The position numbers and the translations under genes were made by a program. Shown here piece by piece: positions 1-54,157 of a DNA stretch of 54,157 nucleotides; position 1 is the stretch's first letter, and each line of letters begins with the position of its first letter. The stretch comes from Novosphingobium sp. HII-3 (lineage in GTDB: Bacteria; Pseudomonadota; Alphaproteobacteria; Sphingomonadales; Sphingomonadaceae). Under the pieces are notes generated by a model that made no database searches, was not told the origin of the DNA, and saw nothing but the letters and a program-made list of their open reading frames with translations. The stretch covers positions 1 through 54,157 of the forward strand of contig NZ_PPSM01000016.1 of NCBI RefSeq assembly GCF_002916655.1, in the 5' to 3' direction.

Positions 1-192
1 AACCATCGCCCCCCCCTTTCTTGCGACCGGGGGAAACCAGCTGTCCGTCTCTCTTGGCGACCGCTGCAAAACCGTGTGGTCCGCTGCGGTGAAGCGCCCT
101 CTAAGGTGACCCCGCGATTCGGTCAAACACTAATTTCAAAAATGTTTTCAACAGGGGCAACGGGACATGCGGGCGCCCGTCCGCCCGCCACC

Positions 193-232
193 GGAGGCGG
201 CGGAACCCTCGCGGAGGCGGCGGAACCCTCGC
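193..232. repeat. 20-bp perfect tandem duplication
   Basis: Two exact copies of GGAGGCGGCGGAACCCTCGC lie head to tail (193-212 and 213-232), followed by a partial third copy (233-240). The repeat sits just upstream of the first gene, in the probable 5' leader. Bases 1-192 hold only a C-rich run and no convincing gene or site. Confidence 0.85.
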
Positions 233-270
233 GGGGGCGGCTTATTTCCTCTACGAAGGAGATGCCGAAC

Positions 271-1029
271 GTGGAACAACTTGCGGGAGATTTCTGGTCC
301 ATTCGCGGTGATTTCAGGATCGCCGGGATCCTGAACATCGGCACACAGATGTCGCTGGTCCGGCAGTCCAATGGTCGGTTCCTGCTCATCGACAGCTACA
401 GACCCGAGGAAGAGGAACTGTCCGCCGTCCGGGCGCTGACGAACGGCGGCGAGGCGATTGACGCGATCGTCAACGTACACCCATTCCACACTCTGCACTG
501 CCGAGTGCTCCATGAGCTGTTCCCGCGCGCGACGCTGATCGGCACCGAGCGGCATCATCGAGAGTATCCAGACCTTCCCTGGTCGAAGGATCGGATCGAG
601 GTCACGTCGACGCAGGAGCGGTTCGGCGCGGATCTTGAATTTGCCATACCATCAGGCGTGGATTTCGTATGCCGGGATGAGCGGGTGCATGTGGGCTCTG
701 TCCTGGTCCGCCACCGGGCAAGTCGCATCCTTCACGTGGACGACACGATCAACGTCTTCACCCCGCCTGCCTTGCTCAGGCCGTTGCTTCCTTCCCCACG
801 CCTGCGATTCCACCCGATGCTCGCGAGGGCCCTCGGCGACAGGGCCGACGCAGCGGACGCCTTCGAACAATGGGTCCTGGGCCTGGCGGAGGCCTGGGCC
901 GACACAACAGTGGTATGCGCTGCCCACTCGGCGATACATCGGCCGCGCTCCTTTCGAGAGGAGATGAAGGCTGCCCTTGCTGCGGTGAAGCCGGTGCTCG
1001 CCCTGCATCGTCGGCGGTTCGCCGGCTGA
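271..1029 (+). CDS. metallo-beta-lactamase-like fold protein, hypothetical
   Basis: About 252 residues. The N-terminus reads like an MBL-fold hydrolase: an early beta-rich stretch (NIGTQMSLVRQSNGRFLLID), then VHPFHTLHC in the position of the HxHxDH metal motif, and a later AAHS near the C-terminus. The canonical HxHxDH is not complete, so metal binding and catalysis are uncertain. A GTG start at 271 is preferred because AAGGAG at 256-261 lies nine bases before it; the ATG at 262 directly abuts that Shine-Dalgarno. The gene stands alone upstream of a siderophore uptake pair. The substrate is not predictable. It could also be a DUF4336-like relative. Confidence 0.6.
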   Translation: MEQLAGDFWSIRGDFRIAGILNIGTQMSLVRQSNGRFLLIDSYRPEEEELSAVRALTNGGEAIDAIVNVHPFHTLHCRVLHELFPRATLIGTERHHREYPDLPWSKDRIEVTSTQERFGADLEFAIPSGVDFVCRDERVHVGSVLVRHRASRILHVDDTINVFTPPALLRPLLPSPRLRFHPMLARALGDRADAADAFEQWVLGLAEAWADTTVVCAAHSAIHRPRSFREEMKAALAAVKPVLALHRRRFAG

Positions 1030-1073
1030 ACGGCCCAAAAAGCCTGTACATAAAAAGACATAATTCTGCTGTT

Positions 1074-1092
1074 GCGAATTGTTAGCATTAGC
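1074..1092 (+). promoter_or_regulatory. Fur-box-like operator upstream of TonB-dependent receptor
   Basis: GCGAATTGTTAGCATTAGC matches 13 of 19 positions of the classical Fur consensus (GATAATGATAATCATTATC). It sits 50 bp before the receptor start, where an iron-responsive operator is expected. The assignment rests on this match plus the function of the downstream genes. Confidence 0.45.
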
Positions 1093-1141
1093 CGTAGCTG
1101 AGCGCCACTTGGCCCTGGGGGGTCGCCAAAGGGGTGTTTAG

Positions 1142-3124
1142 ATGTCGTTTGCCTATGCCGCGCTCAGAGCTTCTCGTCTGCCGCTCCTCAGCCTTGGCCT
1201 AGTTCTCTCCAGCAGTGTCTGCGCCGAAGAAGCCGCCGATGCCGCCGCAGATAGCAATGACATCGTGGTCACAGCCACCGGCTTCGAGATGCAGGCCATC
1301 GAGGCTCCGGCTTCCATCAGCGTCATTTCCCGCGAACGGCTGGAGGAGGCGCCTTACCGGCAGATCACCGATGCGCTTCTGGATGTGCCCGGTGTGTCCA
1401 TCACGCCTGGTGAGGGCAACTCGCGCGATATCTCTATTCGCGGCATGGGTGCGAACTACACCCTGATCCTTGTCGACGGTCGCCGCCTCAACTCACGTCA
1501 GTCACGCACCAACGGAGGCAGCATCACCGAAAGCGGCATGCTGCCGCCGCTCGAGCAGATCGAGCGCATCGAAGTTGTACGTGGGCCGATGTCCTCGCTC
1601 TACGGCTCGGATGCGATGGGCGGCGTCATCAACGTCATCACCCGTCGCGTCGGCGATAAGTGGAGCGGAAGCGTTCGTGCCAATGGGACAGGGCAGATTT
1701 TCGGTGAGTACGGGGATTACTGGGACGCAAGCTTCTCCGCAGGCGGCCCGATCATTTCCGATGTCGTGGGGCTGCAGCTCTCGGGCGGAATGAACCGGCG
1801 CAACGAGGACACCGTCTATTACGGCACGCCGCAGCGAAAGGACGATAACCTTACGGGCCGGCTGGGCTTCAAGCTTGGCTCGGATCACGACCTTATCCTG
1901 GAAACCTCCTATTACTACCAGGAAACGCAGCAAACGCCGGGCAAGACCCTGCTGGCGACCGATACCGCCTCGCTGCAGAGCCAGGAGAGGTTCGTCTACT
2001 CGCTCAACCACACGGGCAAGTATGGTGCCGTGACGTCGCAGTCCTACGTCCAGCTGGAGGACGCCACCCGCCGCGAGACGAACGTCAACATCAAGAACTA
2101 CGTGGCACAGTCCTCCTGGATCGTGCCGATCGGCCGGCACACGATTAACGCGGGTGGCTATTTCGACTACATCGACCTTTACGCGCCTTCGGGCAACGGA
2201 CTTACCGTCGACGGCAAGGTCAGGGACGCGGCCGACCGCCTGCAGTGGGCTCTGTTCGGCGAAGCGGAATGGAACTTCATACCCGGCTTCGCCCTGACCA
2301 CGGGCCTGCGCTTCGACGATCACGATCTCTATGGCAGCCGTCTCTCGCCGCGCATCTACGGCGTGTGGAAAGTGACCGGCGACTTGATCGTCAAGGGCGG
2401 CGTGTCCAGCGGCTTCCGCGCTCCCGACATTCGGCAGACACTGGCGGATTGGGGCCAGAACAGCCGCGGCGGCACCGTGTACGGCAACCCCGACCTGAAG
2501 GCGGAAACGTCGCTCACCTACGAAGGCAGCGTCATCTACAGCAAGGGGCGCTTCGAGGCGAGCCTGACCGCATACCAGACGGACTTCAACGACAAGATCC
2601 TGCGCGTCACGTGCGCACAAGCGGGCGCATGGTGCACCAGCGAGCCCAACAACAGCAGCGGTCGGCCGGGAACTACGTATCTCAATGTGGACAAGGCCCG
2701 CATCCGCGGCGTCGAGGCGTCCCTGCGAGCTCCGATCGGCGCGGCCTTCACTCTCAGCGCCAGCGGCACGTTCACGGATTCGAAGCAGCTAACCGGCATC
2801 AACGCCGGGGCGGCCCTCAATGAGACACCTGAACTGCAAGGAAGCCTTGCGCTGAACTACCGTCCGGAAGGCTCACGCTTCAGCGGCTTCATCCGCGGCA
2901 TCTACTACGGCAAGGAACTGCAGGCCGCGACGGCGATCAGCGCCTCCAACATCATCGCTCCGGGGTATGCCACCGTCGATGTCGGCGCTGCCCTCGATGT
3001 GACTGAACGCCTCACGCTGCGCCTGGGCATCCAGAATATCCTCGATAAGCAGATGACCTATGAGGAGTATGGCTACGTCAACGATCGTGCTCGTGCGTGG
3101 GCAGGGATATCCGCGCGGTTCTGA
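1142..3124 (+). CDS. TonB-dependent outer-membrane siderophore receptor
   Basis: 660 residues, the usual length for a FepA/CirA-type catecholate siderophore receptor. A signal peptide (about residues 1-28, cleaved after SSSVCA) is followed by a TonB-box-like DIVVTATG, a plug domain (about 45-170, with RGMGANYTLILVDGRR and IERIEVVRGPMSSLYGSDAMGGVINVITRR-type signature) and a 22-strand barrel region. The barrel ends in the expected terminal aromatic, AGISARF. The protein would import a ferric siderophore across the outer membrane using TonB energy. The periplasmic binding protein gene follows 35 bp downstream. A Fur-box-like site lies upstream, so iron repression is likely. The exact ligand cannot be read from the sequence. 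Confidence 0.9.
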   Translation: MSFAYAALRASRLPLLSLGLVLSSSVCAEEAADAAADSNDIVVTATGFEMQAIEAPASISVISRERLEEAPYRQITDALLDVPGVSITPGEGNSRDISIRGMGANYTLILVDGRRLNSRQSRTNGGSITESGMLPPLEQIERIEVVRGPMSSLYGSDAMGGVINVITRRVGDKWSGSVRANGTGQIFGEYGDYWDASFSAGGPIISDVVGLQLSGGMNRRNEDTVYYGTPQRKDDNLTGRLGFKLGSDHDLILETSYYYQETQQTPGKTLLATDTASLQSQERFVYSLNHTGKYGAVTSQSYVQLEDATRRETNVNIKNYVAQSSWIVPIGRHTINAGGYFDYIDLYAPSGNGLTVDGKVRDAADRLQWALFGEAEWNFIPGFALTTGLRFDDHDLYGSRLSPRIYGVWKVTGDLIVKGGVSSGFRAPDIRQTLADWGQNSRGGTVYGNPDLKAETSLTYEGSVIYSKGRFEASLTAYQTDFNDKILRVTCAQAGAWCTSEPNNSSGRPGTTYLNVDKARIRGVEASLRAPIGAAFTLSASGTFTDSKQLTGINAGAALNETPELQGSLALNYRPEGSRFSGFIRGIYYGKELQAATAISASNIIAPGYATVDVGAALDVTERLTLRLGIQNILDKQMTYEEYGYVNDRARAWAGISARF

Positions 3125-3159
3125 GCTGCGTCAGGTCTGGAACAGGGAAGGAAGACAGC

Positions 3160-4155
3160 ATGCCGACATTCTCAAGAAAAGCGCTTCTGGGTATCAGCGC
3201 CGCCATCGCGGCCCTGACCCTTGCCGGCGCCGCACCCGCCAAGGAGGTCACGATTGCCCATGCCAAGGGCCAGACCCTGCTCGAGCAGGCTCCGAAGAAG
3301 GTCGCGGTCTATGATCTCGCAACGCTCGACATCCTTAACGCGCTGGGCGTCGACGCTGTCGCGGGGGTGCCCAAGGGGGCTGACGGCAACGGCAACCTCC
3401 CGCCGCACCTGGCCCGGTACGCCGCTCCTCGCTACGCCAACGTGGGCACTCTGTTCGAACCCGATACCGCCGCGTTGGCGGCGCTCAAGCCCGACCTTGT
3501 CATCATCGGCGGGCGGTCTGCCAGGAAGTATGTCGAGCTTGCCGGTCTAGCGCCGACGATCGATCTCTCTTCGCAGGGAGGCGATCTGGCGGCGACGGTG
3601 ATCGACCACACCCGCAAGCTCGGGCACCTGTTCGGCGTCGAGGAGCAGGCTGGCCAACGCGTGACCGAGTTCGAAGCGGCTGTGTCCGAACTGCACGCCG
3701 AAGCCGGGCGGCAAGGCACCGGCCTCCTCCTGTTCAGCGCTGGCCAAGGCGTTGCCGTCCATGCGCCTGGCGATCGGTTCGGCCACGTCTATGACTTCAT
3801 CGGCATCCGTTCAGCCGTGCCTGCTGTCGAAGCCACAGAGCGTAGCGGACGCGCGCCCGCCGGCTCGCCCGAAGCCGAGCTGGCACACCGGCAGCAACAG
3901 CAGAAGCTCGAAGCCGGCTTATCCGCCGATCCACACTGGATCTTCGTCATCGACCGCTCTGCCGCCACGGGCACGGCGCCGAGCACTGCGCGGCAAACAC
4001 TCGCCCAAGATCCGCGCATCAGCGCCACCAGCGCGTGGAAGGCCGGCCGCGTCGTCTATCTCGACCCCAAGACCTGGTACCTCGTCGGCGCCGGTATAGA
4101 TGCCCTGTCGCAGAGCGCAAAGGCCACCCTCGCGTCGTTCAAGGCGGCGAATTAA
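3160..4155 (+). CDS. periplasmic siderophore-binding protein (FatB/YclQ-like ABC substrate-binding)
   Basis: 331 residues with an N-terminal signal peptide (ALLGISAAIAALTLAGAAPAKE). The body has the class III iron-siderophore binding layout: KKVAVYDLATLDILNALGV, then LFEPDTAALAALKPDLVIIGGRSA, and a C-terminal lobe with WKAGRVVYLDPKTWYLVGAG. This is closest in style to FatB/CeuE/YclQ proteins that bind catecholate or mixed siderophores. The ATG at 3160 is chosen because of the GGAAGGAAG before it and because it begins the signal peptide; upstream codons lack one. The gene is probably cotranscribed with the receptor. No permease or ATPase gene follows, so the rest of the transporter must be elsewhere. 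Confidence 0.85.
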   Translation: MPTFSRKALLGISAAIAALTLAGAAPAKEVTIAHAKGQTLLEQAPKKVAVYDLATLDILNALGVDAVAGVPKGADGNGNLPPHLARYAAPRYANVGTLFEPDTAALAALKPDLVIIGGRSARKYVELAGLAPTIDLSSQGGDLAATVIDHTRKLGHLFGVEEQAGQRVTEFEAAVSELHAEAGRQGTGLLLFSAGQGVAVHAPGDRFGHVYDFIGIRSAVPAVEATERSGRAPAGSPEAELAHRQQQQKLEAGLSADPHWIFVIDRSAATGTAPSTARQTLAQDPRISATSAWKAGRVVYLDPKTWYLVGAGIDALSQSAKATLASFKAAN

Positions 4156-4184
4156 TCGCCACTTACTTCCTCCTGTCCCACGCA

Positions 4185-4213
4185 GGCCGGCTCTGCAGCG
4201 AGCAGAACCGGCC
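4185..4213. terminator. putative bidirectional terminator hairpin
   Basis: GGCCGG and CCGGCC flank an inner TCTGC/GCAGA stem with an AGCGA loop, giving an 11-bp stem interrupted by one mismatch. It lies between the convergent binding-protein gene and the GGDEF-EAL gene. There is no strong T-run, so Rho-independence is uncertain. Confidence 0.5.
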
Positions 4214-4285
4214 ATGCAGCGGAGCAGAGAACAGGTTCGCTGGCGCAGTGCCGCAGCGGGTCTCCCGTCGGACGGTGACACGCGA

Positions 4286-7024
4286 TCATTGAACGCCGCC
4301 CCTGAACGTCTCCAGCGCTGCAGCCGCGTCCCAGTTTTGCAGCAGTCGGGTAGCCGCTTCCGCGTCTGTAGGCCGGCCGAAGAGATAGCCTTGCGCGACA
4401 TCACAATCCCACTGCGCCAGGGCGCGCGCCTGGGACGCGGTTTCGATGCCCTCGGCCACGGTCAGGATGCCTAGGCGCTTTGCCAGATCAAGGATCGTTC
4501 GCACGATCATGGCATCCTCGCTTTCACGCAGGTCGATCTGCTCGATGAACGAGCGGTCGATCTTCAGCACATCCACCGGGAACTGCTTGAGGTGGGTGAG
4601 CGAGGCATAACCCGTTCCAAAGTCGTCCAGCGCAATCGTTACACCCGCGTCCGAGAGCGTGCGCAGCGTGCTTTCCACCGAAGTGGAGAGCTGTTCCGTC
4701 AGAACGCTTTCCGTCACCTCAAGCTCGATCCTGTGGGCCGCCACCCCCGCCCTCTCCAATCTTGTGAGTATCCGCTCGGCAAAGTCGCCGCGGCTGAAAT
4801 CATGGGTCGAGGAATTCACCGCGACCCGGCCGAAGCGCAGCCCTTCGGCTTCCCATGCAAGAATGTCCCCGATCACCTTGTCCAGAATGCGGTCGGTGAT
4901 CTGCGTCGAAGTGCCGGGATCGGACAGGGCTGCCGCTATTTCGTCTGGCGTCCGGAAAACCTGCTCGTGGTGCCACCGCAGCAAAGCCTCGAACCCGACG
5001 CATTCGCCCGTGTGGAACGATATCTTTGGCTGATAGAAGGGTACGATCCGGTCGTGGCGCAACGCTTCGCGAGCATCATAGAGCATCTGAATCTCGCGCT
5101 CCGCCTCGAAGCCGAGCTCAGCACGATAGCAGCGGATGCGTCCGCCGCCCTCCTTCTTGGCGGCGTAGAGCGCAAGGTCTGCTCTCTTGTGGACATCGCG
5201 AGGCGCCTCACCGTGGCCGAAGGCGACCGCAACACCGACGCTGAATCCGAGATCGAGTTGCCTTCCCTTGTAGGAGACGGGCGCACGTGCGGTCGACAGA
5301 AGAGCATCGACTGCTCCGACCGGATCGGTCTCGGCGTCGAAGCCTGGTAGGATCGCGGCGAACTCGTCGCCACCGAGCCGGGCGACCGTGCCTTCGGGCG
5401 GGATGATCTGACTGAGCCGTACAGCCAGCTGCGACAGCATGGCGTCACCCGCATCGTGTCCGAGATTGTCATTGATCATCTTGAACCGGTCAAGGTCCAG
5501 GATTGCCAGGGCGACCCCTTTCCCTTCATCATGAGCTTGAGCAAGGACCGCATCCAGACGTTCCGCAAACAGCGTACGGTTAGGCAGGCCGGTGAGCGCG
5601 TCGTAATGCGCCGCACGGCGCAGGCTGCGCTCGAACAGCACCTGCTTGGTGACGTCCTGCAGCGCGCCGATCAGTCTTGTCGCCCGGCCGGAAGGATCGC
5701 GCACCACATAGCCTCTGGCATTCAGATGCAGATAGGTTCCGGACCCTGCCAGAAAACGAAAGGCAAGGCTCCAGTGCCGGAGCGAGGCATCGGTTTCCAC
5801 GTCACGAAACCGTTCCAGCACATGCGGGCGGTCCTCGGGATGGATACGCTCCACCCACCAGTCGCGCGATGTGCCCGCCAGCGCCTCCGGATAGCCCAGA
5901 ACGGTGGCAACCGCGCTGCTCCATTCCACGTTGCTGCCGTCCATCCGCAGATCCCAGATGACGTCATTGGTAGCAAGCGAGGCAAGCCTGTATCTCTCCT
6001 CGCTTTGTTGCAGGGCCTGTTCTGCCAGCATCTGGTCATGAATGTCCTCCAGCGTGCCATACCAGGCAAGAACCTCTCCGTTCTCGTCCCGCCGTGGAAA
6101 GCTTCGCGTCCGCATCCAGCGGTATGTGCCATCCGCATGACGCAGGCGGTAGCGTGCATCGAGATGGTCCTCCTCTCCACTCAGCGCGCGCTGCCATCTC
6201 TCACGCACCTGTGGCAGGTCGTCCGGGTGAAGGGCTGCGGCGCCTTGCCAACCCAGCCCCTCCTCGACGGAAAGGCCCGTCAGGGTCGACCAGCGAGGGC
6301 TGAGCTCGATGGTGCTGCCAGTCCTGTCCGCGATCCAGGGTATCTGAGGATTCAGAGCCACCGATTGCCGGTAGTGCTCCTGGCTGTCCCCCAGCGCGCC
6401 CACAAGGTTCCTCATCTCCGCCCGGGAGCGCAGGAGTTCGTCGAATGCGCCCCGATTGTGCGCCAGTGTCCACAGAATGAGCGCCGCCGCCAGCACGAGC
6501 GGAATACCGACACCGGCGTCGTAGGGATGGCCCGAAAAGATCAGCACGAACGTGGCCGGCATGGTGCCGAAGGCGAGAACCGCCCAGCCCGCCGCCGGAA
6601 GGGCCTGAAGACAATAGCAGCAAGTGATTGAGGAGACGAACAGGTAAAGCACGACCGCCGTGAAACGCGCAGGCTCGATCATCTGCAGCAGCAGAAGACC
6701 CCAGGCGCCGAAGGCCACCCCGAGCACCACGGCAGCGGCCAGCGTGCCGAACAGATAGCGCCGGATCCGCGGCGCCGTCGCCGTGTCCTGCCGGCGCAGC
6801 AGCCACATGATCGAGCGGAGAGCGATCGCCAGAAGAAGTACCGCCGGGAACCCGAGGCTGTAGAGGGGCGGCACGTCGTGATAAATGGCAGCTGCGAGGA
6901 ACAGCACATTTATCGACAGGAGAGCGTACATGAGCGGGATCTGAACCCGCAAGAGTGCAAACTGCTCTCTTAAGGCTTCATCAGAGGCTTCCGTAATACC
7001 CCGTATGGGATGCAGGATCACCAT
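4286..7024 (-). CDS. membrane PAS-PAS-GGDEF-EAL cyclic-di-GMP enzyme
   Basis: 912 residues. About five to six hydrophobic segments (roughly residues 30-195) form a membrane sensor. Two PAS domains follow (about 215-335 and 340-465, each with the PAC-type RDENGEVLAWYG / RDPSGRATRLIGALQDVT ends), then a GGDEF domain (about 470-630) with an intact RLGGDEF site, then an EAL domain (about 650-900) with intact EALLRW, DDFGTGYASL and the late EGIET motif. Both catalytic sites look complete, so it may make cyclic-di-GMP, degrade it, or do one under control of the other. It is transcribed away from the nhaA side and is not part of the flagellar operons. It could nevertheless tune motility through cyclic-di-GMP. 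Confidence 0.93.
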   Translation of the reverse strand: MVILHPIRGITEASDEALREQFALLRVQIPLMYALLSINVLFLAAAIYHDVPPLYSLGFPAVLLLAIALRSIMWLLRRQDTATAPRIRRYLFGTLAAAVVLGVAFGAWGLLLLQMIEPARFTAVVLYLFVSSITCCYCLQALPAAGWAVLAFGTMPATFVLIFSGHPYDAGVGIPLVLAAALILWTLAHNRGAFDELLRSRAEMRNLVGALGDSQEHYRQSVALNPQIPWIADRTGSTIELSPRWSTLTGLSVEEGLGWQGAAALHPDDLPQVRERWQRALSGEEDHLDARYRLRHADGTYRWMRTRSFPRRDENGEVLAWYGTLEDIHDQMLAEQALQQSEERYRLASLATNDVIWDLRMDGSNVEWSSAVATVLGYPEALAGTSRDWWVERIHPEDRPHVLERFRDVETDASLRHWSLAFRFLAGSGTYLHLNARGYVVRDPSGRATRLIGALQDVTKQVLFERSLRRAAHYDALTGLPNRTLFAERLDAVLAQAHDEGKGVALAILDLDRFKMINDNLGHDAGDAMLSQLAVRLSQIIPPEGTVARLGGDEFAAILPGFDAETDPVGAVDALLSTARAPVSYKGRQLDLGFSVGVAVAFGHGEAPRDVHKRADLALYAAKKEGGGRIRCYRAELGFEAEREIQMLYDAREALRHDRIVPFYQPKISFHTGECVGFEALLRWHHEQVFRTPDEIAAALSDPGTSTQITDRILDKVIGDILAWEAEGLRFGRVAVNSSTHDFSRGDFAERILTRLERAGVAAHRIELEVTESVLTEQLSTSVESTLRTLSDAGVTIALDDFGTGYASLTHLKQFPVDVLKIDRSFIEQIDLRESEDAMIVRTILDLAKRLGILTVAEGIETASQARALAQWDCDVAQGYLFGRPTDAEAATRLLQNWDAAAALETFRGGVQ

Positions 7025-7248
7025 GCCGCGCCTTCAGGTTTTTACTTGTGCAGAAACGATTTTCCCGCTCACACCCGAAATGCACACGGCAACTCCCTGT
7101 TATTATTATTAGACCTCTACCATCATGATCGTGAAATTGTTTCTATCATGGAGACATCTGTACCATCCACATCTTCATTCAACAGTCAAGCTGTTCGGCC
7201 GAGGGATACTCCTACGTTAAGGTGACGGAGTTTTTCCGTTCCGCCAGG
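7025..7248. other. intergenic region upstream of the GGDEF-EAL gene
   Basis: This AT-richer stretch holds TTATTATTATT (about 7099-7110) and two ATCATG repeats around 7121-7150. It probably contains the minus-strand promoter of the GGDEF-EAL gene. I cannot assign a precise -35/-10 pair, and no gene is supported. Confidence 0.3.
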
Positions 7249-7422
7249 TTACCGAACCTTCTGCTCCTCCCGGCGCAGCTCCTCGCGCAGTTCACGTGCT
7301 GACTCGTCCGAGACGGCATCGAGGCGGCGGTCCCGCCGAAAGTACTGGATCGTCGCGTACGCGATCGCGAGGCCCAGGAGGATGGGTCCGCCGATGATGA
7401 CGAACGCCCACAAGTTTTCCAT
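7249..7422 (-). CDS. small single-pass membrane protein, hypothetical
   Basis: 57 residues starting MENLWAFVIIGGPILLGLA. One transmembrane helix (about residues 5-25) is followed by a basic patch (FRRDRR) and a highly charged C-terminal helix rich in Glu and Arg. The start is fixed by AAGGAG seven bases before the ATG. No family is recognised. The orientation suggests an N-out single-pass protein with a cytoplasmic charged tail. It stands alone between the GGDEF-EAL gene and nhaA. Confidence 0.6.
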   Translation of the reverse strand: MENLWAFVIIGGPILLGLAIAYATIQYFRRDRRLDAVSDESARELREELRREEQKVR

Positions 7423-7684
7423 TCCACGACTCCTTACACGGCATGTTGCGGTGGTGAATAAGTCAGGAATGAACGGAGCACGGCAGGCGTTCCCTCCGGA
7501 TGCCTGATTGTGATCCACTATGGTGCTCTTTGACGCGGGGCCACTTCATCGGCGGCAAGCCAGCAACTCGGATGACCGGGTGCCCGCCCCGAAAACCTGG
7601 CGCGGCTCGGGAAGAGACGAGCGGCGAGCCGCTTCCCCGTCCACGCTCGGCGCGGGATCTCTCGGTTAAACTGCGCCGCGCCGG
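7423..7684. other. intergenic stretch, no supported gene
   Basis: This is the spacer between the divergent 57-residue gene and the nhaA promoter. Open frames here lack Shine-Dalgarno sites and recognisable products. No repeat or hairpin stands out. Confidence 0.4.
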
Positions 7685-7714
7685 TTGCGGGACCCGGGCC
7701 ACCATGCCTATAAA
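7685..7714 (+). promoter_or_regulatory. sigma-70-type promoter of nhaA
   Basis: TTGCGG (7685-7690) and TATAAA (7709-7714) are separated by 18 bp. The expected start point, near 7721, coincides with the first base of the structured leader. This agreement supports both calls. Confidence 0.55.
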
Positions 7715-7720
7715 CGCCCC

Positions 7721-7796
7721 GGGTGCTCGCCAAGGCGGGCAGGTTTCGTAACGCTGGTCGGGCCGCCAGCGATGTTGACCCTCGCCTGGAGTACGC
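7721..7796 (+). ncRNA. structured nhaA leader, candidate nhaA-type cation riboswitch
   Basis: The 76-nt leader folds by eye into a closing helix GGGT/ACCC (7721-7724 with 7778-7781) around two hairpins: GCTCGC-CAAG-GCGGGC (7725-7740, one wobble) and CGCTGG-8 nt-CCAGCG (7752-7771). The nhaA Shine-Dalgarno (TGGAG, 7787-7791) lies directly after the 3' side of the closing helix, well placed for translational control. Known nhaA-I and nhaA-II RNA motifs, reported as lithium-sensing riboswitches, occur in front of nhaA in proteobacteria. The link to those classes is an inference from position and fold, not a covariance match. Confidence 0.5.
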
Positions 7797-9008
7797 ATGG
7801 CCATTACTCGTCTCAAGACCCCCAGTGCGCTGCGCCGTTTCCTCAATGGCCAGTCCTCAGCGGGACTTGTCCTCATGGCGACCGCGGCGCTGGCGCTGAT
7901 CGTGGCAAACTCGCCTTTGGCGGGTACCTACGAGGCGATCCTGCACACCTACGTGGGACCGCTGTCCCTCGGACACTGGATCAATGACGCGCTGATGGCC
8001 GTCTTCTTCCTTCTCGTGGGGCTGGAAATCAAGCGCGAGATGCTGGATGGACAACTCTCGACATGGTCGCGGCGGATCCTGCCCGGGGTTGCGGCGCTTG
8101 GTGGCATGGTGGTGCCGGCGCTCATATTCTACGCCTTCAACACCGGCCCGACAGCGCGAGGCTGGGCGATACCCGCGGCGACGGACATCGCCTTCGCCCT
8201 GGGCGTCATCTCCCTGCTGGGCAAGCGCGCTCCGGCCTCCCTGCGCATCTTCCTGGCCGCTCTCGCGATAATCGACGACCTGGGAGCGGTCATCATCATC
8301 GCTCTGTTCTACACGGCTGACCTTTCGCTCGGCAACCTTGCGGGGGCAGGAGCGATCGTAGTCGCCCTCGTTGCGATGAACCGCTTCAAGGTCCACCGCC
8401 TCTTGCCGTATCTGCTGCTCGGTGCCGCCCTGTGGTTCTTCGTGTTCCGCTCGGGCATTCACGCCACCCTTGCGGGTGTCGTCCTCGCTCTCACCATTCC
8501 TCTCGACAGGACGCCCAGCCGCTCTGACAGCGATGCGGAGAGCCCGCTGCACCGGCTCGAGCACGCCCTGCATCTCCCGGTAGGCTTCCTCATTGTCCCG
8601 CTGTTCGCCTTCGCCAACGCCGGCGTCCCCCTGCTCGGCCTGCCCGCCGACGCCTTCACCGCGCCTGTGACGCTTGGCGTTACCCTTGGCCTGCTGCTTG
8701 GCAAGCCCATCGGCGTCTTCGGCTTGTCGATGATCGCCATCCGACTTGGACTTGCCGATGCGCCGGCCTACGCCAGCCGCATGCAGATGCTGGGCGTTTC
8801 TCTGCTGTGCGGTATTGGCTTTACCATGAGCCTGTTCATCGCGCTGCTGGCCTATCCCGATGCCGCCATCCTTCAGGCGGAGGCGAAAATCGGCATCCTC
8901 GCCGGTTCGCTGCTCTCGGGCCTGCTGGGGTACACCCTGCTCCGCATGTCCCGGCCGGAGGTATCCGGCTGCGAGGAACGGAACGTTGAGGCAGAGTTCG
9001 TGCGCTGA
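7797..9008 (+). CDS. nhaA: Na+/H+ antiporter NhaA
   Basis: 403 residues, close to the family norm of about 390. Roughly twelve hydrophobic segments. The transport aspartates are present: [10 protein letters not shown] (D130) and [17 protein letters not shown] (D160, D161), equivalent to E. coli D133, D163 and D164. The N-terminal [16 protein letters not shown] signature is also present. It exchanges cytoplasmic Na+ (or Li+) for protons across the inner membrane, for pH and salt homeostasis. It is a single gene with its own promoter and a folded leader that may sense cations. A perfect terminator palindrome follows 22 bp after the stop codon. Confidence 0.97.
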
Positions 9009-9030
9009 AAGCGGCTCGGCTCCGCGTGAC

Positions 9031-9072
9031 CTTAAGGAACAGGGGGCGCTTTCGCGCCCCCTGTTCCTTAAG
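9031..9072. terminator. perfect 19-bp bidirectional terminator palindrome
   Basis: The arms 9031-9049 and 9054-9072 are exact reverse complements around a TTTC loop, beginning CTTAAGGAACAGGGGGCGC. The A/T-rich outer ends provide T-runs on both strands. It separates the convergent nhaA and CoA-transferase genes. Confidence 0.9.
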
Positions 9073-9087
9073 CCTTGGTCCCGTTCC

Positions 9088-10644
<1,557 letters not shown>

Positions 10645-10711
10645 TCATCGCTTCTCCTTCGATCCGTGCGAAGGCGAAGACAATATAGCAATTCGGCACA
10701 TCACTTGTGCT

Positions 10712-11596
10712 ATGACCGTTCAAATGAGCGATCTGATCCGATCCTTGCGCCTGTTCGTTCGCCTCACGGAAGAAGGCAGCTTCTCCGCGCTCGGACGCAG
10801 CCAGAACTTAAGCCACACCACGATCGCTCGAGCCATCAGTGACCTGGAACTCCATTTCGGTGTCAGGCTGTTCCAACGCACCACCCGCCGTCAGGTTCTT
10901 ACGACAGACGGCGAACGGTTGCTGGAACACGCGGTGGCGATTCTCGACCAGGTCGGCCTTGCGGAAAGCGACCTTGCGGGCGCCGTGGCAGCCCGGGGTC
11001 TGGTACGGATCGGTGTGACGACGGCACTGGGGCTGCACTATGCCGAGCGGCTCGGCCGGCTCTCCGAACAGCATCCCGAGCTGCTGGTCGAATGGCTGAT
11101 GGCCGATTGGCACGATGCGACCGATCATGGCGGCCTTGATCTGTGGCTCTGGGTGGGGGAAGACGGCGCCGAAGGCACGCTTTTGGGGCACTTGCCCCGG
11201 ATACTGGCCGCCTCGCCGGGGTACCTTCGCAGGCACGGTGTCCCCGTTTCCGTCAGCGACCTCGCGGGGCACCAGTGCCTGGCCTATGGCTACGCCGCCC
11301 GGCCAAGCCCATGGCTCCTTGAGGGGAAGGAATTCAGCGTCACGGGCTTCCTGCGGGCAAACAGCAGTGAAGCGATACTGCGCGCTGCACGCGGCGGTGG
11401 CGGCATCGGGCTGCTTCCGCGTATCCAGGTGGAGGAAGACCTCGCACGCGGGCTGCTCACCCACGTCCTGCCGCAGGTTGCAATTCCGCCCGTCGCCGTC
11501 CTGATCGCCCACGGCTTTCGAGGCATGAGGATGCCGATGCGAACACGCGTTGCCCTGGACTTCCTGGTCGAGCATTTCCCGCACCCGCCCGGCTGA
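10712..11596 (+). CDS. LysR-family transcriptional regulator
   Basis: 294 residues, typical for the family. An N-terminal winged HTH (about residues 8-68: LRLFVRLTEEGSFSALGRSQ then TTIARAISDLELHFGVRLFQRTTR) is followed by a substrate-binding domain starting near LVRIGVTTALG. The start at 10712 (or the ATG at 10724) places the HTH at the N-terminus; the longer frame upstream overlaps the divergent gene and adds no domain. It is divergent from the CoA-transferase gene, the usual LysR arrangement, so it probably controls that gene and itself from the shared 109-bp region. The inducer is unknown. Confidence 0.9.
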   Translation: MTVQMSDLIRSLRLFVRLTEEGSFSALGRSQNLSHTTIARAISDLELHFGVRLFQRTTRRQVLTTDGERLLEHAVAILDQVGLAESDLAGAVAARGLVRIGVTTALGLHYAERLGRLSEQHPELLVEWLMADWHDATDHGGLDLWLWVGEDGAEGTLLGHLPRILAASPGYLRRHGVPVSVSDLAGHQCLAYGYAARPSPWLLEGKEFSVTGFLRANSSEAILRAARGGGGIGLLPRIQVEEDLARGLLTHVLPQVAIPPVAVLIAHGFRGMRMPMRTRVALDFLVEHFPHPPG

Positions 11597-11892
11597 CTGA
11601 TTCGCCGCCGTACGGAAGCGCCGGCAGGGTTCCAGTAGCCATGAATGCTCAGAAAGGATGGGGCCACGCCCGGTCGTCAGGGTCGATTTGCGCTGAACCG
11701 TTGTTCTACTCGCCTTTTATCAACGCTTTGTTGCTGGTGCCCGCTTTCATGCCCTCTAGGGTGATATACAGATAGACCAGACGGCTGACTGGTGAATGCA
11801 TCGGACATCACTTGGCCGTTGGGGTTGACCTTACGTCGCGGGCCCGGGGGGCGGGCCGCCGTGGACTTGGTCTGAAGTGCTTGAGAGTGCGT
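11597..11892. other. intergenic region between the LysR gene and a small unknown gene
   Basis: I see no gene here. A GATATACAGATAG stretch around 11763-11775 could supply a -10 for the small gene that follows, but no good -35 is visible. A GC-rich block (GGGCCCGGGGGGCGGGCC, about 11839-11856) could form a leader hairpin. Confidence 0.3.
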
Positions 11893-12231
11893 ATGGCGGA
11901 TACGACAGGTTGGGGGTTGGGCAGCGGGAACGCTCCAGCCTCGGGGGCGCAGCAGGAATACTGGTTCTCTCTGAAGCTGCGGGTGGATTCACCCGAGCAG
12001 CTTTGGCAGGCGGCCGCCCTGCGGTGCCTGAGCCAGTCCAACCTCAGCCCGGCAGAGGTGGAGGAGATAATTGGCCCAATCGAGGACCCGTCCGTCTCCG
12101 ATTGCCTCATGATCCTGGCTCTGCCGGAACGCATCCCCGGCTGCAGTCGGCTTGATACGATCCTTGCCCACACGAGGCCGGACGGAGACCGAACGTCCCC
12201 GGATGTCGAGCCGGTGTCGATTCTCGACTGA
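11893..12231 (+). CDS. hypothetical protein, 112 aa
   Basis: The product is acidic and soluble, with no signal peptide, membrane segment or recognised motif. The central part (EYWFSLKLRVDSPEQLWQAA) looks like a folded alpha/beta segment; both ends are low in complexity. The ATG at 11893 is preferred to upstream codons because the extension reads as Arg/Gly-rich leader translation. Its stop lies 8 bp from the stop of convergent flgD, at the very border of the flagellar island. Function unknown. Confidence 0.55.
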   Translation: MADTTGWGLGSGNAPASGAQQEYWFSLKLRVDSPEQLWQAAALRCLSQSNLSPAEVEEIIGPIEDPSVSDCLMILALPERIPGCSRLDTILAHTRPDGDRTSPDVEPVSILD

Positions 12232-12239
12232 TTTTGCCA

Positions 12240-12902
12240 TCAATCCTCGCTGCCGGCGGTGAGAGCGACCAGTCCAGTCGCCGAGAAGCGGATGCCGTTG
12301 ACGCCGAGCATGATGCTGGATCCGTCGGTCACGACATCGTCCACGCGGCCGACCGAGTTGATGGTGGTCGTGAGGCTTGATCCAGACGCGTTCACGGTGC
12401 TTATGGACAGCGTATAGGCGCCTGGCTCAGCCTTGCTGCCGTCCGACTTTGTCCCGTCCCACTCGAACGTTCCCTGAGCGTCCGGGTCCAGTGCCACGGT
12501 CGCGACCGTGGCGCCCAGCGAGTCCTTCACAGTTGCGGTGATCGTGGAGGGGGAACCGTCGACGTAGTACGTCCAGCGCGCCGGGGCATCGCCCAGACCG
12601 GAGACAGGTGAATCGAAGCGGGCCTCCCGGCCGATATAGCTGGAGGCCTGCGCCATCTGCTGGGAGAGGAGCTGGCTCATGATGTCGTCCAGCTTGCCGG
12701 TCTGCTGGATCGACTGCTCTACCTGCGAATACTGCACCAGCTGTGCCGTGTACTCCGATGTGTCCATGGGATCGAGCGGGTCCTGGTTCGTCATCTGCGT
12801 CGTGAGCAGCTTGAGGAACAGGTTGTAATCGGCCAGGAGGCCCGAGGTGGCTCCGGCCGTCGCGCTGATGCCCTTGGTCGCTGTATCGGTAACGGTGGTC
12901 AT
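12240..12902 (-). CDS. flgD: flagellar hook capping protein FlgD
   Basis: 220 residues. The N-terminal capping segment has the family pattern YNLFLKLLTTQMTNQDPLDP followed by YTAQLVQYSQVEQSIQ. The C-terminal FlgD Ig/tudor-like part contains GTFEWDGTKSDG and ends with SIMLGVNGIRFS. FlgD sits at the growing hook tip outside the cell and lets FlgE subunits polymerise. It is the last gene of the fliF-fliN-flbD-like-flhA-fliK-flgD run and lies 8 bp after fliK, so it is cotranscribed with the hook-length ruler. Confidence 0.95.
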   Translation of the reverse strand: MTTVTDTATKGISATAGATSGLLADYNLFLKLLTTQMTNQDPLDPMDTSEYTAQLVQYSQVEQSIQQTGKLDDIMSQLLSQQMAQASSYIGREARFDSPVSGLGDAPARWTYYVDGSPSTITATVKDSLGATVATVALDPDAQGTFEWDGTKSDGSKAEPGAYTLSISTVNASGSSLTTTINSVGRVDDVVTDGSSIMLGVNGIRFSATGLVALTAGSED

Positions 12903-12910
12903 AGGCTGCC

Positions 12911-14443
12911 TTATGCCATGAGGTCGACTTGGCCGCTGCCTCGCAACGACGGGAGGATGGGCGCGGCGATCTCCTGCTGGTCAGGATAGACACCCCCGTC
13001 GCCTGCGGGAGATGTCGGCACATGCGGGCGAGCGCCATGGCGCTGCTGCCCGCCTGCGCCACTTTCGAAGCGGAGCGACTGCGTGTCGGCACGCACGCCC
13101 GCATCGGCCAGGGCACGATCAAGCTGGCCGCTTTCCCGCTTCATCAGGTCCAGAGCCATCGCGTTGTCCGATGAGACGACCGCGCGCAGCGTGCCATCCT
13201 CGGAAAAGGAAAGCTCCACGTCCACCCGGCCCAGATGCTGCGGCGCCAGCCGGATCAGCAAGATCTCGCCCGCGCCGCGATCGACACGGTCCACCGCCCT
13301 TGCGATCGCAACACCGATGTCATTGCCGAACCGCCCCTCCCGCAGAGCGACGGTCGCCTCGGCCCCGTGACTTGCCGGCGGACGGGCCATTGCCGGAGAG
13401 GCCGCAGACGACGAACGCTCCAGAACGGCGTTGATGTGCTGATCGAAAGAAGGCCCATCGGCAGCGGTGCCGGCCCTTGCGCCCTCAGACACCGCCAGGT
13501 CGGGGGAAGCCGGAGCAAGCGCGTCAGGTGCGTCCCGCGGCACCGACGCCGGATCGGTGGCGCTCCGCTCGTGGCTGACGGCCGAAGGCTGGATCTGTAT
13601 CGCCCTTTCGCTCTGCGCGCCTGTCACCGGACGTTCGATTGCCGGTATCACGACTGCTACCGGCAAAGCGCTGGCAGCCGGAGAAGCCGCGCTGTCCTGA
13701 TCCTCCGTGTGGATGGCGACAGCGTCCTCGTTCGTCGTGGCCCTCACCTCGGGCGACTCCGCAACGAGGTCGGTGGTTCCGGCAGCTTCGGCCCCCTTGC
13801 TCACGCCATCTTCACCGGGGAAAACCAGCGGCGGCTGCAACGGCAGGTCAATCGCGACCGCAGGTGTCGCGCGCGGCTCCTCCTCCTGCGAGGCAGGTGA
13901 AGCTTGCGGATCCTCCGGTGTCAGCGCCGGGGCCTGCACTGCGGGAAGAGGCTCCGGTTCCGAAACAGCTGCATCGGCAAACGGAGCAGCAAGGAAAGCG
14001 GGCGCGTCGCCACTCGATCCCTCCGGCCCAACAGCGGGCACGCTCCCAGCCTCGGCATCGACCGCGACCGGCGCCATGTCCACCCGCAGGGAGCCATCCG
14101 CCTGCTCACCGACCTGCGGTGGCCTAGGAATGGAAATAACAGGGTCAGTCACTGAACGTACGGACACCGCCGACACCGTTTCGGCTGCCTTCATCAACAG
14201 TGCGCCTGGAACGGATGACCGGGACACCCCCTCGTCCCTCGCAGCCGTCCCTTGCGGTGCCTCAGCGACACCCGGCAGCGGCGACACTGCCACCGCCCCG
14301 TCTGGCATGCCCCCTCCGCTCACCGCCTCCAGCACGGCCGCGAAGAGCACGCCCGGCTGGGCCCCGGCTGCCGATGCGGACGCCGGCATCGGCCCGGTGA
14401 GAACGGCCGTCGATACAGGAAAAGGAAACGGGGTGAGTGCCAT
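12911..14443 (-). CDS. fliK: flagellar hook-length control protein FliK
   Basis: 510 residues. A long low-complexity Ala/Pro/Ser/Glu-rich N-terminal and middle part (ruler) is followed by the conserved C-terminal FliK domain (about residues 385-475). That domain has GEILLIRLAPQHLGRVDVEL, the LxPxxLGxVeV signature, and a following helix DLMKRESGQLDRALADAGV. FliK measures hook length and makes FlhB switch export from hook to filament subunits. It lies between flhA and flgD in one operon. The long disordered middle is expected for the family and is poorly conserved. Confidence 0.92.
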   Translation of the reverse strand: MALTPFPFPVSTAVLTGPMPASASAAGAQPGVLFAAVLEAVSGGGMPDGAVAVSPLPGVAEAPQGTAARDEGVSRSSVPGALLMKAAETVSAVSVRSVTDPVISIPRPPQVGEQADGSLRVDMAPVAVDAEAGSVPAVGPEGSSGDAPAFLAAPFADAAVSEPEPLPAVQAPALTPEDPQASPASQEEEPRATPAVAIDLPLQPPLVFPGEDGVSKGAEAAGTTDLVAESPEVRATTNEDAVAIHTEDQDSAASPAASALPVAVVIPAIERPVTGAQSERAIQIQPSAVSHERSATDPASVPRDAPDALAPASPDLAVSEGARAGTAADGPSFDQHINAVLERSSSAASPAMARPPASHGAEATVALREGRFGNDIGVAIARAVDRVDRGAGEILLIRLAPQHLGRVDVELSFSEDGTLRAVVSSDNAMALDLMKRESGQLDRALADAGVRADTQSLRFESGAGGQQRHGARPHVPTSPAGDGGVYPDQQEIAAPILPSLRGSGQVDLMA

Positions 14444-14494
14444 CAGACCTCATCATAGAGGGTGCGCGACCAGAACGGTTGCAGCGCATCATCT

Positions 14495-16612
14495 TCATCC
14501 GATCGCGCCCAGGCTGCGCAGCCGTGCGCGCGGATGGATCTCGTTTTGCGAGAGCACAATCGTGGCGGGACGAACACGCTCGATAATGGAGCGCACGAAC
14601 GGCCTCAGGCTGGGGCTGGTCAGCAGGCAGGGGATCTCGCCTTGGGCCGCAAGACGGTCGTAGGTTTCGCGAACCGCCGCGATGAACGCCTGCAACTGGG
14701 AGGGCGCCATCGCAAGGTGGCGATCGTCGCCCTGGCCGATGATCGCCTCCGAAAACGCTTCGTCCCAGACGAGCCCGAGTGCCACGATCGGTATCGTCCC
14801 GTTCAGGGTGTGCTGGGCGGAGATCTGCCGCGCCAGCCGCGCGCGGACATGCTCCGTCACCTGCGTCAGATTGGCTGTGATCGCGCTCGCCTCGGCCACA
14901 CCTTCGAGAATTGTCGGCAGATCCCGGATCGACACACCCTCGGCCAGCAGATTCTGCAGGATACGCTGCACGCCCGAGATGGAAATGCGCGAGGGCACGA
15001 TATCCGCGATCAATTTTGCCGATTCCTTGTGAACCTCGTCGAGCAGCTTTTGCGTTTCCGCATAGGATAGCAGATCCGCGATGTTGTCCTTGACGATCTC
15101 GGTCAGATGCGTGGTGACCACGGTGCCGCAATCGACCACCGTAAGGCCGCGGAATCCGGCCTCCTGGCGCAGTTCGCGTTCGATCCAAAGCGCGGGCAGC
15201 TTGAACACCGGCTCCTGCGTGGCCTCGCCGCTGAGGCCGGTTTCGCCGCCCCCTGCATTGATGACGAGCAGCTTCCCGATGCGCAGTTCGCCGCGCGCGA
15301 TCTCCGTTTCCTTCACGAAGACGACGTACTCGTTCGGCTGAAGCGCCAGGTTGTCCAGGATGCGGACGGCAGGCAGGACAAACCCGTAGTCGATTGCAAG
15401 CTGGCGCCGCAAGGCCCGGACCTGATCGTCCAGGCGAGGCTCTGCGCTGGCGTCGTTGATGAGCGGGAGCAGGGCGTAACCCAATTCGATGCGCAAGGCG
15501 TCCATCTGCAGGGTGCGGGCGATCGGCTCCTCGGCCTGTGCGGCGTTCTGCCGCTGCAGGGCCGCCGCTTCCTCCATACGGGCGGCCGCGCTTGCGGTTT
15601 CAGCCTTGCGGCTCATCGACCATGCCAGCCAGCCGCAAAGCCCGCCCAGCAGCGCGAACGGCAGAAATGGCAGGCCCGGCATGAGCGCCAGCGCCACCAT
15701 GAGGGCACCGGCTATGCCGAAGGCCTTGGGATAGCGGCCAAGCTGCTCCCCAAGCGCAGCCCCGGTCTTGCCGACGACGCCACCCTTCGAAACCAGAAGG
15801 CCCGCAGCCGTGGAAACGATCAGTGCCGGGATCTGGCTGACGAGCCCGTCGCCTACGGTAAGGATCGTGTAGGTCGTGAACGCCTCACCGAAGGGGACGC
15901 CGTGAATGACGGCACCCACGATCAGCCCGACGACAATGTTTATGCCCGTGATGAGCAAGCCGGCGACCGCATCCCCCTTCACGAACTTCGAGGCGCCGTC
16001 CATCGCGCCGTAGAAGCCGCTTTCCGCCTCGATCTCGGCCCGGCGTTCCCGGGCCTGTTCCTCGGTTATCATGCCGGCGTTCAGGTCGGCGTCGATGGCC
16101 ATCTGCTTGCCGGGCATCGCGTCGAGGCTGAAGCGGGCGGCGACTTCGGCGATGCGGCCGGCGCCCTTGGTGATGACCACGAAGTTGATGACGATAAGGA
16201 TCGCGAAGATGGTGAGGCCGATGACCGTCTCGCCCCCCATCAGGAATTCGCCGAAGGCGGCGATCACGCCTCCGGCAGCCTCGTGCCCCTCATGGCCGTG
16301 GCCGAGGATCAGCCGGGTCGAGGCCAGGTTGAGGCCGAGGCGCAGCATCGTCGTGATGAGGAGAATGGTCGGAAAGCTCGACAGCTGAAGCGGCTTTTCG
16401 ATGAAGAGCGCCGTCATCAGGATCAGCACCGAAGCGGTAATCGACAGGGCCAGCCCCATGTCGAGCAACCAGGCCGGCATCGGCAGGATGAGCATCGCGA
16501 TGATCGCGCCCACACCGAGCGCCAGCGCAAGGTCGCGGCCAGGGCCCAACCGCGCTACGAACAGGCCCAGTCTTTCAGGAAGCTGGAATTTCGAGGATGC
16601 CGTGGACGCCAC
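14495..16612 (-). CDS. flhA: flagellar type III export gate protein FlhA
   Basis: 705 residues, the usual size. The N-terminal half has about eight transmembrane segments, with the conserved FHIPEP-region equivalent, RIAEVAARFSLDAMPGKQMAIDADLNAG and ERRAEIEAESGFYGAMDGASKFVKGD. The C-terminal cytoplasmic half (about residue 350 on) forms the chaperone/substrate docking ring and ends near RSLGAIG. It is part of the inner-membrane export gate driven by proton motive force. In this operon it is preceded by the shortened FlbD-like gene (49-bp gap) and followed by fliK. Confidence 0.97.
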   Translation of the reverse strand: MASTASSKFQLPERLGLFVARLGPGRDLALALGVGAIIAMLILPMPAWLLDMGLALSITASVLILMTALFIEKPLQLSSFPTILLITTMLRLGLNLASTRLILGHGHEGHEAAGGVIAAFGEFLMGGETVIGLTIFAILIVINFVVITKGAGRIAEVAARFSLDAMPGKQMAIDADLNAGMITEEQARERRAEIEAESGFYGAMDGASKFVKGDAVAGLLITGINIVVGLIVGAVIHGVPFGEAFTTYTILTVGDGLVSQIPALIVSTAAGLLVSKGGVVGKTGAALGEQLGRYPKAFGIAGALMVALALMPGLPFLPFALLGGLCGWLAWSMSRKAETASAAARMEEAAALQRQNAAQAEEPIARTLQMDALRIELGYALLPLINDASAEPRLDDQVRALRRQLAIDYGFVLPAVRILDNLALQPNEYVVFVKETEIARGELRIGKLLVINAGGGETGLSGEATQEPVFKLPALWIERELRQEAGFRGLTVVDCGTVVTTHLTEIVKDNIADLLSYAETQKLLDEVHKESAKLIADIVPSRISISGVQRILQNLLAEGVSIRDLPTILEGVAEASAITANLTQVTEHVRARLARQISAQHTLNGTIPIVALGLVWDEAFSEAIIGQGDDRHLAMAPSQLQAFIAAVRETYDRLAAQGEIPCLLTSPSLRPFVRSIIERVRPATIVLSQNEIHPRARLRSLGAIG

Positions 16613-16661
16613 AGTCAGGCCCTGCCCCTCGGCGAAGGCTGCACCGCTTCCCGCTCACCCT

Positions 16662-17123
16662 TCACGTCACGGCCCCATCTTGCTGCCGGGGGGCGTTGGC
16701 GGACGACGGCGGCACCTCCATTCCCTCCGCGCTGAAGGACCGGAGTTTGTTGCGCATGGTCCGCACCGAAATACCCAGCATCGCCGCCGCCGCGCTGCGA
16801 TTGCCCCCGCAGTGGTGCAGCGTCTGGAGTATAAGCTCCCGCTCGACGTCGGCGATGTTCTGCCCGACGAGGCCGGAGACCGAAGCCGTCACCGAACCTC
16901 CGACGCCTCGGAGGCGGGATAGAACGTCCTTCAGGTTGACTGAAAGATCGACCACGACGACGTCCGTGCCGGAGCCGGCCCAATCGTCCAGAGTCGCCTG
17001 GTTCGCCGCACCGACGCCGATCCTGGTGGCGGACCCGCGCACCATTTCGGCCGCAAGGCGCGTCGCCTCGGTCAGTTCCCCCACCAGCCGCAGGCGCGTG
17101 GGATGAGGAGAAGGGCCGATCAT
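16662..17123 (-). CDS. FlbD-like regulator lacking the AAA+ domain (receiver remnant plus Fis HTH)
   Basis: 153 residues. The C-terminus (about 91-130, VERELILQTLHHCGGNRSAA then MLGISVRTMRNKLRSF) is a clear Fis-type HTH as found at the end of NtrC-family activators. Residues about 9-75 resemble the degenerate receiver of Caulobacter FlbD (GTDVVVVDLSVNLKDVL). The about 240-residue AAA+ ATPase with its GAFTGA loop and Walker motifs, normally between these parts, is entirely absent. The protein can therefore probably bind DNA but cannot open sigma-54 promoters. Its place between fliN and flhA in an operon matches flbD-type synteny. There is no frameshift in the remaining reading frame, so it looks like a stable shortened form and not decay. 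The name flbD is not used because function must differ. Confidence 0.82.
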   Translation of the reverse strand: MIGPSPHPTRLRLVGELTEATRLAAEMVRGSATRIGVGAANQATLDDWAGSGTDVVVVDLSVNLKDVLSRLRGVGGSVTASVSGLVGQNIADVERELILQTLHHCGGNRSAAAAMLGISVRTMRNKLRSFSAEGMEVPPSSANAPRQQDGAVT

Positions 17124-17485
17124 CAGCCCTCCTTGCGAACGATCTCGGTCAGCGTGACGCCGAGAGTGGCATCGATCAGCACGACCTCGCCCCGCGCAAT
17201 GAGGCGGTTGTTCACGAAGATGTCGACCGGCTCTCCCACACGGCGGTCCAGTTCGACGACCATGCCAGGCTTGAGGCGGAGCAGGTCGCCGATGTCCATC
17301 TTGGACCGGCCAAGCACCGCCTGCACCTTGACGGGAACATCGAAGACGGCTTGCAGATCGTCGGGCGTGGGAGGCGTTGACGGCCGGGGCGGCAGCGTGG
17401 TCGTCGCCTGATCCGCTGTATCGCCGTCCGGCTCGTCCGGCAGATGCGCAGGGGCGAGTTGCCGAGGTTCAAGCTCGTCGCTCAT
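17123..17485 (-). CDS. fliN: flagellar motor switch protein FliN
   Basis: 120 residues. A Pro/Asp-rich linker (about 1-40) is followed by a SpoA domain (about 45-118): VFDVPVKVQAVLGRSKMDIG, LLRLKPGMVVELDRRVGEPVDIFVNN and RLIARGEVVLIDATLGVTLTEI. It forms the bottom of the C-ring with FliM and FliG and helps dock FliH. Its stop overlaps the FlbD-like start by one base, and it follows fliF by 10 bp. A second, bare SpoA gene lies at 30611-30844, so there are two FliN-type proteins in this locus. Confidence 0.93.
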   Translation of the reverse strand: MSDELEPRQLAPAHLPDEPDGDTADQATTTLPPRPSTPPTPDDLQAVFDVPVKVQAVLGRSKMDIGDLLRLKPGMVVELDRRVGEPVDIFVNNRLIARGEVVLIDATLGVTLTEIVRKEG

Positions 17486-17495
17486 CGGTTACCTT

Positions 17496-19061
17496 TCACG
17501 TGTTCATCCACTGGCGAATGACGGAGGCGGACTCCGCCGGATTGGAGGCGATGGTTTCTCCGATCCGATTGATGGCCGAGAGCTTCACCCGCCCGTCGAC
17601 ATGTGCGAGCGCGATTTCCTGGTCGAGCAGGGTTTCCGGATCGGTTACCGGTTCCAGTTGGCCGAGCGTGACGAAGCCCTCGGAAGCGCCGTTGCCACCG
17701 TCCTCGGGCGCCGGCGCGGGTAACAGGGCCGGTGCATTGGGCCGCCGCAACATGCGGATAGCGAAGAGCACGATACCGCCCACCAGCAGGATCTTCAGGA
17801 TGTCGAGAATGCGATCCACCGTCAGCCCGAACGGCAGGCCGCCTTCGAAGCTGTCGAGTTCCTGTGCGGCGAAGGGCATATTCTCGACGACGACGCTGTC
17901 GCCACGCTCGCTGTCGAAGCCGACGGCGTTCTCGACAAGCCGCTGAAGGCGTTCCAACTGGGGCTGGGGCAATCCTTTTTCGCCGCCGTCCACCATGACC
18001 GCCACGGTGAGGCGCTTCACCTGGCCCGGGGTGCGCACCGCCACCTTCTGCACGCGGCTGTTCTGGTACGTGACGTCCTCCGAGGTCTCGTTCTGCGCCG
18101 AGCGACGGCTGTCCCCGCCGCCGCCTGCGACGGCGCCCTCGTTCTCGGGAAGCTGCGCGGCGACGGTGGCGCCTTGCGCCCCGGCAGCGTTCTCGTTGCT
18201 CTGGTTGTTGGATTCGACCGTGACCTGGTGCTGGACGACCTGCTTGTCGGGATCGAAGGTTTCGGATTCCTCGCGCACCTGATCCCGCTCAAGAACCGCG
18301 GAAACTTCGGCACGCACCTTGCCCTGGCCGACGATCGGCTCGACCATCGTTTCGATCTGGTCGCGCAGACGCGCCTCGACGGCGGCCTGCCGGTCCTCGA
18401 TGTCGCTGGCCCCGCCCTCACCCTCTCCGGCCCGTGCGAGCAGAGCCCCGGTCTGGTCCACGACGGAAACCGCTTCGGGGGACAGGTCGGGCACCGCGGA
18501 GGAAACGAGATAGCGGATCGCCTGCACGGCCTCCCCGGGAAGACGGCCGCTGGTCTTCACCGTCACCGCAGCGCTCGCCTCGCGCGGCTCCGTCTCGAAC
18601 ATTGCGCGCTCGGGCATGACGACATGGACGCGCGCGCGGCTGACCCGATCGAGGCTTTCAATGGAACGGACAAGTTCGCCCTCTACCGCGCGTGTCTCGT
18701 TCAGCTTGGCGCGGGACGAGGAAATGCCGAACGGCTCCTCCTCATCCAGCACTTCATAGCCGATCTTGCCGCCCAGCTTTTCGGAAGCCATGGCCATGCG
18801 CAGTTCCGGCAGCTTGTCTACAGGCGCCATGATGGCGGTCCCATCGGCTGAAAGCTGGAAGGGCACCGCCTGCGCCTTCAGCTTTTCAGTGATGGTTGCC
18901 GCCGCTGCCGGGTCGAGATCGGTGTAGAGGTAGCCCATCGCGCTTTGCGGCGTGCGCATGGCAACCCAGCCGAGCCCCGCGAGCAGGGCAAGCGCGACGG
19001 CCGCCATGGCAGCCGCCCGGCGCACGCCGATCTGCCCTACGAAATTGCGCAACGCGTCCAA
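17496..19061 (-). CDS. fliF: flagellar MS-ring protein FliF
   Basis: 521 residues. An N-terminal transmembrane helix (about 15-35) is followed by the YscJ/FliF ring-building domains (YLYTDLDPAAAATITEKLKA, AIMAPVDKLPELRMAMASEK), a Ser/Gly/Asn-rich beta-collar region, and a second transmembrane helix (about 425-445, RILDILKILLVGGIVLFAIRML). A short cytoplasmic tail ends with IASNPAESASVIRQWMN, the FliG-binding part. It makes the inner-membrane base ring on which the C-ring assembles. It is the first gene of its operon, with the CCTATA box 46 bp upstream. Confidence 0.96.
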   Translation of the reverse strand: MDALRNFVGQIGVRRAAAMAAVALALLAGLGWVAMRTPQSAMGYLYTDLDPAAAATITEKLKAQAVPFQLSADGTAIMAPVDKLPELRMAMASEKLGGKIGYEVLDEEEPFGISSSRAKLNETRAVEGELVRSIESLDRVSRARVHVVMPERAMFETEPREASAAVTVKTSGRLPGEAVQAIRYLVSSAVPDLSPEAVSVVDQTGALLARAGEGEGGASDIEDRQAAVEARLRDQIETMVEPIVGQGKVRAEVSAVLERDQVREESETFDPDKQVVQHQVTVESNNQSNENAAGAQGATVAAQLPENEGAVAGGGGDSRRSAQNETSEDVTYQNSRVQKVAVRTPGQVKRLTVAVMVDGGEKGLPQPQLERLQRLVENAVGFDSERGDSVVVENMPFAAQELDSFEGGLPFGLTVDRILDILKILLVGGIVLFAIRMLRRPNAPALLPAPAPEDGGNGASEGFVTLGQLEPVTDPETLLDQEIALAHVDGRVKLSAINRIGETIASNPAESASVIRQWMNT

Positions 19062-19107
19062 GTGCCGCCTTCCTCGATGAACGGCACCGCTGCGCGACGC
19101 CTTCGAG

Positions 19108-19123
19108 GGTATTATAGGATAAG
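19108..19123 (-). promoter_or_regulatory. CCTATA flagellar box upstream of fliF
   Basis: In the direction of fliF this reads CTTATCCTATAATACC, 46 bp before the start codon. It shares ATCCTATAAT with the flbT site and TATCCTA with the flgE site. No consistent -35 element is visible 15-19 bp upstream. Confidence 0.65.
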
Positions 19124-19184
19124 ACTAGGCAAGACTTGCCGGGTTCATGGAAATTTGTGTCGCGGCGTCGCCCTGCAAAGGCGA

Positions 19185-19910
19185 TCAAGCCTCGCGCGGC
19201 ACCCGGCCATCTGGCATGCCGCGCTGGGTGGCAGGTCGCAGCACCCCGTCGAGTTCGGCCAGCACGGCGGCGCGGCGGGCCTGCGCGTCCACATCCAGGC
19301 CGCCCGCGTTCCAGTCGATACGCGCGTCTCCCGGTGCCACCTCCTCGTCGCTGACGACGGTAATGGACAGCGCACGACCGGCACGGCCTTCGCGGGCCTC
19401 GATCAGCGCCGCGATATCCTCGCACATCTCGGGATTGGCGCGCACGACCAGCGCGGTCCCGCGCACCACCTGATCGAGCGCACGGCCCAGAGCCTCGTCA
19501 ATGGCCCTTGCCGGAGCCTCATCAATGGCATGGCCGGCCAGCATTTCCGCCGCATGAAAGGCCACGGCCCCGGCTTCACCCACCATCCGCTGCGCCGCTT
19601 CGTCAAAGCGGCACTCGACGAGATCCAAGGAGGCGTAAAGCGCGTCCGTTGCTGCAAGCAGCGCCTCGCCGCGTTCCGTCCGCGCCTGCGCGGCTCCGGC
19701 CTCAAAGCCGTCGGCGCGAGCGCGGGCAAGCTCCGCGGCATGTTCAGCCTTCATCCGCTCGACAAGCGCCTGCAGATCCTCCACCTGCTCCTGAAGCGCT
19801 TCAAAGGAAGGCTCATCCGGCAGCTGCGGCGGTGCGACCGGCGTGTCGACCTTGTGAAAGAACACCCGGTCGAAGCCGAAGGGCTGTATGGTGGCCGCAG
19901 CGTCCATCAT
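19185..19910 (-). CDS. fliH: flagellar export ATPase regulator FliH
   Basis: About 241 residues. The N-terminus has IQPFGFDRVF, typical of alphaproteobacterial FliH. A coiled-coil middle follows (about 25-85, EALQEQVEDLQALVERMKAEH), then the C-terminal V/A-ATPase E-subunit-like domain (ALDQVVRGTALVVRANPEMC). FliH holds the export ATPase FliI in check and links it to the C-ring. It starts within a few bases of the fliG stop (GTG 19913, ATG 19910 or ATG 19907 are all possible), so the two are translationally coupled. The closing residues after about 225 are variable. Confidence 0.88.
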   Translation of the reverse strand: MMDAAATIQPFGFDRVFFHKVDTPVAPPQLPDEPSFEALQEQVEDLQALVERMKAEHAAELARARADGFEAGAAQARTERGEALLAATDALYASLDLVECRFDEAAQRMVGEAGAVAFHAAEMLAGHAIDEAPARAIDEALGRALDQVVRGTALVVRANPEMCEDIAALIEAREGRAGRALSITVVSDEEVAPGDARIDWNAGGLDVDAQARRAAVLAELDGVLRPATQRGMPDGRVPREA

Positions 19911-19914
19911 CACC

Positions 19915-20943
19915 TCAGTAGATCATCGCGTCGTCGCTCTTCGGATCGGCGAGCAGGATTTCTCCCTTCTCGCCGAGATCCTTTGCGAGCGCCACGAGAT
20001 TGCCCTGCGCAGCCTCGCACTCGCGCGCGCGGACGGGCCCCATGGCAGCCATGTCGTCGCGCAGAAGCTTTGCAGCACGTTCCGTCATCGCCCCAAAGAA
20101 CAGGCGCCGCATATCTTCCGGCGCCCCCTTGAGGGCCAGCGCCAGCTCGCGCTTGTTGCAATTGCGCACAACGACCTGGATGGCGCTCGGCAGGAGGTTG
20201 CCCAGATCCTCGAACGTGAACATGAGCCCGCGGATGCGCTCGGCGGATTCCGGCGCGCGGTCGTCCAGCGCGCCCAGCATGGCTTCCTCGGTCGCGCGGT
20301 CCATGGCGTTGAACAGATCCGCCATGGATTCGTGCGGATCCCGACGTTGCGCGCGCGAAAGATTAGTCATGAACTCGGTTTTGAGTGTCTGCTCGACCTG
20401 AACGATCACGTCCTTCTGAACCGTCTCGGTCTTCAGCATCCGCAGGACGACTTCGGTGCTGAACTCACGGGGAAGTGCCGCCAGTACCCTCGCCGCATGG
20501 TCAGACTTCAGCTTCTGCAGGATCACGGCCACTGTCTGCGGGTGTTCGCTCTTGAGGTATCCGGCCAGCACGCCTTCGCTGACGTTCGAAAGCTTGTCCC
20601 ACATGGTCCGCCCGGAAGGACCACGGATGTCTTCCATGATATCCTTCACCCTGTCGGGCGAGAGCACGCCCTCCAGCAGGCGCTCGGTGGTTTCATAGGA
20701 GCCATGCAGCGTGGTGATCGAGGAGACTTCCCCGACGAACTGCCCCAGCAGGTATTCGACCACGGGCGCCGGTACCCGGCCGAGCTGCGCGATGCTCGCC
20801 GACAGTTCCTTGATCTCGTCGTCGTTGAGTTGCTGCCAGATGGGGATGCCATGCTCCTGGCCCAGTGCCAGCAGCAGCGCAGCCGCCCGCTGCGTGCCCG
20901 AGTACTTCTTCAGCTCGGGCGGCTCACCCACCGCAGTCATCAT
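19915..20943 (-). CDS. fliG: flagellar motor switch protein FliG
   Basis: 342 residues from the M at 20943. Three FliG domains are seen: N-terminal FliF-binding (GTQRAAALLLALGQEHGIPIW), middle with the EHPQTVAVILQ motif, and C-terminal torque domain ending LVALAKDLGEKGEI, with MFTFEDLGNLLPSAIQVVVR containing the charged torque helix. A longer frame to 21057 is rejected because it would run into the promoter box and adds no family sequence. It sits on FliF and receives torque from MotA. Operon fliG-fliH; divergent from the 902-residue gene across a near-palindromic box. Confidence 0.93.
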   Translation of the reverse strand: MMTAVGEPPELKKYSGTQRAAALLLALGQEHGIPIWQQLNDDEIKELSASIAQLGRVPAPVVEYLLGQFVGEVSSITTLHGSYETTERLLEGVLSPDRVKDIMEDIRGPSGRTMWDKLSNVSEGVLAGYLKSEHPQTVAVILQKLKSDHAARVLAALPREFSTEVVLRMLKTETVQKDVIVQVEQTLKTEFMTNLSRAQRRDPHESMADLFNAMDRATEEAMLGALDDRAPESAERIRGLMFTFEDLGNLLPSAIQVVVRNCNKRELALALKGAPEDMRRLFFGAMTERAAKLLRDDMAAMGPVRARECEAAQGNLVALAKDLGEKGEILLADPKSDDAMIY

Positions 20944-21009
20944 GTTCACTGTGAGTTTCCCTGAAACGTCATGGCAATTTCGAAGCGATCCCATCCGATT
21001 CCGGCGACT

Positions 21010-21029
21010 CTCTTCTATTAATAGGAGAG
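21010..21029. promoter_or_regulatory. divergent near-palindromic flagellar box (fliG / 902-aa gene)
   Basis: CTCTTCTATTAATAGGAGAG is a 20-bp inverted repeat with a single mismatched pair. Towards fliG it reads CTCCTATTAATAG, a variant of the flagellar box; towards the 902-residue gene it reads CTTCTATTAATAG. It lies 66 bp from fliG and 30 bp from the other start, so it can serve both. Confidence 0.6.
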
Positions 21030-21059
21030 ACCCCCGCGCAACCGGCTTACGAGGCACAA

Positions 21060-23768
21060 TTGACGATAAGTCTGAATAATGGGTTGATCGGGTTGTCCAT
21101 CCTGGGCGGAACGTCCTCCTACTCCTCCTATCTCAGCACGGCGGCATCGACGGAGAGCCCGGCTGTCATCGCAGCGAAGAAGGCGTTCTCCACGCCGACC
21201 GTGACACCCCCGTGGCAGGGGCTTGGGGAGATGAGCGGAGCGACCAGCGCGCAGGTGGCCGCAGTCAAGCGCTTGGCCTCGATCATCGACACCTCCGGGG
21301 ACAGCTCCCTTGACGGCTTGCCCGATGTGCAGACGGCCTTCACCGCTTACAAGGCCTTGGAGAACCTGCGGATTCTTGCCGAAGCGGGGACATCGAAAAC
21401 CCTTCAGGAGGCGGAGCGCGCATCCCTTCAGAAGGCCTTCGCCAGAGGGCTGAGCGATCTTCAGTCCTATTTAGCGTCGGCGGAGACCGATCTGCTGACG
21501 CTTGCCTTCGGGTCCGCCTCCAGCACCAGCCGGACAGTGGGCCTGCCCTCGGTCTACGCTCTTGGGGCGGTGGTCGGTGCCGGCGTCTCGGCCACGCGCG
21601 CGGCATCTCTGGAGGGCCTGAGCGGGTCGGAAATTTTTTCCGTTTCCCTCACTAAGGGCAGCCTGACGGAGGTCGTGACAGTCGATCTTTCGCAGAGCAG
21701 CCAGCCGCCGACGCTCGATTCGGTGGCGGGGGCGCTCAACGCGGCCATCGCCGCAAGGCCTCTTCTCGATGCGAACGGCAGGCCGGTTCTCGATGCCGAC
21801 GGAAACCCGACGAGCAAGTGGACATCGAATTTCACGGTCGAGAAGTCCGGCGGGAAATGGGGTCTTGTGTTCAACCCATCCGGCAGCGAGCAAGTATCTC
21901 TCGATCAGGTGGGCACGGCCGACGCCCTGATGATCGCCAGCGGTGAGACACGGCAGATCTCCGGCCAGGACAGCCCGGTCAGCGCGAACGTGTATCGTAT
22001 TGAGGACCGCGCGGGATCGCTGAGTTGGGAGCGGTTGAATACGATAAGCGCCGTAGACGCGGCCGCCACCGCGAGAGCGCAAGCGGCCGCGATCGACAGC
22101 ACGGAAGATGACGCTGCCAACCTCACGGTCAATGCCGGTACGACCACACAGGGGCTCGTCACGGATGCGCAGGGGTACAGCTACATCGTGGGCACGACCG
22201 CCGGGGACCTGGGGACGCACCTCGGGGACGGCACCGACGATCTGTTCCTCACCAAGGTGGATAGCGAAGGCAACCTCGTGTGGCAGCGCAGTCTGGGGAC
22301 CGCTGGCAGCGCCCGGGGTGCGGCCGTCACCCTCGCCCCCAATGGCGAAATCGTGGTTGCGGGAACCGCCAGCAGCGGAGACGAGATCCAGGGCGACATG
22401 CTGGTGGCTCGCTTCAACGCCAAGGGGCAGGAACTTTCGAATACAGTCATCCGGCAGGTAGGAGCCGAAACAGCCAGTGCGGTCACCGTGGGCCGTGATG
22501 GTTCCATCTTCGTGGCCGGCCGCGCGTCCTCGGGCGGGGGTGACGCGGTGATCGTCAAGCTGGACAGCGCCGGCAAGCTCATCGAGCGGCGCACGATCGA
22601 CAGCGGAGGATCAGATTCAGTGGCCGCGCTGGCCATCGATGGCGAGGGGCGCCTTCTTGCCCTTACGCACGAGCAGGGCATTGCTACGCTGCGCCGCTTC
22701 GGCTCCTCGCTGGGGGAGGATGCAGGCAGCCTTGAACTGGGTGCGGCCTCAGCGCGCGCGATAGCGGTATCGGAGACAGGGCAGATCGCGGTGGCGGGAA
22801 CGTCCAGCAGCAGCCTGCTCGGCGACCAGGTCAACGCCCCCAGTGGGGGAATGGACGCCTTCGTCACGCTCATCGACGCTGACTTCTCCAGCCGGTCCAC
22901 GACGTACATAGGAACGGCAGAGGCCGACCAGGCGGACAGCCTCACTTTTCTGAACGGCTCCCTGTATGTCGGCGGACGAACGGCCGGCACTCTGGAAGGC
23001 GAAAGGTCCGGCCGGGTGGACGGCTTTGTCGCTCGCATTGATCCGGGCAGCGGCTCGGTCCAGACCGTTTCGCAGTGGGGGCGCCTCGCCACCTCTATCG
23101 AGCCGGTGCGTCTGTCCGCCGTGTCCGGAGGCTCGACGGCGCTCGGGGCCCTTGGCCTGCACCGCGGCGTGCTCAACCAGCAGGCGACCGGCGATCTGGT
23201 CACGGAAACCTCTCTGCGGGTGGGAGACAATTTCAAGATCAGGCTCGACGGCGGGGCGGCGCGGACGGTCACCATCGAGAAAGGTGAGACCATGGCCTCT
23301 CTCGCCCAGAAGATTCGCCGGATAACCGGAACTGACGCCACGATCAGCACCCCGTTCACGGATGGTCTGTCCAGCCTCAAGATCGAGGTGAAGTCGGGCC
23401 ATACCCTTGAGCTCGTTGCCGGCGTGACAGGGACCGATGCGCTGCCGAAGCTGGGCCTCGAGCCCATCCGGCTCATCCCCCCAAAGGTTGCCGCCAGAAA
23501 CGAACCCAAGGTCACACCGGGCGGCCGTTACAACCTTGCCCTCGATGGCACATTGACCCTGCTTGACGTGAAAACCGCGGCGGCTGCGCTGGCAGCGGTC
23601 ACTTCGGCCATATCCATGACTCAGTCCGCCTATCGCTCGCTCTACTGGGACTCAGCCAAGGCCGCTCTGGTCGACGGCGTGATGTCGGCGGGCTCGGGTT
23701 CACCGTACCAGCAGGCACAACTCGCCAACTACCAGGCCGCCCTCGCCCGGCTGACCGGCACAGCGTGA
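21060..23768 (+). CDS. large flagellar-locus protein with beta-propeller repeats, FlaEY-like candidate
   Basis: 902 residues with a TTG start; no ATG fits nearby. The N-terminal part (about 1-180) is helical, Ser/Ala-rich and has no cleavable signal peptide, like secreted axial proteins. Residues about 360-680 are SBBP-type beta-propeller repeats (GYSYIVGTTAGDLGTHLGDG with LFLTKVDSEGNLVWQRSLG, repeated with variation). A later domain (about 720-800) resembles the beta-rich inserts of FlgK/FliD-type proteins (VGDNFKIRLDGGAARTVTIE). The last 60 residues are helical. It is followed directly by flgB and is divergent from fliG at a shared box. Caulobacter FlaEY is a possible relative, but I cannot confirm homology. 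Function is unknown. Confidence 0.7.
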   Translation: MTISLNNGLIGLSILGGTSSYSSYLSTAASTESPAVIAAKKAFSTPTVTPPWQGLGEMSGATSAQVAAVKRLASIIDTSGDSSLDGLPDVQTAFTAYKALENLRILAEAGTSKTLQEAERASLQKAFARGLSDLQSYLASAETDLLTLAFGSASSTSRTVGLPSVYALGAVVGAGVSATRAASLEGLSGSEIFSVSLTKGSLTEVVTVDLSQSSQPPTLDSVAGALNAAIAARPLLDANGRPVLDADGNPTSKWTSNFTVEKSGGKWGLVFNPSGSEQVSLDQVGTADALMIASGETRQISGQDSPVSANVYRIEDRAGSLSWERLNTISAVDAAATARAQAAAIDSTEDDAANLTVNAGTTTQGLVTDAQGYSYIVGTTAGDLGTHLGDGTDDLFLTKVDSEGNLVWQRSLGTAGSARGAAVTLAPNGEIVVAGTASSGDEIQGDMLVARFNAKGQELSNTVIRQVGAETASAVTVGRDGSIFVAGRASSGGGDAVIVKLDSAGKLIERRTIDSGGSDSVAALAIDGEGRLLALTHEQGIATLRRFGSSLGEDAGSLELGAASARAIAVSETGQIAVAGTSSSSLLGDQVNAPSGGMDAFVTLIDADFSSRSTTYIGTAEADQADSLTFLNGSLYVGGRTAGTLEGERSGRVDGFVARIDPGSGSVQTVSQWGRLATSIEPVRLSAVSGGSTALGALGLHRGVLNQQATGDLVTETSLRVGDNFKIRLDGGAARTVTIEKGETMASLAQKIRRITGTDATISTPFTDGLSSLKIEVKSGHTLELVAGVTGTDALPKLGLEPIRLIPPKVAARNEPKVTPGGRYNLALDGTLTLLDVKTAAAALAAVTSAISMTQSAYRSLYWDSAKAALVDGVMSAGSGSPYQQAQLANYQAALARLTGTA

Positions 23769-23782
23769 CAGGAAAGCCCCTG

Positions 23783-24208
23783 ATGTCCTCCTTGCCCGCC
23801 ATATTCGACAGCATGAGCCGCGCCATGAAATCCATGGCCGAGCACCAGCGTGTTATCGCCGAGAACGTCGCCAACAGCGAAACTCCCGGGTACAAGGCAC
23901 GGACGGTGGAGGCGCCGGATTTCGCCTCCCTCCTCGACGGACAGCTTGGAGCCGGCGCCCCCCCCCACGTGTCCCGGCCCAGAGTGGAGCTGTCGGGCGG
24001 CATGGCCGCTCTCGGTGCACGACCTCCGCAGACGGGCGGACGCGTGGTGCTGGACAGCGAGACGAGCGAAACCAAGCCCGACGGCAACAATGTGACGCTC
24101 GAGGACCAGCTTCTGGCGCTTGGCGAGGTGCAGCAGGACTACGCGGCGCTGACCAACCTCTATCGCAAACAGATGGCCCTGATGAAGACGGCGACCGGCA
24201 AGGGCTGA
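23783..24208 (+). CDS. flgB: flagellar proximal rod protein FlgB
   Basis: 141 residues. The rod N-terminal signature IFDSMSRAMKSMAEHQRVIAENVANSETPGYKA and C-terminal LEDQLLALGEVQQDYAALTNLYRKQM are clear. The ATG at 23783 follows AGGAAAG by six bases and begins the family sequence. The start lies 14 bp after the stop of the 902-residue gene, so the two are cotranscribed. This is unusual because flgB is normally beside flgC, and here flgC-fliE are about 6 kb away on the other strand. Confidence 0.93.
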   Translation: MSSLPAIFDSMSRAMKSMAEHQRVIAENVANSETPGYKARTVEAPDFASLLDGQLGAGAPPHVSRPRVELSGGMAALGARPPQTGGRVVLDSETSETKPDGNNVTLEDQLLALGEVQQDYAALTNLYRKQMALMKTATGKG

Positions 24209-24254
24209 ACGCCGGGCCAGTTCGACGGTCCCATTTCAAGCTCCGGATCGGATC

Positions 24255-24286
24255 CTTCAGGCGCCGCCTCCGTGAGGCTCCTGAAG
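24255..24286 (+). terminator. putative terminator after flgB
   Basis: CTTCAGG (24255-24261) pairs with CCTGAAG (24280-24286) around an inner GCCTC-CGT-GAGGC stem. It starts 47 bp after the flgB stop. No T-run follows, so it may rely on Rho or act as an attenuator. Confidence 0.45.
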
Positions 24287-24320
24287 TAAGTTCAAGGCTC
24301 AAGCGCAACCGGCGCGGGCT

Positions 24321-24334
24321 TTAAGGATATTTAA
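24321..24334 (+). promoter_or_regulatory. CtrA-like half-site pair upstream of the tandem-HTH gene
   Basis: TTAA-GGATAT-TTAA has the arrangement of the CtrA site (TTAA-N7-TTAA) but with six bases between halves. CtrA controls flagellar genes in alphaproteobacteria. The spacing mismatch keeps confidence low. Confidence 0.3.
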
Positions 24335-24549
24335 GGAGGGGCGCCCCAGACCCGTCTGGAACTGCACCAATGAGTAATGGTCGCGGAAAAGAACCGATTC
24401 GGCGGTTCACCCGAAAGGGTGCATTGACGCTGTCGGAGAGGCATGAAAAAGCCTGTATGGGCTTCGATCGGATACGGACAGCGATGAACGACAAGTCGCC
24501 TGGAACAAGCCTCCGGGCAGAACAACGGCACATTAAAGGAAGTGAACTG

Positions 24550-25647
24550 ATGGAAATTGATTTCCATCGCGCTCTGGTGTTCCCGAACCGCATTCGCAAG
24601 TTCCGCAAGCAGATGAACATCGGCTCACTGCTTGAACTCTCCGAAAGACTTCCGGCGATTACCTATATTCGTCTTTCCAAGATCGAACGGGGGGAGGTCT
24701 TCGCCCGAGCCGATGAACTGCGTCTGATCGCACGTGCTCTGGGCATCACGGCCGACGAACTCCTGATCGACGTCAACGATCCTTCCTTCGACATCGCGGC
24801 ATGGGCCGAACCGCTTCACGGCACCATACCGGCAGACCCGGAGGGTGAACGAGCGGCCGTCCTCCTGGCCGCTGCCTTGCGCGCTCGTCGCGGAAGCGAT
24901 CCCGCCCTTACAATCGCCGCGCTGGAACAGGAATACGGCATCGCGCCCGTCGTCCTTTCACGGATCGAGAATGCACTCAAGCCGCTGGAGCGCTGGAACG
25001 AGGATGTCCGCAGCGCCCTGCGCCGCCTGTTCGGCATGGCAGACGATGCAGCGCTCGCCGCGCACCTCGAAAGATTGGCCAGCAGTGGAGCATTGGACCC
25101 GGTACTGCCGCTGGTAGCCAATCCGCAGGCGCGCCTGACGAAGTCCCGTACCCGCATCGCGGCGTTGAGGGAGGAGCTTGCCGCCGGGGATGCGCTGCGG
25201 GAGAAGCCTGCATCGAAGCCGCCGGCTCCGGTCCGCAGGGACGCGCCTCCACCGCACGGCGTCTCGGACGGGCAAACGGCTCTGGTGAGGCTCTTGCCGG
25301 TCTACGGCACCCCGCTGCCTGATGGCCTGATCGCCCGGACCCTTTCGCACGCCATTGTAGAAGCGCCCCGCTCTGCAGGCCCCCGCGCGTACGGGCTGCG
25401 CGTCGGCAGGCCCACCCTTGGTGCCGGCCTGCCCGGACGTGCGACGCTGGTCGTTGATCCCGACCGTTTCCCCGTGGCCGGCGGATTGGCTGTTGTGCGG
25501 GAGGAAGGCGGTCTGCGCGTCGTCTCCGTTGCGGTGGACCGTAATGGCCGTATGCTCGGGTACAGCCAGGTTCCTGATGTGGAGGTGGCACTTGACGCGC
25601 TGGATCCGGACGCGGTTGCCGCCGTCATTTCCGCCGTGTTCGAGTAG
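24550..25647 (+). CDS. XRE-family regulator with two HTH units and an S24-like tail
   Basis: 365 residues. A clear XRE HTH spans about residues 10-72 (RIRKFRKQMNIGSLLELSER, SKIERGEVFARADELRLIAR, LGITADELLI). A second HTH-like unit follows at about 95-165 (ALEQEYGIAPVVLSRIENAL then EDVRSALRRLFGM). After a Pro/Ala-rich linker, the C-terminal about 100 residues look like a LexA/S24-type sheet (RATLVVDPDRFPVAGGLAVV), but the Ser of the self-cleavage site is not evident. The ATG at 24550 follows AAAGGAAG by eight bases. It lies inside the flagellar island between flgB and the flgN-like gene, so a role in flagellar control is likely but unproven. Confidence 0.75.
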   Translation: MEIDFHRALVFPNRIRKFRKQMNIGSLLELSERLPAITYIRLSKIERGEVFARADELRLIARALGITADELLIDVNDPSFDIAAWAEPLHGTIPADPEGERAAVLLAAALRARRGSDPALTIAALEQEYGIAPVVLSRIENALKPLERWNEDVRSALRRLFGMADDAALAAHLERLASSGALDPVLPLVANPQARLTKSRTRIAALREELAAGDALREKPASKPPAPVRRDAPPPHGVSDGQTALVRLLPVYGTPLPDGLIARTLSHAIVEAPRSAGPRAYGLRVGRPTLGAGLPGRATLVVDPDRFPVAGGLAVVREEGGLRVVSVAVDRNGRMLGYSQVPDVEVALDALDPDAVAAVISAVFE

Positions 25648-25690
25648 CAGGCCTGGCCATCTTCGCAGCCGCAGCCCGGCAGCCCGCGCG

Positions 25691-26122
25691 TCAGAATTCC
25701 CCGTTGACAGCGATGGGCGTGGTGAGATCCGACCGTGCCAAGGTTCCACTCGCCCCATACCCGTAGGCGCGGTTGCCGGTGAGACGCTTCGCCTCGGCCG
25801 AAATCGCCCCCATCATGTCCACGGACAGTTCGATGTGCCGCTCCAGCAGGGCCGCGTTGACCATGGAGGCAGCGCGAAGCTCGCCAAGAGCTTCCGCGAA
25901 TGTGTGACGCAGTTCGGCGCCCATCCCGGTGGCCCAGCCCGGCTCCTGCCGTGTCAGGCGCGCGAGTCGTTCCTCCAGCGCCCCGGCCAGACGGGCCTTT
26001 GCTTCTGCAAGTTCACCAAGGTCCAGCGCTCGCTGGCTGGAGTCCAGCCTGGCGGTCTCCTCCCGCATGACCGCAGACAGCGAGGTCATGATGGCTATCA
26101 CTTCATCGGGCACCCGGTTCAT
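25691..26122 (-). CDS. FlgN-like flagellar export chaperone
   Basis: About 143 residues, almost wholly alpha-helical: an N-terminal helix with MTSLSAVMREETARLDSS, a long charged helix (LAEAKARLAGALEERLARLT) and a C-terminal ERHIELSVDMMGAISAEAKR. This layout and its position directly after flgJ suit FlgN, the chaperone for FlgK and FlgL. Sequence similarity alone is weak. The start overlaps the end of flgJ; ATG 26122 or GTG 26113 are both possible, the latter better spaced from GGGAG. Confidence 0.6.
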   Translation of the reverse strand: MNRVPDEVIAIMTSLSAVMREETARLDSSQRALDLGELAEAKARLAGALEERLARLTRQEPGWATGMGAELRHTFAEALGELRAASMVNAALLERHIELSVDMMGAISAEAKRLTGNRAYGYGASGTLARSDLTTPIAVNGEF

Positions 26123-26414
26123 CTCCCTGCAGCCGGATGATCTGCGCCTCGACCGCCGAAGCGATGCCGAGGCCTCTACCCTGAGCAATCTGGTTGCCGA
26201 TCTGCTCGGCCAGGATGCCGCGGAACATATCTTCGCCGTGCCCGCCGGAAAACTGCGGATCCTGCTCGACCGTCTCCATCAGGATCTTCGTGATCTGACC
26301 GGCGAAGACACCCTCGAACTGTCTGGCGACAGCGCCGGGGCTGCGATCCGGGTGCACAGTCGCGGGGCGCGGCGGGGGCTGCGCCCCTAAGGCTGTGACT
26401 TTCTGCTCGCTCAT
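26103..26414 (-). CDS. flgJ: rod-binding FlgJ N-terminal-domain protein
   Basis: 103 residues, only the rod-binding/capping domain of FlgJ: ARQFEGVFAGQITKILMETV, FSGGHGEDMFRGILAEQIGN and the helical tail. The C-terminal peptidoglycan hydrolase domain found in enteric FlgJ is absent, as is usual in alphaproteobacteria. A separate lytic transglycosylase is encoded at 35926-36879. It helps assemble the rod in the periplasm. It lies one base downstream of flgI in the flgI-flgJ-flgN-like operon. Confidence 0.85.
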   Translation of the reverse strand: MSEQKVTALGAQPPPRPATVHPDRSPGAVARQFEGVFAGQITKILMETVEQDPQFSGGHGEDMFRGILAEQIGNQIAQGRGLGIASAVEAQIIRLQGDEPGAR

Positions 26415-26415
26415 A

Positions 26416-27516
26416 TCACTGCACCGCTATCTCGGCCTGAAGCGCGCCTGCGGTACGCAGCGCCTGCAGGATGGTGATCAGGTCGCGCGGGCTGACGCCC
26501 AGAGCGTTGAGGCCACCGACGAGCGTCTGAAGAGACGTTCCGCTCGTCAGCATCGCCAGCGCGGCGCCATTTCCGTCGTTGGCCTCTATCCGTGTCCGGG
26601 GGAGAACGGCGGTCTGACCCGCTGACAAGGGGCCGGGCTGCGATGCGACCGGCGTCTCGGTGACGCTGATCGTCAAGCCTCCCTGAGCGATCGCCACAGG
26701 GCTTACGCGGACGTCGGCGCCCATGACGACGGTCCCTGCCGCTTCGTTGATGACGATCCGCGCCGGCTGATCCACCGCGACGGGAAGGTTCTCCACGCGC
26801 GTAAGCAGATCGATGAGCGAGCCGCTTCCATAGGGCCGCAGTTCGACGGTTCCGGGATCGAGAACTTCGGCCGAGCCGGGCGCTTGCCGGTTCACGGTCA
26901 GCGCGATCTGCCGCGCAGTCGTGAAGTCCGGGTTCTTCAGCGCAAGCTTCAGCGTAGTGGCCGAACGCAGGTCATAAGGCACTTCCCGCTCGATGATGGC
27001 ACCTCCTGCGATCCGGGCCGTGGTCATCACGCCCCGGCTCAGCCTGGCGCCGGCGCCCTGGGCCTTGAAACCCGAAACCGCCACCGGCCCTTGTGCGACC
27101 GCGTAGATTTCCCCGTCGAGAGCACGCAGCGAGGACACGAGCAGGATGCCACCTTGCAGGCTGCTCGCATCGCCGAGCGCCGAAACTTGCACATCTATGG
27201 TCGAGCCTGCACGCGCGAAAGGCGGCATCGTGGCCGTCACGGTCACGGCGGCAACGTTCTGCGTCAACATCTGGCTACCCCGGATGTTGACGCCCATACG
27301 CTCGAGCATGGCCTGCAGCGTTTCCTCGGTGAACGGCACGTTGCGGGTGCGATCCCCTGTCCCCTGCAGGCCCACGACCAGACCGTAGCCGACCAGTTGG
27401 TTTGGCCGCACGTTCTCGATGTTGACGATGTCCTTGATACGCGGCTGCGGCCCGGCCATGGCCGGCACGGGGGCAAGCAGCAGGGCCGCCAGCAGGAAGA
27501 ACAGAAGCCTCGGCAT
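26416..27516 (-). CDS. flgI: flagellar P-ring protein FlgI
   Basis: 366 residues. A signal peptide (MPRLLFFLLAALLLAPVPAMA) precedes the mature start GPQPRIKDIVNIENVRPNQL. Family hallmarks GYGLVVGLQGTGDRT, MLERMGVN and the C-terminal LVGGLNALGVSPRDLITILQ are present. It forms the periplasmic P-ring around the rod. The M at 27516 is chosen because it begins the signal peptide; the longer frame to 27609 adds an Arg-rich stretch across the promoter box. The box ends only five to nine bases before this start, which suggests a leaderless or very short-leader transcript. Confidence 0.95.
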   Translation of the reverse strand: MPRLLFFLLAALLLAPVPAMAGPQPRIKDIVNIENVRPNQLVGYGLVVGLQGTGDRTRNVPFTEETLQAMLERMGVNIRGSQMLTQNVAAVTVTATMPPFARAGSTIDVQVSALGDASSLQGGILLVSSLRALDGEIYAVAQGPVAVSGFKAQGAGARLSRGVMTTARIAGGAIIEREVPYDLRSATTLKLALKNPDFTTARQIALTVNRQAPGSAEVLDPGTVELRPYGSGSLIDLLTRVENLPVAVDQPARIVINEAAGTVVMGADVRVSPVAIAQGGLTISVTETPVASQPGPLSAGQTAVLPRTRIEANDGNGAALAMLTSGTSLQTLVGGLNALGVSPRDLITILQALRTAGALQAEIAVQ

Positions 27517-27520
27517 TCCC

Positions 27521-27536
27521 GTACTTATAGGAAGGG
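27521..27536 (-). promoter_or_regulatory. CCTATA flagellar box directly before flgI
   Basis: Towards flgI it reads CCCTTCCTATAAGTAC, only four bases before the start codon. If TATAAG is a -10 element, transcription would begin at or next to the ATG. Alternatively the box is bound by a regulator that acts from an unusual position. Confidence 0.55.
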
Positions 27537-27605
27537 GATGGCCAGAACCGTCGCGGCGTGACCGATTTCTTGCCACTGGTGGTGAGCCCCTCTTGAGCGC
27601 TGCCC

Positions 27606-28682
27606 TCACTGTGCGCGGCCCCGGGCCAGGCGCATCACGTAGCCGATGATCTCTGCGACGGCGGAATAGTGTTCGATGGGTATCGGCTGATCAATTTCCA
27701 CCGCGGCGAAGAGGGCCCGCGCCAACGCAGGGCTTTCGAAGATCGGCACGCCTGCTTCCTGCGCGATCTCGCGGATGCGCAGCGCCACCGCGTCCGTGCC
27801 TTTCGCGAGGACGGACGGTGCCGCCATGGCGCCATGTTCGTACTTCAGTGCAACGGCGTAGTGGGTCGGGTTGGTGATGATCACGCTGGCGGCAGGCACG
27901 GCCGCCATCATCCGTTTTCGGGCGCGCTGCATCTGGATCTGGCGGATCTTCGCCTTGATCTTGGGATCGCCTTCGCTCTGTTTGTGTTCGTCCTTCACCT
28001 CCTGAAGCGTCATGCGCATGCGTTGAAGGAACGAACGCCGTTGCCAGAGGAAATCCAGCAGCGCCAAGACGACGATCAGCACTACCACCGCGCGCAGGAC
28101 GCGGAAGGCAAGTCCTGCCGCTACGGCTCCCACGGCGCCCGGGGAGCGCCCGACGAGGCCATCGACCCCCTGCAGGCCGGGCGCAAGGACCAGCCACACG
28201 ACCAGCCCTATGGCGCTGATCTTGGCCAGCGTCTTCGTGAACTCCACCAGCGCCCTTGTGCCGAAAAGCCTTTTCACGCCTGCGGCCGGAGACAGCTTCG
28301 ACCATTTCGGACTAACGCGGGACCAACTCAGCGAGGGACGGCCCTGCAGGAACGCCGTGCCCACCGCGCAGGCCAGCAGCACGGCGAAGACGGGAAGCAG
28401 TGAGACGAACGTGTGCCAGACCACGCCGGTCGCAAGGTTCTGCGCGCCGTCTGGCTCGATCCGGAAGGTCTGGGCATCGCCCCACAGGCGGGTCAGCATG
28501 GTGCCGAGCCGCTCCATGGCCGAGAGCCCCAGCCACCCCGTGACCGCGAGCGCGCCAGCCATCATCGTGGCATGACGAACCTCCGGAGCCATCGGCACTT
28601 CACCGCGACGGCGGGCGTCCTCCAGCTTCTTGGGAGTCGGCTCGTGAGTCCGCTGATCTTTGTCGGATGGATCGTCGGCCAT
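27606..28682 (-). CDS. flhB: flagellar export switch protein FlhB
   Basis: 358 residues. Four transmembrane segments (about residues 35-55, 90-115, 150-170, 185-215) precede the cytoplasmic autocleavage domain. The NPTH cleavage motif is intact at residues 271-274 (VIITNPTHYAVALKY). FlhB works with FlhA and FliP/Q/R and switches export specificity from hook to filament on the signal from FliK. It is the last gene of flgC-fliE-fliQ-fliR-flhB and starts one base after the fliR stop. Confidence 0.96.
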   Translation of the reverse strand: MADDPSDKDQRTHEPTPKKLEDARRRGEVPMAPEVRHATMMAGALAVTGWLGLSAMERLGTMLTRLWGDAQTFRIEPDGAQNLATGVVWHTFVSLLPVFAVLLACAVGTAFLQGRPSLSWSRVSPKWSKLSPAAGVKRLFGTRALVEFTKTLAKISAIGLVVWLVLAPGLQGVDGLVGRSPGAVGAVAAGLAFRVLRAVVVLIVVLALLDFLWQRRSFLQRMRMTLQEVKDEHKQSEGDPKIKAKIRQIQMQRARKRMMAAVPAASVIITNPTHYAVALKYEHGAMAAPSVLAKGTDAVALRIREIAQEAGVPIFESPALARALFAAVEIDQPIPIEHYSAVAEIIGYVMRLARGRAQ

Positions 28683-28683
28683 A

Positions 28684-29463
28684 TCAGTACGTCCAGCCGT
28701 TCTGCATGAATGTGGCCATGGCGCGCGCGAAAGTCGTCAGCACCGCACCGATCGTCATGGCCAGCACGGAAAGGCCGAGCAGGAGGTTGAGGGGCTGCGC
28801 TATGAAGAAGACCTGGATCGCCGGCGCGACGCGGGCGGCAAGACCCAAACCGAGGTTGAACAACAAGCCGTAAAGCATGAGCGGCGCACACAGGCTGACG
28901 CCCAGCGCCATGGCCTGCCCCATGACGGAGACCGCGAGGTGTGCGAAGTCTGCCGCCGGTGGTAGCCCGCCGGTGGGGAAACTCGCGTAGGACGTGAAGA
29001 TGGACGCGATCCATAGATGATGGACACCCAACCCCAGGCACACCACGATAGCGCCCAGCCCCACGAACCGGGACAGCAGCGGCGCCTGACCGCCCATCGC
29101 GGGGTCGAAGACCAGGGCGGAGGAGAGCCCGACCTGTTGCGATGCGATCGCGCCTGCCATGGCGGCGGCGCTGAACATGATCCGCACGATCATACCAAGG
29201 GACAGCCCGACCATGACTTCGCTCATCACCAGCAAGGGCATCGACACGCCCGATGTCGTGGCTGGAAGCACGCGCGCTTCCAGCATGCCGTACATGCCGA
29301 AAGTGAAAGCGAGGGCCATGACGAGACGGATCTGAGGCGGGATGGCGTTATCCGAAAACGCCGGCAACAGCATCACCACTGCGCCCACCCGGCAGAACAG
29401 CAACAGGAAGCATGCCACATCAATCGGCAGCCGGAGCAATGTCGCCACGTCGACGGCGTTCAC
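28684..29463 (-). CDS. fliR: flagellar export gate protein FliR
   Basis: 259 residues from a GTG at 29463, preceded by GTGAGG. About six transmembrane segments with LFCRVGAVVMLLPAFSDNAIP and LALTFG-type family sequence, ending with VLTTFARAMATFMQNGWTY. It forms the export gate with FliP and FliQ. It starts four bases after the fliQ stop. A frame open to 29496 was rejected because it overlaps fliQ and adds charged non-family sequence. Confidence 0.93.
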   Translation of the reverse strand: MNAVDVATLLRLPIDVACFLLLFCRVGAVVMLLPAFSDNAIPPQIRLVMALAFTFGMYGMLEARVLPATTSGVSMPLLVMSEVMVGLSLGMIVRIMFSAAAMAGAIASQQVGLSSALVFDPAMGGQAPLLSRFVGLGAIVVCLGLGVHHLWIASIFTSYASFPTGGLPPAADFAHLAVSVMGQAMALGVSLCAPLMLYGLLFNLGLGLAARVAPAIQVFFIAQPLNLLLGLSVLAMTIGAVLTTFARAMATFMQNGWTY

Positions 29464-29467
29464 AGCC

Positions 29468-29731
29468 TCACCGCGCGATGATCGCGTCAGCCACACGATC
29501 CATGAAGGCCCCTAACGCATGCCCCATCATCGGCAGGCTCACCAGCATGACCAATCCCAGGACCAGCAGCTTGGGAACGAAGGTCAGCGTCATCTCCTGA
29601 ACTTGCGTAAGGGCCTGCAGCAGACCGATCAGGACACCCACGATCAAGGCCGCGATCAGCATCGGCCCTGAGATCGTGAGCATAAGCATCAGCGCGGCAC
29701 GGGCCACTTCGATCGCTTGGTCCGGGGTCAT
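29468..29731 (-). CDS. fliQ: flagellar export gate protein FliQ
   Basis: 87 residues, the family size, with two transmembrane helices (about 14-38 and 52-72) and the pattern GLLQALTQVQEMTLTFVPKL. It is part of the FliP-FliQ-FliR gate. The start overlaps the fliE stop by one base (TGATG type). Confidence 0.95.
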   Translation of the reverse strand: MTPDQAIEVARAALMLMLTISGPMLIAALIVGVLIGLLQALTQVQEMTLTFVPKLLVLGLVMLVSLPMMGHALGAFMDRVADAIIAR

Positions 29732-30072
29732 CAGATCTGCATTCGCATGATCTCGGAGTAGGCCGACACCACCCGATCCCGCACCGCGACGACAGTGTCG
29801 AGGGCCGTTTCCGCCGCCCCTATCGCTGTCACGACATCGATCAGGTCACCCTTGCCGCTGATCTGCTTGATGCTTTGCGCTTCTGCGCTGCGCAGGGCGC
29901 CTGCGGTTTCCGACACCATGTTCTCGACCATGGTGCCAAAGCCGCTTCCCCCGGAAGCCATGCCAGCCGACGCGGCCGCGCCGGCCGGAGGCGAAGCGGG
30001 AGTGGCCAGAGGCGCGGTCGCTCGCATCGCCCGCGCGTAGGCCGAGACGCCATCAAGGGCTCCGATCGACAT
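29731..30072 (-). CDS. fliE: flagellar MS-ring/rod junction protein FliE
   Basis: 113 residues. A Pro/Ala/Gly-rich N-terminal half precedes the conserved C-terminal pattern LIDVVTAIGAAETALDTVVAV, ending with the YSEIMRMQI that is typical of FliE. It joins the MS-ring to the rod and opens the export path. It lies 10 bp after flgC and overlaps fliQ. Confidence 0.95.
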   Translation of the reverse strand: MSIGALDGVSAYARAMRATAPLATPASPPAGAAASAGMASGGSGFGTMVENMVSETAGALRSAEAQSIKQISGKGDLIDVVTAIGAAETALDTVVAVRDRVVSAYSEIMRMQI

Positions 30073-30082
30073 CCGCCTTCCC

Positions 30083-30493
30083 TTACTTCAGCAGATCGAC
30101 GGTGCGCATGGTCATGCCACGTGCCGCCTCGATGGCATTGAGATTCGCTTCGTAAGAACGCTGCGCCGCCTTCATGTCCGCCGCTTCGATCAACGGATTG
30201 ACGTTCGGCTGCTCGACATAGCCCTGCGCATCCGCTGCCGGATTCCCAGGCTGGTAGATCCGTCCAAAGGCGCTGCGATCGGCTTCGATGGCCTTGACGG
30301 CCACTTGTGTCGCACCGCTTGCACGATCGACTTCGGCAGCGAAGGTTGCCACCCGGCGCCGGTAGGGATCTCCATCGGCCGTCGTCGCAACGGAGTTCGA
30401 ATTGGCAAGGTTTTCGGCAATGACGCGCATGCGCAAGGCCTGGGCGCGCAGCCCCGACGCCGACACCTCGATTGAATTGCCCAGTTCCGCCAC
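30083..30493 (-). CDS. flgC: flagellar proximal rod protein FlgC
   Basis: 136 residues. The N-terminal rod motif is seen as SIEVSASGLRAQALRMRVIA followed by ENLANSNS; the C-terminal motif is VNPLIEAADMKAAQRSYEAN and the end is AARGMTMRTVDLLK. It is the first gene of the flgC-fliE-fliQ-fliR-flhB operon. Its partner flgB is elsewhere at 23783-24208 on the other strand. A CCTATA box lies 38 bp upstream, in a region shared with the divergent fliN-fliO-fliP operon. Confidence 0.95.
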   Translation of the reverse strand: MAELGNSIEVSASGLRAQALRMRVIAENLANSNSVATTADGDPYRRRVATFAAEVDRASGATQVAVKAIEADRSAFGRIYQPGNPAADAQGYVEQPNVNPLIEAADMKAAQRSYEANLNAIEAARGMTMRTVDLLK

Positions 30494-30530
30494 GGCTGCC
30501 TCACGCTCCCGGCCACACCGGGCCTCCTTG

Positions 30531-30545
30531 TCCTCTTATAGGCAA
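30531..30545 (-). promoter_or_regulatory. CCTATA flagellar box upstream of flgC
   Basis: Towards flgC it reads TTGCCTATAAGAGGA, 38 bp before the start codon. It is separate from the two copies that face the divergent fliN gene. Confidence 0.6.
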
Positions 30546-30565
30546 CTTTTTCCTAGTGGGACTCC

Positions 30566-30590
30566 GATCCTATAAATTTTCCTATAAGGC
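30566..30590 (+). promoter_or_regulatory. two tandem CCTATA boxes upstream of fliN paralogue
   Basis: GATCCTATAAA (30566-30576) and TTTTCCTATAAGGC (30577-30590) lie head to tail, with core starts 12 bp apart. They end 20 bp before the SpoA-domain gene. This divergent region (30494-30610) therefore carries three boxes in all. Confidence 0.6.
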
Positions 30591-30610
30591 TTGCTGAAAG
30601 GAGACCTGCC

Positions 30611-30844
30611 GTGTCGGTTCTTGAAGGCATACCCATCGATCTCTCGATCGTGCTGGGCTCGACCCGCATTCCGATCCGGCAGGTCCTCAAGATGAGCCGC
30701 GGCGCCATGATCCCGCTCGACTGCGGACAGGACGATCCCACGCGCCTTTACGTGAACGACCGCCTCGTCGCCGAAGGGCGCATCCTGGTCAACGGAGAGT
30801 CCATGTCGCTCGAAATCACCCGTGTCATGGAACGCGAGGGCTGA
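30611..30844 (+). CDS. small SpoA-domain protein, second FliN-type motor switch protein
   Basis: 77 residues, essentially a bare SpoA domain: GIPIDLSIVLGSTRIPIRQV, GAMIPLDCGQDDPTRLYVND, RLVAEGRILVNGESMSLEIT. It is shorter than the operonic fliN at 17123 (120 residues) because it lacks the N-terminal linker. It is followed at once by fliO and fliP, the gene order in which fliN is often found. Either this is the ancestral fliN and the other is a paralogue, or they form mixed C-ring subunits. Confidence 0.85.
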   Translation: MSVLEGIPIDLSIVLGSTRIPIRQVLKMSRGAMIPLDCGQDDPTRLYVNDRLVAEGRILVNGESMSLEITRVMEREG

Positions 30845-30845
30845 G

Positions 30846-31316
30846 TTGGACGCGCTTTCTCTTCTTCGGATGCTCGGTGCGCTGCTGCTGGTGCTGGGCC
30901 TCCTCGCCGCCGCCTTGTGGACCGTGCGCCGTTATGATCTCACCCTGCCTCAGGCCTGGCTGGGCCGCTTGGCGGGGCCTGCATCCGACAAGCGCCTTCA
31001 CGTGGTGGAACGGCTGGCCATCGATCAGAAGCGTTCCTTGCTGCTGGTTCGGCGTGATGAGACCGAATTCAGCCTGGTGATCGGCCCCGAAGGCGTAACT
31101 GTTCTCGAAACCGGCATGAAAGTGAAGCGTATCGGCGATGCCGCGGCCCCTCATCCGGTAGAAACGCCGCAGCCGCAATCGCGTCCAGCCCCCCTGCCGG
31201 AGCCGCCGAACTCCTTTGCGGAGCGGATTCCCGTGCTGCCCGAGGTCTGGTTTACACAGGACGGCAACATGGCCGACCTTTCCAGAAGCACGCGCGCAGG
31301 CCCGGACTTCCACTGA
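30846..31316 (+). CDS. fliO: flagellar export assembly protein FliO
   Basis: 156 residues. One transmembrane helix (MLGALLLVLGLLAAALWTV, about residues 9-27) is followed by a soluble FliO domain with RLHVVERLAIDQKRSLLLVR and FSLVIGPEGVTVLETG. A TTG start at 30846, seven bases after GAGGG, is preferred. An ATG at 30870 lacks a Shine-Dalgarno. The product helps FliP assemble. The stop overlaps the fliP ATG by one base. Confidence 0.85.
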   Translation: MDALSLLRMLGALLLVLGLLAAALWTVRRYDLTLPQAWLGRLAGPASDKRLHVVERLAIDQKRSLLLVRRDETEFSLVIGPEGVTVLETGMKVKRIGDAAAPHPVETPQPQSRPAPLPEPPNSFAERIPVLPEVWFTQDGNMADLSRSTRAGPDFH

Positions 31317-32119
31317 TGCAATCTAACGCAATGCGGGCGGGCTCCGTGCGACGTGATTATCGCTTCCTGAAGTTCTGCGCCGTCACCCTTGGCTTCGCCC
31401 TGGGGATTGGTGTCCTCGCCGCCTGCCCGCAAGCCGCCATGGCCCAGAGCGAAGGCGCGGCAGCGGCCCTGACCGGCGGTGGTTCGATGTCGGGGCGCGT
31501 GCTGCAATTGGTGATGATCCTGACGGTGCTGAGCCTCGCGCCCGGCATCCTCATGACGATCACGTCCTTCACCCGCATCGTCGTCGCGCTGTCGCTGCTT
31601 CGTTCGGGCCTGGGTGTCCAGGGCGTCCCTCCCAATCCCATCGTCATCAGTCTTGCGCTCTTCCTCAGCTTCTTCGTCATGGCGCCGACCTTCGATGCCG
31701 CCTGGAAGCAGGGAATGGAGCCCTACAGCGCGGGTCAGATCACCGAAACCCAGGCACTCGAAAGCGCGAGCAGGCCGTTCCACTCCTTCATGCTCAGCCA
31801 GGTTCGCGAAGACGACGTGAAGCTTTTCGTGCAGTTGTCCGGCAAGACGCCCCGGACCCGCGCGGATCTCACGATGACGACATTGATGCCCGCCTTCATG
31901 ATTTCGGAGCTGCGGCGCGCCTTCGAGATCGGCTTCCTGCTGCTTCTCCCGTTCCTGGTGATCGACCTTGCGGTGGCAGCGGTTCTGATGGCCATGGGCA
32001 TGATGATGCTGCCGCCCGCGACCGTGTCGCTGCCGATGAAGATCATCTTCTTCGTTCTGGTCGATGGGTGGGCTCTGGTCGCCGGGTCACTCGTCAAGAG
32101 TTTCGGCGCGGGAGGGTAG
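31316..32119 (+). CDS. fliP: flagellar export gate protein FliP
   Basis: 267 residues. A cleavable signal-like N-terminus (about 1-43) is followed by the FliP pattern LVMILTVLSLAPGILMTITS, TRIVVALSLLR and VPPNPIVISLALFLSFF, then FMISELRRAFEIGFLLLLPF, ending MMLPPATVSLPMKIIFFVLV. FliP builds the core of the export gate pore. It is the last gene of fliN-fliO-fliP. The next gene is convergent. Confidence 0.96.
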   Translation: MQSNAMRAGSVRRDYRFLKFCAVTLGFALGIGVLAACPQAAMAQSEGAAAALTGGGSMSGRVLQLVMILTVLSLAPGILMTITSFTRIVVALSLLRSGLGVQGVPPNPIVISLALFLSFFVMAPTFDAAWKQGMEPYSAGQITETQALESASRPFHSFMLSQVREDDVKLFVQLSGKTPRTRADLTMTTLMPAFMISELRRAFEIGFLLLLPFLVIDLAVAAVLMAMGMMMLPPATVSLPMKIIFFVLVDGWALVAGSLVKSFGAGG

Positions 32120-32132
32120 CCAGCGTTGACCG

Positions 32133-32582
32133 TCAGCCCGGCGATGCCCGGGTCACGGCAACGCTGCGCACCACATCCTTGCCATAGACCTCGGCGGCCG
32201 CTTCCATCACCACCCGCCGAAAGGGCTCCAGACCCGGTACGAGCCCGTCCTTGCCGCTCGCCAGGGGCGTACGGTACGTCCGCAGATTCACCGCGTTCAT
32301 GAGCAGGGGCATGGTCGTTCCGACGTCCTCGCCAGCGCCTTCGCTGACCTCAAGCTGGATCTCGAAGTTCGCATAGCCCGCGAGCCTGCCATCCGGAAAG
32401 ACAAGCGGCGCCAGCATCTGCACCGGCGGCACGAACTCCGTCGGGCCTTTGCGACTGGCCTTGTGGTGAGGCAACTGCTGGGGAAAGTACTGCAGCACGC
32501 CCCATGCGCCACCTGCACCGATGCCGAGCCCGGCCACAATGGCGACAAGGCCGAACGCTGCCCGCTTCATCATGGCCGGCAC
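32133..32582 (-). CDS. FliL-like membrane protein next to motB
   Basis: 149 residues. One N-terminal membrane anchor (about residues 9-30) precedes a periplasmic domain with LAGYANFEIQLEVSEGAGED, TTMPLLMNAVNLRTYRTPLA and a C-terminal helix LEPFRRVVMEAAAEVYGKDV. This layout resembles FliL, a stator-associated protein, but it differs from the better FliL at 48212. It starts 3 bp after motB ends, so it is cotranscribed with the stator genes. Assignment to FliL is tentative. Confidence 0.5.
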   Translation of the reverse strand: MPAMMKRAAFGLVAIVAGLGIGAGGAWGVLQYFPQQLPHHKASRKGPTEFVPPVQMLAPLVFPDGRLAGYANFEIQLEVSEGAGEDVGTTMPLLMNAVNLRTYRTPLASGKDGLVPGLEPFRRVVMEAAAEVYGKDVVRSVAVTRASPG

Positions 32583-32585
32583 TCC

Positions 32586-33464
32586 TCAGAACTTGAAGCT
32601 GGCGTCATGGGGCAGCGCCCCCGGCGCCGCCATGACGACGATCGTGATACGCCGGTTTTCGGGTCTGTCCGGATCGTCGGGATAAACCGGCTCGGTACCG
32701 GCTTTGGCGACGATTTCCGCAAACCGGTCAGGACGCAGACCGGCCGCGACCAGTGCCGCGCGCGCAGCCAGCGCTCGCTGTGCAGACAGCTGCCAGTTCG
32801 CCTCGCTGTCGCCACCGGCACCGTCCGTGTGCCCTTCGATGGCAATGCGGGCATCCATCGCGCCCAGTTTGTGCGCCGCACGCGCAAGCATGGCGCGCGC
32901 GAAGTCGTTCAGCTCCGCCGTACCGCCCTTGAACATCGATCGCTGCGGGCTGTCGACAAGGTGGATACGCATGCCTTCGCGACTTGGCCGGACGTCTATG
33001 TTGCCAGCGCCCTCATTCCCTTTTTCGCCTGAATCCAGCGGAGGTTCGAGCGCGACGCGCATCTCCTGTGCCATCACCCGCAGCGCCGCTTCAGGTATGT
33101 TCGCCGTCCCGCCACGCGAGACACCCACGGTTCCGGCTTCCGCTGCAGGCTGGCCGCGCGGCTCCTGATCATCCGACTGGTTGTTCCGCCCGTTGCCCCC
33201 TGTTCCCGGTTGCATGCCCGGCTGATTTGTCAGCGTGGTGGACAGGTTGGCCTTTGCACTGTCGGCGGAAAAATACTCGGCAAGACCCTTCAGCTGGACC
33301 TCATCGGGGTTGGCGAGAAGCCAGAGGAGCATGAAGAAGGCCATCATCGCCGTCACGAAGTCCGCGTAGGCGACCTTCCAGGCGCCGCCATGATGCCCTC
33401 CACCGGTCACCTTCTTGACCTTGCGGATGACGATCGGACGCTTTTCGTTGCCCCTTGTTGCCAC
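32586..33464 (-). CDS. motB: flagellar stator protein MotB
   Basis: 292 residues. A basic N-terminus and one transmembrane helix (AWKVAYADFVTAMMAFFMLL) carry the proton-binding Asp (D35). A plug/linker region rich in Gly/Asn/Gln follows. The C-terminal OmpA-like peptidoglycan-binding domain shows IAIEGHTDGAGGDSEANWQL, SAQRALAARAALVAAGL and the PENRRITIVV end. It anchors the stator to the cell wall. The His/Gly-rich N-terminus is within the family range. The Asp suggests a proton-driven motor. Confidence 0.95.
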   Translation of the reverse strand: MATRGNEKRPIVIRKVKKVTGGGHHGGAWKVAYADFVTAMMAFFMLLWLLANPDEVQLKGLAEYFSADSAKANLSTTLTNQPGMQPGTGGNGRNNQSDDQEPRGQPAAEAGTVGVSRGGTANIPEAALRVMAQEMRVALEPPLDSGEKGNEGAGNIDVRPSREGMRIHLVDSPQRSMFKGGTAELNDFARAMLARAAHKLGAMDARIAIEGHTDGAGGDSEANWQLSAQRALAARAALVAAGLRPDRFAEIVAKAGTEPVYPDDPDRPENRRITIVVMAAPGALPHDASFKF

Positions 33465-33477
33465 TGCCCGTTCTCCG

Positions 33478-34362
33478 TCAGGCCGGAGCGCCGTTAAGCT
33501 GCTGCTTCACCGCCTCCAGCGCCGTTTCCATTTCCTGAAAGCTTGGTGCGTAGGGGGACGGGGTCATGCGGCGGGCAAGCTCGATGGCGATCTCGGTGGG
33601 CTGCTCCTGCGCATGGCCGACGATGGCGGTCTTGACGATAAGGTAGGGCTTGAAGTCCGCGTCGATGATCTGCTGCAATTTTTGGGCGATCGGCCCGACG
33701 AGACAGTATGCCAGCAGAACCCCGAGGAACGTGCCTACCAGAGCGCCACCAATCATCGCTCCCAGCACTTCGGTGGGCTGGTCAATCGAACTCATGGTCT
33801 TGATGACGCCCAGAACCGCAGCGACGATGCCGATGGCAGGAAGGCCATCGGCCATCATCTGGATGGCGTGCTGAGGTGCCAGTTCCTCATGGTGATGGCG
33901 CTCCATGTCCCCTTCCATGGCCTCGGCGATCTGGTGCGGATCCTCGAAGTTGACGGTCATCATCCTCAGATAATCGCAGATGAACTCGATCAGTTCATGA
34001 TCGGCCAGAAGACGGGGGTAGCGCGAGAAGATCGAGCTTTCGGCGGGCGCGTCCAGATGAGGCTCGATGGCATTGGCGCCGCCCTTCCTGAAGGTCGCGA
34101 GCAGAGTAAAGAGGAGCGCCAGCAGGTCGCGGTAGTCCGCCTCCTTCCAGCGGTCGCCCTTGAAAACACGCGCAATACCGGAACCGGCCTTCTTCAGCGT
34201 GGTCATCGAATTGCCGAGGGCGAAAGCCCCCAGCGCCGCCCCGCCGATCGCCATCAGTTCGTGCGGAAGGGCATGGAGAATGACCCCGAGGCTTCCGCCC
34301 GACATCAGGAAGCTCCCGAATACGCACAGCAGAATGACGACGAGGCCGATGACGTTTAGCAT
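33478..34362 (-). CDS. motA: flagellar stator protein MotA
   Basis: 294 residues. Four transmembrane segments (about 1-25, 30-50, 170-195, 200-225), with a large cytoplasmic loop between the second and third. The proton-channel MotA pattern is visible in GLPAIGIVAAVLGVIKTMSS and LVGTFLGVLLAYCLVGPIA. The M at 34362 is chosen because it begins the first membrane helix, as in other MotA proteins; the longer frame runs over the promoter box. It is the first gene of motA-motB-FliL-like, with a box 42 bp upstream. Confidence 0.95.
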   Translation of the reverse strand: MLNVIGLVVILLCVFGSFLMSGGSLGVILHALPHELMAIGGAALGAFALGNSMTTLKKAGSGIARVFKGDRWKEADYRDLLALLFTLLATFRKGGANAIEPHLDAPAESSIFSRYPRLLADHELIEFICDYLRMMTVNFEDPHQIAEAMEGDMERHHHEELAPQHAIQMMADGLPAIGIVAAVLGVIKTMSSIDQPTEVLGAMIGGALVGTFLGVLLAYCLVGPIAQKLQQIIDADFKPYLIVKTAIVGHAQEQPTEIAIELARRMTPSPYAPSFQEMETALEAVKQQLNGAPA

Positions 34363-34403
34363 TAAAGGTCCGCAATAATGGCACCCGCGCGTGCGGGCTG
34401 TGA

Positions 34404-34420
34404 CCGAATTATAGAACGTC
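34404..34420 (-). promoter_or_regulatory. flagellar box upstream of motA
   Basis: Towards motA it reads GACGTTCTATAATTCGG, 41 bp before the start. It matches the GTTCTATAAT version of the box that precedes the 84-residue gene (45675-45693). Confidence 0.55.
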
Positions 34421-34472
34421 GCCGCCCGCCGCGGTGTGTCCGCGCACAATTTCCCGACGCGCGACCACCCCT

Positions 34473-34492
34473 CCGGCTTTCATCCTATATGG
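34473..34492 (+). promoter_or_regulatory. CCTATA flagellar box upstream of flaF
   Basis: CCGGCTTTCATCCTATATGG ends 31 bp before flaF. Its first 17 bases are identical to the box upstream of flbT, the partner regulator, although the flanks differ. Confidence 0.7.
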
Positions 34493-34523
34493 TCTGAGCG
34501 ACACGCCCAAAGCCGGAGCCCCA

Positions 34524-34898
34524 ATGTCCGTCAACGCCTACGTCCGCGCCCAGAAGGTCGCCGCGACGCCACGCAGCACCGAATACCGGTTGATGAGCGA
34601 AATCACCGGTGAGATGCTGGCTGCACACGAGGCCGGCCTGTCCGGCGTGAAGCTGGCGCCCGTCCTTCACCGCAACCGGCAGGTCTGGAGCGCCTTTCGC
34701 AATCTGTGCATCGACCCTGCGAACGCCCTGCCCGAAGAACTGCGCGCGGGCATCATCTCGCTGGGCCTGTGGGTGGACCGGTATACCTCGCTCGTCATCA
34801 CCGGGCGCGAAAGCGTGGATCAGCTGATCGAGGTAAACCGGACCGTCATGAGCGGCCTCGCCAATGAAAACGGCACCGCGGCCCACGAACCTGCGTGA
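34524..34898 (+). CDS. flaF: flagellar biosynthesis regulator FlaF
   Basis: 124 residues, the family size. The all-helical pattern starts MSVNAYVRAQKVAATPRSTE and continues with LAPVLHRNRQVWSAFRNLCI and RAGIISLGLWVDRYTSLVIT. In Caulobacter, FlaF and FlbT act together on flagellin, after transcription. The ATG at 34524 follows CCGGAG and begins the family motif. It is a monocistronic gene, convergent with the sigma-like gene across a hairpin. Confidence 0.92.
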   Translation: MSVNAYVRAQKVAATPRSTEYRLMSEITGEMLAAHEAGLSGVKLAPVLHRNRQVWSAFRNLCIDPANALPEELRAGIISLGLWVDRYTSLVITGRESVDQLIEVNRTVMSGLANENGTAAHEPA

Positions 34899-34899
34899 A

Positions 34900-34924
34900 A
34901 GGTGACGCGGCGGCAACGTCACCT
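34900..34924. terminator. bidirectional hairpin between flaF and the sigma-like gene
   Basis: AGGTGACG (34900-34907) pairs perfectly with CGTCACCT (34917-34924) around a nine-base loop. It lies between the two convergent stop codons and should end both transcripts. Confidence 0.55.
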
Positions 34925-34927
34925 CAC

Positions 34928-35782
34928 TCAGCAGGCGAGCATGGTCTGCCGGTACTCTGCCATAAGCGCGAACCGTGGGTCGATGCACGCCAGGTCGCCC
35001 ATGGCCTTGGCGGCACGCTTCGCCACCTGCCGCATGCGTTCGCGCGCACCCTCGTCATGGTCTCCGTCAAGAGGAGCCATGTCGAAGAGCCGGCCCTCCA
35101 CCACCTGACGGTTGTGCTCAAGACGCTGCTCAAGCTCGGTGATTTCGCTGGGGTCAAGCGAGGGGCGTCGAGGCACAACGACACCGGCGGCGCGCTCGGC
35201 GCGGGTCAACTTCCGGGGTTGCGCGCGCCGTCGGATGCGGTCGAGACCCGCGTTGCGCAGGTGTTCGACATAGCTGTCCGTCAGCGCGCTCATGGCGGCG
35301 CGGGCCAGATACTCGCTCGCCCCTGCTTCCGTGCGGCCCAGCGCATCCTCGTCGGCAATTGCCGCAAGGATGGATAGGCCCTCGCCATCATCACCGCCGG
35401 CAATCGCGTCCAGCGACACCGTGGTCGCCTCCACCTTCTTCGCCGAAGGCCGCTGGTCCGTCATCACCCGGAAGCGCAGGCTCTGCAGCTCACCGCGAAT
35501 CTGCCAGTTCACGAACGTCGTGAACTGGGCCTTTTCCGGCTCGTAAGCAAGGATGGCGCGATGGACGGCGATTGCGCAGACTTGCTCGGCATCGTCCCAG
35601 TGCCCGACAAGCCCGTACTGGCGGATGAAGTGCCGGATGCGCGGCGCGATCAGCTTGAGGATCCGCGCAAAAGCGCGGTCGATTTCCGCCCTCTGCCGCC
35701 GCGTCTGCGGAGCATCATCGGACGGCGTATTTGCCCGTACAGTCGCGACTGCGGACTCCAGGGCAGCAGTGATTTTCGACAT
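34928..35782 (-). CDS. sigma-70-like protein with region 2 but no evident region 4
   Basis: 284 residues. Residues about 40-108 read as sigma-70 region 2: IAPRIRHFIRQYG, a core-binding helix AEQVCAIAVHRAILAYEPEK, then QFTTFVNWQIRGELQSLRFR, comparable to the FETYAxxRIRGAMLDELR signature of FliA-type factors. The remaining about 175 residues contain basic patches (RIRRRAQPRKLTRAERAAG) and a helical C-terminus, but no HTH that looks like region 4. Such a protein could touch a -10 element without a -35. It is in the middle of the flagellar genes, downstream of flbT-fliI-fliJ-transglycosylase, and has two inverted CCTATA boxes before it. Alternatives: a degenerate FliA, or an anti-sigma-related regulator. 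Confidence 0.7.
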   Translation of the reverse strand: MSKITAALESAVATVRANTPSDDAPQTRRQRAEIDRAFARILKLIAPRIRHFIRQYGLVGHWDDAEQVCAIAVHRAILAYEPEKAQFTTFVNWQIRGELQSLRFRVMTDQRPSAKKVEATTVSLDAIAGGDDGEGLSILAAIADEDALGRTEAGASEYLARAAMSALTDSYVEHLRNAGLDRIRRRAQPRKLTRAERAAGVVVPRRPSLDPSEITELEQRLEHNRQVVEGRLFDMAPLDGDHDEGARERMRQVAKRAAKAMGDLACIDPRFALMAEYRQTMLAC

Positions 35783-35836
35783 GGCGAACCCCCGTGGCGC
35801 AGGCGGCTTTTTGCCACTGCTCCATGAAAGGCAAAA

Positions 35837-35872
35837 TATTCCTATAATGCGGGAACCATCAATCCTATATGG
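35837..35872 (-). promoter_or_regulatory. two inverted CCTATA boxes before the sigma-like gene
   Basis: On the plus strand TATTCCTATAATGC (35837-35850) and CAATCCTATATGG (35860-35872) appear, so both point away from the sigma-like gene they precede. Towards that gene a housekeeping-like TTGATG with TATTTT (18 bp apart) overlaps the first inverted box. The layout would suit autoregulation. No plus-strand gene starts nearby. Confidence 0.5.
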
Positions 35873-35925
35873 AAGTTATCCACTGACGGGTAGCTGGGCG
35901 CCCTTCGCGCAGGCTCTGGGCGGCC

Positions 35926-36879
35926 CTAGCCGAACCGTTCGGGCCTGATATGCTCCCCGACATAGCCAAGGAGCCATGTGCGATGCGCCGCCACGGCTCC
36001 GCCCGCCTGGGCGATTCGGCGCTCCGCCGCCGCTGCCCCGACCTGCGCACCAAGCAGCTTGCGGGCCCGGTCAGGAGCGAGACCGCCAGCCAGAAAACGC
36101 CGGGCATCTCCAAGTCCGAGATGATGGCCGAGGTAAGCCGCGCGCGCGATATCGGCCACGCCGCTCTCGATCGGCACTCCGGCCTTCCGCAGCGACTGCA
36201 CGTTCGCGGATGCGTAGTCGGCTACAGCCTCGATCGAAGCGCGGGGATCATAGCGCAGAGCGAGGAGGGCACCCCTCTTGTCGCCGCGCACCCGCCCATC
36301 CGAATCAAGCCAGCCGTTCTCCCGCGCCCGGCCGTTAAGCCAGGTGCCTGCCCGCTCAGCCTCCCCTTCCCAGGTTCCGTTGAGGAACTGGCCCAGCCCC
36401 GCCGCACTGGAGCGAGGGTTTCGCGAATAAGGCTGCCACGCGCCGCCCGGCCCCTTCGCCGCTTCCGCGTCGATGATCGCCGCGAGCGCAGGGGCGGGAA
36501 TGCCGCTGCGCGCAGCCGCGTCGTTGAGCATAGGGGTGTAGCGTGCGTTGGCCCCATCCCCATCCACATCCACAGTGCGCAGGGCAGCGGGCGCCGGGCC
36601 CGGCTTCTCGACAGCGTTTTCGCCTGTAGCACCCGAAGGCGGTGACGGGCTGGCGTCTTCCGTACTGAGGAGAGACAGAAGGCGTTCGAGCCCGATGGAA
36701 TGAGCCTCTTCGGGCATAGCCGCCGTGGAGGCCGGAACATCGGCGTTCTCTGTCGAGCCAAGCGCCGCGCGCCACAGCCGACCCGCCATCTGCGAACGCG
36801 CCTCATCATAGATCAGACGCGACTTCTGCGTCGCATCCAGGCGAGAGAGCCCCGCCGTAGCGGACGTGCGGTCAATCAC
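35926..36879 (-). CDS. flagellum-associated lytic transglycosylase-like protein
   Basis: 317 residues without an N-terminal signal peptide, which is expected if it leaves by the flagellar export route. A central SLT-like domain spans about residues 115-215: RYTPMLNDAAARSGIPAPAL, AAIIDAEAAKGPGGAWQPYS with a probable catalytic Glu, and SRNPRSSAAGLGQFLNGTWE. This would open peptidoglycan for the rod and supply the missing hydrolase half of FlgJ. It overlaps the fliJ stop by eight bases and closes the flbT-fliI-fliJ operon. The catalytic activity is inferred. Confidence 0.75.
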   Translation of the reverse strand: MIDRTSATAGLSRLDATQKSRLIYDEARSQMAGRLWRAALGSTENADVPASTAAMPEEAHSIGLERLLSLLSTEDASPSPPSGATGENAVEKPGPAPAALRTVDVDGDGANARYTPMLNDAAARSGIPAPALAAIIDAEAAKGPGGAWQPYSRNPRSSAAGLGQFLNGTWEGEAERAGTWLNGRARENGWLDSDGRVRGDKRGALLALRYDPRASIEAVADYASANVQSLRKAGVPIESGVADIARAAYLGHHLGLGDARRFLAGGLAPDRARKLLGAQVGAAAAERRIAQAGGAVAAHRTWLLGYVGEHIRPERFG

Positions 36880-37312
36880 CGCTTGCCCTGCGGCGCTGGA
36901 TGCGGAGGGTCTTCAGGAACGCCGCCGCGCTCATATCATCACTGGTCGCCTGCTCGGCTGCCGCCACTTTTCGGCCCAGATCCGCACGATAGTCCTGGGC
37001 CGCCGTTTCGATGCCGCGCAGAACGCCATATCCATCGATGGCGACTTCTCGCAGCGCCTCAAGCCGATGCTGGAGTTCGGCCTGGCGGTCGGAAAGGGAC
37101 TGCTGCGCGTTCTGCACCCGCCGCTGCCAGCCCGGCGATATCAGGGTCACGTCCGCAGTGGCAAGGAGCGCCTCATCGCGCACTGCAGCACGCATCCGCA
37201 CCTGCTCGCGCTCCACCTGCCCCAGTTCCCTGGCCTCCCGGCGAATAGCGGCGCTGACTTCGTCAAGGTCGCGCTGGCGCACACGCATGGCCGTATCATA
37301 CGGTGTTTTCAT
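36872..37312 (-). CDS. fliJ: flagellar export protein FliJ
   Basis: 146 residues, a coiled-coil protein: VRQRDLDEVSAAIRREAREL, QNAQQSLSDRQAELQHRLEA and a C-terminal AEQATSDDMSAAAFLKTLRI. This two-helix layout and the position right after fliI identify FliJ, the stalk of the export ATPase and a chaperone escort. The start overlaps the fliI stop by four bases. Confidence 0.82.
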   Translation of the reverse strand: MKTPYDTAMRVRQRDLDEVSAAIRREARELGQVEREQVRMRAAVRDEALLATADVTLISPGWQRRVQNAQQSLSDRQAELQHRLEALREVAIDGYGVLRGIETAAQDYRADLGRKVAAAEQATSDDMSAAAFLKTLRIQRRRASGD

Positions 37313-38634
37313 GAAGTCCCTTCCAGGATTGCCCGCAAGGCTGCGAAGTCAGCCGCGACAAAGCTACGGTCACGCTGGTCCTGCGGGAGAAGATCCTCAA
37401 TGCGCGGGGCAAGGGCCACGGCGCGATCGACTTCGGCGTTGGCACCGGGGCGGTAGGCGCCCAGCCGCACCATCTCCTCCATGTCCTTCCACATCGCCAA
37501 TTCCCGCCGCGCCGCGAGGCGTGTGCCATTGTCCTCCGCGGGCAGGCAATGCGGCAAAGTGCGGGAAACGGACCGGAGCACGTCGATAGCAGGATAACGC
37601 CCCCGCTCGGCGATCTGGCGCGTGATCACCACGTGCCCGTCAAGGATACCGCGAACGGCATCCGCCACCGGCTCGTTGTGATCGTCGCCATCGACAAGAA
37701 CGGTAAACAGGCCCGTTATCGCCCCCTGGCCCGGCAAACCCGGTCCCGCGCGCTCCAGCAGACGCGGCAGTTCGGCAAAGACTGTCGGGGTGTACCCCTT
37801 GGTGGCGGGGGGCTCGCCCGCCGCCAGGCCGATCTCGCGCTGCGCCATGGCAAAGCGCGTCACCGAATCCATCAGACACAGAACGTCGAGCCCGGCGTCA
37901 CGGAAATGCTCGGCTATGGCGAGCGTGGTCCACGCAGCCTGCCGCCGCAACAACGCCGGCTCGTCGGACGTCGCGACGACGACGACGCTGCGGGCAAGCC
38001 CCTCCTCGCCAAGGTCATCCTGAATGAATTCCTGAACCTCGCGGCCGCGTTCGCCGATGAGGCCGATGACGGCCACGTCACACTCCGTCCACCGCGCGAG
38101 CATCGACAGCAACGTCGACTTACCGACACCCGAGCCGGCGAAAAGGCCGAGGCGCTGTCCCCGGCACAGCGGCGCAAAGAGGTCGAGCGCACGCACGCCC
38201 GTTTCAATGCGGGCGCCCACCCGGGCGCGGGCGGAGGCGGCGGGCGGAGCGGCCTTCATGCGTCGGTGCTCCGGTCCCTGCACGAGAGGGCCCTTCCCGT
38301 CGACGGGACGGCCGAGGCCATCAACAACGCGGCCCAGCCACTGCGGCGCCACTCTCAAGCCCAGCTGACCGGCGGACAGGTCCGCTCTTGAACCCGAAGC
38401 AATGCCTTCGGGTTCATGGAACGGCATGCAATGCGCGATGCCGTGATCGAGACCGACGACCTCCGCCTCGATCGCGCCGGTCGTTGACTGCAGACTTATG
38501 CGTGAACCGATGCGCGCGGCACCGGCGAGGCCATCCACCTCAATGAGAGCGCCGCGAACCGCCACCACCCGGCCATACCGCCGGTCGGGGGCCAGCATGC
38601 GCAACCCCGCAGCGGCAGCGGCCAGACTCGACAT
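37309..38634 (-). CDS. fliI: flagellar export ATPase FliI
   Basis: 441 residues. An N-terminal beta-barrel (about 1-90) precedes the F1-beta-like ATPase core: Walker A GSGVGKST (167-174), VIGLIGERGREVQEFI, Walker B VLCLMDSVTRFAMAQREIG and the TKGYTPTVFAELPRLLERAG sequence. It energises protein export and unfolds substrates at the base of the gate. It follows flbT by 15 bp in the operon. Confidence 0.97.
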   Translation of the reverse strand: MSSLAAAAAGLRMLAPDRRYGRVVAVRGALIEVDGLAGAARIGSRISLQSTTGAIEAEVVGLDHGIAHCMPFHEPEGIASGSRADLSAGQLGLRVAPQWLGRVVDGLGRPVDGKGPLVQGPEHRRMKAAPPAASARARVGARIETGVRALDLFAPLCRGQRLGLFAGSGVGKSTLLSMLARWTECDVAVIGLIGERGREVQEFIQDDLGEEGLARSVVVVATSDEPALLRRQAAWTTLAIAEHFRDAGLDVLCLMDSVTRFAMAQREIGLAAGEPPATKGYTPTVFAELPRLLERAGPGLPGQGAITGLFTVLVDGDDHNEPVADAVRGILDGHVVITRQIAERGRYPAIDVLRSVSRTLPHCLPAEDNGTRLAARRELAMWKDMEEMVRLGAYRPGANAEVDRAVALAPRIEDLLPQDQRDRSFVAADFAALRAILEGTS

Positions 38635-38649
38635 CCGCGAACGCCCCCG

Positions 38650-39066
38650 TCAGCCTGCGGCTTCGGCGCCAGCGGGAACGAGACGGGCGATCGCTTCCGC
38701 CTCGTAAGCGATAAGCCAGCGGCAATCTGCAAGCGCCTGATAGAATTCGCCCATTGCGACCTTTTCGGCGAAGGTGACGCATACTGCCTTCGCCTCGGCG
38801 GAGACGAGTGCCCCCATCAGCGCTTCCAGCTTCTCCAGCAGCACATGCTGGTGTCGCGCGATATCGGCGGGATCGATATAGGCCATCATGCAGGCGAAAT
38901 AGAGCTGCTTCGCCGGCGTAACTGCGTCCTGCGGCTTCATGACATCGCGCCCGCGCAGGATCGTGGCACTGTTCTCCAGCACAAGATCAGTGCGGCCCAC
39001 CGAGCGCAGGACCGCGCCGTTGACGATGACAGGCTCGCCGTTGCGGAGCGATATGCGAAGGGTCAT
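38650..39066 (-). CDS. flbT: flagellar biosynthesis repressor FlbT
   Basis: 138 residues. The family pattern is visible: MTLRISLRNGEPVIVNGAVL, FENSATILRGRDVM-type and TPAKQLYFACMMAYID, then ARHQHVLLEKLEALMGA. In Caulobacter FlbT binds the flagellin mRNA 5' leader and lowers its translation until the hook is ready. Here it leads an operon with fliI and fliJ. Its CCTATA box shares 17 bases with the flaF box. Confidence 0.93.
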   Translation of the reverse strand: MTLRISLRNGEPVIVNGAVLRSVGRTDLVLENSATILRGRDVMKPQDAVTPAKQLYFACMMAYIDPADIARHQHVLLEKLEALMGALVSAEAKAVCVTFAEKVAMGEFYQALADCRWLIAYEAEAIARLVPAGAEAAG

Positions 39067-39090
39067 GTGGAGATCAGCCTGCTAGGTGTG

Positions 39091-39114
39091 CCCCTATTAT
39101 AGGATGAAAGCCGG
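39091..39114 (-). promoter_or_regulatory. CCTATA flagellar box upstream of flbT
   Basis: Towards flbT it starts CCGGCTTTCATCCTATA, 25-48 bp before the start, then continues ATAGG to make a CCTATAATAGG inverted element. It is the clearest copy of the motif in the window. Confidence 0.7.
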
Positions 39115-39172
39115 TGGGCAGGCACCACGCCTTCCGAATTTTTCGTCCGCGAGTCGCGACCGTCACCCGTTT

Positions 39173-39189
39173 CTTTATCCTACAATGCC
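39173..39189 (+). promoter_or_regulatory. flagellar box upstream of flgE
   Basis: CTTTATCCTACAATGCC, 61 bp before flgE. It has one core substitution (TACAAT for TATAAT) but keeps the TTTATCCTA flank seen at fliF and flbT. Confidence 0.55.
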
Positions 39190-39249
39190 TGTGTCCGGTG
39201 CGAGAGGTGCGCCGCCCAAGGTACGACCGTTGCACCACAGGAGATTGTC

Positions 39250-40602
39250 ATGAGCCTTTATTCCGCTCTCTATGCCGGTGTGTCGGGCCTTAACGCGCAG
39301 TCGAGCGCGATGGCGACGGTGGCCGACAACATCACGAACGTGAACACGGTCGGCTACAAGGGCACCTCGGCCCAGTTCCAGTCGTTGGTGACTGGCGGCA
39401 GCATGACCAGCAACTATTCCGCAGGCGGCGTCACAGCCACGCCCAAGGCGCTCATCTCCAAGCAGGGCATGCTTCAGGCGTCTTCCAGCCTGACCGACGT
39501 GGGCATCGACGGCGCGGGCTTCTTCGTCGTACGCTCCAGCGCGGATTCCAGCGGTGCCATCGCCTATACCCGCGCCGGTTCCTTCACCACGGATTCCTCG
39601 GGGTACCTACGCAACACCGCCGGCTTCTACCTGATGGGCTGGCCGCTCGACGAAGCGGGGAAGTACGTCAACAACGGCAGCCTGACCTCGCTCCAGCCGA
39701 TCCGTCCCAATGCACTGACGGGGGCCGCTGCGGCCACCACCTCCGTCCAGCTTCGCGCCAACCTTGACGCCACTGCGGCCCCGGTGGCCAGCTACGGGGC
39801 AGGCGACATGGCGAGCGGAAAGGTCCTGCCTCAGTTCGCCCGCAGCGTCGAAGTCTTCGACGCACAAGGCGGCGCCCACACGCTGACCTTCAACTTCGTC
39901 AAGACGGACGGGAATACGTGGCACGCCGAAATCACTGCGGATCCGAACGATTTGGCGAGCTTCGTCGATCCCCAGAACATCGGCAAGGAAGCGGCCGCTC
40001 TTCAGGCGGCCAGGGACGCAGGCACCCCCGTCACGCTGCGCAGCGGCATGGTTGAATTCAACGGCGACGGCAGCCTGAAAACCGCAGGCAGCGATCTTTT
40101 CAGCGCGCTCGATCTCAGCTGGGGCAATGGCGCGGAAGCGCCGCTCATCAAGCTCGACCTCGGCTCACCTGACGGCTTCGCCGGTCTGACGCAGTTCGGC
40201 AGCGATTCAGCGCTGCTCTCCTCGACCGTCGATGGCGGCATGCTGGGCACGGTCGCATCGGTCAGCATCTCCGACAACGGGATCGTCAGCGCGGTCTTCG
40301 ATGACGGCACGTCGCGGCCGATCTACCAGTTGCCCCTGGCCACGTTCCAGAACCCGGATGGCCTGACCCGCATCAGCGGCAACGCCTACATCGTTTCGGA
40401 GCAGTCGGGTAACGTCGCCATCAACGAGCCCGGCCTCGTCGGCGGCGGAAAGATCTCGGCCAGCATGCTGGAAACCTCCAACGTCGATCTCGCCGCCGAG
40501 TTCTCCAACATGATCCTCTTTCAGCGTGCCTACAGCGCTTCGTCGAAGATCATCACCACGGTGGACGACATGCTTCAGGAAGTGGGCAACCTGAAGCGCT
40601 GA
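39250..40602 (+). CDS. flgE: flagellar hook protein FlgE
   Basis: 450 residues. The rod/hook N-terminal motif SLYSALYAGVSGLNAQSSAM with DNITNVNTVGYKGT is complete, the middle carries FlgE D1/D2 sequence (LQLRANLDATAAPVASY), and the end has LETSNVDLAAEFSNMILFQR and TVDDMLQEVGNL. It makes the hook outside the cell. It opens the flgE-flgK-flgL unit behind its own box. Confidence 0.97.
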   Translation: MSLYSALYAGVSGLNAQSSAMATVADNITNVNTVGYKGTSAQFQSLVTGGSMTSNYSAGGVTATPKALISKQGMLQASSSLTDVGIDGAGFFVVRSSADSSGAIAYTRAGSFTTDSSGYLRNTAGFYLMGWPLDEAGKYVNNGSLTSLQPIRPNALTGAAAATTSVQLRANLDATAAPVASYGAGDMASGKVLPQFARSVEVFDAQGGAHTLTFNFVKTDGNTWHAEITADPNDLASFVDPQNIGKEAAALQAARDAGTPVTLRSGMVEFNGDGSLKTAGSDLFSALDLSWGNGAEAPLIKLDLGSPDGFAGLTQFGSDSALLSSTVDGGMLGTVASVSISDNGIVSAVFDDGTSRPIYQLPLATFQNPDGLTRISGNAYIVSEQSGNVAINEPGLVGGGKISASMLETSNVDLAAEFSNMILFQRAYSASSKIITTVDDMLQEVGNLKR

Positions 40603-40630
40603 TACAACAGCAAGCCGGACGGTCTGATCC

Positions 40631-42724
40631 ATGTCCCTCAGTTCAATCCTGAACTCCGCCAAGTCGGGGCTTGCCGCCTCGCAGGCGGGGATGCAGACCG
40701 TCTCCACCAATATCGCCAACGTCGGCACGGCGGGCTATGCGCGCCAGACGGTCTCGCAGAGCGCGTCGATAGCCGGCGGGAACGTCACCGGCGTCGTGGT
40801 GGGGGAGCCCGCCCGCGTAGCCGACAAGTTCCTCGAGAACACCGTCTATCAGCGAGGCGGCGAAGCCGGCCGGACGGAGGCCGTTTCAACGTACCTGGAT
40901 CGCCTGCAGTCGCTGCTCGGCACGCCTGGCGCTGACAGCGGGCTGTCAGCCCGTCTGACCGCCATCTCGACATCGATCTCCGAAGTCGGCGGCCTGCAGG
41001 GCTCGCCGGAAGCGATCGCGATGTTCACCGGCAACGTAGCGGACGCGATCTACGCGCTCGATGCCCTTCAATCCGATGTCGGCGCCCTCCGGGCCGATGT
41101 GGAGAGCGAGGTTTCAGACACCGTGGAGCGGGTCAACGTCCTGCTGCGCAAGGTCCACGGCCTCAACGCCGAGGTGTCGCGCCTGCAGGGCCTCGGTCTG
41201 AGCGCCTCCGGCCCAGCCGACGAGCGGATGAACGCGCTGCAGGAACTCAGCGGGCTCGTCGAGGTGAAGGTGCGCGAGCAGCCGGACGGGCGCGTCACGA
41301 TCGACACGGCCTCCGGCCAGGTCCTTCTGGACAAGCGCCTGCGCCAGCTGAATTATGCGTCCGGCGCCGGGGCCTCGGCGGGGATGTACAAAGGCATCAG
41401 CATTCACTTCGCCGCAGACAACGGGGCGCTGGGCGCCTCGGCGGGGGAGACCATCGAGACCAGCGGCGTCGGAGGCAAGCTGGGTGGCCTCATCGACATG
41501 CGCGACCGCGTGCTGCCCGGCTTCACCGACCAGCTGGGCCAGTTGTTTGGCGGTCTGGCGGGCACGCTCAACAAGGTCGCTAACGAAGGGACCGCATCTC
41601 CACCGCCGCAGACGCTTACCGGTCAGCCCAATGGCCTTGTCGCTGCCGACCGGCTCGGCTTCACCGGCAAGGTGACATTCGCCGTCGTCGGGCAGGACGG
41701 TATCCTTGTCGCGAAGACAACGCTCGACTTCGACAGTCCTCCGCCGCTTTCGACCGTCGCCGACGCTGTGGCGGCCATCAACGACGGGCTGGCCCCGGCC
41801 GGATCGGCGTCCTTCGAGAACGGCGTCCTGTCCATCAGCGCCGCCTCGGGCAAGAACGGCATCGCCATCGGGCAGGACCCCGATAGCCCAAGCGACCGGG
41901 CGGGCATCGGTTTCTCGCAGTTCTTCGGCCTGAACAATCTGATCCGTTCGGATCGGAACGCCCTGGCACCCTCCGGCTTCGCGTCCGACGACCCCCACGG
42001 GTTCAGCGCGGATGACGCAGCGCAGATCGTCCTGCGCGATCCGTCCGGCAAGTTGCTCGCCAGCCATGAACTCGACGTCTCCGCCGGAGGCACCTGGGGC
42101 GACCTTGTCGATGGCCTGAACGGAAGCGACCTGGGCAGCTTCGGGCGTTTTGCCCTCGACGATACCGGCCGCATCACCTTTACCGCCAATACGGCAAACG
42201 CGGGGGCGGCGATCACCATCCCCTCCGACGCGACGGACCGCTTCGACACGGGGCTTTCGTTCTCGGCCCTTTCGGGTCTCGGCGGCGCAAGTGCCGCGCT
42301 CGCGACCGCCCATGTCTCGTCCGAGATGGCGACGGACACATCGCGCCTTCCGCTGGCGCGGCTCCAGCTCGATGCCACCCCCGGCCAACAGGCGATCGGC
42401 GCCGCGGATATCCGAGGGGCAAACGCTTTCGTCGATGCGCTTGCCTCCACGATCGACTTTGGCAAGGACGGTCGTTCCACCATCGACATGTTCGCAAGCC
42501 GCTTGCTTGGCGGGGCCGGCGCGCAGGCGTCACTCGCCAAGACCTCGGCCCTCGATGCAAGCGCGCGGCTCGGGGATGCGGTGAACCGTCGGGACTCCTT
42601 CTCCGGCGTCAACATCGACGAGGAACTGGCCCAGATGGTCGTCCTGCAGAACAGCTACTCCGCCTCCGCACGGGTAATCAGCACCGCCTCGCAGATGTAC
42701 GACACTCTGCTCAACATGGTCTAA
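40631..42724 (+). CDS. flgK: hook-filament junction protein FlgK
   Basis: 697 residues, at the long end of the family. The N-terminus is ILNSAKSGLAASQAGMQTVS followed by TNIANVGTAGYARQ. The end is DEELAQMVVLQNSYSASARV and ISTASQMYDTLLNMV. The extra length lies in a beta-rich middle insert (about residues 330-560). It caps the hook and starts the filament. It begins 28 bp after flgE. Confidence 0.95.
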   Translation: MSLSSILNSAKSGLAASQAGMQTVSTNIANVGTAGYARQTVSQSASIAGGNVTGVVVGEPARVADKFLENTVYQRGGEAGRTEAVSTYLDRLQSLLGTPGADSGLSARLTAISTSISEVGGLQGSPEAIAMFTGNVADAIYALDALQSDVGALRADVESEVSDTVERVNVLLRKVHGLNAEVSRLQGLGLSASGPADERMNALQELSGLVEVKVREQPDGRVTIDTASGQVLLDKRLRQLNYASGAGASAGMYKGISIHFAADNGALGASAGETIETSGVGGKLGGLIDMRDRVLPGFTDQLGQLFGGLAGTLNKVANEGTASPPPQTLTGQPNGLVAADRLGFTGKVTFAVVGQDGILVAKTTLDFDSPPPLSTVADAVAAINDGLAPAGSASFENGVLSISAASGKNGIAIGQDPDSPSDRAGIGFSQFFGLNNLIRSDRNALAPSGFASDDPHGFSADDAAQIVLRDPSGKLLASHELDVSAGGTWGDLVDGLNGSDLGSFGRFALDDTGRITFTANTANAGAAITIPSDATDRFDTGLSFSALSGLGGASAALATAHVSSEMATDTSRLPLARLQLDATPGQQAIGAADIRGANAFVDALASTIDFGKDGRSTIDMFASRLLGGAGAQASLAKTSALDASARLGDAVNRRDSFSGVNIDEELAQMVVLQNSYSASARVISTASQMYDTLLNMV

Positions 42725-42736
42725 GGACGACGCTCG

Positions 42737-43645
42737 ATGACCCGCGTAGCCACCATTCCGCTGCAGCAGACACTTTCGAGCGCCATCCAGCGCACACAGC
42801 AGAACCTTGCCGAAAGCCAACTGCAGCTGGCGACGGAAAAGAAGGTCAACGACTACGCCGGGCTCGGTCTCGATGCCGTGAGGACCCTTTCGGCGCGTTC
42901 GATGGTCGCCACGCAGGAGGCGTACAAGAACAACATCAAGCGGGTCTCCACCACCCTCTCGATGTACCAGGGACACCTCGAGCAGATCGACGCGTCCTTG
43001 CTGGACCTGCGGGAAGAACTGTTCAGCGCGGTCGGCACCGGAAATGCGCCGGGGCTGCAAGGTATGATCGAGGAGGCGTTCCTTCAGATCCGCTCCTCGC
43101 TCAACGCGCAGGAATCCGGCGTCCCGATGTTCGCCGGCTCGCGGACCACTCCCCTGCCATTTGTGCCTGAAACGCTGCAGGACACGATCGGCCTCGATGC
43201 CGACGCTGCCTTCGCGAACGACACGGTGCGCCAGGCCGTCCGGGCAGGAGACGGGATGGACGTGCAGTATGGCCTCGTCGCGAGCGATATCGCGACGGGT
43301 CTTGTCCCGGCTTTCCGCGCCCTTGCCGAGGCGGGACCCTTCGGGGAAACGCTGACCGAGGAGCAGGCCGAGGCCATCACCGCGGCCCTGGCACTGCTGG
43401 ATGAAGGGATCACCGGCGTTCGTTCGGTCAATGGAGCGAACGGCCGGCGCCAAGCGCAGGTTGAAGCGCTGGAAACGCGGGCGGATGAGCGCATCAAGCT
43501 TCTCAGTCAGGCGATTGGCGAGGTGGAGGACGCCGACCTTGGCCAGATCGCAATCGACATAACGCAGCGCCAGACGATCCTGCAGGCCAGTTACTCGGTG
43601 TTCTCGCAGTTGAACGCCATGTCGCTGGCCAATTATCTGGACTGA
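42737..43645 (+). CDS. flgL: hook-filament junction protein FlgL
   Basis: 302 residues. Flagellin-like ends: LQQTLSSAIQRTQQNLAESQ, LQLATEKKVNDYAGLGLDAV and C-terminal VEDADLGQIAIDITQRQTIL, ending QLNAMSLANYLD. It forms the second junction zone between hook and filament. It starts 12 bp after flgK. Confidence 0.94.
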   Translation: MTRVATIPLQQTLSSAIQRTQQNLAESQLQLATEKKVNDYAGLGLDAVRTLSARSMVATQEAYKNNIKRVSTTLSMYQGHLEQIDASLLDLREELFSAVGTGNAPGLQGMIEEAFLQIRSSLNAQESGVPMFAGSRTTPLPFVPETLQDTIGLDADAAFANDTVRQAVRAGDGMDVQYGLVASDIATGLVPAFRALAEAGPFGETLTEEQAEAITAALALLDEGITGVRSVNGANGRRQAQVEALETRADERIKLLSQAIGEVEDADLGQIAIDITQRQTILQASYSVFSQLNAMSLANYLD

Positions 43646-43664
43646 GGCCGGTCCTGTCGGGGGA

Positions 43665-45404
43665 CTACGGCGTCTTCCTCGCTCCCAGAAGGTCCGCGAA
43701 GGTGCCGGCCGGGCTCGCGGAGGGGATCGCTGCCATCGCCCGTGCGAGTTTCGCCGCATCGACGGCGCCCGGCGCACCGGTCAGCATCTCGAAGACGGGC
43801 GCCGAAGGCAGGCCCTTGAAGGCGGCGGCATAACGCGAATGAAGCCAGGCAAGCGCGTCCTCCCGCCCGAGCATCGCCTGGGAGATGGCATGCCGCAGGA
43901 CCTGCGCCTGAGCGACGGCGTCCAGCGACTTGCCTTTCGGCAGACTTTCTCCCGTCGCCTGGGCATAGCGGCCCCAATCCCGGCGTTGCCAGAGTATCTC
44001 CGCCTGCAGGGGAGCGGAACCAGGCAGATCCTGCAGCACAGCCAGCGCCTCTTCGGCCCGTCCGACCTGTGCGAGAGCGGCGGCCTCCACCCGCTTGCGG
44101 TCACCGACCATGCTGTCCGGCAGGCCTGGATCCTCTGTTTCCCGCAGCGTCCTGAGCGCACGTTCCGGCCGGCCCGCGAGGATGTAGAGGCTCGCGACGC
44201 GAGCCGATAGCGGCCCTCGGGCAAGGTCGCCCGCACGTTGCATCAACTGGTGCGACAGAAGATCCGCGGCACGCTCGTAGAGGCCTGCCTGCTGCAACCG
44301 CGCCGCAAGGCGGCTTACCAGGAGGTCGCCCTGAGCACCTGATGGCGCGACGTCCCGATAGTCCCAGTAGAGGCTTGCCGCCCGCTCCAGCGGCAACTTT
44401 CTTTCCGGATCGAGGGCCGCCGCCAGCTTCGCCTGCACGTCCGGGAGAAGCGCTGCGGCACCTTGTGTATCGTGGTAGCGCACCAGCGCCGCCCCTGCCG
44501 AGAGGGCTCCGGCCAGATCGTTCCGTCCGTCCGCGAGGCTGTACGACAACCGCAGGGCACGTTCCTCGATCGCATCGCCCCGCCAGGAGTAGCGTATCTC
44601 CGCCAGCTTCCCAAGCGCCTCCTCCGGACGCATCGCCTTGCGGGCGACATCGCCTTCGATACGGCTGAGCCGGGCGTCCATCCGCTGCGCCGCAGTGCCC
44701 GATTGCTCCACCCTCGCGAGGCGAAGACGCGCCGCGTCGTGGCGACCCAAAGCCAGATCCGCCCTGCCTCGCAGCAGGTTCGCCGCCGGGTCTCGGTCCG
44801 GCAGCCAAGACAGCCAGTGCAGTGCCTTCTGCGGTGCACCGCCCTCTATACCGGCGCGGGCCGCCGCCAGCACGAATGGAGCCGCACGCGGCTTGGCCAA
44901 GGCAGGTGCGGCGCATTCCAGCTGCTGTAGCGCCTGCTCTGCCAGACCTTCGCCCGCAAGCGCCCGCGAACGCCACAGGCAGGCCTCCGGATTGATGCGC
45001 AGGCCCGGCATATCCAACTCAGTGAGCGCAGCGTCGGCGCGGCCTACCAGGGTCAGTGCTGCGCCATGGGCCAGGCGCCAGGCATCCACCATGCCGAGGT
45101 CCGGATCATCCTGGCGCATCACTTCCAGCACGCCCAGGGCATCCGGGCCCCGTTCCTGCGCGATCAGGCTGCGCGCGTAATCCCAGCGAGCAGACTGTCG
45201 CCCTGCCGCCTCGACCGTCGAGAGCTGAAGCCAGGCGCTCTTGTCCGGCATCGCCTTCCACGCGTTCCCGTCGACCAGCGGCGGGCGTTGCGCCAGTTCC
45301 GCCGCAAAACCGGGAAGCCGCGCTGTGTACGCACCGTCGGTCGCGGAAAGAAGCGAGGCGCTGGCGGCGAGCACGACACCGCAAGGAAGGCGAACACGGC
45401 TCAT
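43665..45404 (-). CDS. TPR-rich exported protein of the flagellar locus
   Basis: 579 residues. A signal-peptide-like start (MSRVRLPCGVVLAASASLLS) is followed by a solenoid of Ala/Leu/Arg-rich helix pairs typical of TPR proteins, for example SLIAQERGPDALGVLEVMRQ, ALHWLSWLPDRDPAANLLRG and RALRTLRETEDPGLPDSMVG. It probably lies in the periplasm as a scaffold. Its start codon overlaps the stop of an 84-residue membrane protein gene (ATGA), so the two are coupled. The flagellar box before the pair suggests a motility role. No named family is recognised. Confidence 0.7.
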   Translation of the reverse strand: MSRVRLPCGVVLAASASLLSATDGAYTARLPGFAAELAQRPPLVDGNAWKAMPDKSAWLQLSTVEAAGRQSARWDYARSLIAQERGPDALGVLEVMRQDDPDLGMVDAWRLAHGAALTLVGRADAALTELDMPGLRINPEACLWRSRALAGEGLAEQALQQLECAAPALAKPRAAPFVLAAARAGIEGGAPQKALHWLSWLPDRDPAANLLRGRADLALGRHDAARLRLARVEQSGTAAQRMDARLSRIEGDVARKAMRPEEALGKLAEIRYSWRGDAIEERALRLSYSLADGRNDLAGALSAGAALVRYHDTQGAAALLPDVQAKLAAALDPERKLPLERAASLYWDYRDVAPSGAQGDLLVSRLAARLQQAGLYERAADLLSHQLMQRAGDLARGPLSARVASLYILAGRPERALRTLRETEDPGLPDSMVGDRKRVEAAALAQVGRAEEALAVLQDLPGSAPLQAEILWQRRDWGRYAQATGESLPKGKSLDAVAQAQVLRHAISQAMLGREDALAWLHSRYAAAFKGLPSAPVFEMLTGAPGAVDAAKLARAMAAIPSASPAGTFADLLGARKTP

Positions 45405-45655
45405 GCCGCCCCCGCGCCGACAACGCCGCTCAGGACCAGCAGGGCTCCGCCGAGAAGGCAACTCACAAGGAAGAGCAGAAACCCCAGAAGGGGCCATAGC
45501 AGACTCGCCCCCCGCGGCCGGACGGCTGGCGCAGCCTTGGCGCTGTCTGAGGGCTGATCGGTACGCCGGCGGGCAGGTGCCGCACCCGGAGCCGGTGCCT
45601 GTGCCGGGCCTGAGGCCACGACACGGACCTTGCCCGGTTTCCGATCACTGCTCAT
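45401..45655 (-). CDS. small membrane protein coupled to the TPR gene
   Basis: 84 residues. A basic Pro/Ala-rich cytoplasmic N-terminus (about 1-48) precedes one or two hydrophobic segments (SLLWPLLGFLLFLVSCLLGG then ALLVLSGVVGAGAA). Overlap of four bases with the TPR gene suggests the two products work together, perhaps as membrane anchor and periplasmic scaffold. The shared flagellar box is 20-38 bp upstream. Function unknown. Confidence 0.65.
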   Translation of the reverse strand: MSSDRKPGKVRVVASGPAQAPAPGAAPARRRTDQPSDSAKAAPAVRPRGASLLWPLLGFLLFLVSCLLGGALLVLSGVVGAGAA

Positions 45656-45674
45656 TCCGACGCGACTCCTCGAA

Positions 45675-45693
45675 TTTCATCCTATTATAGAAC
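45675..45693. promoter_or_regulatory. divergent flagellar box (TPR pair / exported protein)
   Basis: TTTCATCCTATTATAGAAC faces the exported-protein gene; the other strand reads GTTCTATAATAGGATG towards the 84-residue gene. One site probably serves both genes. The TTTCATCCTAT half matches the flaF/flbT boxes, the other half matches motA. Confidence 0.65.
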
Positions 45694-45729
45694 CACCCAG
45701 CCTTGTGCGGACCGCTCACCGGAGTTCCC

Positions 45730-46155
45730 ATGCTTTCGCTGCGCCCCTGTCGCGCCGTTTTTTCTGCCCTGATGTTGTTGTGGACTGCGCCCGCGTTTGC
45801 AGCCAACACCGAACCGCGCCAGGCGGAGGAACTGCCGCCGCCTGATCCTATTTTCGTCAGTCTCGAGCCGATCGCGGCGCCTATCGTCGATGGAGGACGA
45901 GTGGACGGGGTCCTCCACCTGTCCATCGTCATCAAGGCCAAGTCTGCGGATGATGCCGCCGCCCTGGGCAAGAACATCCCGAAACTTCGTGCGGCCGCGC
46001 TTTCAGCCGCCATCGAGTTTGCTCGCCTCTGGACGTCGCGCTTCACGCCTGTGAATGTCGGACGGTTGGCCGCGATGCTGAAGACCTCGGTGAAGCGAGC
46101 GGACAACGCTGTCGACACGGTGCTGATCGTCAAGGTATCTGCAAGGGAGCAATAG
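45730..46155 (+). CDS. small exported protein of the flagellar locus, FliL-like C-terminal half
   Basis: 141 residues. A clear signal peptide (ALMLLWTAPAFA, cleavage near residue 24) is followed by an alpha/beta domain: IFVSLEPIAAPIVDGGRVDG, VLHLSIVIKAKSADDAAALG and LRAAALSAAIEFARLWTSRF. The repeated 'expression plus helical domain' layout resembles the periplasmic part of FliL, without the membrane anchor. The ATG at 45730 follows CGGAG by six bases. It is divergent from the TPR pair at a shared box. Function is inferred only from context. Confidence 0.6.
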   Translation: MLSLRPCRAVFSALMLLWTAPAFAANTEPRQAEELPPPDPIFVSLEPIAAPIVDGGRVDGVLHLSIVIKAKSADDAAALGKNIPKLRAAALSAAIEFARLWTSRFTPVNVGRLAAMLKTSVKRADNAVDTVLIVKVSAREQ

Positions 46156-46183
46156 CCGCTGTTTCCCGATCGAGGCGCGCTGC

Positions 46184-46750
46184 TTATTTAGGCGCGACCG
46201 GGCGGCCAGCGCCGGGCCTGGTCGCCGCAGGAGCCGGCATGACCTTGCGTCCGGCCATCGCCATCGACAGTGCCACCGCGCCATTGGGTGACATGTTGGC
46301 CATGATTTGCGCCGTTGCCTGTTCGCGCATGCGGGCCGCTACCTCCCGCTGGACGTCAAGATCGAGCTTCTCGAAGATCGGTCCCGCGCGGTTGGGCTTC
46401 ATCCGCTGATAGATACGGGCGAGGTTATCGTAGGGCACAGCCGGAGCCTGCGCGCCGGCAGCACCCTTCGCCGTCCCGGCGGCCGCCTCTTCCTGCTGCT
46501 GCTTCAACTGGCTGGCGAGCCGCGCCTCGCTGGCCCGAACCGCCTGCTCGCGCATGTCGAGCCTGCGCTTGTCGGCGGCGGAAACCCGGTCCCTCTGCGC
46601 GGTCGCATCGCGAAGCGAGGCACCCAGACGCCCGGTGTCCGGCCCGCCGGCAAGGTCAGCGGACGCTGCGAAGGCAATCGCATTGGCAACAGCCGCGGCG
46701 GCTGCCACCCCGAGCATCAGGCGGGTAGGCCGGGTCAACGCCTTGATCAT
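46184..46750 (-). CDS. MotE-like flagellar protein (MgtE N-domain type)
   Basis: 188 residues. An N-terminal hydrophobic anchor (about 11-30) leads into a coiled coil ([20 protein letters not shown]) and then a FliG-like/MgtE intracellular domain: [40 protein letters not shown] and [10 protein letters not shown]. This is the layout of MotE, a periplasmic chaperone for a motor protein in rhizobia. It overlaps the upstream DUF6468-type gene by four bases and belongs to the fliL-fliM operon. Confidence 0.65.
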
Positions 46751-47253
46751 GCGACCGCGCTACCTCGCGACCCTCGGGCGGCTGTAAGGTCAAGCACGAT
46801 GCTGCTGAGATCCCGCTTCGCGGCCGGCTCTCCACCCGCGGGCGAGCTTTCACGGCGCACGGCCTCGTCGGCGCGAAGCGCGGCGTCCGCCTCTTCCCGC
46901 CATCGGGCGGGGCGGCGGCGTGCGCCGGCCTCGGCGGCCCGCGCCTTGTCTGCGGCATCCACAATGCGCTCCGCCACCGAATTGCCGACGCCGACCATCA
47001 CGGAGAGCTCGTCGCGCAATTCACGCGCGGCGAGAAGGATTTCCCCCTGCGCCGCGACATCGCTGGACAAAACGCGCTTGAGATCGGCCAGCACGATACG
47101 CGCCTGCTGAGTTGCGTTATCGAGCTTCTCGACGGCCTGATCGAGATGCCCGTCGCGCAAAGCCCGGATGCGGCGGTCCATCCGGATGGCCTGGACCATC
47201 ACGCACAGACACAGGAGAACCAGAGCGAAATTGATTGCCGTCGCAACAGTCAT
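46747..47253 (-). CDS. DUF6468-type flagellar-locus membrane protein
   Basis: 168 residues. An N-terminal transmembrane helix ([20 protein letters not shown]) precedes an amphipathic coiled coil ([40 protein letters not shown]) and an Arg/Ala-rich disordered end. Proteins of this size and layout sit next to fliM in other alphaproteobacteria (DUF6468). The start overlaps the fliM stop by four bases. Role unknown, presumably motor-linked. Confidence 0.6.
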
Positions 47254-48215
47254 TTCGAGTATCCCTTCGCGATGTCAGTTGCCATGCGGATGGCGATATT
47301 GCTTGAACGCTGGCCGATATGCGCACGCCCGAGCGGCACGCCGCCACATTGCAGATGCAGCGGATCCTCAGGGCTGTGGCTGAGGGCGATCGTATGGCCC
47401 ACCTTCAGATCGCGCACGTCCCGCAGCGACATCATCTTTTCGCCCAGGACCACATCCACGGTGACTTCGGTGTTGTAGAGCTCCGAAGCCATGTGCTGCG
47501 ACCATATGCGATCACGGCCGAGTTTCTCGCCCATGAAGCGCTGCAGGAGCTTGTCGCGCACCGGTTCGAGCGTGGCGTAGGGCAGCAGGATCGAGAACAC
47601 GCCGCCGCGCCCCTCCATCGACACGCGGTAGGTTGCGACTGCAGCCGCGTTGCTGGGTTCCGCGATCGCGGCGAACCGCGGGCTCAATTCCATCCGTTCC
47701 AGGCCCATCGCCACAGAAGCGATTTCCTCGAAGGCAGCGGCGAGCTCGTCCAGAGCCATCTGGACGACCCGAGACACCAGGCTGGACTCGATCGTGGTGA
47801 ACGTGCGGCCCTCCGGCGGCAGCGCCCGGCTTCCGCCACGGCCGCCCAGCAGCGCGTCGACGATGCCATAGATCAGCCCGGCGTCCACCGTGACCACGCC
47901 GTAGCTTTCCCAGGGCTTCACCTGGAACACCCCGAACATGGCCGGCAGCGCCACGTGGTCCATGAAATCGCCGAACCGCACGGAGGTGATCGCCTCAAGG
48001 TTCACTTCGATCGCATCCGAAGTGAGGTTGCGCATCGAGGTTGCGAACGTGCGAACCATGCGCTCACAGACCACCTCGAGCATCGGGAGACGCTCATGGC
48101 TGATGACGTTCGATTCCAGCACCGCCTTGAGCCCCCGGCGCGGCAGCGCCTCACCATCTACGGCCGCCAGCCGCACGGTCTCCGGACGAGACGGATCCTC
48201 GCGGTCCATGCTCAT
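47250..48215 (-). CDS. fliM: flagellar motor switch protein FliM
   Basis: 321 residues. The CheC-like middle and SpoA C-terminus are seen: FARSMRNLTS-type and FGDFMDHVALPAMFGVFQVK, GVVTVDAGLIYGIVDALLGG, and SIVLPYATLEPVRDKLLQRF-type, ending with VDVVLGEKMMSLRDVRDLKV. The usual N-terminal CheY-binding segment LSQxEIDALL is missing: residues 1-45 read MSMDREDPSRPETVRLAAVD and then GEALPRRGLKAVLESNVISH. The start overlaps fliL by four bases. Confidence 0.93.
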   Translation of the reverse strand: MSMDREDPSRPETVRLAAVDGEALPRRGLKAVLESNVISHERLPMLEVVCERMVRTFATSMRNLTSDAIEVNLEAITSVRFGDFMDHVALPAMFGVFQVKPWESYGVVTVDAGLIYGIVDALLGGRGGSRALPPEGRTFTTIESSLVSRVVQMALDELAAAFEEIASVAMGLERMELSPRFAAIAEPSNAAAVATYRVSMEGRGGVFSILLPYATLEPVRDKLLQRFMGEKLGRDRIWSQHMASELYNTEVTVDVVLGEKMMSLRDVRDLKVGHTIALSHSPEDPLHLQCGGVPLGRAHIGQRSSNIAIRMATDIAKGYSK

Positions 48216-48727
48216 TGCTGGATGAGATCCTGAATCAGCACGTCACGAACCATGCCCTTGCCTAGAGCTTCGGTGGAGCGCCGCATCATCTCTTCCTTTA
48301 TGCGGAATACGGCGGCCGAGCCGTTGAGGTCGTCCGGGCGCAATTCGCGCAGGAACGGCTGCAAGGCGTCGAGAACCACGGGGAGGCGTGCCTTCACCGC
48401 ATCCGTCTTGCCCGGCGCCGCGACGATCACGAACCGCAGCTTCACGAATTTCGACTGCGCCCCGCCTCCACGCAGGTTCACCATCATCGGCGGCACTTCG
48501 ATGTAGGAGGCCGACACATCGCCTTCCTCCGCCTCCGCCTCTTCGGAAGATGCCTCTGCCTGCTTCTCCTCGGCATGCTCCTCCGCCGGGCGCATGTACC
48601 AGTAGACGCCTCCGGCGCCTGCAAGCAGCCCGACCACGACGACGGCGATGGCAATCAGGCGGCCCTTGCCCGCCTTTTTCGCCACATCGGCCCCGTCCGG
48701 CGGGGTTTCGCCTGTCGTCTCGCTCAC
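48212..48727 (-). CDS. fliL: flagellar basal-body-associated protein FliL
   Basis: 171 residues from a GTG at 48727, which follows AAGG and begins the family sequence; an open frame to 49075 is rejected because it runs through flgF and the promoter. One transmembrane helix (about 26-48, RLIAIAVVVVGLLAGAGGVY), then an acidic Glu/Ala linker (about 50-75), then the FliL domain with SYIEVPPMMVNLRGGGAQSK, FVKLRFVIVAAPGKTDAVKA and a C-terminal IKEEMMRRSTEALGKGMVRD. It supports stator function. It leads the fliL-fliM-DUF6468-MotE-like operon. Confidence 0.92.
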   Translation of the reverse strand: MSETTGETPPDGADVAKKAGKGRLIAIAVVVVGLLAGAGGVYWYMRPAEEHAEEKQAEASSEEAEAEEGDVSASYIEVPPMMVNLRGGGAQSKFVKLRFVIVAAPGKTDAVKARLPVVLDALQPFLRELRPDDLNGSAAVFRIKEEMMRRSTEALGKGMVRDVLIQDLIQQ

Positions 48728-48770
48728 GCCTTGTCCCTCAAAATTCCGCACCAGAATCCATGCGCGGGAT

Positions 48771-48793
48771 TTCTTCCTATATATAGGATTGTA
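48771..48793. promoter_or_regulatory. divergent palindromic flagellar box (fliL / flgF)
   Basis: The core TCCTATATATAGGA (48775-48788) is a perfect 14-bp palindrome, so it presents the box to both fliL (48 bp away) and flgF (61 bp away). Flanks are TTCT on one side and TTGTA on the other. Confidence 0.7.
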
Positions 48794-48849
48794 GCCGGCA
48801 GGGGTGCGCCTTGCGGGTTTATGCCGAGTTTTTTTGCAAGGGCCTGAAG

Positions 48850-49593
48850 ATGGACGTCTCCTCCTTCGTGCTGCTGAGCCACGAGCAGGCCCTGCGTCGT
48901 CAGCTCGACGTGGCCGCCAACAACATGGCGAACGTCTCCACGCCAGGCTACAAGCGCGAACAGGCGCTCTTTCATGAATACGTCGAGGCGGCCCAGGAGG
49001 GACCGGTCGAGGACGCCCGCAGGACATCCTACGTCCTCGATTACGGTGCCGTTCACGATATCTCCCAGGGCGCATTCCAGGCGACCGGCAACCCTCTCGA
49101 CATCATGATCGAAGGGCCGGGTTACCTTAACGTGGAGATGGCGGACGGCTCGACCGGCTACACGCGTGTCGGCTTCGTCAAGGTGCTGGAAAGCGGCGAA
49201 CTCGCAACCTCCGGCGGCCAGCGGCTGCTGGATGAGAATGGCCGGCCGCTCGCCGTCGCCGTAGACCAGCTGGCGCTGGTGAAAATCACAAGCGACGGCA
49301 CCGTCATGGCCGGTGAGGAGCCGGTCGGCCGGCTAGCGGTGACCGGTTTCGCGGATGAGAACCTGCTGGAGGTCCGGGGCGACGGGCTTCTGACCGGCGC
49401 GGGCGGTACGGTGCTTACCGCTGCGCAGACGAAGCTGCGCACGGGCGGCGTCGAAGCGTCGAACGTGGAGCCGATCTCGGAAACCACGCACATGGTGGAG
49501 ATCCTGCGCTCCTACCAGACCAGTCAGCGCCTCTCCGCCGACCTCGCCGACATGCGCCGCCGCGCGATCGACCGTCTCAGCAAGCTGGGCTGA
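48850..49593 (+). CDS. flgF: flagellar proximal rod protein FlgF
   Basis: 247 residues. Rod motifs QALRRQLDVAANNMANVSTPGYK-type at the start and GVEASNVEPISETTHMVEIL with QRLSADLADMRRRAIDRL at the end. The ATG at 48850 is preferred to 48811 because it starts the family sequence and follows AAGGGC. First gene of flgF-flgG-flgA-flgH. Confidence 0.94.
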   Translation: MDVSSFVLLSHEQALRRQLDVAANNMANVSTPGYKREQALFHEYVEAAQEGPVEDARRTSYVLDYGAVHDISQGAFQATGNPLDIMIEGPGYLNVEMADGSTGYTRVGFVKVLESGELATSGGQRLLDENGRPLAVAVDQLALVKITSDGTVMAGEEPVGRLAVTGFADENLLEVRGDGLLTGAGGTVLTAAQTKLRTGGVEASNVEPISETTHMVEILRSYQTSQRLSADLADMRRRAIDRLSKLG

Positions 49594-49618
49594 GCCCTCT
49601 TACGTCAAGGAACCCTGC

Positions 49619-50404
49619 ATGCGTTCTCTTTCCATCGCTTCCACCGGCATGCTGGCCCAGCAGACCAATGTCGATGTCACCTCCAACAACATTGCCAACA
49701 TGAACACAACCGGGTTCAAGCGGCAGCGTGCGGAGTTTCAGGACCTCCTGTACCAGCAGGTATCCCGCCCCGGCGCGGCCACCAGTGCTGACGGCACGAA
49801 AGTGCCCTCGGGCATCCAGATCGGTGCAGGCGTGAAAACCGGCGGCGTCTACCGCATCACCGAACAGGGCGCCCTCACCAGCACCGGCAATCCCTATGAC
49901 CTCGCGATCGACGGCCCCGGCTACTTCCAGGTAATGCTGCCGAGCGGTGATCTCGGCTACACCCGCGCCGGATCGTTCCAGCTGTCGGACCAGGGCGAAC
50001 TCGTCACGGCCGACGGCTACCGCGTGCAGCCCGACATCACCGTGCCGCAGGGAGCGCTCAGCGTTTCAGTTTCAAAGACGGGCGAAGTGCAGGTGAAGCT
50101 GGCGGGCCAGGCCGAACTGCAGACGGTGGGCCAACTCGAACTGGCGACCTTCATCAACGAGGCGGGACTCGAGGCGATCGGCGATAGTCTGTTCATCGAA
50201 ACCGGCGCATCGGGCCAGCCAATGGTCTCCACCCCCGGTCAGCCCGCATACGGGACGCTGAGTCAGGGCTTCATCGAAGCCTCCAACGTCAATCCGGTCT
50301 CGGAAATCACCTCGCTCATCACCGCGCAGCGCGCTTACGAAATGAACAGCCGCGTGCTGAAGACGGCAGACGAAATGCTGCAGACTTCAACCCAGACGGT
50401 CTGA
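49619..50404 (+). CDS. flgG: flagellar distal rod protein FlgG
   Basis: 261 residues, the family length. Begins MRSLSIASTGMLAQQTNVDV with SNNIANMNTTGFKRQRAEFQ, and ends with FIEASNVNPVSEITSLITAQ and EMNSRVLKTADEMLQT. It builds the distal rod. It lies 25 bp after flgF. Confidence 0.97.
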   Translation: MRSLSIASTGMLAQQTNVDVTSNNIANMNTTGFKRQRAEFQDLLYQQVSRPGAATSADGTKVPSGIQIGAGVKTGGVYRITEQGALTSTGNPYDLAIDGPGYFQVMLPSGDLGYTRAGSFQLSDQGELVTADGYRVQPDITVPQGALSVSVSKTGEVQVKLAGQAELQTVGQLELATFINEAGLEAIGDSLFIETGASGQPMVSTPGQPAYGTLSQGFIEASNVNPVSEITSLITAQRAYEMNSRVLKTADEMLQTSTQTV

Positions 50405-50417
50405 GGCGACCGAAAGG

Positions 50418-50849
50418 ATGCTGACCGCCGCCCTTCTCATGTTGACGGCAGCCGCGCCGCAGCCCGCGAACGCGCCGGTGCCGGTTCTCGCGCGCGCAGT
50501 GGAGCGCGGCGACGTGCTGTCCAGCGCCGACTTCGAGACGGCGCGTGTGGCACCCGCCGTCGCGCGGGGCGCTCTTTCTCCCTCGGAAGCAGCGGGGCAG
50601 GAAACGACCCGTCGCCTCTCGGCCGGCAGCCCCGTTCGCGCCAACGACGTCGCCCCGCCGCGAATGGTACGCCGGGGAGAGACGGTGACGATCGCCCTCA
50701 TTTCCGGAGCCCTGCGCATCACCTCGCCGGGCCGGGCCCTGGCCGATGCGGGTCGGGGCGATCCGGTGCGAGTGTTGAACCTTGCCACGAACCGGACACT
50801 CGAAGGCGTCGCCACATCGAGCGGCGAAGTGCAAATAGCTGCACCTTGA
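50418..50849 (+). CDS. flgA: P-ring assembly chaperone FlgA
   Basis: 143 residues. A short signal peptide (about 1-19) is followed by the SAF-like pattern VPVLARAVERGDVLSSADFE and the closing LRITSPGRALADAGRGDPVR VLNLATNRTLEGVA-type FlgA motif. It is a shorter version of the family and keeps the C-terminal chaperone domain. It helps FlgI assemble in the periplasm. It starts 13 bp after flgG. Confidence 0.9.
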   Translation: MLTAALLMLTAAAPQPANAPVPVLARAVERGDVLSSADFETARVAPAVARGALSPSEAAGQETTRRLSAGSPVRANDVAPPRMVRRGETVTIALISGALRITSPGRALADAGRGDPVRVLNLATNRTLEGVATSSGEVQIAAP

Positions 50850-50885
50850 CCACCGCCACCGCGCCTGCCGCGTAGGATATTCAGC

Positions 50886-51662
50886 ATGAACAACCGTTTC
50901 CTCATCGTTGCCGCGGCTCTTGCCTGCTCCTCGGTCCTTACCGGCTGCGGCGCTGTCGGCCGACTTCAGAACGTCGGCAAAGCGCCCCGGATGAGCGACC
51001 CTGGCGCCCCTGTCGCGCCCCGTGTGGAGCCCTCGCTCGGCAACCATGCAAGGGCCGAGCACGGCCCCGACGGAAGCGATCCGCAGATCGCCGAGGGTTC
51101 GCGCGGGGCCTCCCTGTTCCGAACAGGAGGCGGCGCCTTCTTCCGTGACCAGCGTGCCTCCCGCGTGGGTGACATCGTCACGATCCGCATCAACATCGCC
51201 GACAGCGCCCGCGTGGATAACGCCACGACCCGCACCCGCACCGGCAGCGAGAACAGCGGTATCGCCGCCCTGCTCGGCCTCGAAAGCCAGATCGGGAAGA
51301 TCCTGCCGGGCGATCCGGACCCGGGCAATCTCACCAGCACAAGCTCGAAGTCGAGCTCGGTCGGCGCCGGGAACACCGCACGCTCGGAACAGATCAACAT
51401 GACAATCGCGGCCACCGTCGTCGGCGTGCTGCCCAACGGCAACCTGGCCATTCGCGGCAAGCAGGAAGTTCGCGTCAACTTCGAGCTGCGCGAACTGGTC
51501 GTCTCCGGCGTGATCCGGCCCGAGGATATCGCACGCGACAACTCGATCCGGCACAGCCAGATCGCGGAAGCGCGGATCAGCTATGGCGGGCGTGGGCAGC
51601 TCACCGATGCGCAGCAGGCCCGCTGGGGTCAGCAGATCTACGACGCGCTGTTTCCGTTCTGA
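50886..51662 (+). CDS. flgH: flagellar L-ring lipoprotein FlgH
   Basis: 258 residues. The lipobox LTGC (Cys at about residue 21) follows a signal peptide. Family motifs GASLFRTGGGAFFRDQRASR, VGDIVTIRINIADSARVDNA, and VNFELRELVVSGVIRPEDIA are present. It makes the outer-membrane L-ring. It is the last gene of flgF-flgG-flgA-flgH. Confidence 0.96.
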   Translation: MNNRFLIVAAALACSSVLTGCGAVGRLQNVGKAPRMSDPGAPVAPRVEPSLGNHARAEHGPDGSDPQIAEGSRGASLFRTGGGAFFRDQRASRVGDIVTIRINIADSARVDNATTRTRTGSENSGIAALLGLESQIGKILPGDPDPGNLTSTSSKSSSVGAGNTARSEQINMTIAATVVGVLPNGNLAIRGKQEVRVNFELRELVVSGVIRPEDIARDNSIRHSQIAEARISYGGRGQLTDAQQARWGQQIYDALFPF

Positions 51663-51712
51663 CGTCATGCCGGCTGCGTAGTTTTTCCACAGGCTGCGAC
51701 CGAGGGCGGCGC

Positions 51713-51729
51713 CTGCCTTCTAGAATGAT
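51713..51729 (+). promoter_or_regulatory. degenerate flagellar box upstream of flagellin
   Basis: GCCTTCTAGAATGATCC contains TTCTAGAATG, one base different from the TTCTATAAT version and close to the TTCCTATAATG at the sigma-like gene. It lies about 95 bp before the flagellin start, leaving a long 5' leader. Confidence 0.4.
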
Positions 51730-51819
51730 CCTGCACCCGGAATTGTCGGGAGTACGGGCGGCAGCGTTTCCTGCCGTCGAGGCCGCAGAATCGGCCGGTA
51801 ACCTAGAAGGGAAATTGAA

Positions 51820-52695
51820 ATGGCGTTTTCGGTAAACACCAACGCTGGTGCCATGGCAGCTCTCCAGAGCCTCAATGCCACCAACCGTTCGATGGAAACC
51901 ACCCAGAGCCGTATCACCACGGGTCTGAACGTGGCATCCACGAAGGACGACTCGGCGAAGTACACTGTCGCCCAGACGCTCCGCGGCGACCTTGGCAAGT
52001 TGAACGCAGTCACCAGCTCGCTCAACAACGCCAAGAGCGTCACGGACGTTGCTGTTGCCGGTGCCGAACAGATCTCCGACCTCGTCAACCAGATGAAGTC
52101 GAAGGCTCTCGAAGCATCGGACGAAGGTCTGGACGTAGAAAGCCGCACCGCGATCTCCAACGACCTGCTTGCTCTTAAGAAGCAGATCTTCACGGTCATC
52201 GACGGTTCGGATTTCAACGACGTCAACCTGCTGAAGAGCGGCGCTACCGCTCCTGCCACCGACGGCAAGGTCAGCGCTCTGCAGTCGATCGCGGGCGACA
52301 CGCTCACGGTCGCCAACCAGGGCTTGACCACCAAGGCCGGCACGGCAATGGGCGCTTCGGGAACCGACACCAGCATCACCGATCTTGCCGGTGATACGTC
52401 GGCAACTGCGGCGGCTGCAGCCAAGGCGCTGGGCACCAAGCTCGACGCCTTCTTCAAGGAAGTGAAGACCAGCCTTTCCGATCTCGGCGCAGCTTCGCGT
52501 CAGATCGAAGGGCAGCTTAACTTCAACAGCAACCTGAACGACGTGATCACGACCGGCGTCGGCAACCTTGTCGATGCCGATCTCGCCAAGGAGTCCGCGA
52601 ACCTTCAGGCCCTGCAGGTCCAGCAGCAGCTGGGTGTGCAGGCCCTGTCGATCGCCAACCAGGCACCGCAAACGCTCCTGTCGCTCTTCCGTTAA
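51820..52695 (+). CDS. fliC: flagellin
   Basis: 291 residues, a short alphaproteobacterial flagellin. Terminal D0/D1 motifs are complete: MAFSVNTNAGAMAALQSLNA, TTQSRITTGLNVASTKDDSA and the end ANLQALQVQQQLGVQALSIA NQAPQTLLSLFR. The variable D2/D3 part is small (about residues 155-210). It forms the filament. Its long leader and the presence of flaF and flbT suggest translation control as in Caulobacter. A strong terminator follows. Confidence 0.96.
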   Translation: MAFSVNTNAGAMAALQSLNATNRSMETTQSRITTGLNVASTKDDSAKYTVAQTLRGDLGKLNAVTSSLNNAKSVTDVAVAGAEQISDLVNQMKSKALEASDEGLDVESRTAISNDLLALKKQIFTVIDGSDFNDVNLLKSGATAPATDGKVSALQSIAGDTLTVANQGLTTKAGTAMGASGTDTSITDLAGDTSATAAAAAKALGTKLDAFFKEVKTSLSDLGAASRQIEGQLNFNSNLNDVITTGVGNLVDADLAKESANLQALQVQQQLGVQALSIANQAPQTLLSLFR

Positions 52696-52736
52696 GCGGT
52701 ATCGGCAGGTTTCCCGGCTCGCCGGGGGCATTTTGG

Positions 52737-52770
52737 AAAGGCCGGTGCGGTTCGCCGCTCCGGCCTTTTT
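52737..52770 (+). terminator. flagellin intrinsic terminator with TTCG tetraloop
   Basis: AAAGGCCGG pairs with CCGGCCTTT, with an inner GCGG-TTCG-CCGC stem after a T/T mismatch, followed by more T. The stable TTCG loop and T-run are typical of a strong Rho-independent terminator. It lies 41 bp after the stop codon. Confidence 0.9.
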
Positions 52771-52815
52771 CCTTGCGCAGTCAGCCGAGGAACCTCAATC
52801 GCGTTTCCCGGGGTA

Positions 52816-53712
52816 TCAGGACATTGCGGGTGGCTTGAGAAAGGGATCGTCAGGCAGAGGAATGAACTCCGCGTCATCGGCGTCGGGAAGTTTCATCCGC
52901 CCCGCCCTCCAGTCCTCCGCAGCCTGGCGGAGGCGCTCCTGAGAGGACGAGACGAAATTCCAGTAGAGGAAGCGCTCACCCACGGGTTCCCCGCCCAGCA
53001 CCATCACCGTCGACGGCGCCAAAGCTTTCAGGCTGGATGTCCCGGCACCCAGAACAAGCATCTGTCCGGGACCGTAGGGCGTCCCGTTTACCTCGACGAG
53101 CCCGGTGGCGATGTACGCCGCTCGCTCCGGATGGTCGTCCGGAACTTCCGCGCGTGCATTGGCTTCCAGATCAAGATGAGCGTAGAACAGCGGTGAATGG
53201 GTCCGCACGCCTGCGGTCAGGCCATAGGCACGGCCGGCGATCAGGTGGCCGCTCACGCCTCCTTCGCGCCATTGCGGCAGATCGGCCCCTTCATGATGGG
53301 AAAAGGCAGGGCCGACCTCCTCGGCGCCGTCCGGAAGAGCCACCCAGGCTTGGATGCCGTGCAGGTGATCTCCCTCGGCCCGCGCCTTTTCGAAGCGCTC
53401 GCTATGGGTGATGCCGCTGCCTGCGGTCATCCAGTTCACTTCCCTCGGACGCACGGGCTGGTGCGAGCCAACGCTGTCGCGATGGACGATCTCCCCGGAG
53501 AACAGGTACGTCACGGTGGACAAGCCAATGTGCGGGTGCGGCCGCACATCCAGGCTGCGATCGACCCCAGCCTGCACGTCAAGCGGCCCCATGTGATCGA
53601 AGAACACGAATGGGCCTATCATTCGCCGCTTGGCGAACGGCAGGACCCGGCCCACATCAAGTCCTCCCCCCAGACTGCGGCGGCGTTGCTCGATCACCAT
53701 CTCGACGGTCAT
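52816..53712 (-). CDS. pirin family protein
   Basis: 298 residues, the family size. The N-terminal cupin carries RRSLGGGLDVGRVLPFAKRR, FFDHMGPLDV, and the metal-binding HPHIGLSTVTYLFSGEIVHR, then MTAGSGITHSERFEKARAEG with the closing His and Glu. The second cupin (about 180-280) lacks the metal site, as usual. Pirins are iron-binding cupins, some with quercetinase activity. The start at 53712 follows GGAAAGG; the longer frame to 54081 adds no pirin sequence. It lies outside the flagellar island. Confidence 0.92.
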   Translation of the reverse strand: MTVEMVIEQRRRSLGGGLDVGRVLPFAKRRMIGPFVFFDHMGPLDVQAGVDRSLDVRPHPHIGLSTVTYLFSGEIVHRDSVGSHQPVRPREVNWMTAGSGITHSERFEKARAEGDHLHGIQAWVALPDGAEEVGPAFSHHEGADLPQWREGGVSGHLIAGRAYGLTAGVRTHSPLFYAHLDLEANARAEVPDDHPERAAYIATGLVEVNGTPYGPGQMLVLGAGTSSLKALAPSTVMVLGGEPVGERFLYWNFVSSSQERLRQAAEDWRAGRMKLPDADDAEFIPLPDDPFLKPPAMS

Positions 53713-53906
53713 GGTGGCCCTTTCCCGAATTACGACCCGTGATAGAGCATTCCCTCCAAGCTGCACGGACCCTGCGCGACAAGAACGCGTGAAGCGGACG
53801 AAAGCTGCACTTAGCAGAGCTGCCTGACCCGGCCTTCCCCTGGATGCTATCGGCTGGCGATGATCTCGCTCGTGCAAGTTGCGCGGCGGGACGCTAAACG
53901 CCTGCC

Positions 53907-54146
53907 ATGACGCAGAGTCCTCTCGCCACAAGACTGGGCATCGTCGGCACCGGCCGCGTGGCCCGCGTGCTCGCCGCCGCCCTCGCCCCGTGCTCGGCAG
54001 CGCCGCCCCTCCTGTGGGGCCGAAATCCGGCGCGTGTGGATGGCTCCCGCGTTGCGGTGCGATTTTCTGACGTTCTGACATGCCATATCGAGTGCAGTCG
54101 CGTGTCCGGCCTTTATGTGCAGCCTTTATACGGCTGCTGGCCTTGA
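53907..54146 (+). pseudogene. 5' fragment of a Rossmann-fold (NAD(P)-binding) protein gene
   Basis: The first about 55 codons start a dinucleotide-binding fold: MTQSPLATRLGIVGTGRVAR VLAAALAP, with the GxGxxA motif, then LLWGRNPARVD, the expected second strand. This style occurs in DUF2520 and pyrroline-carboxylate-reductase-like proteins. After about codon 58 (around base 54078) the frame loses any family character and stops at 54146, before the fold is complete. Either an insertion or rearrangement broke the gene, or a frameshift lies near the window end. The window ends 11 bases later, so the cause cannot be seen. Confidence 0.5.
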
Positions 54147-54157
54147 AGGATTCCGCC

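What the first reader, a model, noticed from the sequence alone, without database searches (positions are those of the whole stretch)
19108..51729. One AT-rich box, ATCCTATAat, in front of almost every flagellar operon
Reading intergenic regions on both strands, I find the same short element before fliF, fliG, the 902-aa gene, flgI, flgC, the fliN paralogue (two copies), motA, flaF, the sigma-like gene (two inverted), flbT, flgE, the TPR pair and its divergent partner, fliL, flgF and, in a weaker form, flagellin. The best common form is (T/A)TCCTATAAT or its CCTATA core, usually 10-80 bp before the start codon. In otherwise GC-rich DNA this is far from background. No shared -35 element is visible 15-19 bp upstream. 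The box does not match classical sigma-28 or sigma-54 promoters, so it may define an unfamiliar flagellar promoter class.
Basis: seen in the sequence. Interest (0 to 1): 0.95.

Follow-up and report, generated by a model that had tools for sequence, protein, structure and literature searches.

The report
Flagellar promoters with private sigma factor
In a Novosphingobium-type bacterium nearly every operon of one flagellar gene cluster carries the same short sequence, predicted to be a promoter, and in related bacteria it is concentrated at flagellar clusters that also hold an odd sigma-factor gene, which likely directs RNA polymerase to all of them; a 2025 paper says that no flagellum-specific sigma factor is known in this class of bacteria.

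Summary
A box (T/A)TCCTATAAT lies before almost every flagellar operon: the window has 11 box-plus-A/T-tract composites, 10 at flagellar leaders, against 0.21 expected. All five TCCTATAA(T/G) matches in the 4.1-Mb genome lie in this 54-kb contig.

It looks like a promoter -10 element, not a lone box.

The island encodes a divergent sigma-70 protein (34928-35782, minus): conserved region 2, eroded region 4. All 15 FlbT-positive genomes of 149 in the genus have a close homologue. All 21 sigma-plus-island loci examined carry composites (3-13). In seven genomes with two flagellar systems the second has none in six and one in the seventh.

Best reading: this protein is the cluster's dedicated sigma factor, with an RpoH-like -10 (CCTATA). 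Sigma-28, sigma-54, CtrA and full RpoH promoters are not supported. That the protein reads the box is inferred, not shown.

The parts
34928..35782 (-). Divergent sigma-70 family protein, 284 aa, predicted reader of the box
   Evidence: Sigma70_r2 E 0.0024, 18.1 bits, below cut-off 24; 60 of 62 homologues match region 2, 33 of 62 region 4 at E<=0.1; model residues 1-110, mostly pLDDT 88-97, match sigma region 2 domains
19111..19119 (-). Box TCCTATAAT, fliF operon (21.5 bits)
   Evidence: 10 of 10 islands
19151..19156 (-). A/T tract AAATTT of the fliF promoter
   Evidence: tract score 9.4 bits
19128..19140 (.). Inverted repeat GGCAAGACTTGCC in the fliF promoter spacer, possible FlbD-type site
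21018..21026 (-). Weak box TCCTATTAA, fliG-fliH (7.9 bits)
   Evidence: box over 8 bits in 10 of 11 islands, not in this one
21013..21021 (+). Weak divergent box TTCTATTAA, 902-aa gene
   Evidence: by eye; scored in only 2 of 11 islands
27524..27532 (-). Box TCCTATAAG, flgI; the ATG at 27516 falls on the predicted start site (leaderless)
   Evidence: 11 of 11 islands
30535..30543 (-). Box GCCTATAAG, flgC-fliE-fliQ-fliR-flhB
   Evidence: 15 of 18 islands
30568..30576 (+). Upstream copy TCCTATAAA before the fliN paralogue, no A/T tract in register
30580..30588 (+). Box TCCTATAAG, fliN paralogue-fliO-fliP
   Evidence: 15 of 15 islands
30539..30555 (.). Inverted repeat TAGGCAACTTTTTCCTA; it contains the A/T tract of the fliN-paralogue promoter
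34408..34416 (-). Box TTCTATAAT, motA-motB
   Evidence: 17 of 17 islands
34483..34491 (+). Box TCCTATATG, flaF
   Evidence: 16 of 17 islands, 9 with tract
35840..35848 (+). Inverted box upstream of the sigma gene
35863..35871 (+). Second inverted box upstream of the sigma gene, 23 bp from the first
   Evidence: at least one inverted TATAGGA within 130 bp in 16 of 21 islands, two or more in 12 of 21
39096..39104 (-). Box TCCTATAAT, flbT-fliI and the two genes after it
   Evidence: 21 of 21 islands
39178..39186 (+). Box TCCTACAAT, flgE-flgK-flgL
   Evidence: 20 of 21 islands
45680..45688 (+). Box TCCTATTAT, 150-aa gene (no A/T tract)
   Evidence: 9 of 14 islands
45684..45692 (-). Overlapping reverse box TTCTATAAT, 610-aa TPR gene, 195 bp from its annotated start
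   Evidence: 8 of 20 islands
48775..48783 (+). Box TCCTATATA, flgF-flgG-flgA-flgH; one arm of the palindrome TCCTATATATAGGA
   Evidence: 11 of 20 islands, 8 with tract
48780..48788 (-). Box TCCTATATA, fliL-fliM operon; other arm
   Evidence: 18 of 20 islands
51718..51726 (+). Weak box TTCTAGAAT, flagellin, with TTTTT and GACCG upstream
   Evidence: by eye; 12 of 17 islands
16662..17123 (-). 153-aa protein that matches only the C-terminal Fis-type DNA-binding part of FlbD
   Evidence: NF050807 positions 389-450 of 454, 90 bits (cut-off 750); HTH_8

Best explanation
The box is predicted to be a promoter -10 element placed before nearly all operons of this flagellar cluster, and it is likely read by RNA polymerase carrying the cluster's own divergent sigma-70 protein (34928-35782). 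Shown by sequence: the box, the confinement of its strict form to this contig in its genome, the A/T tract at fixed distance, the purine at the expected start, the weak ACCG-like element at the -35 position, and the co-occurrence with the sigma gene. Inferred: the protein's well-conserved region 2 would melt and read TCCTATAAT (TATAAT at -12 to -7, CC at -14/-13); its eroded region 4 would contact the -35 position only weakly; the A/T tract at about -53 to -46 would compensate by binding the alpha-subunit C-terminal domains (an UP-like element). A FlbD-derived protein with only the DNA-binding end may tune some operons (fliF, fliL, fliN paralogue/flgC) through GGCAA..TTGCC-type repeats. The inverted boxes at the sigma gene may serve feedback on its own expression.
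Confidence: 0.7

Rival explanations
1. The box is read by the ordinary heat-shock sigma factor RpoH, which the genome also seems to encode; the 284-aa protein has another role.
For: CCTATA is the -10 of RpoH1 promoters CTTGAA-N15-16-CCTATAT (PMC4843759 passage); an RpoH-like protein by eye (L249); the ACCG-like element sits at the matching distance.
Against: No CTTGA[AC]-N14-17-CC[TC]AT in the window; second flagellar systems of the same genomes have 0-1 composites; TCCTATAAT averages only 1.3 in genomes that lack the 284-aa homologue, below its reversed control.
Confidence: 0.1
2. The box is a -10 for the housekeeping sigma-70, and an activator bound at the A/T tract replaces the -35 element.
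For: TATAAT is the classical -10; a tract near -50 is a usual activator position; at fliN paralogue/flgC and, in several relatives, flbT/flgE it lies inside an inverted repeat.
Against: The CC before TATA belongs to the top leader words found without a preset motif (TCCTATA, CCTATAA), and the strict TCCTATAAT/G is confined to this contig; N. aromaticivorans sigma-70 promoters mostly lack T at -7; motA, flgI and fliC tracts show no such repeat by eye; the sigma gene tracks the box.
Confidence: 0.13
3. The box is an operator for a DNA-binding regulator, not a -10 element.
For: Palindromic forms (TCCTATATATAGGA at flgF/fliL, TCCTATTATAGAA at the 150/610-aa genes) and paired inverted copies at the sigma gene.
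Against: Forward orientation at the other leaders, fixed A/T tract and start-site purine; the flgI ATG lies at +16 in 10 of 11 islands; palindromes occur at divergent pairs, where two overlapping -10 elements suffice.
Confidence: 0.06

Closest known systems
Alphaproteobacterial RpoH promoters (S. meliloti RpoH1, CTTGAA-N15-16-CCTATAT; PMC4843759, passages seen)
   Same: CCTATA -10 with CC upstream; the ACCG-like element keeps the same spacing to CC
   Different: No CTTGAA; A/T tract near -50; flagellar targets
FliA (sigma-28) flagellar regulon of gammaproteobacteria
   Same: Likely one alternative sigma for flagellar operons
   Different: Protein fails the FliA model (17 bits against 189.6); no sigma-28 sites; the box precedes early as well as late operons; an FlgM was not sought
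Azospirillum RpoE6/Asf6 and RpoE10 (PMC12826043; abstract and passages seen)
   Same: Alternative sigma factors tied to alphaproteobacterial flagella
   Different: ECF types; RpoE6 controls a minor flagellin and metabolism, RpoE10 lateral flagella; here basal body, hook, motor and filament operons carry one box
Caulobacter sigma-54/FlbD and CtrA hierarchy; Rhodobacter fla2 CtrA promoters (PMC3930126, PMC6180460; passages seen)
   Same: A FlbD-like DNA-binding end and GGCAA..TTGCC repeats; alphaproteobacterial flagellar control
   Different: The FlbD-like protein shows no receiver or AAA+ part; no TTAA-N7-TTAA; no strict sigma-54 match at these promoters
Phage T4 gp55 and Bacillus SigO/RsoA (recalled, no call)
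   Same: Sigma proteins with region 2 function and region 4 missing or separate
   Different: Here region 4 is eroded in sequence, with its last helix still conserved

Membership tests
Sigma-70 family factor | Region 2 (core binding, -10 reading) | tested here: met
Sigma-70 family factor | Region 4 helix-turn-helix | tested here: not met
   Not detected in the window copy (table A); one long helix 244-267 in the model. But 33 of 62 homologues match at E<=0.1 and the family profile matches RpoS region 4 at E 0.0003
FliA/WhiG sigma-28 | Family score over cut-off | tested here: not met
   17.0 bits, cut-off 189.6
FliA/WhiG sigma-28 | TAAA-N15-GCCGATAA promoters | tested here: not met
   0 matches in the window (pattern recalled)
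RpoH-type promoter | CCTATA -10 | tested here: met
   with consensus
RpoH-type promoter | CTTGAA -35 | tested here: not met
   0 matches of CTTGA[AC]-N14-17-CC[TC]AT in the window
CtrA-activated promoter | TTAA-N7-TTAA | tested here: not met
   0 in the window, 0 TTAACCAT (patterns recalled); TTAACC occurs before the sigma gene in some relatives (by eye)
Sigma-54 promoter | -24/-12 TGGC-N7-8-TTGC at flagellar leaders | tested here: not met
   6 strict matches in the window, none at the listed promoters; of 25 looser ones only 12 were shown (pattern recalled)
FlbD | Receiver and AAA+ domains plus Fis-type end | tested here: not met
   Only profile positions 389-450 of 454 match in a 153-aa protein; Pfam finds HTH_8 and a weak HTH_30
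UP element | Binding by RNA polymerase alpha C-terminal domain | not testable with these tools
   A/T tract at about -53 to -46 from the predicted start

The most novel reading that the evidence does not exclude
Sphingomonads have a cluster-wide flagellar sigma factor that has let its -35-reading domain decay: it reads an RpoH-like CC-TATAAT -10 and relies on an A/T tract at -50 in place of a -35 box, and it has replaced the CtrA/sigma-54/FlbD cascade, keeping only FlbD's DNA-binding end as a helper.
Probability: 0.35. Interest if true: 0.87.

Novelty: new variant of a known kind. Interest (0 to 1): 0.76.

Why it matters
A December 2025 paper states that no flagellum-specific sigma factor is known in Alphaproteobacteria (PMC12826043, abstract). 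If this reading is right, one gene deletion and one 5'-end map would reveal such a factor acting on most of a flagellar cluster, with a promoter that lets one ask how a sigma factor with an eroded region 4 is positioned. It would also show a natural replacement of a flagellar control cascade, and some genomes carry two flagellar systems as an internal control.

Tried and rejected
Tried: sigma-28, sigma-54, CtrA, RpoH and EcfG patterns, no support. A 'no region 4, no -35' reading was weakened by the ACCG-like element and by the conserved last helix (E248, R251, Q252, K255, A257 invariant in 62 homologues). Foldseek gave no match at E<=0.001 for the whole model; the second look gave domain-level matches. 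Profile search against solved structures matched RpoS region 4 weakly (E 0.0003). The divergent sigma homologues were first thought flagellar because a weak FlbT-like gene is adjacent in G054; the neighbours scanned (G054, G060) are pump, DUF445 and acetyltransferase genes. Chemoreceptor search of the own genome found none. Papers: searches gave listings, two of them cut (20 of 258, 15 of 107); none of the titles or abstract starts listed describes this sigma or box. Open-access papers only.

Weak points in counts: the matrix was trained on 102 sites from 20 islands, chosen for CC and for the tract, so its column frequencies there are partly built in and only this window is held out. Not all loci were fetched: 21 islands, leaving out G233, G245, G274, G320, G006, G043 and G039 (the last has a 55% homologue but no FlbT match). 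Of the 10 sigma-negative FlbT-positive genomes 7 were fetched, and only G052 showed a real flagellar cluster (20 genes; 0 composites); the others showed 0-3 flagellar genes in the stretch, and G040 has 1 composite. Divergent-sigma loci: 3 of 10 have 1 composite. For G306 and G223 half of the cluster lay outside the stretch. The fliL query was out of frame; one search repeats it correctly (18 of 20 with box, 17 with tract). The -35 count used 149 sites, after dropping five leaders with few or misplaced boxes, and counts ACGG with ACCG and TCCG. In one search the place count covers 13 of the 15 sigma-positive genomes, because the listing was cut.
Full report
WHAT WAS CHECKED. The window is contig C16 of a 4.11-Mb genome; its FliG is closest to Novosphingobium among the loci returned (86-92% in the top five). 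From about 12.2 to 52.7 kb it holds a flagellar cluster of the FlbT/FlaF type. CCTATA is six times over-represented (16 against 2.53). The strict box TCCTATAAT/G occurs five times in the genome, always in this contig. The 12 TCCTACAAG/T matches elsewhere lie in long open frames without an A/T tract. Of the window's 11 composites, 10 are at flagellar leaders and one (7706) precedes a non-flagellar gene.

COMPARATIVE TEST. I fetched 20 more islands that hold a homologue of the 284-aa protein, located the flagellar genes by tblastn and looked from 260 bp upstream to 115 bp inside each annotated start. Box over 8 bits / islands with the gene: fliF 10/10, fliG 10/11, flgI 11/11, flgC 15/18, fliN paralogue 15/15, motA 17/17, flaF 16/17, flbT 21/21, flgE 20/21, fliC 12/17, flgF 11/20, 150-aa gene 9/14, 610-aa gene 8/20, 902-aa gene 2/11; fliL 18/20. 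Other genes: fliM 0/20, flhA 0/10, flgB 0/10, p165 0/11, flgD 0/14, flhB 1/15, HTH_3 gene 2/10, sigma gene 5/21.

ANATOMY. Counting from the first T of TCCTATAAT as 0: an A/T tract AAAAWTTT at -38 to -31. In 141 sites of 11 islands not chosen for it, 5-base A/T runs peak at -36 (45 sites) and again near -47 (19 sites), about one helical turn further. ACCG, TCCG or ACGG starts at -20 or -19 in 42 of 149 sites, against 0-6 at other offsets. T at +8 is 59%. Purine at +15 is 82% of 161 sites, those with box and tract; it is the highest of the positions examined, though +9 to +13 is also purine-rich. If TATAAT is -12 to -7, +15 is exactly the start site, the tract lies at -53 to -46, and the ACCG-like element within -35 to -31. 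In flgI the ATG stands at +16 in 10 of 11 islands, so the mRNA would be leaderless; this moves the flgI start in the window to 27516, which gives a protein beginning MPRLLFFLLAALLLAPVPAMAG, a signal-peptide-like start (sequence).

SPECIFICITY. Strict box with tract: at least one in 20 of 21 islands (none in G099), none in 17 other loci. Composites by matrix (box at least 12 bits plus tract) per locus: islands 3-13 in 21 of 21; second flagellar systems of seven genomes 0 in six and 1 in G168; three other flagellated genomes without the sigma (G111, G172, G001) 0; FlbT-positive sigma-negative loci 0 in six, 1 in G040; loci of divergent sigma homologues 0 in seven, 1 in three of ten. Strict boxes near fliG: the 23 loci L003-L025 (Sphingomonas, Novosphingobium, Sphingobium and one unnamed MAG) hold 1-6 (expected 0.1-0.4); the other 57, mostly Bradyrhizobium, hold 0-3 (expected up to 1.5), at most 1 with a tract. 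Across 149 genomes of the genus, TCCTATAAT averages 5.9 in 15 with the sigma and FlbT, 1.3 in 130 without; four with weak homologues were set aside (2, 1, 8, 1). Of 72 listed matches in 13 sigma-positive genomes, 42 lie within 45 kb of the sigma gene.

THE SIGMA-LIKE PROTEIN. 773 homologues were found, 120 listed. Residues 84-117 (KAQFTTFVNWQIRGELQSLRFRVMTDQRPSAKKV) are almost invariant in 62 homologues and fold as part of a region 2 domain. Region 4 is recognisable in Sphingomonas homologues of about 350 aa (TLDDLSLETGVTKERVRQI), less so in others, and in the window and two nearest islands its first helix is eroded and two residues are missing. The genome has nine Sigma70_r2 matches (by eye an RpoD, an RpoH-like protein, smaller ones, and this one) and an RpoN.

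CO-OCCURRENCE. Genus sample of 149: FlbT in 15, all with a close sigma homologue (59-100% identity); four further genomes have weaker homologues (42-53%) without FlbT. Family sample of 199: sigma in 32, FlbT in 26, overlap 16. FlbT without sigma: G007, G022, G040, G052, G056, G085, G121, G150, G152, G180. FlgI in 133, so most flagellated relatives lack FlbT. The link is strict in the genus and loose at family level.

OTHER CONTROL ELEMENTS. Inverted repeats of the GGCAA..TTGCC type lie 15-20 bp upstream of a box 21 times in the 21 islands, at fliF and fliL where read, and TAGGCA..TGCCTA forms the A/T tract at fliN paralogue/flgC and, in several relatives, flbT/flgE. The 153-aa FlbD-like protein keeps only the DNA-binding end. 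In Caulobacter FlbD binds ftr sites and represses fliF (PMC3930126, passage); I did not see an ftr consensus in print, so the match of repeat and protein is inferred. Upstream of the sigma gene, inverted boxes recur in 16 of 21 islands; their role is unexplained.

VERDICT. The finding is real and better than first described: a conserved promoter-like class with a defined architecture, tied to one flagellar system and one sigma gene. That the 284-aa protein reads it is the most economical explanation and is untested.

Noticed in passing
L226 13150-19673 (G054); loci of G060, G119, G132: Divergent homologues of the sigma lie in a neighbourhood with a large (about 1150 aa) pump gene: AcrB family by Pfam in G054 and G060, with HlyD-like and DUF445 genes in G054. 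In G054 a weak FlbT-like gene (27.7 bits) is adjacent: a sigma/FlbT-like pair outside flagellar clusters.
   Followed up: partly
35783-35925: Inverted boxes before the sigma gene, mostly paired 22-23 bp apart in Novosphingobium islands, without an A/T tract in register.
   Followed up: partly
7706-7714: A box GCCTATAAA with a tract score of 5.2 bits 90 bp before the gene at 7797 (NhaA-like by eye), outside the flagellar cluster.
   Followed up: no
whole genome G000: No MCP signalling domain was found, so this flagellum may lack classical chemoreceptors.
   Followed up: no
21060-23768: 902-aa protein in the flagellar cluster with a weak beta-propeller (DUF5122) match and no flagellar family; 48-71% identical in the 8 relatives whose stretch covers it.
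   Followed up: no
12911-14443 and 35926-36879: Two candidate genes in FliK-like places: one with the Flg_hook domain, the other with no family and a sequence resembling a transglycosylase by eye.
   Followed up: no
27516 (-), 34524 (+), 34362 (-): Start codons of flgI, flaF and motA are probably about 30 codons downstream of the longest frames, after their boxes.
   Followed up: partly
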